A program made the position numbers and the translations under genes. Of a DNA stretch of 64,000 nt, positions 1 through 64,000 are shown in pieces. Under the pieces are notes generated by a model, which was not told the DNA's origin, searched no databases, and saw only the letters and a list, made by a program, of their open reading frames with translations. The first letter of the stretch is position 1, and each line of letters opens with the position of its first letter. The stretch is from Hymenopellis radicata (taxonomy: Eukaryota; Basidiomycota; Agaricomycetes; Agaricales; Physalacriaceae): NCBI GenBank assembly GCA_015501595.1, contig JADNRX010000035.1:62001-126000 (forward strand), read 5' to 3'.

Positions 1-386
1 GGCAATTGACTCTGTTCTTGTTCAAATCGGCTGGATCGGGAGTGCGATGGAAGAGGACGCATTCGCTTTGAACTGCGCTTGTTAGAACAGTGAAGGGAAT
101 TTCCAACTTATGGAGAACATACCGATTTTGTGGTTGCTGTAGTAGCGATCGAGGACGCGTCGTTGCGCTGCAATATAGGATGGTATATAGTCTGGTATAT
201 CTTGCGCATTGGCGACTTCAGTTGCAGTAAGCGTATCCATGTGGTCTGGATGGGAACAGGTTGGGCAGGGACAACTAAATATAGTCGAAAATACCCCGGT
301 CAGGGCTTTCCTTTTTGCTTCCGCCTTCGATCCGCCACTTCTTCCTCCTCGATGTGACACGCTGCTTCCAATGCGACTCCATTACA
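1..386 (-). CDS. Possible downstream exons of the same minus-strand gene, running off the window
   Basis: Minus-strand coding potential continues left of the previous gene. An open stretch at about 386-300 encodes an acidic then basic segment (HIEEEEVADRRRKQKGK). Another at about 360-132 contains CPCPTCSHPDHMDTLTATEV and DIPDYIPSYIAAQRRVLDRY. A GTATGT...GCAG intron at about 131-82 then joins it in frame to a last exon (SECVLFHRTPDPADLNKNRV) that reaches base 1. How these pieces join each other and the upstream exons is not clear, because at least one splice must change frame near 300-390. The run of cysteines and histidines could be a metal-binding cluster, but I cannot assign a family. Confidence 0.3.
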
Positions 387-412
387 CTGCGGGAGACGTA
401 CTACATGGGATT

Positions 413-983
413 CTACTGCGTCGCCGCCACCGGGAAAATGTACTCAAAATCATCCACCAACTCATGCAGTATGTCGAAGCGCACAATAATAACATCCATG
501 CGCCCGTCTTTCCCCTCTGGCCGCCCGTCGCCTGTCCACTGCCGAGCCAGAAGGTTGATGTAGAACATGATTATGGACTACAATAACGTCACAACATTGC
601 GCGTCCAAAATTGAGGTTCTTACCTTCTGGCGCTCCCTGGCAATTCGCGGCTCCTCGGGAAAGCGACCGGCCCACAGCTGAAAGAAGTCGGCAAACCAGC
701 GTTTGATTTTATTCGCTTTCAGCGTCCTCTGGAAATCAGAGAACGAGGTCATCAGGAACTCGTCCTGATGTGTGGTGAAGCTGCGAGGCAGGTGATACGT
801 CGACGTTGTGAAAAATTCTGGGTAGGGGTGGTCTTGTCGAGGAGTGTCCGATCTATGGAAATGTGAGCTCTATCATAAGTTGTATTGGAAGGATGCTCAC
901 GGTAGGGATAGGACTGCGCGCCGATACGCGATCTCGAGCTCGCGCTCCTCTGGAGTCATTCGTTTGGTCCAAAGGCGAGGCAT
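413..983 (-). CDS. Unrecognised three-exon protein, divergent from KDZ transposase 1
   Basis: I do not recognise the family. The reading starts with ATG at 983 (MPRLWTKRMTPEERELEIAY) and uses exons about 983-901, 852-624 and 577 downward. The two introns (900-853 and 623-578) begin GTGAGC and GTAAGA and end in ATAG and GTAG. Joining them keeps one frame that includes RTLKANKIKRWFADFFQLWA and then MDVIIVRFDILHELVDDFEY, which reads as a compact charged, partly helical protein of about 155 residues. It either stops at 413-415 or splices at about 430 into further exons on the left. The start lies 168 bp from the KDZ start on the other strand, so the two may share a promoter and it may be a passenger gene of the KDZ element. 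Homology search would decide; function unknown. Confidence 0.5.
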
Positions 984-1151
984 GGTGGTTGGTCGTGAAG
1001 GCGTGCGGAAGGAATGAACGCCGTTCACGCGTCCCCTTATACGTTCTTCGCCGCAAACGTAATCCCTGTCAAAATCCCCCCCCCAATAGACGTCCTTTAC
1101 CATTCTTGGACCCCGCTGATTTCGCCACAATTTTCGTCTCTCAAGGTCGCC
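984..1151. promoter_or_regulatory. Short divergent intergenic region between the minus-strand gene and KDZ transposase 1
   Basis: Only 168 bp separate the two predicted start codons on opposite strands. It contains a C-run at about 1077-1084. I see no clear TATA box. It is a bidirectional promoter by position only. Confidence 0.3.
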
Positions 1152-4100
1152 ATGTTCAATGCCAGCGCGTTTCAGAGGTCTCGACGTACTAGACGGGTAA
1201 AATCAGGTCCCTACCCAACGTCTCCCATGAAAACACTTCACTACCCAACATCTTCCCACTCATCATCGCCTGCCAAGGACCTTGGACAGTCTCAGGCGCG
1301 TTACTTGAATGCAAGCCAAGGTCGGCCGGAGGAGGACGATTCCATCAGGACGGAGCGATACGTGCGCGACCAGTTTGGCAAACTCCGCACCGTTGAGGGC
1401 CTCTCATTTGGTAGCGAGCTCAACGCTGTTCATCGTCAGGATGCGCTCACTGATCGCGAGGAATCCATGCCTCGTGAGGAGGTAGAGATAATCGAACAGG
1501 ATGAAGTGATAATGGAAGACATCGGAGAGTGGGTTGACGAGGACGATGGAGCTTCGAAGAAGAAGAAGAATCCAACGACGAAAACAGGGCAGGTAGGTGG
1601 GCCCGAATCAGTATAACCCTATTCTAATTCTTCAACAGCGCCGGGCTATGGACGTGTGGAAAGCACGTTTTGGTGGGCGAAACTACTCACAAGAGTTCCT
1701 TTATGAGCTCCTACGGCATAAAGGACGTGGCGGCGCGAACACCGCCTCTTGTGGTGGATGCCACAAGCCCGACAGAGCTATCTATCGCTGCAGAGAGTGC
1801 TCGCCGACTCGCTTGTTCTGCAAGGCATGCTGTCTCGCAGAACATGTACAACGACCTCTTCACATTATCCGGGTAAGTCTTTCCTTATAGCGTGGCTCCC
1901 TTCTAACAGTGTTTGGTAGGAATGGGATGGCATCAAGTTCAACAAGGTGTCTTTACGTTCTCTAGGACTGCGCGTCTACCTAGGACACGAGGACGGCTCA
2001 CGGTGTATCATGCCCCAGATTAATCCTCACCCGCTGGTCGTAATGCATACGACGGGTCTACATGAAGTCTCTGTGCGGTATTGTAACTGTCTTGAGGCGG
2101 CGCCTCGACGTATACAGCTTCTGCGATTCGGGTGGTATCCGGCCACAGTTCACCTACCTGCCACATGTGCCTCGATGGAGGCCCTGGAGCTCTTTCACGC
2201 GCTCACCCTCAACGGCAAATTGACGGCTTACAATTTCTATAAGACGCTGGTGTACTTGACAGATGCGCTGGGCATAAGGGTCCCGAAGGTAAGCGTCTTA
2301 CTTGACGAGAACGCGCGCGCATGGTTGATTCTTCCTTGTCTAGAAACGTTACCAGCCACTGCTTCGAATCATTCGCCAATATCGGCATCTGATGATGTTG
2401 ATGAGAGGCGGCAAAGGGAGTCAAAAGGATGGCGTGAGCCATTTGAAACAGGGCGAGCTAGCATTACAGTGCCCAGCGTGTCCTATTCCGTCGGTGAATC
2501 TCCCCCGCGATTGGAAAGAACGTGTGGATCAGTGAGTTCGATGGATTGCACCTGATATTCAGCTCTAATGGGTCTCATATAGATTTCTCTACCGTAAAAC
2601 GGTATCACTAGACGCATGTTTTCGATTAATCAATTTGTTTCGCTCGAACCAGACAACAGACCCTTCGCTACACCCGGGTGGTGCTTATATGCTTGAGGAT
2701 GTCGGAGACTACGGCATGCATGTCCTGCAACATGCGACGCAGAAGGATGTAAGTGTATTTGATTGTGTGAGGCTGTTTAACTGATGTCAGTCGGTAGATA
2801 AGTACCAGCGGCTTCAAAGCAATCGCCCACGCCGATTCAAAATGCAACACGGGACTACGAGCGACTGGCGTCATCGCGGCGTGCTGCTCTCGCCACGAGA
2901 TAGTATGCGCCCAGTCAGTGGGTAATTTACAAAAGGGTGAAAGGTTCAGCAATTCCAGAATTGAACCGCACGTTATTAATGTCCACCGAATAGATACTGT
3001 AACGCCGACTTTGCGGTGTGCTCAGCATTACAGGACTCGCACGACCTTCAAGAGATTACATTTTCATATGATATCGCGTGCCAATGGATCAAGCACTTCA
3101 AAGAACGTATGGCGCAGCTGCCCGAACATCTTCAACTGCCGGACGATATCCAACTTACGGCCGCTATCCCAAAGGGACACTGTCCGGGACATCAAATGGT
3201 TTGTCAGGTTGAGTGGGCGATGGGGATTCAACCAGGAGTGGGACGAACAGATGGCGAAGCTATTGAGCGTTTATGGGCGTTTGTGCGCATGTGCGCTGCG
3301 AGTATCAAGGCAATGGGCCCGGGATCTCGAGCTGATACGCTGGACGATCAATTTGGATTCCATAACTGGTGTAAGCTTATTGGTTTTGGTATGTTTCTTT
3401 CTTGCGCTGGTGTTCTGGTACTGATGTGTTTGCAGGACTATGCTTCCTGAAACGCCGCGCAAAGGCACGCAGTCAGATTGTGAAGCAAGGAGCTTTGCAT
3501 GCGGACTTCACGGCCCACTTACCGCCTGAGGTCGTCGCGCGATGGACCGAATGGGTTGAGCGATGGGAACGAGACCGAAGCAGTTGTGGCAGTCCATACA
3601 TGCAGGACGAGAAAAATCGTGAGTTTGCATGAGCATTTATGGAACAGTCTCCTGACAATGAATCAAGACGACACCGAAGCCAAAGCGCGTTACCGTATTC
3701 GCGAACGAGAGAGACAGGAGATCGAAGCTGGGAAGATTCCCCTCCACGATACATCTCCGTCAGGCGTTCTCAACGCTGCATTTCTCATTGAAGAGCATCA
3801 GTGAGTTTGAGTGTTGAACACCCGATACCATGCTGAAACCATTGACAGAGCTAAACTGCGGCTCCTCACAGACGGCGAGGGCACTCTGACACCGATTCAA
3901 GCTACAAATATCCAGAAGAAGCGTGTTGCCCTGGCTAGACGAATTCAAAGTTTCCGCACAGTCCAACACGTTTATATGCCAGGAGTTCGTGCCCAGCTGC
4001 AAAGGGAGAGCATTGCGCGTGCGAGTCCTGTGGAAGTCGAAGATCAGAAGTTATGGCTACCGTCCGACTTTACTGCAGACAGGAGGTCTAACGCTTGTTT

Positions 4101-4894
4101 GGGAGATATCGCTTCTAAGGAGGCCGAGATTCGTAAGGGACAGTGCTACGATGCACTGGAAACCCTTCGAGATTGCGAGCGCGCTCTTCGAAACATGGTG
4201 TCATATCGCGAGATGAGACAGATGGGCAGGGAGTGACGACTCGAGCACAGTCGAGCATTCATACTATCGAGGCGCGGCGCAATTTCGCCGCAGATAAGTA
4301 TCGTCGTTGTCGACGTGCTTTGGAGCAATTGGAGCCTGGCGGTCCATGGACCATAGAGCTACGGCCTCTTCGTACAGCAGACGTCATGAACATGGCGGGT
4401 GGTGGGTTTGATATCGATGTTCTGCTTCCTTTGGGGCAGAGCGCTACAGAAATGTCATGGGTATGGGCGACTGAGACGGGACAAGGAGACGACGCGATAG
4501 AGAGTAAGTGTTTCAGATGATTCACGCTGTATGAGTCTGATGTGTCCTAGGTTGTCGAGTCGAATGGTTGAAGAGCCGGGCACGTATCACTCGCTGGTCG
4601 GAGCAATTCAAACTCGTCACCGAAGAAATTCGTCGAACACCGATCAGTCTGGAAGCAAAGGCAGTGTGGTGGGATGAACATGGTGAGAACAAAGATGATA
4701 CTCTTGAACCGGAAGTTCGAGAGGGTATTAGGGCATATGCTGCCCAGCAGGCTGCTGTAATGCGTCGCCTGGTCCGTTCTTTTGAGACGTTGTGGGTGGT
4801 TGATGAGCTGGAGGATCCCGAAGGTGCTGATGACTGGGAGAAGTTAAATGAGGATGATGAGGGAGGCGAGAGTGAGGATGAGACTGATCAGTAG
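1152..4894 (+). CDS. KDZ-family transposase 1 with CxC2-type cysteine cluster
   Basis: A multi-exon DNA transposase of the Kyakuja-Dileera-Zisupton superfamily. The start at 1152 (MFNASAFQRSRRTRR) precedes an acidic linker. Exon 2 (1639-1872) holds the CxC2-like cluster: a CGGC pair, a CREC pair, then FCKACC and a histidine. Exons 3-4 carry the conserved lead-in (CNCLEAAPRRIQLLRFGWYP; LALQCPACP). The catalytic region follows: VSLDACFRLIN (first acid), FSYDIACQWIKHF (second) and PGVGRTDGEAIERLW (glutamate), then a long charged helical C-terminus ending with TAG near 4892. Introns are 45-55 bp with GT-AG ends. The layout matches the second copy at 56774-60589 domain by domain, including the splice before RYCN. 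Around 4236-4250 and at the short introns near 3385-3440 and 3620-3660 the frame relies on visual splice calls, so one or two lesions cannot be excluded. Terminal repeats of the element were not identified. Confidence 0.85.
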
Positions 4895-5948
4895 TACGAT
4901 ATGAGAAATATATTATTATTCTATTTTTGCACTGCACATTCGAATGTTTGGAAGGCTAAACGAAGAGCCTTTTTATTAAGAATTAGAGGATCCTTCGGTA
5001 TGTGGGGACTTGAGGTATCTAGACTCTCCCACATCAGGTGGATATGGCCTAGCGGCTACTGATGTCAGTCTATCACGCACGTGCATATACTTTTGGAGGT
5101 CAATCGTTCGATTACTACTTCGGCCTTCAGTGATGGTGGGGATAACAGGCATATTGGCCCATGCAGTAGCAAGCTCAGATAACCTAGCAGTTCACAACCT
5201 GATGAGCTCAAGGATTTTTCCATTAAGCTTGAGGGTTCAATCCTTAACGGCTCCCTTTTTCCTGGGAGCGGCCTATTTATCAAATAGGTGTCGATGGACA
5301 GCCTGTCCACGGACAGGTTCTCAGGAAAATATAATTGTAACGGGTAGCAGGCTATTAGGCAAATAGGGGAATTATAGGGTGAGGTAGCAGTGTGCTGGTA
5401 TTGACATGCGGTATCAAATGATGCAAGTTTGGGCGCGACTGCTTGGGGTTCTCCCGCCGACAAGATCTGCTGAATATACGCCTGGGATTGATAGCTGTAG
5501 GGGATCAAATTTAATGGCGAGTCGTTCATGGCTGAGAAATCCAGAGCGCACCTTTCCCCTTTGTCAAGATCTACGGGTTGGAGGTAGGATTCAGTATGGG
5601 AACCATCCGAGGGAAGATTCTGAGGCGGGCAATGTCTTTGCTGGTGACTGTGGAAGCCGAGTGAGCAACAACCTGGTCTTCAGGGCAATCCATACCGTTG
5701 CTGTGGCATGGCGGTGACAGAGCTGCTCTCAGTAATGAGGTTGAAGCCGAGGCAGCGACTTTCCATATCTGGCCAGCGATGGTTTTGATCTAGTAAATGT
5801 CCTACAACGGCGGATGCCGAGGCGACGGATGAGCAGAGTCGCTCGACATCCGAGGGGGCGCTATACCTACCTATGACTGTATAAACTGTCGGAATGCATG
5901 TGAGTAAGGAATATGCTTCACCTCGAACAAGGTCCGAGCAAAACGGAG
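4895..5948. other. Intergenic region without recognised gene
   Basis: About 1.05 kb between the end of KDZ transposase 1 and the next promoter. It contains several scattered open frames but none with splice structure or motifs I recognise. A palindromic patch occurs near 5290-5320 (CAGCCTGTCCACGGACAGG). The 3' end of the KDZ element probably lies here but I could not find its terminal repeat. Confidence 0.4.
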
Positions 5949-5965
5949 TATAAATCCTATAAAAG
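5949..5965 (+). promoter_or_regulatory. Double TATA-like box upstream of the small GRP-motif gene
   Basis: TATAAAT (5949-5955) and TATAAAAG (5958-5965) lie 114-130 bp before the ATG at 6079, a usual distance for a fungal core promoter with a short leader. Confidence 0.5.
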
Positions 5966-6078
5966 TCGGGACAATCTGGTAGTCCATTAGGATCGGCTAC
6001 GAAGTGTGAAGCGCTGTTAGCCTCTTACCAAGACCATCACTTTGTGACTTCGCCGCAGTGACTTGCGCCTCAACCAAG

Positions 6079-6775
6079 ATGGGTCGCCCGCGTCTATACA
6101 CCACTCTGGAGCAAAAGAAAGAGGCGGCTAGGGCAGCTAACGCTCATTATTATGTTCGGTTCGTGACATGGTACGCGCGCACTCAAGACCTGATCAGACT
6201 GGCTACAGGCACCGCGACCTGATTTCAGACCGTAAAGCGCGACAATACTACAAGCTCAGGCGCCGAAGAGAGCAGATTGCGGACCGTCAGTCAGATCCAT
6301 ATGAATGTTTTCGGTTCGTGGTGTTTTATTCAGGATGCTACAATTACACCTAACGCCTGGTAGGAATACAGCGCTGTCGGATAGGCCGCCCCTAGAGCAC
6401 ACAGCGGCGGCCAATATTCAAATGGAAAGGCTGTATAAGTTGACGGAGGGCAGCGCCAGGGATTATGCCCACCACATCGCTTTGACCGCGATCGAGTTTG
6501 AGCGGGACGACGCTGTGATCCGTGTAGGAGAAGCCATGGATCGTATTCAGATGTGGCACGCCCCCGTTCGAGATTCCCTCGACGTGTTGAAGAAGCTGAA
6601 GAGCGGCGACAGCGATAAGTCCTTGGACAGCGCTATACAGAAGGTCTCTGGTGTTAACGACAGGTTCGAGGTTGTCCGCCGCTACATCGAGAATATCGTG
6701 AAGCATGCCAAAGCGGACACATTGCAGGAAAACGTCGAGAGTGGGGAAATGATATACATAGCTTTCGACTACTAA
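6079..6775 (+). CDS. Small basic GRP-motif protein, unknown function
   Basis: Three exons. Exon 1 begins MGRPRLYTTLEQKKEAARAA, an AT-hook-like GRP start followed by a basic helix. It splices in phase after codon bases CG (intron about 6153-6207, ending CTACAG) into a very basic stretch (SDRKARQYYKLRRRREQIAD). A second intron (about 6311-6361, ending GGTAG) leads to a mostly helical third exon containing LDVLKKLKSGDSDKSLDSAI and ending in TAA at 6773. Both introns share the same donor context (TTCGGTTCGTG), suggesting a duplicated exon-intron unit. Short basidiomycete proteins starting MGRPR with a basic helix are, in my experience, common near transposons, but I know of no assigned function. 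The C-terminus converges on the viroplasmin-like gene with an 18-bp gap. Confidence 0.65.
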
Positions 6776-6792
6776 TGAAATACAAGCGCCGT

Positions 6793-8720
6793 TCAGGCAA
6801 ATTCTATGCGTACTACTTTCCCATCCTTCAAGGCTTGCAGATACTCCACACAGGCAGTAGAGTAACTTTCATAAGAATCATACCATACACCTGGAATGCC
6901 GACGTGGACGATAGCACTTTCAATACTAGGTAGATCTGAGTGGCATGATACTGTGTGGGAGCAGACAGAACATACTAGGTACGATAGATGCCGGGCTCTA
7001 GGCCAGAATACACGACGTGCCAACGGTCAGACGCGAGACCGTTGCTGAGAGGCGAGTCGGCCGAGTAATCGCGAAGCTGGGTATCACGGACGATGTGTCG
7101 GTGGAGTGTACCCAGATGGGAAATTGGGGTGTTCCTGATGAGATTGTGATGTGTGGCGTGCTGATAGGCAGCTTCTGCGAACTGCTTTGAAATATATCCT
7201 TGTGCCACAGCGCCAGAGAAGCGTGTCATGTGTGCGGCTGCAGCGGGCCTGTTGGAAATTCAGCACAGACAGAGAGATGGTCCGGAGGAGAGTGTATGTA
7301 CCAGTTGGGGTAGACACCAGGCACTCTCCCAATGAAAACAACGTAGGCTTGAGGCTTTCGGGAAAGTTTCTTGCGAGGCGAGATGTTCTTGACATGGGCG
7401 TTTTCGTGATTCTGAGAGTAGGCCGCGCGGGACCTATGGCAAGATCAGTTGAAATGAAATATGGAAATCAAATGAAATTTACCAATGTGTAGTGCGAGAA
7501 ATGGCGCCACCGCGAGTCACCAAGTACTCCGTGCGATCGCGCGGAGACTGTACCTGAAATCTCTGGAAGGCATGGAGAAGATCGTCCAGTTCGGCGTCGT
7601 CGTCGGGTGCAATGGACGTCGAAAGCGAACTGACAGTGGAGATACTCAATGATGGGGTTGGAGAACTGCGAGGGACAGTTTCTGCCTCGTCCTGAGACGA
7701 ATCGGATGAACTGAGTTCAATGAGAGGCGTAGGTGCGCGAGGAACGCGAGGAACACGACGGCGCTGTGGTGTTTGAAATTGCGTAGGATGGTCCTCATCA
7801 GAGGAAGTGAGAACGATAAGCCCAGAGTCCTGGTGGGCAGGTTGACGTGCTTGAGAGGGAGGACACATGGAGGAGGCAATAAACGATGGTGGCAAATTGA
7901 GGTGGTTATTTATATGACAAGTATGCTACGGCGTCAAAGGATACAGCACCATTTGGAGGTGCGCGCTACCTCAGGTTGATCACTAAGATAGTGGATATCA
8001 GATGGTAGGCAGTGTCAGATGATAGGGTGAAGACGTACCTTCTGGGTTTACGGAGGTGGCCAATGCGTACATTCCCTTTGGCGAGCTCGGCATTGAAAAA
8101 GTCCAAAGCGATGCGTTGGCTATGCTTCTTAAGATGGAAGCCTCCTGTGACACCTTGGACGCAAGCCGACGCTTCGTTTCTGGGGATTTATTATAAATAT
8201 TGATTTCGGTGTGGCGCAGTAAATAACTTACGCATCGGTAATGACGCCAACCTGAAGACCAACGAGTATACAGTAGAAGTGTGTCTTCGTGCCGTCACTG
8301 TTGGCGGAGATAAGCGTCGGGGCGAGCGGACCAGACGGGACGTGGTTGAAGAGGCGACCGGTGCGTAATTGGAAGTCGGCGGGAACATATTCCGTGGCGT
8401 GAATGGCGCGATCATAGACATACCCGTCGGGAGTGAGTGCAGCGGCATACGTTGGCGGCGCTGCACGCGACACGACGGCTAGGAACAAAAACTTAGAGTT
8501 GTATATATTACAGTAAAAAATTAGGCATACGAGGAGGCATGATGAATTCGACGGAAGACCTGGGGGTGAGAGGCGTCGTGTCGTGAGCCTCGACGATCAG
8601 CTCCACCTCTTGTTCAGAGGTGACGCGCTGGAAGCTGCGAGGAGTAGAGGCAGCAGACGCACACGCTGCCACAGACAAGGTAAGGCCGGCGCCAGCATCG
8701 CAGTCAGTTTTCGAGGTCAT
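6793..8720 (-). CDS. Protein with three RNase H1 N-terminal (caulimovirus viroplasmin-like) domains
   Basis: Read on the minus strand from ATG at 8720 (MTSKTDCDAGAG; an upstream in-frame ATG at 8765 is the alternative). Introns at about 8530-8479, 8231-8180, 8038 to about 7990, about 7977-7931, about 7489-7441, near 7290-7240 and near 7005-6936 join one frame. Three copies of the compact fold that binds RNA-DNA hybrid in RNase H1 are visible: FYCILVGLQVGVITD with VTGGFHLKKHSQRIALDFF; AYVVFIGRVPGVYPNW with FSGAVAQGYISKQFAEAAYQ; and WHVVYSGLEPGIY with IPGVWYDSYESYSTACVEYL. A serine/aspartate-rich linker (about 7850-7600) separates domains 1 and 2. No RNase H catalytic domain follows. It diverges from the partner gene at 8926 with about 205 bp between starts. 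A single-transcript model including the 13-bp micro-exon near 7985 is inference. Confidence 0.65.
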
Positions 8721-8925
8721 GGATGGTTGCGATAGATAGAAGTCGGCCGGAAAGCTTATATGCAATTGTGATCGTCCAAATCGGACGAGATCGAAGAGAT
8801 CTGGAAAAAATCGACCAGGTGGCGTTCAGGCTAATGTTTATCCGAGAGATACGACCCACCTTGGTCTTGGGACCGCCATACTTGCGCCCCGAAGGAACGA
8901 CTGGTGCCGTTACACGTCGCTTGCT

Positions 8926-11900
8926 ATGGCCGTCAAGAAGACAACGTCGACCAAGAAAAAGAAGGTGTACAGGAAGAAGGAGAAGTCGGAGAGGAAGAAT
9001 TTGAAGGGTTGGATGGATGGGAAGCGCGAGGAGGTATGCGCGCCTCTGGTACCCGTGCTTGCAGACGCGCTAGAGCACGGGTGGCAGGCGGGTGAGCATA
9101 AGTTGCTGGAGATCTTCAACCTCTACCACTTTCATTTCCCGCCGACGATGCCCTTATACGAAGACCCTCCCGAGCTCAAGGAGTATGATCCCACTGCTCC
9201 CGCACCCAACTACGAGAAGGGAAAAATGCCGGAGGAGGTTGCGGAATTACGACACATCATCAATCTCCGAAACGACGTAAGTCTGAAGCACTATCTGTCA
9301 TACACGCACGCAAGGAAACTAATAAATGTTTAGATGCTGCGACGGTGGTTTAAATATCACCTTCGTGCCCTTGGAAAAGGCGTCCGTAAATTGATGCTAC
9401 GCACACCAGACGATCCCCTGGAGAAGATACTGCGTGGTATGGCCGGCCTTGATAAAGCGCCCAAGCAGCCCCATGCCGCTCACGTCTACCTAGAGGCTAA
9501 CCGGGCCGCTGTTCTGAAGGCCGCCGCCACGCAGTGGAATGCTGAGAAGGCAAAGGGCTCGTCGACAGGCGAGGCGGGGACATCAGGCGGGGGACAGACA
9601 TCATCGAATACTGGAGAGGATACGACTGGTGTGGACGCTCGCGCAGCCGACCGTACGATGGAGACGCCACACAAGTCGACCCTGCACATACGATTGATGC
9701 AAAGTCAATGGACGTAGACGAGAAACAGAGCACAGCGTCGAGGCGAAAGAGTAACGCTCCGAAAGGACCGTCCGTCACCTACACGACGACGTTGGCGCGT
9801 AAGATGTTGGCCGCCCTGCCAAAGGACGAGCAAAACCGTTACGCGGAAATGGCCAAGGAACAGGGGAACAGGGCGAAGGAAGAGCATGAACTCGCGAAGG
9901 TTGCCCCACCATTAACGGATCCTTTGGTGGTAGCCAAGTAACTGTGAAGTCTGTACGATGAAAGCCAACTAATGTTTTGTAAGGATTTCGGATGGCGCGG
10001 AGAACTTGCTCCTAGACGTAAGCCAGGGCGTCGAGAGGGTCGTTCTCCTGCGGATTTTTTCTCTGTTTGGTGGTCCTACGCATGATTCTAATGGGGAGAT
10101 GACAGCGGTTTGGTTAGTGATTGTCGATATGCTTGAAACATGAGACTAATAGACGACCGTTAGTGTAACCACGGCTAAAAACAAGGCGCCCGTACCTTTG
10201 TCGTTCGTTGATTGGCTGGGTCCGAAAAAGATAGAGGAACTGAGGATGGAATACAAGCGCTGGTTGGGGACATGCTTTACCGAGGATGAGAAGAAGGCAG
10301 TTCTGCTTCCTGACGGAGCGTCGATTGGCGCTCATACATCTGGACAAGGGAAGCCCGCGCCCGCTCGCCACATCCGGCGAAGAGTGGAAACATGGTGGAG
10401 CTTCTGAAGGGCTTACACTCGATGGACGATGACGATTCCTCTGAGTCTGACGACTCGGACAGCGATGACGACGACGATGTGGAGGATGACGATTCAGAGG
10501 ATGAGGAAGAGGTGGCGACGAAGAAGGAGAAAGGCAAGGCGCAGCCAACGCCGCGTCAGAAAGCAGTGCCGAAACAGAAGGCGACGAGTGCGAAGACAAC
10601 GCCGCCAGCGCTGGTCCTAAGTCAATACGAGGTTAATCGCAACGCAAACATGGATCGCAATCGGCGCCTATTGGCAGCGTTGAGTCACATGCAGGAAAAC
10701 AATGTCGCGCTGCCGGCAATGGAGAGCGGCGGGGGGATGGAGAGAGGGCGAGGCGGAGTTGGACGAATATGCAACCAAGCACAACATCGACGCGAACACG
10801 GTGCTTCCACCGACGTTGTTTGGCGAGAAGCCGAAAACGACGAAGCGAAAGCGTAGGGATGATGTTGGGGATAGCGGGAAGGAGAATAAGAGGGTTAAGG
10901 CTGCTGCCGAGCCAAAGATGACGAGAGCGCAACAGAAGGAAGCAAAGGAGAAGGCGGCGAAAGAGAAGGAGATTGAGAAGGAGAAGGCGCTTAAAGAAAA
11001 GGCGGCGGCATTGGAAAGGGAGGCTGCAAGGGAGAGGGAGGCTGCTATGCAAGTGCACAAGACGATGGAGGCGAAGGCGATGAGCGAGGCCAACGCGGCT
11101 AAGGTCGTAAGACCTAAACCAATTCCTACGGCTCAGCTGAAGAAGATTGCGCCTGAGAAGGAGAAAGAGGTTGACGGGGTGGGGAGCGGCGTAATGGATA
11201 ATGGCGCGATTGGCCCTGGCGGTGGGAATGGCGATATTGAGATGGCCGAAGAGAATGGCGAGGAGTACTAGGTCGCGTGAAGAAGGTATTGCCATCATCG
11301 CCGGAATGGCTGCGGGGATCGCTGGAGGAGTTTGTCGAGGCATCTGGTGCGACGAAGCTTGGAGCAATGTTCATGGCCTTGATTGAGCTGGAAAACAAGT
11401 ATATTTCAGCGGGCATCGCTGAGAAGAAAGGCGGCTTACCAGGTGCAAAGCTGCGTCCGGCTTTGGTCGGATCGTGGCTTTCCTATGGCCGTCACACTAG
11501 GGGCCACGAGCGCTGGGTGATTGACGCCGCTAGCGGGTCGAAATTTGTCGCCGATTGGAGGCTTGGTGGAAGTCGCTGCAGCCTGCATGGCGTGCTAAAG
11601 ATGACGCGGGACGTTGGAATAGGTCGTCGTATGGTGATGGATGGGGTGTGTTGTGCCATTCGGGAGTGAACGGTTTGCTGAGCGTGGCGGCGACGCTGTC
11701 GTGGTGGGGATCCTACTGCGAGGACATGGCCGGAGATGAGGAGAAATGGAAAGAAGCCATCAGGGACGTGATCTGGGTAGAGCATGCCACGAGTCTAAAC
11801 CCGGGTCCGGCGGGTCGAGTTTGCGTGAGTTTGCGTATCTGAAGTCCGGACTTGCGACTTGTCTCAAACTTGCGAGTCGCGGGTCTAAAACTCGCGAGTT

Positions 11901-12215
11901 TGCGAGTTTTTGACGAGTTTTGAGCTATAACCCACTCATATCCCTTCAACTGAGGTCAAACTAGTGCAAACATCATCTCTATAGCCTATTGCAACTCTGT
12001 TGAATCATATTCATATGTATAACATAGGTTATATGCATAATATTATATCTTTAACTGACTACCGGAACCTGTGCAAGTACTTGCGGAATGCTCCAACCTC
12101 AAACCTGCGACTTGCGCAAACCCGGGTCGCGAGTCGCGAGTCGCAGGTTACCTGCGAGTTACCTGCGCCAGCCCAAACTCGTGTCATGCTCTAGATCTGG
12201 GTGATCGAAGGCTGA
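8926..12215 (+). pseudogene. Long basic/acidic partner protein of the viroplasmin-like gene, frameshifted and hAT-interrupted
   Basis: Starts MAVKKTTSTKKKKVYRKKEK. The first exon splices at about 9276 (GTAAGT to TTTAG at 9333) into MLRRWFKYHLRALGKGVRKL. Further exons include PSVTYTTTLARKMLAALPKD, then across an intron near 9941-9983 DVSQGVERVVLLRIFSLFGG, then FVDWLGPKKIEELRMEYKRW, an acidic run, a lysine/glutamate coiled coil (about 10900-11130) and a tryptophan-rich C-terminal domain (DWR / SLQPAWR / LSWWGSYCEDM). The frame breaks at about 9640-9665, 10330-10390, 10735-10750 (a G-run) and 11560-11570, so the copy looks dead, or the assembly has indels. Removing the hAT at 11778-12193 with one target copy extends the frame to a TGA at 12213. 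The same architecture occurs in the gene at 61995, also next to a viroplasmin-like gene. Molecular role unknown. Confidence 0.6.
11778..12193. mobile_element. Non-autonomous hAT-type element, GCGAGT-word family (416 bp)
   Basis: The ends TAGAGCATGCCACGAGT and, inverted, TAGAGCATGACACGAGT form the TIRs. The target GATCTGGG is duplicated exactly at 11770-11777 and 12194-12201. Subterminal parts are crowded with TTTGCGAG / CTTGCGAGTC / GCGAGTCGCGAGT words on both sides of an AT-rich middle with no coding capacity. It sits in the last codons of the partner gene. Confidence 0.9.
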
Positions 12216-13088
12216 GTAAATGTTTGTAGTGTCGGTACAAGTTAGAATGCGAAAAAATTGGGCGCCTGATGAGGCAGAAATGCGATGAAGAGCAAAGTAA
12301 GAAACATAAGTCAGAAGAACTTAGAAGAAAAATCGAAACGACTTGGAAGATTCGAACACAAGACCGCCGGGAAAAAGTTGTCCATCGGGCACAAGGCATT
12401 ACCGTTAAGCCATGTACGCCTGAATGGGGTAGAGCGATATAGGGTAAGTGCCTTCACAGGTCACATACGGCACATATTACACTGAAAGCGTAGAAAATTA
12501 AGCGGCTTTTGTTATAGGAGCGGGGAGATAGTGGGGGGTGATGGAAACAAGGAATTGCCGGATTGGCATTCACGGATTGCTGCCCCCCGCAATACGTGAG
12601 CGGGGTACCCCAAATAGGTAATCGCGACGTCACGTGGGTCAAGCAGCATACAATGATTTTCGCGTATTATAAGGGCGGTACTCGGAAGGAGGATTTAGGA
12701 CATGTTGATCTTGGAGGGTGGTGACAAATGGGTGCCCAGCAGTGGCGCGCGCCCGGCTGCTAGCAGGACGGCGCGGGACCGGGGTGACAATTCGGCAAAG
12801 CAGTGCCGAACCACGATTCGGTAAAGCAGTGCCGAGCCACGATTCGGCAAAGCAGTGCCGGGACGAGCGCGCGCCCGCCTGCCAGAAGGAGTGCTGACAC
12901 ATCAGCCCAATGCGGATACGCACCGCCTGGGCCTAATACGTCCGCTTACCCGGGTTGGAGCCCTGGAATTCAGTGACAGTTGTCAGGCCAAAACACTTTA
13001 TTACTCCTTGACACTTGTCCCGGGAAATAGGCTAGAAATTACAGCTAAGACTCGTCGTTCGAACCTTCAAGATAGTCTACTGAGGATG
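12216..13088. other. Intergenic region with a small tandem repeat
   Basis: No gene recognised. The stretch 12285-12420 reads as a lysine/glutamate-rich helix in one frame but has no start or splice context. The stretch 12740-12890 holds the repeat described next. Confidence 0.4.
12790..12865. repeat. Three tandem 26-bp units flanked by direct repeats
   Basis: Units start at 12790, 12816 and 12842, each ATTCGGYAAAGCAGTGCCG plus a short tail (26, 26, 24 bp). Near-identical 20-24 bp GC-rich direct repeats (GCGCGCGCCCG...CTGC...) lie on each side at about 12743-12766 and 12868-12890. Confidence 0.8.
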
Positions 13089-13485
13089 CCGCTGTCGTTT
13101 GAGGTGTCCCGCCCTTCGTCCCCGACATCCCGACCACTGACCGATCGCTAAGGTATGTTTCAAACTCCAAGGTAAGTTGCTCTAATTTATCCATATCTCG
13201 TTATTTTCACAATGAATAACCGTACAGTTTTGTCATTAATGCCTTCAATACGCTCGCTCGAAGACTCCGCTGTCGTTTGGGGTATCCCGCCCACTGGCGC
13301 CGACATCCCGACCATTGACCGATCTCCAAGGTAAGTTTCTCCAATTTATACATATCTCGCTAATTTCACAATGAATAACCGTGCAGTTTTGTCATTAATG
13401 CCTTCAATACGCTCGCTTGAAGACTCCGCTGTCGTTTGGGGTATCCCGCCCTCCGGCCCCGATGTCCCGCCCACTACGATATCAT
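13089..13485 (+). repeat. Tandem repeat of an exon-plus-intron-like unit (about 160-178 bp, 2.3 copies)
   Basis: CCGCTGTCGTTTG recurs at 13089, 13267 and 13427. Each of the first two units contains GTAAGTT...CAG boundaries defining an intron-like segment of exactly 56 bp (13172-13227 and 13331-13386), followed by TTTTGTCATTAATGCC. The third copy is partial. It lies about 0.8-1.2 kb before the Ulp1-DDE start and could be its untranslated leader. Confidence 0.75.
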
Positions 13486-13726
13486 TACTTACATTTATCT
13501 ATGTACAATTCCGTAACAAATCAGTAATTTGACTCGAAATGATAACAATTGTATTCTACTTGTCCTGATCTTCCTTGGTGTGAATCTCGCTCCGATACCA
13601 CCTTTGAGGCCACTCTGAGTGTCCCCGCCGCTTCAGCTACAGGTCACATCACGTGACTCCAGTCACTTGTTTGGGCCTCGTAAGCGCCCTCCTTCCCATC
13701 CCACCACCGACTTCCCTCTTTGGACA

Positions 13727-13992
13727 TGGCGATTGCCAGTCTCGTTGCTCTGGCGCTTGCCAGCAACATCGTCTGCTCCAACTGGAGGGCCTTGTCGACC
13801 TCGGACCGCTACCTTATGGGAATATGGTGATTGCCATTTCTCCGCTGTCTGGCGATTGCCAGCAGCGAACACGGACGGCGAAGTGCGGTGGACGAGCCGC
13901 CAGGTACTGAGGACGACACTTATCGATGGATTTCGAGTGCCCGGCGCACCAGAGATTGGCGATTGCCGGTTTCTCCTCGCTGGCGATTGTCA
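13727..13992 (+). repeat. Three spaced pairs of TGGCGATTGCCA boxes
   Basis: The near-palindromic 12-mer TGGCGATTGCCA, allowing one or two changes, occurs at 13727, 13751, 13825, 13850, 13957 and 13981: three pairs, each 24-25 bp start to start, all on the same strand. The last box ends 313 bp before the Ulp1-DDE ATG. The regular spacing suggests protein binding, perhaps by the encoded transposase; this is inference. Confidence 0.75.
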
Positions 13993-16986
13993 GCGGGCCT
14001 TGGAATAGACCGCCCAGGTCATCGATACTGGCTTTTTATTACGCCGTCGAGATTGGTGGGTCGTTCTTACTTGTTTCGTTCTGATTTCAATCGTCTTTCT
14101 CCCCACCAGCTGTGTCATTCGGACTCTATACGAATACCCGGTCTCGTCATTGGTAAATCGATTTCATTTCCTCTTAACCTGGTAAGTCGGTCTTTTTCTA
14201 CATTGGTCGACTAGCTCTAATCATATATATATAGCCGCTTCGTTCTTGCGTCGCGAAAACATGCAGCGTACATGACCTACAAGCCCTTGCCTTCCTCCCA
14301 TCAGAATGGATCGTCTTGAGATCCCCTTTGATATTGAGGATGCCATTCTGCCTCCCGAAACATTGCCTGTTCCAGAGTTTATTACCTTTGAGATTGCACC
14401 ACCTCCGTCAAAATCCCTTCCATCACCTCCTGCACTCTCTGATCGCCCGCCAACAATTGGACTTGACCATCTGATCCATCACATCCCACCTCCATCTACC
14501 GACGTATCCCGAATGCGCGCGGAAATCCTCCTTCCTAGCTGCACTGCGACATCAATCGCAATCATTCGACCTGGTCGTGAGGAGCACCCATCTTATTATC
14601 CCCTCTGGGCAATCACGTATTGGGTGCGCCTTGAGCCTGTCCGTCAAGCCAAAAAGGAATGGGCAGAGGCGATGCATCACCTGCAAGGTCTGAACCATCA
14701 GTTCACGGCGAAGCAGACAGCCGAGACGGAAGCCTTACTTGATCGCGTCTATGACACCCTTCACTCGCTTCCGTGGGCAGGAACTATCCATGGCTTCAGT
14801 GTAGACCTCCAGATGGTGTATCTATCATCATACCTATCAACTAGGTGGTTGACCGATGAGCATGAAGGCCAAATGTTGGGGTTGCTCGAGCACGACATCA
14901 TCATGTCGGGCCAACGCCGCTCAGTCATTATCGAGAACACACTGTTCACCGAAAAGCTCAAGGCATCCTATGCGGCTCGCGACGAGTACCACACGTCATC
15001 CGCGTACAAGTGGCCGAAAGGTCGAGGAGAAGATATGGCGGGAACCGGGCGTAACAAGCTTGGTACGATCGCCCATACAGGAGGTAACCATTGGATTGCA
15101 CTTGTTATCGACTTCGGGGCAAGTATCGTGTACTTCGGCGATTCGCTGGGTGGGCCGCTAAGCGATGAGCTGTGGAGGTGTATTGATTGGTGGACGCACG
15201 TACATACAGACGCGCGCTTCATGCTTCAGGCCATGCCGATTACAAAACAGACCGACGGCTTCTCTTGTGGTATTCTGGGATGGAATGCCCTCTGCGGGTT
15301 CTTCCTTGGATGGCGTCTTCTCTCGGGAACAATGCGGGCAGTCCTTGATGAGCGGATGAAAGTTTTTCTGCGCATTGTTCAGTGGCATAACGAACGAGTA
15401 AGTGAACTTGCCTACCGATTGACTGATAGCTAATTCAAGTTCCAGATGTATATACCTGCAAACACGTCTGAGAGCGACGACCACAATATGGATGATGAAC
15501 TTACAAGCTCGTCGCCATTACCAGTAACAGAATCATCATCACCTTTCCCTAGTACTCCCCCGTCGTCCCAGACGCCACTCCCATTATCTCCGTCACTCCC
15601 ATCGTTGTCTCCATCTCATGCTATGAGTATAGCTTCGTCACCAGAAACAATTCAGATCACTCCCTCGCGATCTGCGAAACGAATGCTAAGTGATCGAACA
15701 ACACCACCAAAAAGCCCCTCCGAGAAGAAACGTACTTGTCTTTCAGTACAATCAACAACGCGGAAGGGACTTGAACGTGCCGAACTTGGGCAGGTCAAGC
15801 GTGGAAGTGTCCTTAACTTTTTTAAAGTCACAACAAAGGACGGCTATTTGAACGATCAAAAGCGGGAGGCTGAGCGCGACGCTATAACCAAGGAAGATGT
15901 TCGCTTACGAGAAAATCGCAGAGCAGCTCTGGATGACGAGAAGACGAAGGTTGGTGCGAGGGAGAGAAAGAGGAAACAGCGCGACAAGCAGAAGTCAATT
16001 GAGATTGCCGCCGGAGAACGGACGCCGAGTGGTAAGAAAGTGGGCAAGGTAAGAATTCAACTGTAAATGATACGTGACGAGCTCACCATTTAATCAGATT
16101 CGCATGATGGAGCTACAAGGATCCGACATACCACCTGAGCTGGCCATACATCCGTCGCGCAGCATACACGACCGGCACGCACAATCGCAGCTAAACCAAA
16201 AAAGAAGAAGGTTTCCGGGCGCCCCACGACCAAGATTCCACGCCCAGCCGTCTACCATAACTATCTCAACCCATTGACATGGATCCAGATCAGGCTTGCA
16301 GGCCTTGACGCTGGCTGGCAGATGAGTCCCGCTGTGATTGTACGCTCCTTGTTGGCCCGCGATTCATACACCTTCGCCGGGATTTCGCCGAGCACTGTCC
16401 GTGACTGGATTGACAGACGTGGTGAGCGGCCAGTGTGGAAGGCATCTGTTCTTCAACGCGCGAATGTAACACCTGGTCATAACAAAGGCGGAAAGCGTGG
16501 AGTTCTAGTAAGCCTCTTGTTAATTTCAAAGCTGAAGTTTATGCTCACCTGCAACGATAGGCCAAATATCCCGCCGTAGTTGCCATTTTGACAACACGCT
16601 TCAAAAAACTGCGCGCAGCGTCGGCACCTATCACTGTCGTCACAGCGCGCGGTCTCATCGTTGCAACCATTCTTGAATCAAATCCCGAGATCTTCGACAA
16701 AGTCTTCCGTGACGGCTCCAAGTTCAAGGTGTCGGACTCTTACGTGCGTGGATGGCTCCAGGGCGCGTTGGGTTGGTCGCGGAGAAAAGCAACTCGAGCA
16801 GCGCAGAAGTTACCCGCCGACTGGGAAGCTCAATGCACCAAATCATTCTTTCGAAAGGCATACAGTATCAAAGAGTACGACATACCACCGTCACTCTTTG
16901 CCAATTCCGATCAAACACAGATTGTTTATGCACCTGGTGACAAGATGACCTGGGCGGAGAAAGGAGCGAAGCAGGTCACTCTTGTG

Positions 16987-18286
16987 TAGTGAACAGCCCG
17001 GGTCGGCCGGGGGTATTTAATCCTGACCCCGACCCTGACCCGCGACTTTACCCGACCCGCCAGTACGGGTGCGGGTCACCCGCTCATAGACCCACGGAGT
17101 ACGGGTCACCCGGCACCCTTAACACCCTTCACCTCTAGGTAGTATTTTCGTGCGCGCCGACGACCCCCGGGCAATTGCACGGGGGTTATCGACGAGCACG
17201 ATACATGCATGCTCAGTCCCGGCTGCTTGAACGAACAAGAACCGGGCTTGAACAGCATGTGGGTGGGTGGGGAGGAATACATGGCGGGGGATGGTGATGT
17301 CAGGCGCATCGAGACAACGCCTCTGAGACGATACAGCTACAAGTACGTTATAAAGGAATGAATGTGAAGCAAAGAAAATTCGCACCATGATGCGTCCGCG
17401 ACGCCGTCGCAGTCCAGACTCTCTATCCAACTAAACACCCTCCATCCGCCAAATCCAACGGGAAGGAAACAATGAAAAGTGAAACAAATGCGCACCGTTT
17501 GGGGGCTGGAAGCGTCCGCGATGCCTTCCAGCCCCAAAAATCAACCCATTGCCTCGTTGGAGACAAGCGAGACAGCGCGGGGGGCTCATCCAGCCTCTTG
17601 AAGCCCATCGTCGTCATCCAGAGACGTTGCAGCTCCGTCAAGGAGGCTTACGCGTCGTATTTTCAAGGGCGCGGTGATCTGCGCGCAGCCGCAGGGGCTC
17701 CAAGTTCGCCCAGACCATCCAGTCGTTATGCAGCCTCATCTAGAGGGCTTACGCGTGTCGGATGCGCATCGATTTGGTGCCGTCGTGCAGACGAGCCCCA
17801 GAATGCACCCCGGAACGTATCCGAGGGCGCAGCGGCCGGCGCAAAGCCGAACCGCGCCAGACAAGCAAGAGATCACAGAGAATACAAGGAGAATAAGCCC
17901 CAGAATAAGTTCTGGGGCCGACGAGCACGACGTTCGCGTCGTGCTGTGATGGTAAGAGGGTAAGAGATAGTGATCAGAGCTGACCGATCGTTATCCGGCA
18001 ATTGCCGAGATGGTCGGCCAGCTCGGCGATCGCGGAAATTCGTGCGCAACGTCGTTTCTCGATGACGTTGCTGTTATTTGAGTCCAAAATTTTTTGAGAA
18101 ATTCCATAAAACATAGATATTTACAATGGGCAACTACTTGCCTCAAAGTCCAAGACTGCATTAAATAGCAACGGGTCACAAAGGGTGATGCGGGTCACCC
18201 CGGGTTCTTGGATCGGTACCCCGACCCGTACCCGCATGCACCCACCCGCCACCCGGACCGGGTGGGCCGACCCCGGCTGTTCACTA
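16987..18286. mobile_element. Non-autonomous hAT-type element A, GGGTC/CCCG-word family (1300 bp)
   Basis: TIRs TAGTGAACAGCCCGGGT and inverted TAGTGAACAGCCGGGGT. The target CTCTTGTG is duplicated exactly at 16979-16986 and 18287-18294, inside the transposase codons VTLV. Both subterminal zones consist of GGGTC / ACCCG words. The interior contains a CCCCG-GCAATTGC-CGGGG palindrome (about 17166), the block CCCCGGAACGTATCCGAGGG (about 17808) and a CCCCAGAA/TTCTGGGG hairpin, all shared with elements B, C and D. No transposase is encoded. Confidence 0.93.
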
Positions 18287-18507
18287 CTCTTGTGGGCGGA
18301 GACGAGAAGCGGGCCTTTACCTTGATGGTTACGGTGACGGCTGCTGGGACTATCCTTCCGTTCCAAGCGATATACCAAGGCGCGACGATGCTGTCATGTC
18401 CAAAGAAGTCATCGCCGTGCTATCAAGACTGCATGAAGGCGGGATTCATCTTCTGTCCATCGGGAACGAAGACCTACTGGTCGAATCAGGAAATGATGCG
18501 CGAATAT

Positions 18508-18731
18508 CACTACGGAGGATGGGCCGGGTTCGGCACGTTTTAGTCACGTTTTAGCGACGGGAACACACCGGCTGTTCCCTGTGTGAAAAACACACCGAAA
18601 ACTTTTGACCAGCCAATCAGAATGCGGCACAACCAGTTTTCAATGTGTTTTTGGGCGATCAACAACTCGGTGTTTCCCATGTGTTTCTACACTGTTTTTT
18701 GACAATTGAACCCGGCCCACTCTCCATAGTG
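18508..18731. mobile_element. CACTA-type MITE (224 bp)
   Basis: Begins CACTACGGAGGATGGGCCGG and ends with the inverted counterpart (inverted CACTATGGAGAGTGGGCCGG). The 3-bp target TAT is duplicated at 18505-18507 and 18732-18734. Removing it with one TAT rejoins the transposase codons REY and VER. CACTA ends and a 3-bp duplication are the hallmarks of the EnSpm/CMC superfamily. The interior carries GTGTTTT / AACACA words and no coding region. Confidence 0.92.
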
Positions 18732-19897
18732 TATGTGGAGAGAATCCTTGCCCCATACTTCGCAACCGAAAAAGACAACCTAGGGCTTCCTCAGACGCAA
18801 AAGAGTCTCTGGTCTATTGACGTGTGGGCTGTGCATCGGTCGGTCGAGTTCCGGCTGTACATGCGGAAGGATCATCCTACCGTCATTCTCGACTACGTTC
18901 CTGGAGGATGTACCGGAGCTGATCAGCCGTGCGATGTTGGCATTCAGCGACCGCTGAAGCTGTCGCTGAAGAGATCATACCACAAGGATATTGTTGAGCT
19001 GTTCCTGGAAAAGATTCGGGCGGATGAGGACCTTCTGTTCGACGAGCATATCGGTGTGTTGAGAGATCGAAGTGTGAAGTGGCTGTGGAAGGCGTGGAAG
19101 GCACTCGATAATGAGGAGCTGATCAAGAAGGTAACTAATCTTCCGCGATGTAATGAAAGGCAACTCACTTGAACTAGGCATTTTCCGGCTGTAAATCGCA
19201 CGAGTGGGATCTATCCTACGCAACGTTGACGTCCTATGCCGCACGACAGAGCCTACGCGATATGAGTAAGACGGATGCTGAGTTCTGGAGTGAGCTTACA
19301 TCGGGGAAGGTCATCGTTCCAGCAAAGAACGTAAAAGATCTGCCTGAAGATGTTATGAACGACGATGAGGAGTATGAGGATGATAGTGACATACCTCTTT
19401 CAACACTTGTGGAGTTCATGGTAGAGGGTGCAGAGTCTGCTCGTGGTGTCGAAGTTGCTCCAGATGGCGGCTTGAAGTCGACGAGTACAGCGGAGGATCT
19501 TGATGGTGATCTTGATGAGGGTACCTTGCCGGACGAGGACGATGATTCCACAGTTCCCGAGGCACTGGAGATTGATGCCAGATCACGAACAGGACGACCG
19601 CAGCGAACGCGTCGACCCAACACATTATATAAGGATTTCTGGAGACACGATGATGGGTCAGAGAGTGGAGATGATGCGTAGTAATAGAAATTTGCTCTGT
19701 AGTGAATGATACGCTTGAATGCAGAGTGCATTATTGTTAGAAATCATATTTGGGACGAAAAACAGTATTTGACCGCGAAAAATCAGTACTATTGGCGATG
19801 ACCTGGCGGTTTCGTCAAAACTCAGATGGACCTGTGACCCCCGTGACTTTTCGTCAATTTTGGACCGGCTGTGACCCGTGACGAGCGAATTGAATTA

Positions 19898-20680
19898 AAG
19901 TGTACAGTACTCGAAACGTACATCTATCATGCTTCGTTATCGACTTCAGCGCAAGTCTCAGTGGATCCGTTAACCGATACAACACAAGCCTTCGATATGG
20001 TACTAGCAGAGAAGAACAAGATGAAGAATACTCGGGGCCATAGACATGGAACCAGTGTTGTCATTAAGGTCCTAATTAAGACCCAGATTTTTGTGAAGGT
20101 CTTAAACATTAACAAGTCTTAATTAAGACAGCACGATTTAAGTCTTAATTAAGAGTGGCAGTGCAAGGTACAGACCAGAGTTATATTCCTCCCCGGAGCT
20201 GTTAAGTTTGCCATTGTTAGGTGGTTCATCAGAATACATGACCTGTAGAAGCTTCATCAGTCGTTCCTGCTCACTGAGAGCCTTCTGCTGGTGGTTGCGC
20301 ATCGACTACTTAGCTGTGCCGATCAGCTAATGGTCAGGTGACTCAAGCCCTTTAAGACTTAAGAAGGTCTTAAAGCTCTTCCCAACTTTGTTAAGACTTA
20401 ACACTTAGGTCTTAATAAGGGTTAAATGCATTTAAGACTTAACTCTTAATGACAACACTGCATGGAACACGAGACCAGGATGATGGAGAGTTCTGGGCAG
20501 AGCTACGTGAATTTCTTCAATCAAATCGATATCCTACTCGCCTCGTGACAGATGATGAACGCCTACGATTCTTGAAACGTTCGCGCCGATTTGTGATGAG
20601 AGAAGGTCGAATGTGGCTTCTGGCAAAAGCAAACTCGGGAAAGATGCCGCGCCTAGTCATCACCGACTTCGAAGATGGCG
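19898..20680 (+). pseudogene. LTR-retrotransposon pol fragment (integrase N-terminal region), split by a hAT
   Basis: A coding fragment around TVLETYIYHASLSTSAQVSV and TTQAFDMVLAEKNKMKNTRG is continued, after removal of the element at 20053-20460, by DDGEFWAELREFLQSNRYPT, RFLKRSRRFVMREGRMW and KMPRLVITDF. This resembles the segment just before the zinc-binding region of fungal Gypsy-type integrases. The frame runs through the target site (codons HGT-RDQ). It is cut off at about 20670, where the inverted duplication starts. No start, reverse transcriptase or catalytic core is present here. Confidence 0.5.
20053..20460. mobile_element. Non-autonomous hAT-type element, GTCTTAA-word family (408 bp)
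   Basis: TIRs CAGTGTTGTCATTAAG at both ends in inverted orientation. The target CATGGAAC is duplicated exactly at 20045-20052 and 20461-20468. Both subterminal zones are built from GTCTTAA / TTAAGAC / CTTAATTAAG words. No coding region. Confidence 0.93.
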
Positions 20681-22640
20681 AGGTCGATAACGTGTCATTT
20701 CCACTCTGCTCAAACACGACCATATGAACCAGTGGATCAACAGCAATTAGCCTAAACGGACATCCGCCCCGCCTCAGTCTGCCTCCTCGACATACGCATC
20801 TCCAGTTCTACGTCCTTGAACCTGCATTCAGCCGGTGAGTATCGAGCTGACTGGAGAGATGGGTACCGACCTTAACCAAAATCGTATGCAACATGTGGTG
20901 TGTCGTCTGCTGACCCGCGTAGATATCCTCAACACGCGATGCGAGATGTGTCTGCATCATCCTGAGGTCGTACAGTAAACCCGTCGTTGAAATGTCGCTT
21001 CTAATCTTCAGGAGCGTCAGGAGGACGACTTGAGCAACTACGAGTCTAGGACGCTCACCTTGAACGCGATTCGCGCATTGTCGACTCGGACACGTAGGTC
21101 TTTGACTTCAGCATTGATTTTCCCGCGTGCCACCAGATATTTGAGGCGCCTGAGTGTCGATAGTCTGGTAATTCTTCGCTCGACTTCGCCAATGGTTCTA
21201 CGATGAACAGAATCAGACATACTACCAGTTGAGTCTAGTTACCGGGACTTACACGCATAGGTCGAAGATATTCGCAGTTGGAATAGAAGGTTCATTGGAT
21301 GTCGAACCAATCTCGTTGATAATCGCGAGTGTTATGCACGCTGTATGTTCAGCGAGAGCCTTGCATTCGTCGCGGGCTGCGCGCGCAACCTATTGCAAGT
21401 GAAGTTAGTGGTCGGCATATACTTCAGAAGGTTATTCACCTCTGCAGCACTGATAGTCTTCCGGAGGATTCCACACGCGCCCTCGAGCACAGCTCCAAAC
21501 ACCGGAACGAGTTTCGCGACACTCTCCGCGATGTCGAGGCATGTGACGATGTTCGCCATGTTTGTTGGTCCGAACATTGATGTTGAATCAGGGGAGGAGG
21601 AGGAGTAGCCCACAATCTGAAGCTTGGACAGCGCGTCGTTGCGAGCCTTCATCTCCCGGAAGTACGGTAGGGTAATCCGCATGACTTCCGCAAGATCCTT
21701 CCAAGGTCTGTCCGGTGACAAATCAAGCGAAATCCTTCCGTCAAAGAAACTGGAGGTTAAGGAGAGGTGGTACATTCTTTGACTGGGAATGTAGAGTGCA
21801 CACCGGGATATCCACCAACAGTTATCGGACCAAGCTCCTTTGTTGGACATGATGAGAATCAGCAAGGTCTGGAGGGTGTACTAGAAATAGTCGAACCGCT
21901 ACAAATCAGACTACATAACTAACCCAATATGATATATACTCACTAAGCCATCCTTTTTCTGATCTGCAAGTATCTGATGCCACTGGTCTCTTGCAGGTCC
22001 ACCTACAGTCTCAGCAAGTACAGCCAATGCATCCAGGCGCCTCTCTCTAGATTCCATCATTGCAGCATCCGATTGGTCAAGCTCAATTTTCGAAATCCAT
22101 TCTGTACTGGTCATCGAAGCCCCGACAAGATCTCGCACGTCGCTAAGCATCATTGAGAGAGGTTCATACCATGACGCGAATGCCGGCGACATACCTTGCT
22201 TGAATAGGCTCCCATTCACCATCTATGCATTGAAGAATCTCAAGCTCCTCATCCTCCGCCGTGCGCTCCTCATCTTCATCTGAAATGTAGGAGCCGCAAC
22301 TCTGGTAGTCGGATTCGGCATCTTCATCAGGGAAGTCGTCGTCCGATAGGTCCCGCGTCGTAGAGTGGTCATCCGTGGAGGAGATGCCGTGGGCAAAGGC
22401 GGGCATGATGAGGGTAAGAGGACGCGAAGGAATGCTGTTAATGCCGTACACACGTTAATGTTTCCCGGGCCGGCACAGGATTCTTTGACGTTGCTGTATA
22501 TGATGGAATCTCGTTCAAGATGAAAAGACTTCAGAACGGCAGAGCTCAGCCTTCGTGATGCTGGCGTGATCCGAAGAAGCGACACAATTGAAAACGTAGT
22601 TCGCTTCATTCCCTTGGCCGGGCCCTCCACCCCAAATCAC
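20667..22640 (-). repeat. Left arm of a large inverted duplication
   Basis: The minus strand of this stretch matches the plus strand of about 25870-27822 over nearly its whole length, including exons and introns of one gene in each arm, with scattered substitutions and small indels. The shared edge is TTCGAAGATGGCGAGG near 20667 and, inverted, near 27820. The other edge fades near CGCTTCTYCGGATCACGCCA. Confidence 0.85.
20752..22406 (-). CDS. Unrecognised helical protein, left paralog in the inverted duplication
   Basis: Minus-strand gene from ATG at 22406 (MPAFAHGISSTDDHSTTRDL) to a TAG at 20752. An acidic N-terminus (DESDYQ/SDEDEERTAEDEELEI-like) is followed after a GTATGT intron by DVRDLVGASMTSTEWISKIE, then LAEVMRITLPYFREMKARND, NIVTCLDIAESVAKLVPVFG and, across a canonical GT-AG intron, VARAARDECKALAEHTAC, EVERRITRLSTLRRLKYLVA and NAEVKDLRVRVDNARIAFK. 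The middle and C-terminal part looks like a four-helix-bundle signalling domain of the HeLo/MLKL-N type seen in basidiomycete cell-death proteins, but that is a guess from the pattern of amphipathic helices. About 480 residues; no obvious lesion. Confidence 0.6.
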
Positions 22641-23491
22641 CTGGTATTGCTGAAACCTCGTCACATCTCGTCACTGAGCTTGGCTTTGGTTTAGACTCTG
22701 AAGATGGCCTTCCTGTTCTGAGCTTTACGTGTCAGTGGCTTCCCTTGACGTCAAGTCCATTTTCCGAGGGCATTCCAACATGCGCGCGCTTTCTTTATGA
22801 TGCTCGCACGGCTTTTAGTCAGTTGTTCCTGCTCAAGTAGCCTTCGGAGTAAGCATGCCGCTGCAACCTTCGCCTTGACAGTTTTTCAGTCGATGCGGGT
22901 TGAGAGTTACAGTCGAGAAACGCCGTGGTTCTCGCAGCAGTTCGATGGAGACTATCCCTCGTGATGAAAGTAGGCGAGGTTAAATTGCGCCACATTGCGA
23001 CAGAGATCTGCTTTAGTTACGAGAGGAATGCCGTCGAAAGAACGCAGAGGATCCCAGCAACTGTTTCACCCAAAGATGGAAGTGCATCGTAAAGAAGATA
23101 CATGCCCCGTAACATCTATGGGCGCTAGTAGTGCGCACTCGCTCTATGCTGTTAACAATTAAGCTTGACTTGTATTGATGATCATGCTCACCGCTGTACG
23201 CGTCGTGTAGCAACGGTCCAAGCTGGAACGTTGAACAGTGATAACGTTAGTTTCGACTGTCCAACACTGATGTTCCGGATATAGATTTTCGCAATCGATA
23301 GACGTCGGGCGCAGACATTGATTTACGGACGCAGTGCGATAGAGTAAAAAGGGCGAGACCGAGGTGAGAAATAGTCAGATACTCTGGAGTGTGGATCCCA
23401 AGTAACAAGGTTAAGCGAGTCCAATCTAAACGAGGTCAAAACTGAGACACCGAACGCAGCCCAAGAAGCAAACGACATTGCCTTCGTCGGC
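22641..23491. other. Intergenic region upstream of the FHA-RING gene
   Basis: About 850 bp between the divergent helical-protein gene and the FHA-RING promoter. No gene, repeat or element end recognised. Confidence 0.4.
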
Positions 23492-23500
23492 TATATAAGG
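23492..23500 (+). promoter_or_regulatory. TATA box of the FHA-RING gene
   Basis: TATATAAGG lies 108-116 bp before the ATG at 23608. Confidence 0.5.
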
Positions 23501-23607
23501 GCAAAAACCTCTCACCAGCGTGCATTTTGCCCATCACCGCCGGTGTCTCCACAGCCCAGGCATCCCCAGAGAGCAGCAGGCACACGACTGGAAAAGGCAA
23601 GCCCCCG

Positions 23608-25483
23608 ATGCTGACTCAGCTACCCAACGCTTCCCTGTTCACCACCACTTGGACGCACTCTCCGTCCTCCTCGTACGACTACGTCGAGACCAGAACCAGC
23701 AGCCGCAGCAGCAGAGTCTCCAGCACCTGGCGCCGCAGCGTAGGATTCCTGCATCACAGCCAGATCCAAGATCGGAGCAGGACCAACAATTCCAGGGGAA
23801 GGAACAGCACCAGCTTGCTTTGGTCACAGCAAGACGACCAACACTCAGCAGACTCAGCCGCCGCCCTCCCGCCCACCATACTCCATTCCAGCCTAATCCA
23901 CTCCCCTGCGCACGTCGCCCGGCTCGCCTCACCGACATCGCCCACGACGGTCGCCCCAACACTCCCGATGGATCCGCCGCTGCATCCCGCCGCGGCGCAT
24001 CTCACGCACCAGGACTCTCCCCTCCTCCTCGCGCCTCCACGATCCTAAACTTTAACCTGCTCCGTGGACGACGGCAGAGCCAGGAGCGCGAAGTTAGCCC
24101 TGATCCGAACAACCCGCCGAGTCCCGGCCTCGAAGGCGGAGGCGGCCGCGGTATTATGAGCGGCATGGGTATGCTTAGGAGGCGGCGAAGCGGGGGCGCC
24201 GTGAACGTGCCGACGACACCGGCAGTCGTCTTGCCGAGCGCGAGTGTCGGCGCGACCCATCGCATACGGCTCGTGCCGCACCTCGACTCGCGCCGTGCCC
24301 TGCGCTTCGATGCCATTACGCGCGATCTCAAAGAGGGCGACGTGGCTGTGCGCATTGGGCGCTTCACAGAGCGGTCGAACCCGCCTACAGCATCGACGAC
24401 GACGAACAAGATTGCGTTCAAGTCCAAGGTGGTGTCCCGTGCGCATGCGGAGGTCTGGTGCGAGGCGCCGGGCGTGTTTTATGTGCGCGATACGAGGAGC
24501 AGCAGCGGGACGTTTCTCAACCATGTTAGGTTGAGCCCGGCGAATACCGAGAGTAGGGCGAGTGTATTGCGCGATGGGGATATTCTCCAGCTTGGAGTGG
24601 ACTATCAAGGTGGCACGGAGGATATTTATAAGAGTGTCAAGATACGGGTAGAGGTGGGTCGGGAATGGCAGGGCGGGAAGAATGCGTTCAAGTGAGTGCC
24701 TTCGTGAAAGATTTTCACGATACTTATGCCGGGCTAGTACGAACGCGTTGAAGAACTTGAAGAGTCTGGCTGCCGCACCTGTACAGGTCTCCAAGTCCGG
24801 TGCAGGCAGTAGCAAGTCGAATATACCGGATTGCTGTATTTGTGCGTACTTCTCTTGCCTCGATATTATCTATTAATCTCTTATTCAGGCTTATTCGCCG
24901 TGTCTATACGACAAGCGCTTTTCATCGCGCCGTGTTCACACACATTCCACTACAAATGTATTCGCCCGTTGCTCGAGAACCACCACCCTGCGTTTACCTG
25001 TCCGCTGTGCCGAACGTTTGCAGACCTCGAGGAGGACGTAGAGGTTGAGGTAGGCATCTATGCTCTTTCCATATTCTAAAAACCAACTATTTTTATTAGG
25101 TCCTTGAGCAGGAGGAAGAAGCACTAGATTCCGACGCAGATGATGAGGCGGACAAGCCAGCTACGCCTTCAAAGGCAGCAAAGGAGAAACGACGTCAGGA
25201 AGACCGTGAGCGAGACGCAGGGGCAGAGACCGAGGTTGAGGGTGACGGTTCTGCTGGTCGGCGTCGCAGCAGGATGGAAATTGATTTAGAAGGGATACGG
25301 GACGAGGAGGCAGAGGCAGAGGCAGACGTGGAGGAGCAGGCGATGGACGTGGAGGCACCTGTAGGTGGCCCTACGCTCATCACGCACCCGGGCTCGGCGT
25401 CGGGTTCGGAGGAGGCGATGGACGTGGGCGATGAGGAGAGGGTGGCGGATGTGAATGAGAGGGAGGTCAAGTTGGGGTCGTAA
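23608..25483 (+). CDS. FHA-RING E3 ubiquitin ligase (Dma1/CHFR type)
   Basis: Likely a ubiquitin ligase that reads phosphothreonine marks, as yeast Dma proteins do in mitotic checkpoint control. A proline/serine-rich N-terminus (ATG at 23608, MLTQLPNASL; an intron near 23700-23990 must change frame) leads to the FHA domain: GDVAVRIGRFTER, NKIAFKSKVVSRAHAEVW, FYVRDTRSSSGTFLNHVRLS and DGDILQLGVDYQGG. After introns at about 24691-24736 and 24840-24889 comes a C3H2C3 RING: CCIC, FIAPCSHTFHYKCIRPLLEN and TCPLCR. A further intron (about 25050-25100) leads to an acidic tail ending VKLGS. Known fungal Dma proteins share the FHA-then-RING order. It lies in the spacer of the inverted duplication. A second, broken copy is at 41530-49553. 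Confidence 0.8.
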
Positions 25484-26073
25484 CGATGTTCTGGTACAAG
25501 CTATATCTGTTTTTCTTTTTGTTGCTTTCATTGTTGGATGGAGTCTATTCTACGAGACTACTATAATATCGGGTCTTTGTTTTGCTTGTAATTAGTTTTT
25601 GATTTCATGACCGATGTGGCTGCGTAGTTCACGATCTAGAGTCTGTGGAGGCCAACTGACGACTCGTTTGTTGGGAAACCATTTCTAGAGCGAGGTTGTG
25701 TGACCAGTGTAGGTCGCATCACCCTGCCCAATTCTCAACACTTTCTTTTTGGCCACGACCAAGGCGTCTCTCAGTGAGGCGCAGCGCTATCACGCACATC
25801 CACGCCACTACAACGTTGTAGTATGCCATAAAACAAACGTAGTTCCAGCAACGCTGTTTATATTTTATATTGGGTCGCTTCTCCGGATCACGCCAGCATT
25901 ACGAAGGCTGAGCTCTGCTGTTCCGGAGTCTTGCACACTCCGGCTTCGTCTTGAACAGGATGCCATCATAAACAGCTTCTTCTATCAATATCGATGCTGT
26001 GCCGGTCGAGCACAGGAAGTGTTAACGTGTGTACGACATCAACAGCATTCCTTTGCTGCGTCTTACCCTCATC
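25484..26073. other. Intergenic region leading into the right arm of the inverted duplication
   Basis: Contains the 3' region of the FHA-RING gene and, from about 25870, sequence matching the leader of the left paralog. No gene seen. Confidence 0.4.
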
Positions 26074-27822
26074 ATGCCCGCCTCTGGCCACGACAGCTCC
26101 TCCACGGATGACCGCTCTACGACGCGGGATGTATCTGACGACGACTTCTCTGATGAAGATGCCGATTCCGACTACCAGAGTTGCGGGTCGTCCATGTCAG
26201 ATGAAGACGAGGCGCGCACGGCGGAGGATCGTGTGGATGGGGAGCTTGAGATTCTTGCCTACATGGGTGATGGTAAATGGGAGCCTATTCAAGTAAGGTA
26301 TGTCACCGGCATTTGCGTCATGGTATGAACCTCTCACAGTGATGATTAGCGACGTGCAAGATCGTGTCGGGGCTTCGATGACACGCACAGAATGGATTTC
26401 GGAAATTGAGCTTGACCAACGGTTTGATGCACTGATGGACAGCCAAGAGAGGTGCCTGGATGCAACAGCTGTACTTGCCGAGACTGTAGGTGGACCTGCA
26501 AGAGTGTGGTGGTATCAGATACTTACAGACCAGGAAAGGCGTGACTCGGTGAGTATATATCACATTAGGTTGCTTATGTAGTCTGATTTGTAGAGGGCCA
26601 ACTATTTCTTCGAACTTCAGGCCTTGCTCAATCTCATCATGTCCAGCAAAGGAGCCTGGTCCTATAGCTATTGGTGGCAATTCCACATACTCTGCATGCC
26701 CACTCGAGGAATATGCCACTACTCCTTGACCTCCAGCTGCTTTGAGGGAAGGATGCTGCTTGATTATGCACTGGACAGACCTTCGAAGGATTTTGCGGAC
26801 GTCATGCGGATTACCCTCCCGTACTTTCGGGAGATGAATGCTCGCATCGATGCACTGTCCAAGCTTTGGAATGTGGGCTACTCCTCCTCTTCCTCTGATT
26901 CAACATCAATTTTTGGACCAACAAACATGGCGAACCTCGTCACATGCCTCGACATCGCGGAGAGTGTCGCGAAATTGGTTCCGCTCTTTGGAGCCGTGCT
27001 CGAGGGCGCGTGTGGAATCCTACGGAAGACTATCAACGCGGCAGAGGCGAGTAATATTCCAAAGCATATGCTGAGCACTAATTCTGCTCGTAATAGGTTG
27101 CGCGCGCAGCCCGCGACGAATGCAAGGCTCTCGCCGAACATACAGCATGCATAACACTTGCTATCATCAATGAAATCGGTTCGACATCAAATGAACCTTC
27201 TATTCCGACTTCTAATATCTTTGACCTATGCGTGTAAGTCCCTGTTACTAGACTCAACCGGTCGTATGTCTGATGTTCATCGTAGAACCATTGGCGAAGT
27301 CGAACGAAGAATTACCAGACTATCGACACTCGGGCGCCTCAAATATCTGGTGGCACGCGGGAAAATCAATGCCGAAGTCAAAGACCTACGTGTGCGAGTC
27401 GACAACGCGCGAATCGCGTTCAAGGTGAGCGTCCTAGACTCGTAGTTGCTCAAGTCGTCCTCCTGACGCCCCTGAAGATTAGAAGCGACATTTCAACGAC
27501 AGGATTACTTTACGACCTCCGCAAGATGCAGACGCGTCTCGAATCGCGTGTCGATGAACTCTGCGAGGGCCAAAAGACGACACACCACATGTTGCGTACG
27601 ATTTTGGTTAAGGTCGGTACCCATCTCTCCAGTCAGCTCGATACTCACCGGCCGAATGCAGGTTCAAGGATGTAGAACTGGAGACGCGTATGTCGAGGAG
27701 GCAGACTGAGGCGGGGCGGATCTCCAGGCTCCCGTGGTGATTACGCTAATTGCTGTTGATCCACTGGTTGATATGGTAGACTTTGAGCAGAACACGTTAT
27801 CAACCTCGCCATCTTCGAATTG
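25870..27822 (+). repeat. Right arm of the large inverted duplication
   Basis: Counterpart of 20667-22640 in the opposite orientation; the spacer of about 3.2 kb contains the FHA-RING gene. Confidence 0.85.
26074..27740 (+). CDS. Unrecognised helical protein, right paralog
   Basis: Same gene as at 20752-22406, transcribed away from the spacer. Exons about 26074-26297, 26350-26548, 26594 to about 27050, then downstream exons to a TGA at 27738. Shared landmarks are DVQDRVGASMTRTEWISEIE, ADVMRITLPYFREMNARIDA, NLVTCLDIAESVAKLVPLFG and EVERRITRLSTLGRLKYLVA. The intron after TINAAE starts GCGAGT here but GTGAAT in the left paralog, so this copy needs a GC-AG intron or has lost that splice site. 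The C-terminus differs: an R-L-P-W ending instead of M-S-V. Function unknown. Confidence 0.6.
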
Positions 27823-28154
27823 GAGTAGGAATATGATCCAGACAAATGTCTACTCATCAACAACCACAAGAAATCCAACGTCGAAGTCGTCTTCTCGGCA
27901 GTGAGCAGCTCGCAGTGTGAGCGCTTCTGCTTACTGCGATTCAACCGTAATGAAGGGCTTGATTTAAGTCGTAAGTTCAAAAAGTGCGGTTAGTGAAAAG
28001 CACGGGTACGGGTCACCCGGTCCGGGTTCGGGTCGGGTTATGTGCCGGGTAGGGGTCGGGTGTCGGTCCGAGTACCCGTCGGGAACCCGGCAACCCGTTT
28101 CAACCCGTGCTAGAGATCAGCATGAGTGGGACGTGCGGGTTTGGTGTGGCAAGT

Positions 28155-28990
28155 TAGGCTCGGGTCCATCCGCTTCGCAATCACGTGGCTGCGCTGATCA
28201 CTATTGCGAAGCGGCTGGTCTCACTCAACCCCGATTTGGCGGATGCTGCCAAATCAGCCACCGCACTTTTCCTCGACGGACCACTTTTCTCCCAAAAAAA
28301 AGTAAAAAGTTCAAGAAACGAAAAGTCGTTTTTTCGTCGTTCTGAGTCGAACGCCAATAGCCAGAAAATACTTTTTATAAAAATTTTTTCTGACTACTTA
28401 GTACTCGTCGTAACTTTCATCGAACCGATCGACGTCAGCTCCGTCAAAACCACCTTCCTCTAAATCGTCTTGGAGGGCGTCATCGAATATGAAGTGCGAC
28501 TCATCAATATCCATGTCCAGCGCGACATCCTCGGCCCTATCTCGCGTCAATGTTGGTTTATTAAGTCATTATTGTGTAGTCAGTCATTATTAAGTGGTAG
28601 AGAACCTACCTAGTCGCGACAATGTACGGCGGTGAACGACCAAACCTCCTTGAATGTTGAACGTTGAACGTCTATGGGATCTGGCTGGGCGAGCCTTGCA
28701 TTCCCAATCAGGATGACAGCCCCTAAGCCCTGTCTGCTCAAAGTGGACAATGTTCAAAAATTCAGAAAAAAATTTATTTTCTGGCTATCGGCGTTCGACT
28801 CAGAACGACGAAAAAACGACATTTTGTTTCTTGAACTTTTTACTTTTTTTTGGGAGAAAAGTGGTCCGTCGAGGAAAAGTGCGGTGGCTGATTTGGCAGC
28901 ATCCGCCAAATCGGGCTCGTTTGTTTCCAGCCGCTTCGCAGTCGTGATAAGCGCAGCCACGTGATGCGAAGCGAGCTGGTCACGAGCCTA
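28155..28990. mobile_element. Long-TIR element with 9-bp target duplication (Mutator-like signature)
   Basis: Starts TAGGCTCG and ends CGAGCCTA, with inverted repeats extending about 230 bp inward (28155-28385 against 28755-28990). The 9-bp target GTGGCAAGT is duplicated at 28146-28154 and 28991-28999. The intact site is visible in element C near 36345-36357. Long TIRs and 9-bp duplications are typical of MULEs. The interior keeps a minus-strand coding remnant. Confidence 0.85.
28388..28672 (-). pseudogene. Coding remnant inside the long-TIR element, resembling a hAT transposase C-terminus
   Basis: On the minus strand, STFNIQGGLVVHRRTLSRL is followed by a GTAGGT...GCGAG intron-like gap (about 28614-28548) and an acidic tail (DRAEDVALDMDIDESHF) ending with TAA near 28390. 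The pattern F-x-GGL-x-V-x-R-x-LS resembles the dimerisation (hATC) region of basidiomycete hAT transposases. Either captured sequence in a Pack-MULE-like element or a remnant of the element's own transposase; short, so tentative. Confidence 0.35.
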
Positions 28991-29082
28991 GTGGCAAGTA
29001 TATACCAACTTATTACCAAGTATCTGCTTACTGTTGACTATAGATTTTCATAGATTTTCTTGGATTTATTTGGGCTCAAAAT

Positions 29083-30334
29083 TAGAGGGAGGCACGAGTG
29101 TATACCCGGGTGCACCCGACACCCGCGCGACAAGTATTTGCGTCGTCAAGGCCGGACTTGCCACCTGGCAGCACACCCGGGTACCCGCAAGTACTTGACC
29201 CGCGGGTCAAGTACTTGGCAAGTACTTGCCTAAATGACAAGTACTTGGCAAGTACGGGTGGCCAAGTACTTGTCAAAGTCAATGAATTTTTTCATGCCCG
29301 TCGATGATCCCCGAGCAATTGCGCGGGGTAAGTCGACGTGCATGATTCATCTTGCTCATGCCCCGGGCTTGTGTAAGGACAAGAACCGGCACTGAACAAG
29401 ATGAGGATGGGAGGAGTAGGAATGTTGTCGGGTGAAGATGGCGTAACAATGAGGGCGAGGATATGGCTGCGTAACAGATGGCCGGGCCGAACGCGACCGC
29501 TGTCGTTGTGGGGCGCAGGAAAGAGACGGAACGGGTGAGATGACGCGGCGAGAGATATGCGACCTGGGTTTGAAGTAACCGGGTGAGGACATCCCGTCGG
29601 CGCGTTGGGATGATGGTGGAATACGGCGGCGGCTGGGGCAGAAATATCACTAGGTCAATATGCGACATCAATGAGAAAAAAAAACACACCTTTAGGGCTG
29701 CATGCGTCTACGCGACGCCATGCAAATCCGAATGACAGGGCGCCGTCGCAGAGACGCGCCTGAGAGATCACATCCGAGGGCAGCAGCGGCCGGCGCTGGG
29801 ACGCATAAGTATTCTTGTCGCAATGCCGCCTCTGTGAGGGCTTACACGGTCCAAAGGCAGTCCACACGGCGGTCTAAGTAGCGCCGTCGCGCAGACGAGC
29901 ACTGGAAAGCGCCCCGGAACGTATCCGAGGGCGCAGCGGCCGGCGCGAAGCCAAACCGCGGCGGGAGAGCGAAGCAACACCAAAAGAACAAGTCAGAGAG
30001 GCCCCAGAAAATTTTCTGGGGCCGACGAACACGACTACGACGTCGTGCTGTGGTGGGATGAGGCAAGAACCAAGATCGGAGCAGATCGATCGTTATCCGG
30101 CAAGTGCCGGGACGCTCGGCCAGCTCGGCGATCACGGATATTCGTCCGCAACGTCGTTTCTGAGCGACGTTGGGCTCGTTTGAGGCCAAATAAAATTCAA
30201 TAAATTTTGTAAAATACATATATACCTACCTGCAAGTATTAGGCAAGTACTTGCCACAAATACTTGCCTCGCCAACCTCGTACTTGCCACCCGTGCACCA
30301 CCCGGGTGATGCCGATACTTGCGAATACTTGCAA
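29083..30334. mobile_element. hAT-like element D, CAAGTACTTG-word family, 3' end lost, nested in B
   Basis: Comparison with element C shows foreign DNA between GGGCTCAAA and TGAGCCTAAC. It begins near TAGAGGGAGGCACGAGTG and both flanks are packed with AAGTACTTG / CAAGTATT words. Its interior contains CCCCG-GCAATTGC-CGGGG (29309), CCCCGGAACGTATCCGAGGG (about 29912), the CCCCAGAA hairpin and the TCGTTATCCGGCAA stretch also found in element A. No 3' TIR or target duplication is visible, so that end is probably deleted. Confidence 0.75.
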
Positions 30335-31346
30335 GTGAGCCTAACGTCGTTGAGCAACGGCGGTGCGAACACATATCCGCGATCGCCGAGGTGGTCGAAC
30401 GTCCCGGCAATTGCCGGATAACGATCGGCCAGCTCTGATCTCCATCTCTTGCCTCTTACCATTACAGCACGACGTTAACGTCGTGCTTGTCGGCCCCAGA
30501 ACTTTTTCTGGGGCCTGTCTGACTTGTTTTCTTTCTTCTCCTTCGCTTTTCCTGTGCGGTTTGGCTTCGCGCCGGCCGCTGCGCCCTCGGATACGTTCCG
30601 GGGCGATCTTTGGCGCTTGTCTCGGTGACGGGGCTCCTGCGTATGGATTTGGACGGTGTAAGCCCTCGCGACGAGGCCGCCACACCTGGATAGCGAGTGT
30701 GCACACTTGGCAGCCGGATCTGCCCACCTGCTCGCATTTTCTCGCGCGTGCGTCGCGACGACAATCAGGACGTCGACGACAACAACAACAACGACCGCGT
30801 TCAGGCCGTCGTACTCCTTGCGGACGCGGGCGCTTCAATGACAACGCCCAGGACGACAACGACAATGACAACTACAAAATCCAAGGACTACTTATTCGCG
30901 CTCTGCGACCACGAGTCAGACTAGGGGCTGGACGGCGTCGCGGACGCGTCCCAGCTCAAATGGTGCATTTTTTGTATTCTAATCTATTCATTGTGGCTTA
31001 TCTTTGCGTGCACGCAGCCCCAATGCCACATCGTGGTCCGCTCATCGCCGTCACCTTCTCCTCACGTCGTCTCTGCCCTCACCATCATCCCGTTCGTGCT
31101 CCCCACCACTGTCCCAGCTATCGTGCACGTCGGACAGCCCCTGCGCAATTGCTCGGGGGTCGGCGGCGGGCACGAAATGCCTCTCTATTCCTCGCGGGTG
31201 CGGGTACACCCGCCACCCTTCTCGTACCCGAGGGTAAAATGACGGGTAACCCGTACCCGAGCGTCGGGTGCGGGTATAGCGTCGGGTTCGGGTCGGGAGT
31301 GCTCACGAGCACCCGTACCCGACCCGTGCTATTCACTAAGTGCGGT

Positions 31347-32747
31347 AAAACATGATAACCTACCCGACAACGAATTTGTCGCCAGGATGTCCCCAAGGTC
31401 CATCGGGCTGAACCTGTCCGATCCAGACCGGGATAAGCGGAGGTAGTCAAGCGAAGGTTGGATGATCTAGTACGGCATGTTGGATGTGAAGCGTTCACGG
31501 CGATATAAGATGGTCCAACGTAAGCGCAGACGTTTGCTGGAGTCGTAAAGCGACTTTGGTGGACTGAGAAAGGTGTTATACGTTGATGACGATCATCTCC
31601 AGGAAGTGCGAAACCAAAGTTGAAGTGTGGCGTCCATTAGGGTAACGACCGCGATGTCCCAGTAGTGAGGGGGCTCGCAGGGCACGCTCAGTCACTGCGT
31701 TTAACACAGTACCATGGCGCTGGTGCAACGAATTAGCCCAGGAATAAATGCAGAAAGAACTAACATACCTAGTAGTAGTAAAGTTCGGTACCTGGACGTA
31801 CTGTATCCCGTACTTAAAGCCGAAGCCAACAAGATCCAGATCGTCGTCACGGGTGAAGAATTGTCCATCGAGAAGCAATTCGAGCCAAATTTTATCGTAG
31901 CAGAGCGCAGGACCTAACGAACCCGGGCAGCATTGAACGAGAAATTCAAAGCGAAGATTCGCACGCTTTTCCTAAGAAAAAAAGGGAGGCCAACACACAG
32001 TAGTCGACGTAAAATGTCGTGTTCCCAAGACAGGACAAGACGTTGTTACTGGGGTCGTTTGAACATGGGAGGAGGCGGAGAAGCCGCCTCGAGTAATGGA
32101 ATGAGATGAGCACAAGAATACACTGGAAAACGGAGCAGAACATACGGCATTTGATGGGCCGAATAAATCTGTGCTAGGGATGACAGGTCAGAAGTCAAGA
32201 ATTAAAACAAAGCCGCCTACGTAGTGCATTGGGTAAGTAAGATTAAAGACCTGATGTTTTCGAAGCTGCTTGAAGCTAACGAAGGTTTCGCAGAATATCA
32301 ATGGTTTTCTTGCGAGTGGGAATAGAATAGGGTAGATATAAGTCAGGTCGTGATACTTGAGGGATGATCCAGCCGCCAGTGGCCACGATGACGCGGCCGA
32401 TGTGCGTTGTGCGCGTCACAAAGCGCGGTTAAAGTGATCCTCGCATCAATTAAAGTCTGAATGTTTTCGAGTAGCGCGATGTGAGGAATGATCCTGTATC
32501 TCGGTGGTACGTGAGTGTGTACGTGGACGGTGGACACACACGCCCAGACGGACCCCCTGACACCGGTCCCCCACTTATTCCCGTCATGCCGACATGGACT
32601 GTAATTCCGCCACCACCACCGCAATGGAATACGACCGCTGCGACCAGCCATCTGTTTTCCTCCTCTTCAAGGCAGCCGTCGACGTAGAAGACAACAGAGA
32701 CAAGCGGTAACGACACTCGAAAGGCATCTCTGGATTATGACCGTGGG
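31347..32747. other. Region without recognised gene, between element B and the LTR retrotransposon
   Basis: About 1.4 kb. Short readable stretches occur: NEFVARMSPRSIGLNLSDPD on the plus strand near 31369, and LLLDGQFFTRDDDLDLVGFG on the minus strand near 31870. Neither extends to a gene model or a family I know. Possibly retroelement or host remnants. Confidence 0.35.
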
Positions 32748-32752
32748 GCGGT

Positions 32753-33043
32753 TGTAAGGTTTAGGTACGGGATTACCGGATATAGACAGTTCTGGACAGT
32801 TCTCGCGGGCACGAGGTTACGCGTACCTATGTGTATCGCAGCCCGCAGTTAGTTTCAGTAGTCAAAGCTGTGACTACTAGCACAGCATTCTAGAGTATAA
32901 AGTCCCTAGAGCTTGTGTACAGTAGCAGACAACACACAATCGAGAACCCATCCCTATCAACCTCCGAACAAATCGACACCCGAAACAAACAGAACCATCC
33001 CGTGTGGAACTTGCCGTGTCTCCTCAGTCACACCAAGCCCACA
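32753..33043 (+). repeat. 5' LTR of the gag-only element (291 bp)
   Basis: TG...CA ends. A TATAAAG box lies at 32896-32902. It differs from the 3' LTR at only a few positions, including TATAAAG against TATACAG. Confidence 0.88.
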
Positions 33044-34817
33044 TATTTTTGATAGGTCGCGGTACAACACTTCGACATTGACTACAACAATCTCGACGAT
33101 CGCACTAGCTGGAACCCTGGGTTTGATTAGCCTAGTCTAGGACGACCGTCTCCTCTCTATTTCACGAAACTTTGCTTCATTTTACCTCTATATAATCTAC
33201 AACTCGAATAATGTCTTCTACGGATTTCCGGAGAACAAGCCGAATGGACAATGTGTCACCCACGAATGGTGACCGTGTCAAGACGGCACAAGGTATGCAA
33301 ACAGTCGACGATAATGTTATTGACCACGTATTACAGCAACGAACCGGTAGACGTACCGGTGATAATCCTTTCCACACTCCAGCTAGGGATGTCCTTGAGA
33401 CTCCTAGTCTGCGTACTGGCTCCGTCAAGATGGGGAGCCAGGAGATCCCCGAAAGGGAGAAGTCCAAGACGGATATGGCCACTGCTTTGGAGAGCAGCCG
33501 TTCCTTGGACCACGGTCGTGCACCGTGGGGCGACAATGATGATCATCGCCCATGGACGCCGGTCTCAATGCGACATCGGCACAGCCGTAGCACCAGTACG
33601 GCGAATGTAACTACACACGGTAGTCCCAGTAATATCCTAGGTAGATCTATAAAAAATAGATTTAGTATATTGAACCCGGAACAAGACACCAATGTTCAAC
33701 CGGAGAAAGAAATTTCCCAGGAAGTGCAAGAACAAGTTAGGAATCATACTCGAGTAACATCCAATCCGGATGCTAGTGATGCTGACTTTGAGCACCAAGA
33801 CCGTGACACGAGCCTCAAGCAGAAGAATCACGCCAAATCGCGCCAGCCGAAAGCGGTAAAGAACTTTTACCACAGAAGGAAACATGACGATTCCTCAGAG
33901 TCGGAACCAGTCAAGAAGAAGCGGGCACAAACAAAGCGCAAGAGAAAGGCCAGGGAAACCTTAAGCCCTTTCAACCAGATAGCCCCAAATAGTCATTTGG
34001 CTCGTGCGTTGAAATCTACAATGCCAAGAAAGTCATCAAGAACAGTACCCGACGAAAGCTCGGACAGCAGCTCGGATGAGCACTCACGTGGGCGTGACTC
34101 GCACAATCCCAGTCCAGGATCCCCTCCAGATTCATCGGACTCGGATAGTCCCAGTCCCAGTTCAACCAGCTCCTCGGAGACGTCCAGCTCAGACTCTGAT
34201 GTAGGTGTTAAATACCGAAAGAAAAGGCACAAGAAACAACACGTCCATCGACCCGTGTTGAAGCCGGATGCACCAGACAAGTACGACGGGGAACCAAATC
34301 TTCGAACCTTCATGAAGTTCGTCACGGACGGAGCAGCATACGTCCGCGACGGCCATGTTCCCAAGAAGGATCAAGTCCGGAAACTCACACATTTCTTGAC
34401 CGGCATAGCACACGATTTCTATGTGTCTACGGTAGCCGATAATCCACGGCGATGGCGGCTGCACAAGTTCTTTGTTGAATTATACAACTACTGCTTCCCG
34501 TTAACGTTTCGTCTCGATCAACGCAAGAAATTAGAACGTACCGTACAAGGCAACCGTACTGTACGGCAGTATATGGCGGAACTACGCGAATTGTTCAATA
34601 CAGTTGGAATCATTGATGAACGGGAAAAGGTTCACAAACTTTGGTCAGGCCTGAACACAGAAATTCAGCAAGGTCTATGGCGAGATCGGCTCAACCCGGA
34701 GATATCTTCGTACAAGAAGGTGGAGCACCATGCCGAAGTGATTGAACACATCGAGAATATTGCCGCCGTGGAAGGATCGTCAGATGACGACTCGGACAGT
34801 GGATCTGAAAGAACAGC

Positions 34818-36024
34818 TAGTGAGTAGCGCGGGTGTCCCGAGGGTATTTCGGTTGGGACCCCTACCCGTACCCTCGACTTACCCGGTCCCGCAGTGCGGG
34901 TGCGGGTTACCCGCCAGAATGGTTGCAGGTCTTACTCGGCCAGCACTACCACCTTGCCATTACCTCCCAGGATTCATGCTCAGCGAGCATCCCCGGGCAA
35001 TGGCACGGGGACAGTCAGCTGAGCATGAGGGCAGGGTGGTAGGAGGTGAGGTGGGAACAGCAATGAGGGAGGGAAGTTGAGGGAAGTGGTGGTGGTGGTG
35101 GTGGTGTTGTCCTTATCGTTGACTCGTCATCCGCGTTGCATCCATCCTCACGTCCGTCCCCTCCTCGGGTCCGCCTCCTCCTCGTGTCGCGTCCATCCCC
35201 GCGTCTGTCTTCTCCTCGCGTCTGTCACCTCTGCATCACATCTTGCCTGCGCCTCCACCTGTGCTCTGGGAAATGACACTGTAGAGATATTAGCGCAAGT
35301 CTAGACCACGTAGAAGATGGTGATGCACAGCCCGTGTCGCGGGGAAGCAACGGTGCCCATACATCCAAAGGCAGACCTGACGAGTCGACTGGCGTGTCCG
35401 ACGTAACATTCTGCCAGTCCACGCCTTCCGGAGGGGGTTTAGTCGATGCAGAGTCAGATGTATCCGCGATGGCGCTGGCCGACATGGAGACCGAGTCGTC
35501 GGACTATTCCCAGTCCTGGTGCTGCCCGTTTTCAGGGGGCTTACGCGTCGTCCTCTGGTCGGTTAGACAACTCTGGGTCGTCCGCTGGTCCATTGACGCC
35601 GACTTAAAGTCGAGCGCCGGTGCTACCATCGCCGACATAAAGTCGAGCGATGGTGCCGTGGTCGCCGACTTGAAGTCGAGCGACGGGTGGTGATCATGGT
35701 GGAGGGAGGATGCAAGATAGACACCCCGATCGCACGCTTACGCGTCGCGTCGGAACTCGGCCCGGTACGCCGGATCAGGCAAAATTGTCGTGTATGCCTC
35801 GTTTGAGCCATGCAAGGCTCCATTTTACTTGCAATAAATTTTTAAATTAAGCCTAAATACATCTTGATAATTGCGTGTCACTGGGTGAGGACTCGCAGTC
35901 CGTTGTACGGGTAAGAAAGGGTGACGCGGGTTACAGCGGGTTCTCGGACCGAGACCCTTACCCGGACCCTGACCCACCCGCATCCGTGACCCGGACCGGG
36001 TGCTCTGACCCGGGCTATTCACTA
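34818..36024. mobile_element. Non-autonomous hAT-type element in gag, site 1 (1207 bp)
   Basis: TIRs TAGTGAGTAGCGCGGGT and inverted TAGTGAATAGCCCGGGT. The target AGAACAGC is duplicated exactly at 34810-34817 and 36025-36032. Words GGGTC / ACCCG fill both subterminal zones. The interior has a CCCCGGGCAATGGCACGGGG palindrome-like core (34991), a GTG microsatellite (35086-35106) and repeated CTTACGCGTCG. Confidence 0.93.
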
Positions 36025-36189
36025 AGAACAGCAGATGGATCAGATTCCAATGCGAATTCAAACAGTCCAGACTCACACTCAGAATCCGATGAAGATGCGC
36101 ACAATGAAAGCGGCTTGAGGAGCTGGTCATCTCGATTTGGACCATCTAAAAGTGAGATAGATATCCTTCGAGCCGCCGGAAGGTGTTTC

Positions 36190-37426
36190 TAGTGAAAAGC
36201 ACGGGTACGGGTCACCCGGTCCGGGTTCGGGTCGGGTTATGTGCCGGGTAGGGGTCGGGTGTCGGTCCGAGTACCCGTCGGGAACCCGGCAACCCGTTTC
36301 AACCCGTGCTAGAGATCAGCATGAGTGGGACGTGCGGGTTTGGTGTGGCAAGTATATACCAAGTATCTGCTTACTGTTGACTATAGATTTTCATAGATTT
36401 TCTTGGATTTATTTGGGCTCAAATGAGCCTAACGTCGTTGAGCAACGGCGGTGCGAACACATATCCGCGATCGCCGAGGTGGCCGAACGTCCCGGCAATT
36501 GCCGGATAACGATCGGCCAGCTCTGATCTCCATCTCTTGCCTCTTACCATTACAGCACGACATTAACGTCGTGCTTGTCGGCCCCAGAACTTTTTCTGGG
36601 GCCTGTCTGACTTGTTTTCTTTCTTCTCCTTCGCTTTTCCTGTGCGGTTTGGCTTCGCGCCGGCCGCTGCGCCCTCGGATACGTTCCGGGGCGATCTTTG
36701 GCGCTTGTCTCGGTGACGGGGCTCCTGCGTATGGATTTGGACGGTGTAAGCCCTCGCGACGAGGCCGCCACACCTGGATAGCGAGTGTGCACACTTGGCA
36801 GCCGGATCTGCCCACCTGCTCGCATTTTCTCACGCGTGCGTCGCGACGACAATCAGGACGTCGACGACAACAACAACAACGACCGCGTTCAGGCCGTCGT
36901 ACTCCTTGCGGATGCGGGCGCTTCAATGACAACGCCCAGGACGACAACGACAACGACAACTACAAAATCCAAGGACTACTTATTCGCGCTCTGCGACCAC
37001 GAGTCAGACTAGGGGCTGGACGGCGTCGCGGACGCGTCCCAGCTCAAATGGTGCATTTTTTGTATTCTAATCTATTCATTGTGGCTTATCTTTGCGTGCA
37101 CGCAGCCCCAATGCCACATCGTGGTCCGCTCATCGCCGTCACCTTCTCCTCACGTCGTCTCTGCCCTCACCATCATCCCGTTCGTGCTCCCCACCACTGT
37201 CCCAGCTATCGTGCACGTCGGACAGCCCCTGCGCAATTGCTCGGGGGTCGGCGGCGGGCACGAAATGCCTCTCTATTCCTCGCGGGTGCGGGTATACCCG
37301 CCACCCTTCTCGTACCCGAGGGTAAAATGACGGGTAACCCGTACCCGAGCGTCGGGTGCGGGTATAGCGTCGGGTTCGGGTCGGGAGTGCTCACGAGCAC
37401 CCGTACCCGACCCGTGCTATTCACTA
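36190..37426. mobile_element. Non-autonomous hAT-type element C in gag, site 2 (1237 bp)
   Basis: TIRs TAGTGAAAAGCACGGGT and inverted TAGTGAATAGCACGGGT. The target GGTGTTTC is duplicated exactly at 36182-36189 and 37427-37434. It is almost the same sequence as element B apart from B's nested inserts, which makes C the reference for locating those inserts. Confidence 0.95.
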
Positions 37427-37572
37427 GGTGTTTCCAATGTAAGCAATACGGACATATCGCGCGAAACTGTCCACAGGGATTCGCGGCGAAAGAACCAGAA
37501 AGTATTGAACCGGCGAAAATTCAGATTTCGGGAGTAACCTTCGACATGGAAGAATTGCGCCGGCTCTCTGCC

Positions 37573-38811
37573 TAGAGACTGCCACGGATCGTGAACCGGA
37601 TCGATCCGCGATCCGTTTCACGGATATCCGTGGCCTCAAACACCAGACCGTGACCGTCCAACGATCCGGATCGCCTACAGGATCCGATCCGTTAGGCGAT
37701 CCGATCCGCGGATCGTGGCACGGTTCCGACTCGCGGATATCCGTGGGTGAGAAGCATTTTTCGTCGCGGCGCGGTCCACTCAAAGGAGTGAACCACATAC
37801 CTACGACGAAACAATGGTGGATGGGGAGTGGATGGGGAGTGGAGAGGTAAGATCTGGGTAAAATTAAAGTAATACATCAATTGGGTTAGTATACACGAGC
37901 TATACGTACCGCAGAATCCAACACACGTCTAACAAGCCCGATCCGGATCTGTAGGAAGATAAATGCCTGCTTCAACCTATTAATGGTGTCGTTCGAGTAC
38001 ACCAATACGAAATACGCACCTGGCGGCGCGGCGTCGTCTGCAGACGCGCCACGCCCATATTCCCGCTACCTCCGCTCTTGAAGCCTGCTCAGCAGCAGGG
38101 CAGAGGCGTCTCCCATGGTGTTATGGCCTCTTGTAGTCGTTTTCGTTCTCCTGCGTCGCGTGCTGCCCTTTTGAGGGAGCTTTGAACCGTTGCTACGGCC
38201 TCGTGGCCCTAGCAACGGCCTCTGGAATCGTCCTGGCCCTCCGGTGGGGCAGCCACAGGTGGTGGCAGTCGATGCTGCTGTTGGATCGCAGCACGGCAAT
38301 CGTCGTGACGGCTGTCCTGTCTTTGAGACAGGACAGAAGAGACGGCAACGACATGAAGTCGTTCCCATCACCGAACGACTTGAAGTCGATTCGGCAACCA
38401 GACCGATTTGAAATCGCGTCTGGTTGGCGGTGTTGGGCGGGCAGCGCGAGCGAGCTGCGAGTCGGAGGGAGTGAGAGGCATGGTGGAGGTGGAGGAGAGA
38501 GTGATTCGATCACTCGGGATCAATTACTGATCCCGAGTGATCGAGCTGCGACAGCAGAGATGCTCAACGACGACCTCAAATTCAAGACGACCTCAAATTT
38601 CTTGAATTTGAGGTCGTCGTTGAGCGTCTCTGCGTACGGATCGCGGACGGATCAGTGACACGGATATCCGTGGTCACCTCAGCCTGACCGTAACCCGTGC
38701 CGCGATCCGGATCGCACAGATCGGATCGCATTTTTCTGATCCGATCCGCGGATCGAGTCGGGGATCGGGTGGCGGATATCCGCCGATTTACCCGATCCGT
38801 GGCAGACTCTA
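37573..38811. mobile_element. Non-autonomous hAT-type element in gag, site 3, GATCCG-word family (1239 bp)
   Basis: TIRs TAGAGACTGCCACGGATCG and inverted TAGAGTCTGCCACGGATCG. The target TCTCTGCC is duplicated exactly at 37565-37572 and 38812-38819. Subterminal zones are dense in GATCCG, CGGATC and GATATCCG words (37583-37745; 38635-38800). Confidence 0.95.
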
Positions 38812-38849
38812 TCTCTGCCAGCTCTCGGAGCAATCCAGATAACCGATGA

Positions 38850-39668
38850 GATATCGTTGATGCTAGACGATCCCGATGCGGTTGTCAGATCAACACGGGC
38901 ACTATATGGTTAACTGGCACTCGAATTGGAGACAGGCATCAGATTGTAAAGATTACTGCTGAAAGCCTGTTCAGAACATGATTCAGGCATGTAAGATTGG
39001 CTTACCTGAAACTAGAGCGAATTTTGAACATTAAAAACGTGAACGGAGAATCGGTCCCGCCACAACTCTTGGAAACATTGACCACAGACACCCTGATCGC
39101 CTATCTGTCGCATATTACTGAGGAGAGTTTGTCGAACAATAGATTCGAAGACTCACTATGCGTGCAGTCCACTGCCATCGGAGTCTCTACAGGTTTGCTG
39201 TATTTTGGAGACCTGTCTGGATCAGGATCAATTCTCTGCTAATTTTGTTGCAAATGGAACCACGTACTACGGTGAAAGAAGACCGTTATACCGAACTCGT
39301 TGAATAGCGGCGCCGAAAGAACGCGCTGAAACGCAGATATGAATCCGGAAGAGAAAGATGCGATGAATACCGGTGACATTCCAGAACAACGCCTCCCGCG
39401 AGCCGAATGATGCGCAACGTAGTGACGCAGTGAACGAACCAAATGAGATTGATTCCGTCCTTCGAGTCCCTCAGGAACGAAAGGAGGGTGAGGGTACCAA
39501 TTCAATTTCTGAAAAGAAGAATTCAGAGACATTTAGTAACAATCTCCATGGGTGCGGAAGACAACAACGCGCATTCGGGAAAGGAGGACGTTTCTGATGA
39601 TGTCACAAGGACAATATGACGTGCAAGACTTAAGAAGAGATGAGTCGAACTGCACGGAATGGAGGATA
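38850..39668. other. LTR-element interior downstream of gag, no recognised gene
   Basis: Open stretches such as LKLERILNIKNVNGESVPPQ (near 39000) occur but no pol motif is seen. Confidence 0.4.
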
Positions 39669-39922
39669 CTGTAGCGTTTCAACCATAACTTAGTGGCCTG
39701 TGACCCGATATGGTGTGAACCTACAGCGAACAGCTTCGCGATCAGGCACAGAGGCGGCAATTACCCGATTGGGACAGGCCCGCCATTAGGCGGGCCCGAA
39801 AATTTCCTTTTTGAGCGAGGTGACCCTGAAAATGCTGGCCGTGATGCAATATCTAATATGTATAGCTTCGCTTCATGAGGCCTCGTGATCCAATATGAGA
39901 ATTAACGGTTGAAACGCTACAG
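39669..39922. mobile_element. TA-target MITE (Tc1/mariner/pogo type), 254 bp
   Basis: TIRs CTGTAGCGTTTCAACC and, inverted from the other end, CTGTAGCGTTTCAACC. TA is duplicated at 39667-39668 and 39923-39924. It shares the internal string AAAATTTCCTTTTTG with the MITE at 40761. Confidence 0.9.
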
Positions 39923-39924
39923 TA

Positions 39925-40730
39925 TCATGTATTGATGATACTGGGAAACTACAGGGGATTAAGTGGGTAATATGTTCACACTGCAAAGAAAGTGAGCAGG
40001 GGGAGCAAGTAGAGGCAGAACACGTACCAAGTGCCTTGCTTAGCTTCCCACCCCTCCATCTCCATCCATATCCCATTCCGACATCCACCTCCTTCACCAT
40101 CACCAGAACAGTGGATCCGCTGTTCATTACCCTTCTCGACGCGCTCCATACACCCATTATCCCCACCCATAGACCCGGCATCATTCCCCTGCCACGGGTC
40201 GCCGCAGTTCCGGAGACGCTCCCACTCTGCGTGACTGAAACTGCAGCCGATCCTTGTTCCACTGCCTCGTCCAGCTGGTCCGCCAAGGAGATGGCGATTG
40301 AGTTCGTGAATGTCGTCATGTGTTGGAATGACGTTGGATCTTGCTTGTGCACGCGTCGGTGACTGGTGGGAATCCTGTATGCAAAACACTCTCTGCGGAC
40401 AAAGTAGCACAACCTGGCGGCGATGGTGATGAGCGGTTCGGTTAGGATCATACGACTGAAGAAAACGCACCTTGAGAGATTCTGTCGATATTTTGGGAAG
40501 GAGCCGTGGAGTGTTTCCACGGAGAGGTCATGGATTTGGTTCAATCGGCGGCGTGAGAACGACTTGGGAAGACAGCGGGAGATGGAAATGGTCGGTCGAT
40601 GCGCAGGCTGTCGCATATCGAGAATGATGGACGACGAAAGGAAGTCGGTGATGGAGGTACGAGTTGAAGAAGTAAGTCTTCTGATCGCCGGACCGATCGA
40701 TGACCGGGATCACAAGACTTGGAGGGCGCA
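39925..40730. other. LTR-element interior, 3' part, no recognised gene
   Basis: A minus-strand open stretch (about 40360-40030, ISLADQLDEAVEQGSAAVSV) has no motif or splice support. No integrase or reverse transcriptase is visible. Confidence 0.35.
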
Positions 40731-41278
40731 TGTAAGGTTTAGGTACGGGATTACCGGATACTGTACTATTACGATCTAGTCTTCATGGGGCGTTACCCGT
40801 TACGCATACTCTTCACAGATGTTGCTCTTCATTCAGGGTCTAATTTCCTTATATGGGCAGGCGGGAGCGGCGGCGGCAGTCGCCGCCTCTAAAAATTTCC
40901 TTTTTGGGCCTTACCTGGGGCCCAATTTTGGCCATTACACGTTATGGTAGCATGAACTCTTCATTTCACAGGTCCCCGTTACGCGTTATGCGAAGCCTAG
41001 ACCGTAATAGTACAGTATAGACAGTTCTGGACAGTTCTCGCGGGCACGACATTACGCGTACCTATGTGTATCGCAGCCCGCAGTTAGTTTCAGTAGTCAA
41101 AGCTGTGACTACTAGCACAGCATTCTAGAGTATACAGTCCCTAGAGCTTGTGTACAGTAGCAGACAACACACAATCGAGAACCCATCCCTATCAACCTCT
41201 GAACAAATCGACACCCGAAACAAACAGAACCATCCCGTGTGGAACTTGCCGTGTCTCCTCAGTCACACCAAGCCCACA
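40731..41278 (+). repeat. 3' LTR of the gag-only element, split by a MITE
   Basis: The LTR parts 40731-40760 and 41016-41278 together reproduce the 5' LTR (291 bp). Confidence 0.88.
40761..41015. mobile_element. TA-target MITE inside the 3' LTR, 255 bp
   Basis: TIRs CTGTACTATTACGATCTAG and inverted CTGTACTATTACGGTCTAG. TA is duplicated at 40759-40760 and 41016-41017. The 5' LTR shows the empty site (GGATATAGACAG). Confidence 0.93.
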
Positions 41279-42831
41279 GCGGTGCATTTGTACCAGGCCG
41301 AGAAACACGTCGGGAATCAGACAAGGATACGCGAGAAGGAAAGCAGAAGTTTGGCGTAGGGATCGCTATAGATGTATGTGTACCGTTGTTCTATCTGACT
41401 GAACTGGCACTGACACCCAGCAGCCTGGCAACGACCTCCCAAAACCGCAGTCAGCGACACCTCCTCGACACACACCCTCACCCTCCTCGACTGTCCACCT
41501 AGGGTACTCCCTTAAGAACCCCCCGCAGGACGATGTGGCTCCTCAAACATCACCCTCACCTCAAACGGATAAGACGATCCTCCCGTCATCATCCAAGGCA
41601 GTTCCCCTCGCACTCGACGACCACCCCACCCCACTCGACTCCTCACCCAGCCTGTCGTACGACTACATTAAGACCAGAACCAACGGCCCGCCCACCATAC
41701 TCCTCCACTCCCCCCACTCATGACGGTTAACCCACCACTACCGATGGATCCGCCGCTGCATCCCGCCGCGCCGCATGCTTTGCGGACGACGGCAGAGCCA
41801 GGAGCGCAAAGTCAGCCCTGATCCGAACAACCCGCCGAGTCCCGGCCTTGAAGGCGGAGGCGGCTGAGCTGCATGGGTATGCTCAGGAGGTGGTGAAGCG
41901 GGGGCGTTGTGGGCGTGCCAAGGACACCGGCCGTCGTAGTGCGTGTCGGCGCGACGCATCGCATATGGCTCGTGCCGCACCTTGACTGGCGCCGTGCGCT
42001 ATGCTTCGATGTCGATCTCAAAGAGGACGACGTGGCTGTGCGCATTGGGCGCTTCACAGAGCGGTTAAACCCTCATATGGCATCGACGACGATGAACAAG
42101 ATTGCGTTCAAGTCCAAGGTGGTGTCCCGTGCGCATGCAGAGGTCTGGTGCGAGGCGGCGCCAGGCGTGTTTTATGTGCGCGATACGAGGAGTATTAGTG
42201 GAACATTTCTCAACCATGTCAGGTTGAGTCCGGTGAGTGTATTGCGCGACGGAGATATTGTGCAGTTTGGAGTCGACTACCAAAGTGGGACGGAAGATAG
42301 TTATAAGAGTGTCAAGATACGGGTAGAGGAGGGTCGGGAATGGCAGGGTGGGAGGAATGCGTTCAAGTGAGTCCTTTCTGCAAAGTTTCTACTCCACTAA
42401 CGGCTCTCTAGTACGAATGCGTTGCTTGAAGAGTCTGGCTGCAGCACCTGTATAGGTCTCCAAGTCTGGTTCAAGCAGCAGCAAGTCGAATATACCGGCT
42501 GTATTTGTGCGTACTTCTCTTGCCTCGAGATCATCTATTGACATCTCCTTCAGGTATATTCACTGTGTCTATACGGCAAGCGCTTTTCATCGTGCCGTGC
42601 TCACACACATTCCACTACAAATGTATTCGACCGTTGTTGGAGAACCACCACCCTGCGTTTACGTGCCCGCTGTGCCGAACGTTTGCAGACCTTGAGGAGG
42701 ACGTAGAGGTTGAGGTAGGCATCTATCGCCTTTCATATTCTAAAAACTAAATATTTTTATCAGGTCCTTGAGCAGGAGGAAGAAGCACTAGACTCTGACG
42801 CAGACGACGAGGCCGACAAACCCGCTACGCC

Positions 42832-43701
42832 TAGAGTTTTAGGGTCCGGTCCGGTCCGGTCTTAACACCCGAATTTGGAAAGACCAAGGACCGCAACCGG
42901 TCCTAAACTTGCTATTTTTCGAGGAACCGGGACCACAACCGGTTCAAGACCAGGACCGGTTGCACACCCGGTCTTTTGGCGGTCCGCAACCGGTTGAAAC
43001 CGCTAATGGTCGCAACCGGTTGAGACCAGTCCGGACCGAACACGGTTACTCAAAAGATTACAGTAGTCAACACTATAGTAATACAACTACAGTGAGAGAG
43101 TGCTTCCAGAATACTTGAACAGTGTCCGGAGTCATTCTGAGCACTTCTGTATTCTGTTCAGTCTACAGAGTAGGCCAAATTAGGACATGATCAGATATCT
43201 AGTAGACGTCTGCTGCTGCTGCAACCAATACTGCATGAAATATTATACTTCCAGAGAGTGAAATGTTCGTTTTTGGGAGCTGGATTTAATGGGATTTAAA
43301 TCGGATAGCAGTTCATTACCAAATTAGGCAATAAAACGTGATTTAGCGTGATTTCACCTGTATTTTATTGATTACTCATGCATTATGACCTCTACAAATA
43401 TCAACCCAGACACTATCCGGTGCGGAATTCACTGCTCTACAATTCGTACACTCACACCCAAGTCCAAAAACCACTGTGTAGCTCATAAACTAGCATATAT
43501 ACCTGTTTTAAGCGAAAACCCGGTTGCAACCGGTCCCAACCGGTCCTACCCGGTTGCAGATAATCTTAGAATGGCCCAGGACCGTCAACCGCAACCGGTT
43601 GCAACCGCCAACCGGTCCGTCTCACAACCGGTCCTAAACGGTTGCAGTCCGGTCCGGTCTGCGGTCTTTTGCGGTCTTTGCAACTGGACCTGTAAACTCT
43701 A
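42832..43701. mobile_element. Non-autonomous hAT-type element, ACCGGTT-word family (870 bp)
   Basis: TIRs TAGAGTTTTAGGGTCCGGT and inverted TAGAGTTTACAGGTCCAGT. The target GCTACGCC is duplicated exactly at 42824-42831 and 43702-43709, and occurs once in the intact paralog near 25161. Both subterminal zones are built from GGTCCGGT, CAACCGGTT and GGTTGCAACC words. No coding region. Confidence 0.95.
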
Positions 43702-43896
43702 GCTACGCCTTGAAAGGCAGCAAAGGAGAAACAATGTCAGGAAGATCGTGAGCGAGACGCAGGGGCAGAGACCGAGGTTGAGGGTTACGGTTCGGCGGGT
43801 CGACGTCGCAGCAGGATGGAGATTGATTTAGAAGGGATACGGGACGAGGAGGCAGAGGCAGAGGCAGAGGCCGACATGGAGGAGCAGGCGATGGAC

Positions 43897-44183
43897 TGTT
43901 GGCATCACAAGCCGGTACCGCGAAGTCACCAGACTGACTCGACGTTGACTCGTCGGTGACTCGCACCCGGATCGTCGCTTGGACGAGACGCGCCTGTGTC
44001 GCGTAGACTTTTGTTGGTCCCAGTTGGGGACCCGTTTCCTTTTTATCTTACTCCTTAGAATACTTCACGGCCAGTTGCTTGTTACAGATGTGCATTAAAT
44101 TGTTGTATAAAGTATCGTACAGAAAGAATTGTTTTATTCGTGCTCCCTGCTTTACTTGCCCCGTTCAACTACACTAAGCAATA
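43897..44183 (+). repeat. 5' LTR of the copia element
   Basis: Starts TGTTGGCATC, ends AAGCAATA; differs from the 3' LTR by one base (GACCCGTTT against GACCTGTTT). Confidence 0.95.
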
Positions 44184-44200
44184 GGTTATGGGCCCCGCCC
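44184..44200 (+). other. Primer-binding site of the copia element
   Basis: GGTTATGGGCCCCGCCC directly follows the LTR. It resembles the complement of the anticodon arm of initiator methionine tRNA (GGTTATGAGCCC), implying priming by a half-tRNA as in Drosophila copia and yeast Ty5. Inferred from the match. Confidence 0.55.
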
Positions 44201-44261
44201 GTGCCTAAATTGAACAAAAACCTCCCGCTCACACATACACATCTCTACGCACCGTCGCACC

Positions 44262-45224
44262 ATGTCCACCACCAAGCTTATCGAATTCTTCGCCCGTATC
44301 CCGCATTGCAAAGCGGACGGGTCGAACTGGATCTTTTACCGCGACCGATTTGTCTTCGCCGCAGAGGCGGCGCAGCTGCAGGACTACATCGTCGAGACAG
44401 CCGCACCGCCAGCCGCACCCGTACCCGTTGACCCGCTGAACCCGACGAAGGATGAAACCGACGCGATTACCCGTTACCCCGGCATCGTGAGGCTCTGGCG
44501 CGCGAACGAGTCCATCACGAAGCAAGCGATGGCCTCGACAATCCCCGATGGATTGTTTCTCAGGGTGAAGGCAGAGACGTCAGCTGGAAAGATGTGGAAG
44601 AAAATTAATGATGAGTTCCAAAAGAAATCCAAGATGATGACAGTGGACTTACGACGCAGACTCCAGGAAGAGAGATGCACAGAAAATGGCGACGTCAAGG
44701 TCCACTTGGCTAAGCTTGAAGCCCTGCGCGAGGAGCTCATCGCGATGGGCGCGGACACCGGCGACGACAATTTTATCGCCATACTCTTAGAGTCTCTACC
44801 CACGTCGTACGACCCATATCTCGCCGCGTTAACAGCAACGGCGGCCCTGCTCACACAAACTATCCCCGTCGACACGTACATCACCGGTATCAGCAACGAA
44901 GCTGACCGACGACAAATCAGGACGCGTGGAAAGGAGGGAAAGGAAGCTGCGTTCAACGCGAACGGCGGTTCCTCAACCCATGGACGGCGCCAACCGGGTG
45001 CCAGGAAGAGCTCGACAGTTGAGTGTTACAACTGTCATAAGAAAGGCCACATCAAAGCTGAATGTTGGGCCAAGGGCGGCGGGAAAGAAGGACAGGGACT
45101 AAGAAGTAAAGGAAAGAGTAAAGAGTCCGGGAACAAAGCCACCGGCGACGACGACGACAGCGTGTGGTACGCCGACGTCGAGAGCACAGAGAGCATCACT
45201 CTGATGCGGATTGGCGAGACTTGA
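44262..45224 (+). CDS. Copia gag
   Basis: ATG at 44262 (MSTTKLIEFFARIP), 320 codons. A UBN2/copia-type gag core (NWIFYRDRFVFAAEAAQLQD; KKINDEFQKKSKMMTVDLRR) is followed by a CCHC zinc knuckle, CYNCHKKGHIKAEC, and a charged tail. It ends TGA at 45222-45224, overlapping the pol frame, which is shifted by -1. In most copia elements gag and pol are one frame, so the break could be a programmed frameshift or a single-base mutation. I see no classic slippery heptamer in the overlap. Confidence 0.9.
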   Translation: MSTTKLIEFFARIPHCKADGSNWIFYRDRFVFAAEAAQLQDYIVETAAPPAAPVPVDPLNPTKDETDAITRYPGIVRLWRANESITKQAMASTIPDGLFLRVKAETSAGKMWKKINDEFQKKSKMMTVDLRRRLQEERCTENGDVKVHLAKLEALREELIAMGADTGDDNFIAILLESLPTSYDPYLAALTATAALLTQTIPVDTYITGISNEADRRQIRTRGKEGKEAAFNANGGSSTHGRRQPGARKSSTVECYNCHKKGHIKAECWAKGGGKEGQGLRSKGKSKESGNKATGDDDDSVWYADVESTESITLMRIGET

Positions 45225-48200
45225 CTGAAGAAAATCTTGCCGGCTACACCGAGCCATGGACCGAGTACGCGCAGGACAGCGCGGAACAGATGGAAGGATT
45301 GGCGGGCCTGTATCTCAACGATGAGATTGCCCAGCCGTTTGAAGGGGAGCGAGAGAACGCACCTGTGGCTGATGAGACAGCCGAGTCCATCATCACCTAC
45401 TTCACTGTCATTGACGACAATTCAGACACAGATTCCCTTCCAGATCTGGTGTCCGACGCAGAGTCAGACAGCGACGACGAGTCTGATTTCATGCCCGACC
45501 TCATCGACGCATCCGACTCAGAGTCAGAGGATTCCGACACAGAAGAAGAGTCCGACGACGAAGATGAGGATGATAGCGAAGGCGACGCTGGAAAAGACCC
45601 GTCAGAATCATCTGATGATGATTCTGGCGGCGAAGGACAGTCATTCGTATTTGAAGCTGAAGCCGACGATGCTGACGAATATAGCGATATCGACAGCGAT
45701 GAAATTCCGGACAGCGATGATGACGACTGGTCCGACCTGGGCGACGACCTGCATGATTTTGTTTATGTGGAAGAACAGGATGAGGCGTGGACTCATACCT
45801 TTGGATCTGTGTTCCTCGCCATGTTTGGCACCCTTCCCAACGAAACTGAGGTCGACTTGTACGACTCAGGCGCATCGCGGCATATGACTCCATATCGACA
45901 CCGTCTCTTCAACTATGCGCCCATCGAGCCCAAAACCATCACGTCGGCTGACCAAGGCAAATTTCAGGCCATTGGAAAAGGTGATATGCACGTGTACATA
46001 CCTGGGAAGCAAGGCGAACGGACGCGCATCTTAGTGCGCGATGTCCTATATGCGCCTAAGTTGGGCGTCACGCTCCTCGCGGTAAGCAAAATCACCGCCG
46101 CCGGGTACTCGATGATGTTTCGCGCCACAGAATGTCGAGTGTACGACCGCACAGACAAGATGCTAGGGAAGATTCCTATTACTGGAGGCCTATATCGTGT
46201 CAAAACAGACGTACCTTGTGCCATGCAAGGCAACGACGCTCCCATCTCCGTATCCATCGACGACCTCCATCAGATGATGGGCCACATATCCCCCGACGCA
46301 GCTAAACGGCTGGTCAAGGACCACATCGTCGACGGCATCATCCTCGACGAAGCGCAGCCGGCGCCGACATCTTGCGATTCTTGCGAGTACGGCAAGAGGA
46401 CGCGAAAAGCTGTATCAAAGGTCAGCGACCACGAACGCGCAAAAGAACTCGGAGCTACCATTCACTCGGACCTCTGGGGTCCATCTCCCGTACAGACTCC
46501 TCAGCACAAGGAGTACTACGTGTCCTTCACGGACGACTACAGCAGATACTCTGTTGTGTTCCTCGTTCGTACAAAAGACGAAACATTCGATACCTACAAA
46601 CAGTTCGAAGCCTGGATTAATACTCAGCACGGAGCGAAAGTAAAGGAACTACACACCGATCGTGGTGGCGAATATCGCAGCGGGGAATTTGACGCGCACT
46701 TGGCAGCGCAGGGGACCAAACGTAATCTGACGGTCCACGACACCCCCGAGCACAATGGCATCGCAGAGCGTCTGAACCGAACGCTACTCGAGAAAGTCCG
46801 GGCCATGCTTCACGCGTCAGGATTGCCGAAAAATCTCTGGGGCGAGGCATTGAAACATGCTGTCTGGTTGAAAAACTGGACGTCAACGCGGGCGCTTGAT
46901 GGAAAGACGCCATACGAGATCCTCGAGGGCAAGAAGCCCAATCTTCGCGACCTGCACAAATGGGGGTGCAAGGTCTGGGTCCATACCACTGGCGAGTCCA
47001 AGCTGGACGGACGAGCGCGCGTCGGGCGCTGGCTCGGTTTTGACGGGGACAGCAGCGGCCACAGGATCTACTGGCCAGATAACCGTAGCATTGGTGTCGA
47101 GAGGAGCGTCAAATTCGACGAGAACGAAACAGAGCATCCTGGAAGTCTGCTGAATGAAGGGGAGAACGGAAGTGACATTCAGCGTCCTTCCGAGGGCCAA
47201 AGCAAGGCAAGTAACATACCTTTAGTGCCAAAACCACCCTCAGCACCTTCAGCACCGTCGAACACTTCAGCTCCAATACTGCCGTCAGACACACCAGCGC
47301 CGCCAGCAGCATCGTCGCCTAGCGCGACCGTCACTTCACCTCCTAGCACATCAAGGCTGCCCGACTATGTAGGCGACCTCCTGAAACGCGACGGCATTGA
47401 CCCAGCCAATATCCGCACTGACAAACGAGTGCGAAAACCAACTGCCAAAGCAGCCGAGTCATCCGCGAGGAGCGTTGATCCCGAGGAAACGTCGCAGCAA
47501 GCCTTCGAGATGGCAATGTACGCAGCCATGGCAGAGTCAGATGCCATAGAGCCAACATTCGAGGAGGCCAAGCAACGCGCTGACTGGTCGTTGTGGAAGG
47601 AAGCATGCTTGGTTGAACTCCGGACTCTGATGGAAGCCGGCACGTGGGAAATTGTGCCTAGACCCGTGGACCACAACGTGATTGGGTCTAAATGGGTTCT
47701 TCGGATCAAAAAGAAGGCTGGCGGGATTATTGACAAGTACAAGGCACGTCTTGTTGCCCGCGGTTTTACCCAAGTTGAAGGCGTTGACTATTTTGTCACG
47801 TTCGCGCCTGTCGCTAAGCTTGCCGCGCTTCGCATCATCCTCGCCATCGCCGCCCGAAACGACTGGGAAATCAACGTCTTCGATTTTCATGGCGCGTTTC
47901 TAAATGGAGAATTCGATGACGACGAGGAACTCTACATGGAACAGCCTCCGGATTTTCTATTTGCCGATCAGAAAAAGTTTGTGCTACGTCTACGCAAAAC
48001 TATCTACGGCTTGAAGCAGAGCTCGCGGAAGTGGTATGAGAAGCTTACCGCCGCTCTCGCCACTCTTGGCTTTACCGCGCTGGAGAAGGATCACGCTGTG
48101 TTTCGATTTGTCCAGGATGTCGACATCATCATCCTGGCAATCCATGTGGACGACTGTACCATCACGGGTAGCTCTCCTTCCCTCATCATGACCATGCAGG

Positions 48201-49120
48201 ATCGCATTGGACAGCTGTTTGAGATAACGCTGTTGGGTCCAATTAGCTGGCTCTTGGGTTTAGAGATTATCCGCGACCGAGCGACACGGTCAATCTCATT
48301 GAATCAAACTTCATACATTGATTCAGTTTTACAGCGCTTTAATATGGAAGACTGTAAGCCATCGGCCGTGCCAATGGACCCGAACGCCCACTTCACTCGC
48401 GATGAGTGCCCCACCGACGCACTGGAAATCGCCGAGATGAAACGACACCCATATCGGGAACTGGTTGGTTCTCTCATCTGGACCACCACAGGGACACGAC
48501 CGGACATCGCTTACGCGGCCACCATCTTGTCCCGGTTCAACGACAACCCGGCTCTCGTTCACTGGCATGCTGCGAAACGCGTGCTGCAGTACCTCAAGAC
48601 GACACGCAGCTACAGGCTGACGTATGGAGGAGATGGAAGGAACAGGGGGTTGGAAGGATATGTAGATGCAGACGGGATGTCTGTAGAGAATCGCAAGGCG
48701 ATTTCAGGGTACGCTTTTCTTGTTGATGGCGGCGCAGTTTCATGGTCCTCGAAGCAGCAGGAAATTATAGCGCTGTCGACCACCGAAGCCGAGTACATCG
48801 CACTCACGCACGCCGGCAAGGAAGCCATGTGGACACGCCAATTCATTAGTGAATTGTTCACACCGTTCGACGATCCCATCACCATTCACGACGATAACCA
48901 GTCCACGTTGGCGCTCGCTCACGCGGAACTCGGTCAATATCACTCCCGAACGAAGCACATCGACATACGGTACCATTTCATCCGGTACACGATACAGTCC
49001 GGCGACATACGACTTGTCTACTGCCCGACAGACGACATGGTCGCGGACATTCTCACCAAAGCCCTTCCCAGCATGAAGGCAAAGCACTTTGCCCTTGGCC
49101 TTGGACTCGTTCCGGCTTGA
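45164..49120 (+). CDS. Copia pol: protease, integrase, reverse transcriptase, RNase H
   Basis: About 1,319 codons open from 45164 without an ATG at the head. An acidic N-terminal region is followed by the aspartic protease (VDLYDSGASRHMTPYRHRLF, catalytic Asp about codon 234). The integrase has a zinc-binding HHCC (HQMMGHIS ... CDSCEYGK) and core residues in LHTDRGGEYRSGEF (about codon 499) and DTPEHNGIAERLNRTL. Reverse transcriptase shows KYKARLVARGFTQVEGVDYF, VFDFHGAFLNGEF, KTIYGLKQSSRKWY and the active site HVDDCTI (about 995-997). RNase H shows GYVDADGMSVENRKAISGYA, LSTTEAEYIAL and RTKHIDIRYHFIR. No stop or obvious missing catalytic residue. Expression depends on crossing the frame break after gag. 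Confidence 0.95.
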   Translation: MVRRRREHREHHSDADWRDLTEENLAGYTEPWTEYAQDSAEQMEGLAGLYLNDEIAQPFEGERENAPVADETAESIITYFTVIDDNSDTDSLPDLVSDAESDSDDESDFMPDLIDASDSESEDSDTEEESDDEDEDDSEGDAGKDPSESSDDDSGGEGQSFVFEAEADDADEYSDIDSDEIPDSDDDDWSDLGDDLHDFVYVEEQDEAWTHTFGSVFLAMFGTLPNETEVDLYDSGASRHMTPYRHRLFNYAPIEPKTITSADQGKFQAIGKGDMHVYIPGKQGERTRILVRDVLYAPKLGVTLLAVSKITAAGYSMMFRATECRVYDRTDKMLGKIPITGGLYRVKTDVPCAMQGNDAPISVSIDDLHQMMGHISPDAAKRLVKDHIVDGIILDEAQPAPTSCDSCEYGKRTRKAVSKVSDHERAKELGATIHSDLWGPSPVQTPQHKEYYVSFTDDYSRYSVVFLVRTKDETFDTYKQFEAWINTQHGAKVKELHTDRGGEYRSGEFDAHLAAQGTKRNLTVHDTPEHNGIAERLNRTLLEKVRAMLHASGLPKNLWGEALKHAVWLKNWTSTRALDGKTPYEILEGKKPNLRDLHKWGCKVWVHTTGESKLDGRARVGRWLGFDGDSSGHRIYWPDNRSIGVERSVKFDENETEHPGSLLNEGENGSDIQRPSEGQSKASNIPLVPKPPSAPSAPSNTSAPILPSDTPAPPAASSPSATVTSPPSTSRLPDYVGDLLKRDGIDPANIRTDKRVRKPTAKAAESSARSVDPEETSQQAFEMAMYAAMAESDAIEPTFEEAKQRADWSLWKEACLVELRTLMEAGTWEIVPRPVDHNVIGSKWVLRIKKKAGGIIDKYKARLVARGFTQVEGVDYFVTFAPVAKLAALRIILAIAARNDWEINVFDFHGAFLNGEFDDDEELYMEQPPDFLFADQKKFVLRLRKTIYGLKQSSRKWYEKLTAALATLGFTALEKDHAVFRFVQDVDIIILAIHVDDCTITGSSPSLIMTMQDRIGQLFEITLLGPISWLLGLEIIRDRATRSISLNQTSYIDSVLQRFNMEDCKPSAVPMDPNAHFTRDECPTDALEIAEMKRHPYRELVGSLIWTTTGTRPDIAYAATILSRFNDNPALVHWHAAKRVLQYLKTTRSYRLTYGGDGRNRGLEGYVDADGMSVENRKAISGYAFLVDGGAVSWSSKQQEIIALSTTEAEYIALTHAGKEAMWTRQFISELFTPFDDPITIHDDNQSTLALAHAELGQYHSRTKHIDIRYHFIRYTIQSGDIRLVYCPTDDMVADILTKALPSMKAKHFALGLGLVPA

Positions 49121-49127
49121 AGGGGAG
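49119..49127 (+). other. Polypurine tract of the copia element
   Basis: GAAGGGGAG immediately precedes the 3' LTR and overlaps the pol stop codon. Confidence 0.75.
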
Positions 49128-49414
49128 TGTTGGCATCACAAGCCGGTACCGCGAAGTCACCAGACTGACTCGACGTTGACTCGTCGGTGACTCGCACCCG
49201 GATCGTCGCTTGGACGAGACGCGCCTGTGTCGCGTAGACTTTTGTTGGTCCCAGTTGGGGACCTGTTTCCTTTTTATCTTACTCCTTAGAATACTTCACG
49301 GCCAGTTGCTTGTTACAGATGTGCATTAAATTGTTGTATAAAGTATCGTACAGAAAGAATTGTTTTATTCGTGCTCCCTGCTTTACTTGCCCCGTTCAAC
49401 TACACTAAGCAATA
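49128..49414 (+). repeat. 3' LTR of the copia element
   Basis: 287 bp, one substitution relative to the 5' LTR. Confidence 0.95.
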
Positions 49415-49593
49415 TGGACGTGGAGGCGCCTGTAGGTGGCCATACGCTCATCACGCACCCGGGGTCGGCGTCGGGTGCGGAGGAGGCGATGGACGTGGGC
49501 GATGAGGAGAGGGTGGTGAATGCGAATGAGAGGGAGGTCAAGTTGGGGTCGTAACGGTACAAGCTATATCTGTTTGCTTTTTGTTGCTTTCAT

Positions 49594-49790
49594 TACATCA
49601 GGAAAACACAACATTGGTCTTTCGGGTCTTTCAGGTCTTGCCGAAGACCGGAAAGACCCAAAAGACCCAAAAGACGCGAGGTCTTGTGAAAGCTCGCTCA
49701 ATGTCTTCCGAAGACCATTTTGGTCTTCGGAAGATCATTGAGTCTTTTGAAGATATCAACATCTTTCAAGAAGACTAAGAAAAGATCAAG
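49594..49790. repeat. GAAGACC/GGTCTTC word array, probable end of another word-type element
   Basis: Copy 2 of the FHA-RING gene diverges from copy 1 after GTTGCTTTCATT. Beyond it GGTCTTTC, AAGACC, GGTCTTGCCGAAGACC and TCTTCCGAAGACC repeat densely to about 49780. The structure is like the subterminal zones of the hAT-type elements, but no TIR pair or target duplication could be found, so it may be a truncated end. Confidence 0.55.
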
Positions 49791-49844
49791 TCACACGAAG
49801 GAAAGATCATAGAGCATAGAATTTTTTTGGCATAGATAAGCATA

Positions 49845-50236
49845 CTGTAGTATTACTACCATAGGTTCGCGTCACAGGTTACGAGGCCTCATGATGCGAA
49901 CCTAATTGTAGTTGGTCACTAGGTCATAAGGCCCTGTGAACATATCTAAAATCAGTCACAAATCTGACTTGATCTAAATTTTGCTTCTTCAGCCCAATTT
50001 TAGTAGTTTTTTCTTCTATTTTACTCTATTTATGATAAAAATTGTCTAGTTCTGCTGTTTGCATCTACTTTATAGCAACTTTATAGGTAAAATTCAGGTA
50101 AAAAAGCAGAAAGTTAAAAATCTTAATGAACATAATTTTTTTAGGTCACACACTTTTGGCCAGCATGAACATGCCACTTAACATGTTCATAGGGTCACAG
50201 GTCACACCCTGTGAACCTATGGTCAAAACACTACAG
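49845..50236. mobile_element. TA-target MITE, 392 bp
   Basis: TIRs CTGTAGTATTACTACCATAG and inverted CTGTAGTGTTTTGACCATAG, continuing into GTTC-CACAG. TA is duplicated at 49843-49844 and 50237-50238. AT-rich interior, no gene. Confidence 0.88.
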
Positions 50237-50297
50237 TATAAGCAGCATACGAGGTATCAATAATAGACGAAATGATACACAGTGCATATATAGAGCA

Positions 50298-53151
50298 TCA
50301 GCAAGCTGAAATCGAACTAGGGGTCTGAGAACCATCCTCCGAGTCCTCAGACTGCTCCCCCTCCAGGTCGTCGGAGCCGGAGCCGGATCCACTGCCAGTG
50401 GCACTCTCGTTATCGCCGGCTCCCTCAGGTCCTCCCACACTGCCACTTTCTGCTAACACCTCGTCCTCGTCCTCATCCTCATCATCATCCACAGGCACAA
50501 CATGATCCGGCAATGAATCTGCCATGGTCACATCCCCATCCCCATCACCACTGCCTGCCTTCCCATCCATGTTTCCTTCAGACGCGGGATCACTGGGTAG
50601 TTGTGAGCCATCTGAGAGTGGCGGGTCCGAGGTGAGGATGATGTCGTCGTCGTCATCATCCTCGACAAGCTCCGCTGTTTGGACATGCGAGAACTTCGAT
50701 TTCCTGGCCTGCCGATGGACAGTTACACTTTCTTGAATGTCCTTGAGTAGTGCCGTCCACTTTGTATCGTCCCATTTGAGCAGAGCCTTCAGGAAGAAGG
50801 ACGACTTCTTTTTAGACTTGGTCTCCTTGTCGCCGTGTTTCTTCGCGTCGAGGGCAACCTTGTCAGAAATGTCGCCGTAGTTTGTCCGTGAAAATGACGG
50901 GACACTACTCGACTCCCGTTTCCCAGTGACCCACATGGACAGCTCACGAACGATCTGCAAGAGTGATCAATAAACATGCACCGGTTAAGACAAGAAACAT
51001 ACCGCTTGCTCAACAAGTAACAACAGGCCGATCGGACGATCTGCAGTCTCGACGTCTTTAATGTCGGGAACACCGAGATAATAGGCGTGAACGAGGGTCT
51101 GCAGGATGAGATAATGTCGTAGTGGGCCCTACGTGTTATGACATGAGTATTGGCTCGAGTATGAAGAGAATACGCACCCTTCTCTGAACCCCCTCACCCC
51201 AGGTCTGCCAGTGGATCGGTGCGGTACGTGATTCGTCGTGGATGATAAGCCATTTGGCATAGTCGGCGATGTCCGCTTCGCAGCTGAGAGTTTCCTCGCT
51301 CTCAATTATCCACTCACTCACAGCCTTGGCCGCGGCTTCAGGAATATCGTGTCGAAAGTCGTTGCATCGATAGTTCGACTAAATGCCGTGAGAGAAGATA
51401 ATGAGGATAAGCTTGCATACGTACCAAACCAACAAAAGAGCCCTGTGCACCAACAACGTACTTTCCAGTGCCGTATACCCTATCCACAATCTCTTGGACT
51501 GTCTCCATCTCCAGCAGACTCCACGGCGCAGTCGTCGTGAGGATGGCACGCCGAATCTCTACGAGCGTAGTCGTCTTGAAGAGTGCCGCCGCACCAGATA
51601 GTAGATGGCTAAGATCCCATTTCTTCTTGCCGCCTTTCGCCTCCTTCGCGTTCTTGGGACCTTGGCCAGCGGTGATCTTGACAATTGACTATGAAGAACT
51701 TAGCAACCAGAAACAATGAGAGAGGAAGAGAAAACCTTGGAATCTTTCGGTTGGAGCATGATGTCAAGATACTCGTTACGATCACCTTCATCGTCACCAA
51801 CAATACTCGCACCAGCGTTGACGAGGGAGTCCTCATCAACGGGAGTGGAAGCTTACAATACAGGAATGTTAGCAATCGTTGCTGACGAAACAGTGAATAA
51901 AAACGTACTTGCTAGAGGATCCTTCTCGCCCATGCCATTCTTGCTCTTCTTCTTCTTCTCAAACTTGGCGGCTAAGGATTCCGGTTTCGATGGTTTTGAT
52001 TTCTTCGACTTCTTTGGCGCTGGCTCCGCAGTAGGTGGCTCAGCATCGGACTGCATGCTGTATATGCTGTGAGATAACTAGAACATGCAGAAGGCAAGAA
52101 ATACTTACATCACGTCTTCGTCTGGTTCCTCAACTGTGGTGGGTCCCTTTCTCTTCAATCCCTTGGTGGTTGGACGAGGCGTCGGTGTTCCAATATCGTC
52201 GTTCGTGGTACGTGCATTGGCGATGATGGTGGCACGAACAGAGTGTTTCTTGCCCTTGGTCTTCGCTGGGGTCTTCGGAACGCTTACTTCATAACTAACG
52301 TTACCTTTACGTTTAGTCTTCTTCGGGCCCGGTATCTGTACTGCTTCCTCCTCCGTACCATCATCATCACTGCCTTGCTCATCGTCACATCTCTCATCTT
52401 CGCTGGCTGCTGGGACAAACTCGTCGGTGTCGTCGCCTGAGTCCTCGGATGGCGTCGACGGTATATTGTTCTTGGACTTCTGCGCTTTTGGTACGTTAAT
52501 TATATGCACTCAGAAACATTAAGTTGGTCTTACTATATTCTGCAGTACTTTTGCGACGCTCGCGTGCGTCTGGCACTCCGACTTGGGGTGTAGACGGCTT
52601 AACTAGAGTTATATAGGTCAGGGCAGATAGCAATCGACTGAGATAGACGACTCACCATTCTTCTTCAGCCCCATGGGAGTTGCCGATGACGGTTCCTCTG
52701 CTGTGCGGTTGACAGTCTTGTGGCGCGGTGTCTGGGCTGCATTCTTCTGCTAGACGACTCTGACGGTGCAGCAGATGCTGTATGAGAAGTAAGTGTTGAG
52801 ATTGTCGCGAATTGGAAGTTACTGACTGGGCTGCTTTGAAGGTTTTGGTGTTGCTGCTGGCGGTGGATGGTTGGCGGTAAGCGTGCGGTCAACGTCCTCA
52901 CGCCGCTGCGCGTCCTCGATGGCTGCCAGCTTGACGGCGGCAATCTTGCGCGTGGCGTCTACGCGATCTTTTTCCACCTTTTTCTCGGCACGCTCACCAA
53001 GTTTGTCGCCTATCGTCTTCGTGCTTTGCGGGTCGTCCTGGATATCGTAGTCGGCTACGCGACCAGGATGAAGCTGGGACTCCTGTTTCTTTCGAAGCTG
53101 CATTTTAGGAGGCAGCTCGAGACTCGAGGACTGGCTCTTGCGAGGCGGCAT
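50298..53151 (-). CDS. Unrecognised basidiomycete protein, head to head with Plavaka
   Basis: Minus-strand multi-exon gene from ATG at 53151 (MPPRKSQSSSLELPPKMQLR) to a stop at 50298. A lysine/proline-rich, acidic, probably disordered N-terminal half (VPKAQKSKNNIPSTPSEDSG; SDAEPPTAEPAPKKSKKSKP) leads to a folded-looking core across several short introns: KWDLSHLLSGAAALFKTTTL, EMETVQEIVDRVYGTGKYVV, RCNDFRHDIPEAAAKAVSEW, APIHWQTWGEGVQRR and DVETADRPIGLLLLVEQA. A very acidic tail ends SISAC. I cannot name the family; it resembles lineage-specific basidiomycete proteins often found beside transposases. Its start lies 131 bp from the Plavaka start on the other strand, so it may be element cargo. 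Confidence 0.6.
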
Positions 53152-53282
53152 GGTTGTCAGCGAAGAGAAACAAATTTTGTTATTTGTTTTGATTTGGCTT
53201 TGCCAGCTTGCGCAATCGTTTCGATCACACCGTCTCTTCTGCACGTCTCTTCCGCACCGTCGTTTCCCCCTCCAGTACCAGC
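53152..53282. promoter_or_regulatory. Shared divergent promoter region of the unknown gene and Plavaka
   Basis: 131 bp between opposite start codons, with no other space for promoters. No clear TATA box. Confidence 0.4.
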
Positions 53283-55320
53283 ATGTCAGGCCGTATTTTT
53301 CGCAAACAAATCCTCCCCTGCGAATATCGCGCTCTTGGCTGCACTAAGAGTTTCTCGCGGGTGAATAATCTCACCACGCACTTGCGGACATGCAAATACC
53401 GCAAGAATCATCCACCTCCTGGCACCAAAGTGGCCTCGTCTCGTCAGAAGGATGCTTCCCCGCCTCCTCCACCCTCACCTCCTCACTCTCCTACCTCGGA
53501 TCCAGCCGAATTTGGGCAAATCGGTGATGACGACCCACAAGAAACAGGTCACAGCAGCGAGCAAACAGAATTCCATCCCTTCGTCAATGGTATGTCTTTG
53601 TTCCTGCTTCCTTGCATTATCTAACTATCATTGGCAGGAAAACCGTGCGACGAGGATGGCAACATCCTCCCTGATGGCACCGCACCTCCTCCCTTCGAGT
53701 ACGAGTTGCCTCAAGGCGATTACTACCCATTCGCTAATCGCCGCGCCTTTGAGCTGGCTGATCTACTTTATCGGCGCAACCAGGCTCCTGCGCAGGACAT
53801 CAAGGATCTCTTGCAGATCTGGGCTGCCGACTTACAAGACTCGCCAGACGGTCACTCGCCCCCATTTGCTGATCCCGATGATCTGTACGATACCATCGAT
53901 CTTTCGAAGCTCGGCTCTGTACCTTGGGAGCCGTTTAGCGTCGAGTATGATGGCGAGTTACCGAAGGATCGTCCACCGGAGCCATGGATGGTGGAGAAAT
54001 TCGATGTCTGGTTCCGAGACCCTCGTGCGGTACTGCATCAGCAGCTCGCGAATCAAGATTTTGCGAAGGAGATGGATTTTGCTCCGAAGCGAGTCACCAA
54101 CAAGCAGGGCCGACGTCGATACCAGGACTTCATGTCCGGCAATTGGGCGTGGCGTCAAGCGGTATGTCTAGTTTCCCTCGCTTCTCAGAAAGATACTTAC
54201 ATTGTTGCGTAGGACATAATTGCCGAAGACCCCAACAACCACGATACAATGTTCGTACCAACTATCTTTGGCAGCGATAAAACTACAGTCTCCGTCGCCA
54301 CCGGCCAGAATGAATATTATCCTTTTTACATGTCGAACGGGCTAATTCATAACAACGTGCGACGTGCGCATCGTAATGGTGTCACTTTGGTGGCCTTCTT
54401 TGCTATCCCGAAGAGTACGTATTTCATTTCAAGTTCTCCAGCACCCATCTGACACCTCAGCAGCTGATCGAGAGCATAGTGATAGCCTTGAATTCCGCCG
54501 CTTTCGTCGACAGCTCTTCCATAGCTCGATTTCCTATATTCTACAGTCTCTCAAACCTGGGATGACAACGCTGGAGATCGTGCGCTACGCCGATGGCCAC
54601 TATCGACGTACCATTTACGGGCTCGGTCCGTACATCGGCGATTATCCCGAGCAGGTTTTGCTCGCATGTTGTGTTCAAGGATGGTGCACACGGTATGTCA
54701 GCAGCTTTGCTATAATGATCTTTCTGATTGTTGTTATAGCTGTACGGCGCATCGCGACAATCTTGATGGACCAGGCGGTCGTCGCACGCATGAACATACC
54801 AAGGCCGCCTTCGAGAGCATGTCACCAAAGCAGCTCTGGGACGAGTACGGCATTGTCCATGGTATCTTGGTATGCTAATTCTGATGTTGGCCTCGAGTCG
54901 TGTCTGATATCTATTCATAGCCATTCACCGATGGGTTTCCCCGAGCCGATATTCACGAACTCTTGTCGCCAGATCTCCTCCACCAGCTGATCAAGGGAAC
55001 CTTCAAGGATCACCTCGTTACGTGGATTGAGGACTACCTCAAGCAGACACTTGGAAAGAAGGAGGCCTCGAAGATTCTGGCTGATATAGATCGACGGTAG
55101 GTATCTAGCATTTTCATGGAGCATATCTAACCTGCATATGTAGAATTGCGGTTGTTCCGTCGTTTTCCAGGTTACGTCGGTTTCCAGAGGGTCGTGCCTA
55201 CAAGCAATGGACAGGCGACGACTCGAAGGCGTTGATGAAGGTTTGTCTTCTTCAGCATGCCACGACATATCTTCTCATTTGGTGTTTAGGTTATTCTGCC
55301 CACCCTATACTGTACCCGTA
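53283..55320 (+). pseudogene. Plavaka-type transposase, 3' truncated
   Basis: ATG at 53283. The N-terminus has a C2HC zinc finger (CEYRALGCTKSF ... HLRTC), then a proline-rich linker. After a GTATGT intron (53590-53637) the core reads EPWMVEKFDVWFRDPRAVLH, RRRYQDFMSGNWAWRQAD, TTVSVATGQNEYYPFYMSNG, RRAHRNGVTLVAFFAIPK, FRRFRRQLFHSSISYILQSL and YGLGPYIGDYPEQVLLAC, all diagnostic of Plavaka transposases as I know them. Seven or so short introns join the frame. After the exon ending DDSKALMK and the next splice only VILPTLY is left before foreign sequence near 55300-55320, so the C-terminal third usual for the family is missing and the copy should be inactive. Confidence 0.85.
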
Positions 55321-56515
55321 TCTAATTCATACCTCTCCCAGCAGGGGAAGGTATTACATTAATTACTCATTCTTAGAACCCGCTATAACAGGTGTTAATT
55401 AGTTCACGGGCACCTGCCTAAAATAGTACGGCGGGTGCCCGGCCAGTGCTGCTTGCCGTCAGCGCTACTGGTGCCGTAGATGCCGTGCTACGGACTTATC
55501 CGCTTGGCGCGTACACGGGTACAGCTATCCGAATTGGGTAGGCAGCGCTTATTCCCGCCAGCACCGCTCGTGCCGTAGATGCCGTTGGACGGAGTTATCC
55601 AGTGGACGCCTGCACGGACCCGAATTGGTAGGCGGCGCTTATTCCGCCTCCTCCCGCCAGCATCCCATGCAAAATGGGTATTCCCTGCCCCCTCTTGCGT
55701 CCTCCATTCCTTCCCAGCTGTTGTTCGCTTTCTTCTCGTCATCGTCGCTCTGCGGGTTCGGCCTCATTCTGGATCATTTCCCTTTTGGGAATCAACCGCT
55801 GCCAGTAGCGCAGCGAGCGGGCACCACGCCTCGGATTGGGATTCCCTTTTCCACGGTGAGTCTTGGGGTCATCTATTTGACGCTCCTGATGTTTTTCAGT
55901 TCCTGCTTTCCCTGAGGCGGCGTTGTGGCTGGGTTGGATTGTGGTGGGCGGGCTAGGCAGCGCTGGGACGGCTTCTGGCTCTCAGATTGCGCTGATTTTT
56001 TGTATGGTGCGTCTTTGTTGTACTCGGTGATGCTTCTCACAATGTCGTAGCGTATCGTTGTCGGCATCGGTGGATACGGCTTAGGACTCTGGCCGGGCGG
56101 GATAGCGTGCGCCTAGGGCGGGATGGGATAACCAATCCTTCAAAACTCGTTGGCGCTGTCATCTCCAACATCGCCCGAAGGCACACACGGATGCACGGGC
56201 CGCTAGCTCTTATCGTTTGACTGCGGTACCTTGGATCATCTGAGAGGCGATGCCTAGCGGTCGGGCGGGATGGGGCTTTTGCGGCGCGCTTATTTTTTAT
56301 ATAGTGCGTGGTACATTTGTTTTCTGGCATTTCTGACTATTTCCTAGTGATATCTGCTACATATATTTGTACCTACGACGCCGGAATCGTTCCCACCGGA
56401 CAACGTGCGCCTGCACCGGGATGCAGCGCCTGGACCGTCTGTCCCCTCTATCGCCCGAGGGTAGGCTCACGACAACGAGCGGACGCCGGCACAGTCCCTC
56501 CTCACCCTATGACGC
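55321..56515. other. Gene-free region with a local tandem duplication
   Basis: About 1.2 kb between truncated Plavaka and KDZ transposase 2. Near 55475-55650 a unit of about 90-100 bp is repeated twice imperfectly: GTGCCGTAGATGCCGT at about 55480 and 55569, later CCGAATTGG-TAGGC-GCGCTT. No coding region recognised. Confidence 0.5.
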
Positions 56516-56555
56516 ACTTCCACCTTGCGAAATCCTTGTTTCGCAAGGTGGAAGT
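56516..56555. repeat. Perfect 17-bp hairpin next to two telomere-like repeats
   Basis: ACTTCCACCTTGCGAAA (56516-56532), a 6-base loop, then its exact complement TTTCGCAAGGTGGAAGT (56539-56555). The outer flanks ACCCTA and TAGGGT extend the stem imperfectly, and TAGGGTTAGGGTTA follows. It lies about 220 bp beyond the KDZ stop codon and could be a terminator or an element end. Confidence 0.6.
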
Positions 56556-56773
56556 ACTCTTCGTAGGGTTAGGGTTATCCTGGCTTCAGATTTCACAGTG
56601 GTCATGTGAATGTGAAGTTTGAAGCCTCGATGCGTGCACTGTTTACCTATGGCTTTGATGCACAGCCTCTTGCTGTGGCTACAACTTCGGTGCTCTCCCT
56701 TCGATCGTATTCTTCTTTCATCATTTTCCCGTCTTGTTCTCCGTTTACAGCTCAATAAAAATTTCATTTCCTA

Positions 56774-59700
56774 TCATTCTACAGTATCGTCGTGCAAGTC
56801 TTCCTCCGATGGTTCCTTCTCGTCAAGGTCAAGGTCAACTTCTACCTCTTGCGACGGTAGCATCCCCGCAATAAATTCCTCTCCGAGGCGTCGAAGCTCT
56901 CGCCATCTGCCCTCCAAATCATTTGCCCTACCTGCTGCCCGCCCCGCCTGCTCCATTGCGAAGGCCCAGATACCCTGCTGTAGTTCGGCCGAAACTTCCC
57001 GCTGATCCATCTGCATGAGCCACCAACGCCCTTGCCATTCCTGATATGCGATCACCCTGCGCATCTCCTCTAGGACGAGCTCCACTTCCTCGTGCCATCG
57101 TAGTTTCCTTGCGCGGGCCTTGCTCCACTCAATCTTTAAAGCTGCTCCATGTTCAATATATTGCTCCACCTTTCTGGATAGAAACTGACCTTCGTGTACT
57201 GCCGAACCAGAAAGTGATTCTATGTTCGTGTCCCCGCCAATTTCCGAAGGAGAATACCACAGCCAGGACAGCTGTCGACGGCCCTCGCCGGGCGCTACTA
57301 CCGCATCGGACGACGCAGGATCTAGAATCGCCTCATCAATAATACCTAAGTCACGTAATCGGCTCCTCTCCTGCTCCTCGTGAGTCGAAAGCATGCGTTC
57401 AGTCAAGCCGCGGATGTCCTTGTCGTCCAATACTCTCAACTCGTTCTCCCATTCACCATGTCCCTTGAGTTGAAACAGTGCATTCCGAGCCCACCTGTAC
57501 CGAAGTTTGTCCAATTGTATTCCTATCTGTATCTTCCTTTGGATTCCCTCCGCTCGAGTAGTGGGATTCTGCCCTGTTACGTTACGGACCGTAAACATGT
57601 GAGTGGCAGAACGCGTGCGAAGACCTTGGCGCAGGGATTCCAAGGCCTCTCGGCATTCGCCTTCACGCAAACGTATCTCCGCGTCGACTAAACCAGGCAC
57701 ACAGGCGCGATCCAGTACTCGATCGCGTTTCTTCAACTCGGAAGGGAGGAATAGCTTGGTCTCCTCCGGCAGAACAGAGCCGGGAGAATCAAGATGAACA
57801 AGCTGCTGAGCCGTGAGGTATTCGCGTACATGAGGCATGAACACTTGCTGAAGACCACGTATCCGACGGAGCATGCGGGTGATGACACCACGTTGTTTCT
57901 CGATATTGAATTTCTGATATGTGGCCCCCGAACGACGCGCCTTCACCTCCCACGCAAGAGATCGCCTGAAACGTTCATTAAAAACTGTCACATCAAGCCA
58001 TCAGAAGGACTCACATCAGCCGTTCCGCATCAAGACATGTTGTTAGAAATAGAATCATACTACACTCGTGAGCAACTCCGCCAGCGCGTACAAGGGCCTC
58101 CTGCTCTTCCTTGAGCAGTTTCAATTCAATTTCCTTCAGACTGTCTTGATTGGGAAGTTGTGATTCATACGGGCACGGCGCAGTGTGATCCCGTTCCCAA
58201 GCGACTATCTCCCGTGTCCATGAGTCGAGAACCGATTTACCGAGGAGGGTTTCCAACCCTGCACTGAAATCGTCGAACTCGCGGCCGTGAGTGTGAGCCT
58301 CCTTGATTGCTTCCGCAAGTCGACGCAAGAACATACGAGCTGATAACATAAAAAGTAAATATATTTGTACACATGTTACAATTTCGCTAGCCTACCGAAT
58401 GACTGTATAGCGCGGAAGTTATGAGCCCCAAAGATGTCCTCCAGAGTGTCTTGGCGAGCACCAGGTCCCATCATCTTTGTCTGAGCTGCCGCGCGGTTGG
58501 AGTCGGCCCAGTTCCTTTCAACTTGTTCTCCATCAGTACGTCCAACACCAGGGACATAGTTGAATGAGTAAGGCGCATGGCACACAGGCTAGGAACATAT
58601 TTAGAATGTGATCTTGCTTTTAGAGGCGGAAACCTACCTTGTGCGCCCACAGATGAAACTTGGGAATGCAACATAATACACGCTGAGCCCTGTCACGGTC
58701 GACGCGCCACTCCTCCGGCAGCTCCTCGACGCGCTCCCAGAAATGTTTACCATAGTTGCACATGATATCGTACGACATGACAACCTCGAGATCGTGCATC
58801 TTCAGGGTGGCGGCAACGGGCGGGTCAACATTACAGTACCTGTATCTGATTTCAGAATCCATCCGCGAACAGGACAAGGAAAACTGACCGTTCACCCCGC
58901 TGCAGGTCACCCATCCCATGTGCACGCCATAATCCATGACGAGAACAAGTTACCCCAACAACTCCGGTCGTTCTGAGCCCCCGTACGTTCTTGAGATTGG
59001 CAAGGAACATTGCCTTGAAACCGGAACAACTGGAGATATCATCCTCCGTGACGTGAGTGCGAACGTGCCTCAGATATGGGTCGCGCGGAACGAAATAACT
59101 CCAGCCATCACCAAGGGGCGGGTCGCGTTCTGGTGTTGACACGAGGGCGTTGCGTGTGCGAAAATTGGCATCAATGCCCACGAATAGACGATATAGAAAC
59201 CTACTTGTTGTTTAGAATATACGATGATCTGAATTGGAATCGGACTCACTGCTTTATTGATGTTTTCCAGTTACTTGGAAGATTGATTCCTGGCTGTGGG
59301 CAGGCGGGACACTGCAGTGCAAGTTCACCGAGGTTAGTCCCATCAACTCCAGAAGGATCATGCCCTCGACCAGCGCGTTTCAGCATCGTGATATGACGAA
59401 ACTGGCGCACTGTCCGCAGAAGAACTCTGTACCGATTCGGGGGCATTACTGAGGACCGATTCAACGTCATCGCCTCCAATCCTTTCCACATGTCCCAGCA
59501 CGGCAGTTTACCCATAGTATTCAGATAATGAAATAAGCGAAGAAGGCTGAACGTCACCACCGTTCGTGGCTCCAGAGGAGTAGCCGGCCACCAATCAGTT
59601 CGCAAAAGCTGAACGTACGCAGAGGGCGATGTGGTACAGCCGCAGAAGAATAATGAAACGGTGTGAACTCCGTTGGTATGAAGTACCGTAAAATTAGTTA

Positions 59701-60589
59701 CGGTGGCATGACGTTGTAAGCAGGAGGAGCCGCTCAGATGACCGAGTTGTACAACGAGACCTAGAGATTGAAGAGAGCAGTGCTCAAAATAACCGTTGTT
59801 CCAGCGCTGTGTTTGAGCTTAAAGAGGAAGTTCCCGAGGTGGATTGAGCACGTACCTGAATCCAGTGAAGCGGCAGGCACAAGTGATGCGCGAGACAGCA
59901 TTCCTGGCAAACCAGGCCAAGGCCAACACATTCATCGTCGGCACAGCGAAACTCAGCGTGTTTTGATGGATCGTTGCAGATGGCACAAGTGAGACTTCCA
60001 CCGGCCAAGCCGTCGTGACGGAGAAGCTCATCCAAGTAGCTCTGGCGAAATTGCTTCCAAGTAGACATCGGGTTGTCCTGTGTATTGTTAGATCTATCGT
60101 AAATTCAAGAGTATCACACTTACACTATTGGCATTGCGCTTTGGTGGAGCCACAATAATACCATCAGTGGACTGAGGCGGCGTAGTATCCGCCTCGACCG
60201 TATCTCCCATCAAGTAGGTGAACCCATCGACAACATCCGCCATGGCAGCAGAATGAAGATCCTCGATTGTATCCTCAGAAGTGGCCGCTGGCACTGAAGA
60301 TGCAATCTCCGGTGCTCGAAAAACGGTCTGAGGGTTTACGCGACGACTAGTATTCATCGGAACGCGTAGAACAGTTGACGCAGTCGCGTTAACTGGTTTC
60401 GACTGGTGAAAGGTAATACTGTAGTATTTCGACCGTAAGTTCACAAAATTTTGAATTTTTTGACCTTCCCACGCCCGATAAGTGATCGGAGGCGTTTTCC
60501 GGCATCCGATTAAGAGATAAGGAGGCCTTGTGACCTGTGACGTGAACTTACGGTCGAAATAGGACAGTAGGGTTAGACTTCTTCGGCAT
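56774..60589 (-). CDS. KDZ-family transposase 2 with CxC2-type cysteine cluster, MITE in first exon
   Basis: Minus-strand multi-exon gene. It starts MPKKSNP at 60589, continuing after the MITE (60419-60567) as FHQSKPVNATASTVLRV. Next comes the CxC2 cluster (CAICNDPSKHAEF; VCQECCLAHH), the lead-in (LALQCPACPQPGINLPSNW) and the catalytic region: LFVGIDANFRTRN (acid 1), VMSYDIMCNYGKHFWERVEE (acid 2), IPKFHLWAHK and VPGVGRTDGEQVERNWADSN (glutamate). A long charged helical C-terminus reaches TGA at 56774-56776. Apart from the MITE I see no clear lesion. The protein would bind element ends and catalyse cut-and-paste transposition. The same domain order and splice sites as KDZ 1 show the two belong to related families. 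Confidence 0.85.
60419..60567. mobile_element. TA-target MITE in the first exon of KDZ transposase 2, 149 bp
   Basis: TIRs CTGTAGTATTTCGACCGTAA and inverted CTGTCCTATTTCGACCGTAA. TA is duplicated at 60417-60418 and 60568-60569. Removing it with one TA restores the frame between codons SNPT and FHQS. Confidence 0.9.
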
Positions 60590-61110
60590 TGTGAAGTCAG
60601 TGAGGTTGACACAGAAAATTCAAGCTAAACATACCTGCTTAAATAGCGGTCAGTACATCTCTCGAATCCATGTTGTTCGGTGCAGCGGAATAAGTACGCG
60701 TTCATCTCGCGTTTTACAGAATGGTAAACGCGATTTATCGCCGAGAAATCATCTAGAATGATCATTATATCTGATAGGCTGAAAACGAGACTTGCCATCC
60801 TCGACTGAACATGGTCTTGAAGAAATTCCATTCGAATAGAGGTCAGACGGATTGCATGGTCAGACGATCGCAATGATAACCCAATGCAGATGATTGCTTG
60901 AAAGCACCGAAATAATTCTCATAGGGTGCGGCCCTCTCGAAGATGACTTGAATTACGTCGGATAATTCATCACGGGTAGACATGGCATATGGAACTTGGA
61001 AGGAAGCTAGACGTGGGTCATTGGTCAAGAAGCACGTACTTGAGGCATGTGCGATCACTTGTGATCAATACTCCGTGTTCATCTTTCTTTCCTTTCTCCC
61101 ACCATCATCT
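60590..61110. other. Spacer between KDZ transposase 2 and the viroplasmin-like gene
   Basis: A minus-strand stretch (about 60983-60625; STRDELSDVIQVIFERAAPY and MIILDDFSAINRVYHSVKRE) reads like protein in pieces, but the pieces need an uncertain splice and match nothing I know. Confidence 0.35.
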
Positions 61111-61891
61111 ATGGTGAAGGACGGCCTAATGCCTTTTGAACGCCCTCGGTCGGATTGTATTCCACCATGGCGTCCGGATCCTGGTTGCGAAGATGCTCGG
61201 ACAAATTCGCGCCGGCAGATTGACGGATTTTATTTGGTCAAACGCGGTCGAGAGGTCGGAGTATACACGTCGTGGTGCGTATCACGCAGTATTATAATTC
61301 TCAGCTGACTGAATCGTATAGGAAAACGGCTCAATCGATGATTCACAACTACCGAAACAAGTCGTACAAGAAATGCTCCGCCTGGGATGACGCTGTCAAG
61401 GAATGACAGGAGGAATGCCATCTTGGTACCCTAGATCCACACATCTGTGTCGACGATGATGTGGAAGTGGCTGCGGATACTCCACCAGTGACACCCGCTC
61501 CCACTCCTCAGCCATCGCCATCGAAAGTTCCATCGTCGTCCCAATCTTCGCGCTTCCACCCGTCATCTCGTTCCGGTTCTCCTTCTCCAGCAACCACAAA
61601 GCCTTCGACATCCTCGGCTTCTTTTGCTTCATCGTCAAAGCGGCCAGCTGCGTCGACGACGAGTTCTATTTCCCGGTATTTTGCAGTTTGGAATGAGGGC
61701 ACAGATATTATTGAGATTCTTTCAACTCGGTCAGTTCGTATATCACGTATCTATAACTACCACTAATCCTTTTCAGAGAGGCTGCAGAGCAAGCATTTGC
61801 TGCTGCTGTAGACATTGGAGGTGAACCGCGCTTGTTCATTGGGTCGTCGCTCCAAGCCATTGAGAATGCCATCGCGGATCGACGCCGTTGA
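61111..61891 (+). pseudogene. RNase H1 N-terminal (viroplasmin-like) domain protein with in-frame stop
   Basis: ATG at 61111. The domain is GFYLVKRGREVGVYTSW, continued over an intron (61275-61321) by KTAQSMIHNYRNKSYKKCSA and WDDAVKE. A TGA at 61404-61406 then stands where the family usually has Trp or similar, and the frame continues unbroken afterwards. A Ser/Thr/Pro-rich linker follows, then a second related segment (RYFAVWNEGTDIIEILSTR joined across an intron to EAAEQAFAAAVDIG) and a stop at 61889. The single nonsense codon suggests recent inactivation, readthrough, or a sequence error. The partner gene begins 103 bp downstream on the same strand. Confidence 0.7.
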
Positions 61892-61994
61892 TTAGATATC
61901 GGGCAATTTGGTACTGCACGTGTACTTGTTTTCTATTATTTTCAAACTTGTTGGTTACCGCTTCATTTACGGCTGTCTGCGTCAACCTCCGAAC

Positions 61995-64000
61995 ATGACA
62001 CGACCAAAAGCAAATCCTTTGAAGCCTGGCCCAAAAAGCTGGATTCACGGTAATAAGCTTGCCTACTTTGAGCGCGAGAAGGAGGAATGGGAAAAGGCCA
62101 CGGCGGGAGCTAAAGGGGCTATTGGTAAATGGGGTCGTTCCATGGCTATTCGGTATAAAGTTTCGTACGGGCACTTGGCAAAGGATGAGGTGAGTAGTCC
62201 CTTTCCCGACTGCCACTCGACTAACCTCAAGGCAGGATGATTTGGAATCCACTCCTTCCCGTGTGTCCGACGCCCAAGTTAAGGTCTGGGAGGAAGCCGA
62301 AGGCGTTCGCTTGGGTGCCATGGCTGCTGACGAGGCAAAGGCAGAACGCGAAAAACTCACTGCATTTGGTCGGGTACGAATTCCTCCCGGTGTCGGATAA
62401 TGTCTCCACTAACCTATAATGTTTTATCAGAAAATTGTTGCGTGGTATCGAAGTACTTACCTCAACACGTCGAAGGCTTCCGAAAACGTTATTTCCTCTG
62501 CTCTTGCCAGCGCCTTCAAGGACGACAAACCCCGCCGTCAGCAAGAAATCAATATGTTCACTCATCTTCACACGACAGAGTACCGTTCCGAAATCAACGA
62601 CGCCTATACCGCGGCTCTTACGGCAGCTCGTGTCGCGCATGAAGAGGCTCTCAAGACGAATCCGGAGGCAAAGATGGCCAAGGTCGAGTGCATGACCTAC
62701 CAGCGGTCGATCATCAAAGCCCACTTCGACGCACTTACGCCGGCTGAGCGAACAGAACTTCAAGAAGCCGTCGAGAAGAAATTTCAGGCCGACCTGCGCG
62801 AATGGGAGTCGCTCAAGGACACCGACACATATGCGCCGGAACAGTATCAAGCGTAAGTCATCATCATTGTGTTCATCTCAGACTTACTTACTCTTTCCCA
62901 GGGCACTACAGCAAGGCGCTGCGACTCTGCAGCGAAGTGCAGATGCAATTGGACAGAGGTTCAACATGTGCTGTTCCATTCTGCTCTGTGGGCCCGACGA
63001 GAAGGGGAAGTTGCAAGTCTACAGGTAATTGCGTGTTTTTAAATTTTGACAACATTTTACTTACATCAGATTACAGCGTACATGCAGGTAAAACGGCTGC
63101 CTCTGGCCTCATTTGGCCCGAGGAGAGTGGCCAAGATTATGATCAGGTCGAAGCATGCATGATCGAGTTCGCGCAAAGATGCTTTCGTACGTGCATCTCA
63201 TTTCAAGTCTGTACTACTGGCTAATCTACTTTAATAGCAAATTCCACGAGGCCCGATCCTCAAACACAGCAAACGAAAGCATCGCCGGTATTGAATTCAT
63301 CGGGGTCCATCCCACCTTCGAACCCCATGACTACAACAACATCTTCCGTCTCACCTCCCGTCCCACCAAAAAACTCGGACAAATTCGCATCGCTGCAACC
63401 CCCACCTTCACCTTCCTTCTGTAGCAACCAAGCCCCCGGCCCCTACATTCTTTCGACACTCAAAGAACTTGTAGACGAAGATCGACGGGCTTGTATTTCT
63501 AGCCTTCGCGAGTTCGGTCACATGCAGCTTGAGCGCGAAGACAATATTCTTCGCAATCACCTTTTACTGGAGAAGATTAGTTGCGGGACTTTCGAGGGAG
63601 TGACACCACTGCCCCGACAGGGCGTCTTTGCGGGAAGGACTAAGATGTCCATCGAGGAGCTCGACGAGCGGAGGCAGCATGAGGAAGAAGCGGAGCGGAT
63701 GCGGGTGGAAGCTGAGGAGGAGTTCATGGATGTGGACTCTGGTGACGACGGCATGGAGATCTCGTCATCGCCAGACTCGAACGAAGGTGACAATGGCATA
63801 GACATGTCGCCTCCACCCACGGACCCTGGTACCACCAAGACTGCCCCCCTCGAACGCCCTCCCGTCATTGAATTACCCCCCATCATTCTCCCCATTTCCG
63901 ACACGATCGACGAAGACGTCGAAGATCTCAGCTGGGACTCTGATGTTGACACCTCAAAATGGTATCCTTCCCTTATCTCAGCATTTGCCGCATTCAAGAG
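61995..64000 (+). CDS. Partner protein of the viroplasmin-like gene, second copy, runs off the window
   Basis: ATG at 61995 (MTRPKANPLKPGPKSWIHGN). Exons joined by 45-60 bp introns give GRKIVAWYRSTYLNTSKASE, QQEINMFTHLHTTEYRSEIN, AHFDALTPAERTELQEAVEK, LQRSADAIGQRFNMCCSILL, then a low-complexity proline/serine region, a helical stretch (LKELVDEDRRACISSLREFG) and an acidic region reaching base 64000. The order of a basic start, a short helical region, a TPAERTEL-type helix pair and a compact domain ending before W-P-E matches the gene at 8926. I know this kind of protein only as a recurrent unknown gene in Agaricomycetes. No obvious frame lesion, so it may be the intact version of the module. 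Confidence 0.6.

Follow-up and report, generated by a model that had tools for sequence, protein, structure and literature searches.

The window, a stretch of 64,000 nucleotides from the genome of the agaric mushroom Hymenopellis radicata, contains eight non-autonomous, Ds2-like hAT elements, the ends of which carry arrays of a short repeated word that differs between families. The species was sequenced as strain IJFM A160 (PMC8480192), which is probably the source of the genome assembly used here (75.5 Mb in 1405 contigs). The assignment to the non-autonomous hAT type, already proposed in a first-pass annotation of this DNA, is supported by 8-bp target site duplications (TSDs), by terminal inverted repeats (TIRs), and, in two of the five families, by coding relatives that have a hAT dimerisation domain and the same ends. 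The words are probably bound by BED-type fingers of hAT transposases, each specific to its family, as Ac/Ds and Hermes exemplify; evidence for this reading comes from the arrays themselves, from the constant register of the first word, from stronger conservation in words than in spacers, and, in families A and B, from coding hAT elements whose ends are the same. No description of Hymenopellis elements of these families was found in the titles, abstract openings, and cited passages of the open-access literature.

The annotation had listed eight elements with exact 8-bp duplications and matching tips. Both features were recovered in all eight, and when the 64 kb were scanned de novo (exact TSD, tips differing at no more than 3 of 14 positions, size 150-6000 bp), the same eight elements and no others were returned. 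The length of the duplication is that of hAT elements in every case, and the TIRs start with TAGAG, TAGTG, or CAGTG, all of the form YARNG, which is the hAT TIR consensus. The eight elements cover 10025 of the 64000 bases. They fall into five families: A (CGGGT), B (CGGAT), C (CGAGT), D (TTAAGAC), and E (CGGTT/GGTCC). The claim of one word per family stands for these five word families, not for eight, as four elements share CGGGT; the words are better spelled CGAGT, CGGGT, TTAAGAC, CGGAT(C), and CGGTT/GGTCC than they were at first.

Family A comprises the four elements starting at 16987, 27991, 34818, and 36190, which have in common the TIR TAGTGANNAGC and the word CGGGT; all eight elements are given on the forward strand. 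The first (16987..18286, 1300 bp, TSD CTCTTGTG, TIR TAGTGAACAGC) has CGGGT words within 150 bp of either tip, the third (34818..36024, 1207 bp, TSD AGAACAGC) in the outer ~100-150 bp, and the fourth (36190..37426, 1237 bp, TSD GGTGTTTC) has 13 CGGGT words within 150 bp of one tip and 14 within 150 bp of the other. The second (27991..31338, TSD AGTGCGGT) has CGGGT arrays at both outer ends and had been taken as one element; the 3.3 kb are an interrupted A copy of ~1.2 kb, 99% like the element at 36190, broken by two nested insertions. One of these (28154..28990, unstranded, 837 bp) has the ends TTAGGCTC/GAGCCTA and an exact 8-bp duplication, GTGGCAAG; the other (29083..~30336, unstranded) is an incomplete element of a further family, F, with the tip TAGAGGGAGGCACGAGTG and CAAGT/CGGGT words, the other tip being missing. 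The remaining families have one element each in the window. That of family B (37573..38811, 1239 bp, TSD TCTCTGCC, TIR TAGAGNCTGCCACGGATCG) has CGGAT words in the outer 200 bp; that of family C (11778..12193, 416 bp, TSD GATCTGGG, TIR TAGAGCATGNCACGAGT) has CGAGT words in the outer ~150 bp at the 5' end and ~100 bp at the 3' end; that of family D (20053..20460, 408 bp, TSD CATGGAAC, TIR CAGTGTTGTCATTAAG) has TTAAGAC words in the outer ~105-115 bp; and that of family E (42832..43701, 870 bp, TSD GCTACGCC, TIR TAGAGTTTNNRGGTCC) has both CGGTT and GGTCC words in the outer ~190-215 bp. Genome-wide, the TIRs were matched 240 times for family C, 143 for F, 49 for A, 26 for D, and 20 for E; the reversed patterns had 0 matches.

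The ends had been described as packed with their word. With the first 16 bp of each end left out, the count of the top word in the two ends was reached by 0 of 200 dinucleotide shuffles in 8/8 elements at both k=5 and k=6, which upholds this description against shuffled sequence; at k=7 it was reached by 0 of 200 in five of the eight, and by 1, 3, and 6 of 200 for the elements at 27991, 34818, and 36190, respectively. Among 204 windows of 468 bp taken outside the elements, the highest counts at k=5 were 13 and 10; six elements had higher counts (16-26) and one non-element window exceeded the element at 34818 (count 12), while the element at 11778 (count 9) was not exceptional against this background. 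A clearer copy of family C (L062, with 10 AACTCG) is located elsewhere in the genome. A further array is present at ~49600-49790 of the window and may supply part of the non-element background.

The words are almost confined to the outer 100-215 bp of the elements (32 ends of 16 elements from nine families, of which F, H, I, and O come from elsewhere in the genome). Word density in the 14 interiors measured was 0 to 0.33 per 100 bp, and a few ends have one or two extra words at 200-300 bp. Counted from the tip, the main word starts at bp 13 in 21 of the 32 ends, in six of the nine families and with four different words. In families D, E, and F, the word as defined starts later; the tip nonetheless ends in TTAAG, GGTCC, or CGAGT. 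The tip word CGAGT is common to families C, F, H, and O; therefore, one word is not always one family. Paired palindromes, an idea prompted by CAAGTACTTG, CGGATATCCG, and the Hermes quasi-palindrome, were rejected as a general unit: the 16 elements have 83 tandem versus 41 + 40 inverted neighbours.

The words are better conserved than the sequence between them. In 18 copies of family A, one of them coding and two (those at 27991 and 36190) so nearly identical that they do not count as independent, the difference was 0.071 in words versus 0.400 in spacers at the 5' end, and 0.099 versus 0.441 at the 3' end. As alignment tends to draw repeated words together, one A 5' end was mutated neutrally and the resulting copies were put through the identical pipeline; 30 such runs gave word/spacer ratios of at least 0.48, compared with 0.18 observed. 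Family F (7 copies, several of them 99% alike) gave 0.053 versus 0.270 and 0.054 versus 0.209 at its two ends, and family D (5 copies) 0.049 versus 0.333 and 0.093 versus 0.164, the 3' end being the least clear. Among the coding A elements described below, most word positions match the consensus, compared with about half of the spacer sites; the 5' end of C48 matches the consensus word positions more poorly and has an alignment gap there.

These values bear on the possibility that the arrays are passive, having grown by slippage or gene conversion and been inherited within each family without function. The words are short, tandem neighbours with a period of 6 are common in family A, the members of a family share their ancestry, and the neutral simulations also gave ratios below 1, all of which passive growth would accommodate. 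The observed ratio, however, is far from any neutral run, word positions were kept among coding A elements even though their spacers diverged, and the register at bp 13 recurs in six families; we regard a passive origin as highly improbable. A role in the pairing of homologous copies or in silencing, for example as a dense target of CpG methylation, with the word differing by descent, would fit the CpG in most words (CGGGT, CGGAT, CGAGT, CGGTA, and CGGTT) and the repeated words that in some families span at least 100 bp on both sides; in addition, the CAAGT of family F would be the expected deamination product of CGAGT. The words TTAAGAC and GGGCT, however, contain no CpG, the words in A copies are conserved rather than decayed, and nothing among the present findings calls for homopairing, which leaves this role an extremely small chance.

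Coding partners link two of the families to hAT genes. The hAT dimerisation domain (PF05699) was matched at 70 places in the genome, and a candidate autonomous partner, which the annotation had expected for each family, was found for A and B; none was found for C, D, or E. Four coding A elements are complete with an exact TSD (C491, of 4472 bp, C654, C889, and C48); C710 has both family A ends and no matching TSD. On C658, a hAT gene lies between B ends that are 90% and 89% identical to those of the element at 37573, without a matching TSD. C1122 has two tips with CGGTA words and lacks a clean TSD. The non-coding A copy A_L020 matches C491 at 93% over 134 bp and 83% over 146 bp at the ends; this pair and that of the element at 37573 with C658 have the Ds2 arrangement, in which the ends of the coding element are kept and the interior is unrelated.

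Around 30 loci with hAT domains, a plausible word-bearing 3' tip was found at 18 and none at 6; at the other 6 the tip was doubtful (nested small elements or simple sequence), and the search rule itself demanded a word near the tip. Besides CGGGT, the words beside hAT genes include GGGGT-type words, CGGTA, GGGCT, AAGAC, CGAGT, CCGTA, and CGGAT; the GGGCT tip was confirmed in two copies with differing flanks. Related stretches, a candidate RNase H-type catalytic core with an insertion domain, can be aligned between hAT loci. Several candidates were rejected. On C540, F tips enclose an I-like transposase (7991-16574), but the gene is read as nested because it has its own CGGTC array. Nor is C540 shown to be a partner of family E, the only exact E tips in the genome being located off C540. 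The arrays by hAT domains on C365 and C631, and one array on C816, are inserted small elements.

The words could instead bind a host factor, such as a DNA-bending or replication protein, that only aids end pairing. For Hermes, pairing has been proposed to use host DNA-bending proteins, and the inner repeats are thought to be free of further transposases (PMC10368747). A host factor would be expected to favour a single word, however, and here many words coexist beside different hAT lineages in one genome, with the first word continuous with the TIR; we consider this explanation very unlikely.

Each end starts with a short TIR, and a 5-7-bp word normally has its first copy in the inner part of this TIR; further copies extend over ~100-215 bp, their positions kept in family A. 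In the proposed mechanism, the word would be recognised by an N-terminal BED-type zinc finger in the family's own transposase, and several fingers of a multimeric transposase on several words would select the right ends and help to pair them. Copies would spread only while their words are readable, and the words would therefore be kept while the spacers drift. In a transposase lineage with a changed finger, the arrays working with it would carry a different word. We infer that the finger binds the word and that this binding decides which transposase moves which element. The annotation's suggestion of transposase-recognition arrays that differ by family is supported by the anatomy and by the conservation of words relative to spacers, the binding itself being putative.

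In the Ac/Ds system of maize, ~200 bp of subterminal AAACGG copies at the ends of Ac and Ds2 bind the transposase, Ds2 has filler interiors, ~200 bp per end are needed, and there is one coding partner of 4.5 kb (PMC3260210). The Hymenopellis elements resemble Ac/Ds (Ds2) in the 8-bp TSD, the multiple copies of a word at the ends, and the combination of kept ends with filler interiors (PMC3260210). Ac/Ds, however, has one hexamer and one family, whereas Hymenopellis has many families with different words in one genome, and in the latter the inner TIR is itself a copy of the word. Maize Ds-l elements have AAACGG copies and, according to the cited passage, are not excised (PMC3260210); by analogy, the words would at least not be sufficient. 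In Hermes of the house fly, subterminal repeats are read by a CCHC BED finger, the first repeat adjoins the TIR, and ~220 bp of each end are needed in cells; with the inner repeats mutated, ~70% of activity was left, and the authors deem further transposase binding there unlikely (PMC10368747). The first word next to the TIR is shared with Hermes, as may be the reading of the words by a CCHC BED finger. The AAG(T/C) repeats of Hermes are sparse and asymmetric, with 17 and 14 in the two ends (PMC10368747), whereas several family A ends have 8-14 words within 150 bp.

BED-Hermes domains of the CGGBP type of hAT have diverse measured motifs, often with CGG, and four hAT proteins have motifs that fit the subterminal regions of their own elements (PMC8097297). 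These domains were measured across animals and one fungus, mostly in host genes (PMC8097297), in contrast to the whole transposon families of one fungus considered here. Kat1 of the fungus Kluyveromyces lactis, a transposase derived from hAT, is similar in combining TIRs with a hexamer that is repeated between them; unlike the Hymenopellis elements, it is domesticated and confined to a single locus with six exact repeats (PMC4763223). Given the arrangement of Ac/Ds2 (PMC3260210) and the diversity of hAT BED-Hermes motifs (PMC8097297) in the passages cited, calling the arrays a lineage-specific elaboration, as the annotation did, is too strong. The principle is of a known kind, from maize and insect elements, and its form is unusually diverse here. 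The system is valuable for how many words and fingers it offers side by side in a single genome, which makes it an unusually favourable test bed. Should fingers and words co-vary, they would form a natural series of matched pairs of BED finger and DNA word, from nearly identical to unrelated, and the poorly known BED recognition code would become directly testable. Co-variation would also account for the separation of non-autonomous copies between coexisting hAT families, and would provide non-cross-reacting pairs of transposase and ends, useful as laboratory tools for gene transfer.

A CCHC finger motif, predicted to fold as strand-strand-helix, is found upstream in A-type and I-type genes; that of the A element on C491 is WKCELCGKNVYRNLTSKDKSSGHGLRLHAEKC. 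Against Pfam, the putative finger scored below the cut-offs, with 12.1 bits for zf-BED in one relative (cut-off 20.6) and 14.9 for the Hermes DNA-binding domain in another (cut-off 20.5). A genome search with zf-BED gave 0 matches, and its control likewise matched nowhere; the only predicted structure was poor (pLDDT 42), and searching solved structures by sequence turned up a single match, attributable to chance. The motif search gave nothing convincing on C480, C751, C811, and C958, and C503 had no finger within the stretch examined. In Hermes, the base contacts are residues 63-67 and 70 (PMC10368747). Aligned to Hermes by eye, the loops of the A elements are SSGHGLRLH (C491), SSTSGLRSH (C889), SSGSELKNH (C48), and SSTSGLRLH (C654 and C710); the others are NSPSNLRSH (C1122), NSPSNLRTH (C508), NSSGRLRMH (C540), and GSTSNLGRH (C658). 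The near-identical loops of C1122 and C508 are paired with the overlapping words ACGGTA and TACGGT.

Three A elements have Tyr after the conserved Val; among their 75 words, GGGT is preceded by C in 59 and by G in 3. The other two, C654 and C710, have Gly or Ser there; of their 55 words, 26 have C and 18 have G in front of GGGT, and 4/4 of their ends have GGGGT as the tip word. Counted by aligned position, with one gap each in C889 and C48, C is kept at 12 of 28 positions in C654 and 18 in C710, versus 19 in C889, 21 in C48, and 22 in C491. The change from Tyr to Gly/Ser with that from C to G in the word, strong in raw counts, weaker by position, and a single evolutionary contrast, may be taken as a lead and no more.

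Between families A and I, one of eight end pairs matched in array positions better than 300/300 block shuffles, one was reached by 3 of 300, and the remaining six by 9 to 80 of 300; homology of position is suggested at most by these comparisons. Families A and F have an interior in common: the A element at 36190 is 80% identical to F elements over 390 bp that start just inside the left array, and 93% over 59 bp that stop just inside the right array. The A and F arrays were not clearly more alike than block-shuffled ones (score reached by 16-158 of 200 in 16 end comparisons), and the 17-bp tips are still related, with 13 of 17 positions equal by eye. The arrays were either both swapped for others or diverged jointly until no likeness could be recognised. 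The occurrence of a single non-coding interior with two different sets of arrays around it appears to be new. We raise, tentatively and with more doubt than belief, the idea that arrays act as an exchangeable address, their positions being kept while the word is rewritten with the finger loop, and interiors being re-addressed through a new pair of arrays. The cases cited for rewriting are the replacement of CGGGT by a mixture of CGGGT and GGGGT, alongside Tyr to Gly/Ser in the finger, and the NSPSNLR loops with ACGGTA-type words; the case cited for re-addressing is the interior common to families A and F.

The TIR of family C, the CGAGT-word family to which the 416-bp window element at 11778-12193 belongs, was found at 121 + 119 places in the genome. 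Among the first 100 matches listed, these TAGAGCATGNCACGAGT occurrences mostly form pairs about 416 bp apart, a pattern as after a recent burst. A 1032-bp element located elsewhere in the assembly (locus L070, C631:55019-56050) is flanked by an exact TSD (GGCCAGAA), and the word CGAGTC appears 22 times across the outermost 250 bp of both ends combined; the density of this array ranks among the highest observed.

Three of the eight window elements, those starting at 34818, 36190, and 37573, seem to be housed in one retrotransposon gene region. The positions concerned are 33211-34827 and 36451-37575. A gag-like ORF matched Retrotrans_gag (E 1.2e-6) and extends into element 34818. A CCHC-knuckle-like stretch comes after the element ending at 37426.

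The window also harbors a Copia-type retrotransposon (44262-49120; RVT_2, rve), probably young, with long open frames of 320 and 1318 aa, and a DDE_1 (pogo-type) transposase fragment (18645-19172; E 2.3e-6). Two ORF pairs point to local duplication: a gene with an FHA domain has a similar but shorter counterpart (23520-24695 and 41909-42370), and the two members of an unnamed pair (21332-21865 and 26624-27154) also resemble each other.

Outside all eight elements, a dense AAGACC/GGTCTT array is present at 49600-49790 (9 copies/200 bp); a search for a complete element with a TSD around this array found none. The sequence ACTGTAGTATT...TAGGTTC.CGTCACAGGT occurs at about 49840-49950, in locus L064 (positions 1-400 and the flank beyond its element of family I, an array family from outside the window), and in locus L032. 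Its copies are possibly an additional family with its own arrays. GGTCAC/GTTCAC words accompany these copies, and inverted copies surround the C1122 element, a hAT gene locus with CGGTA-word tips, and are also present in L032.
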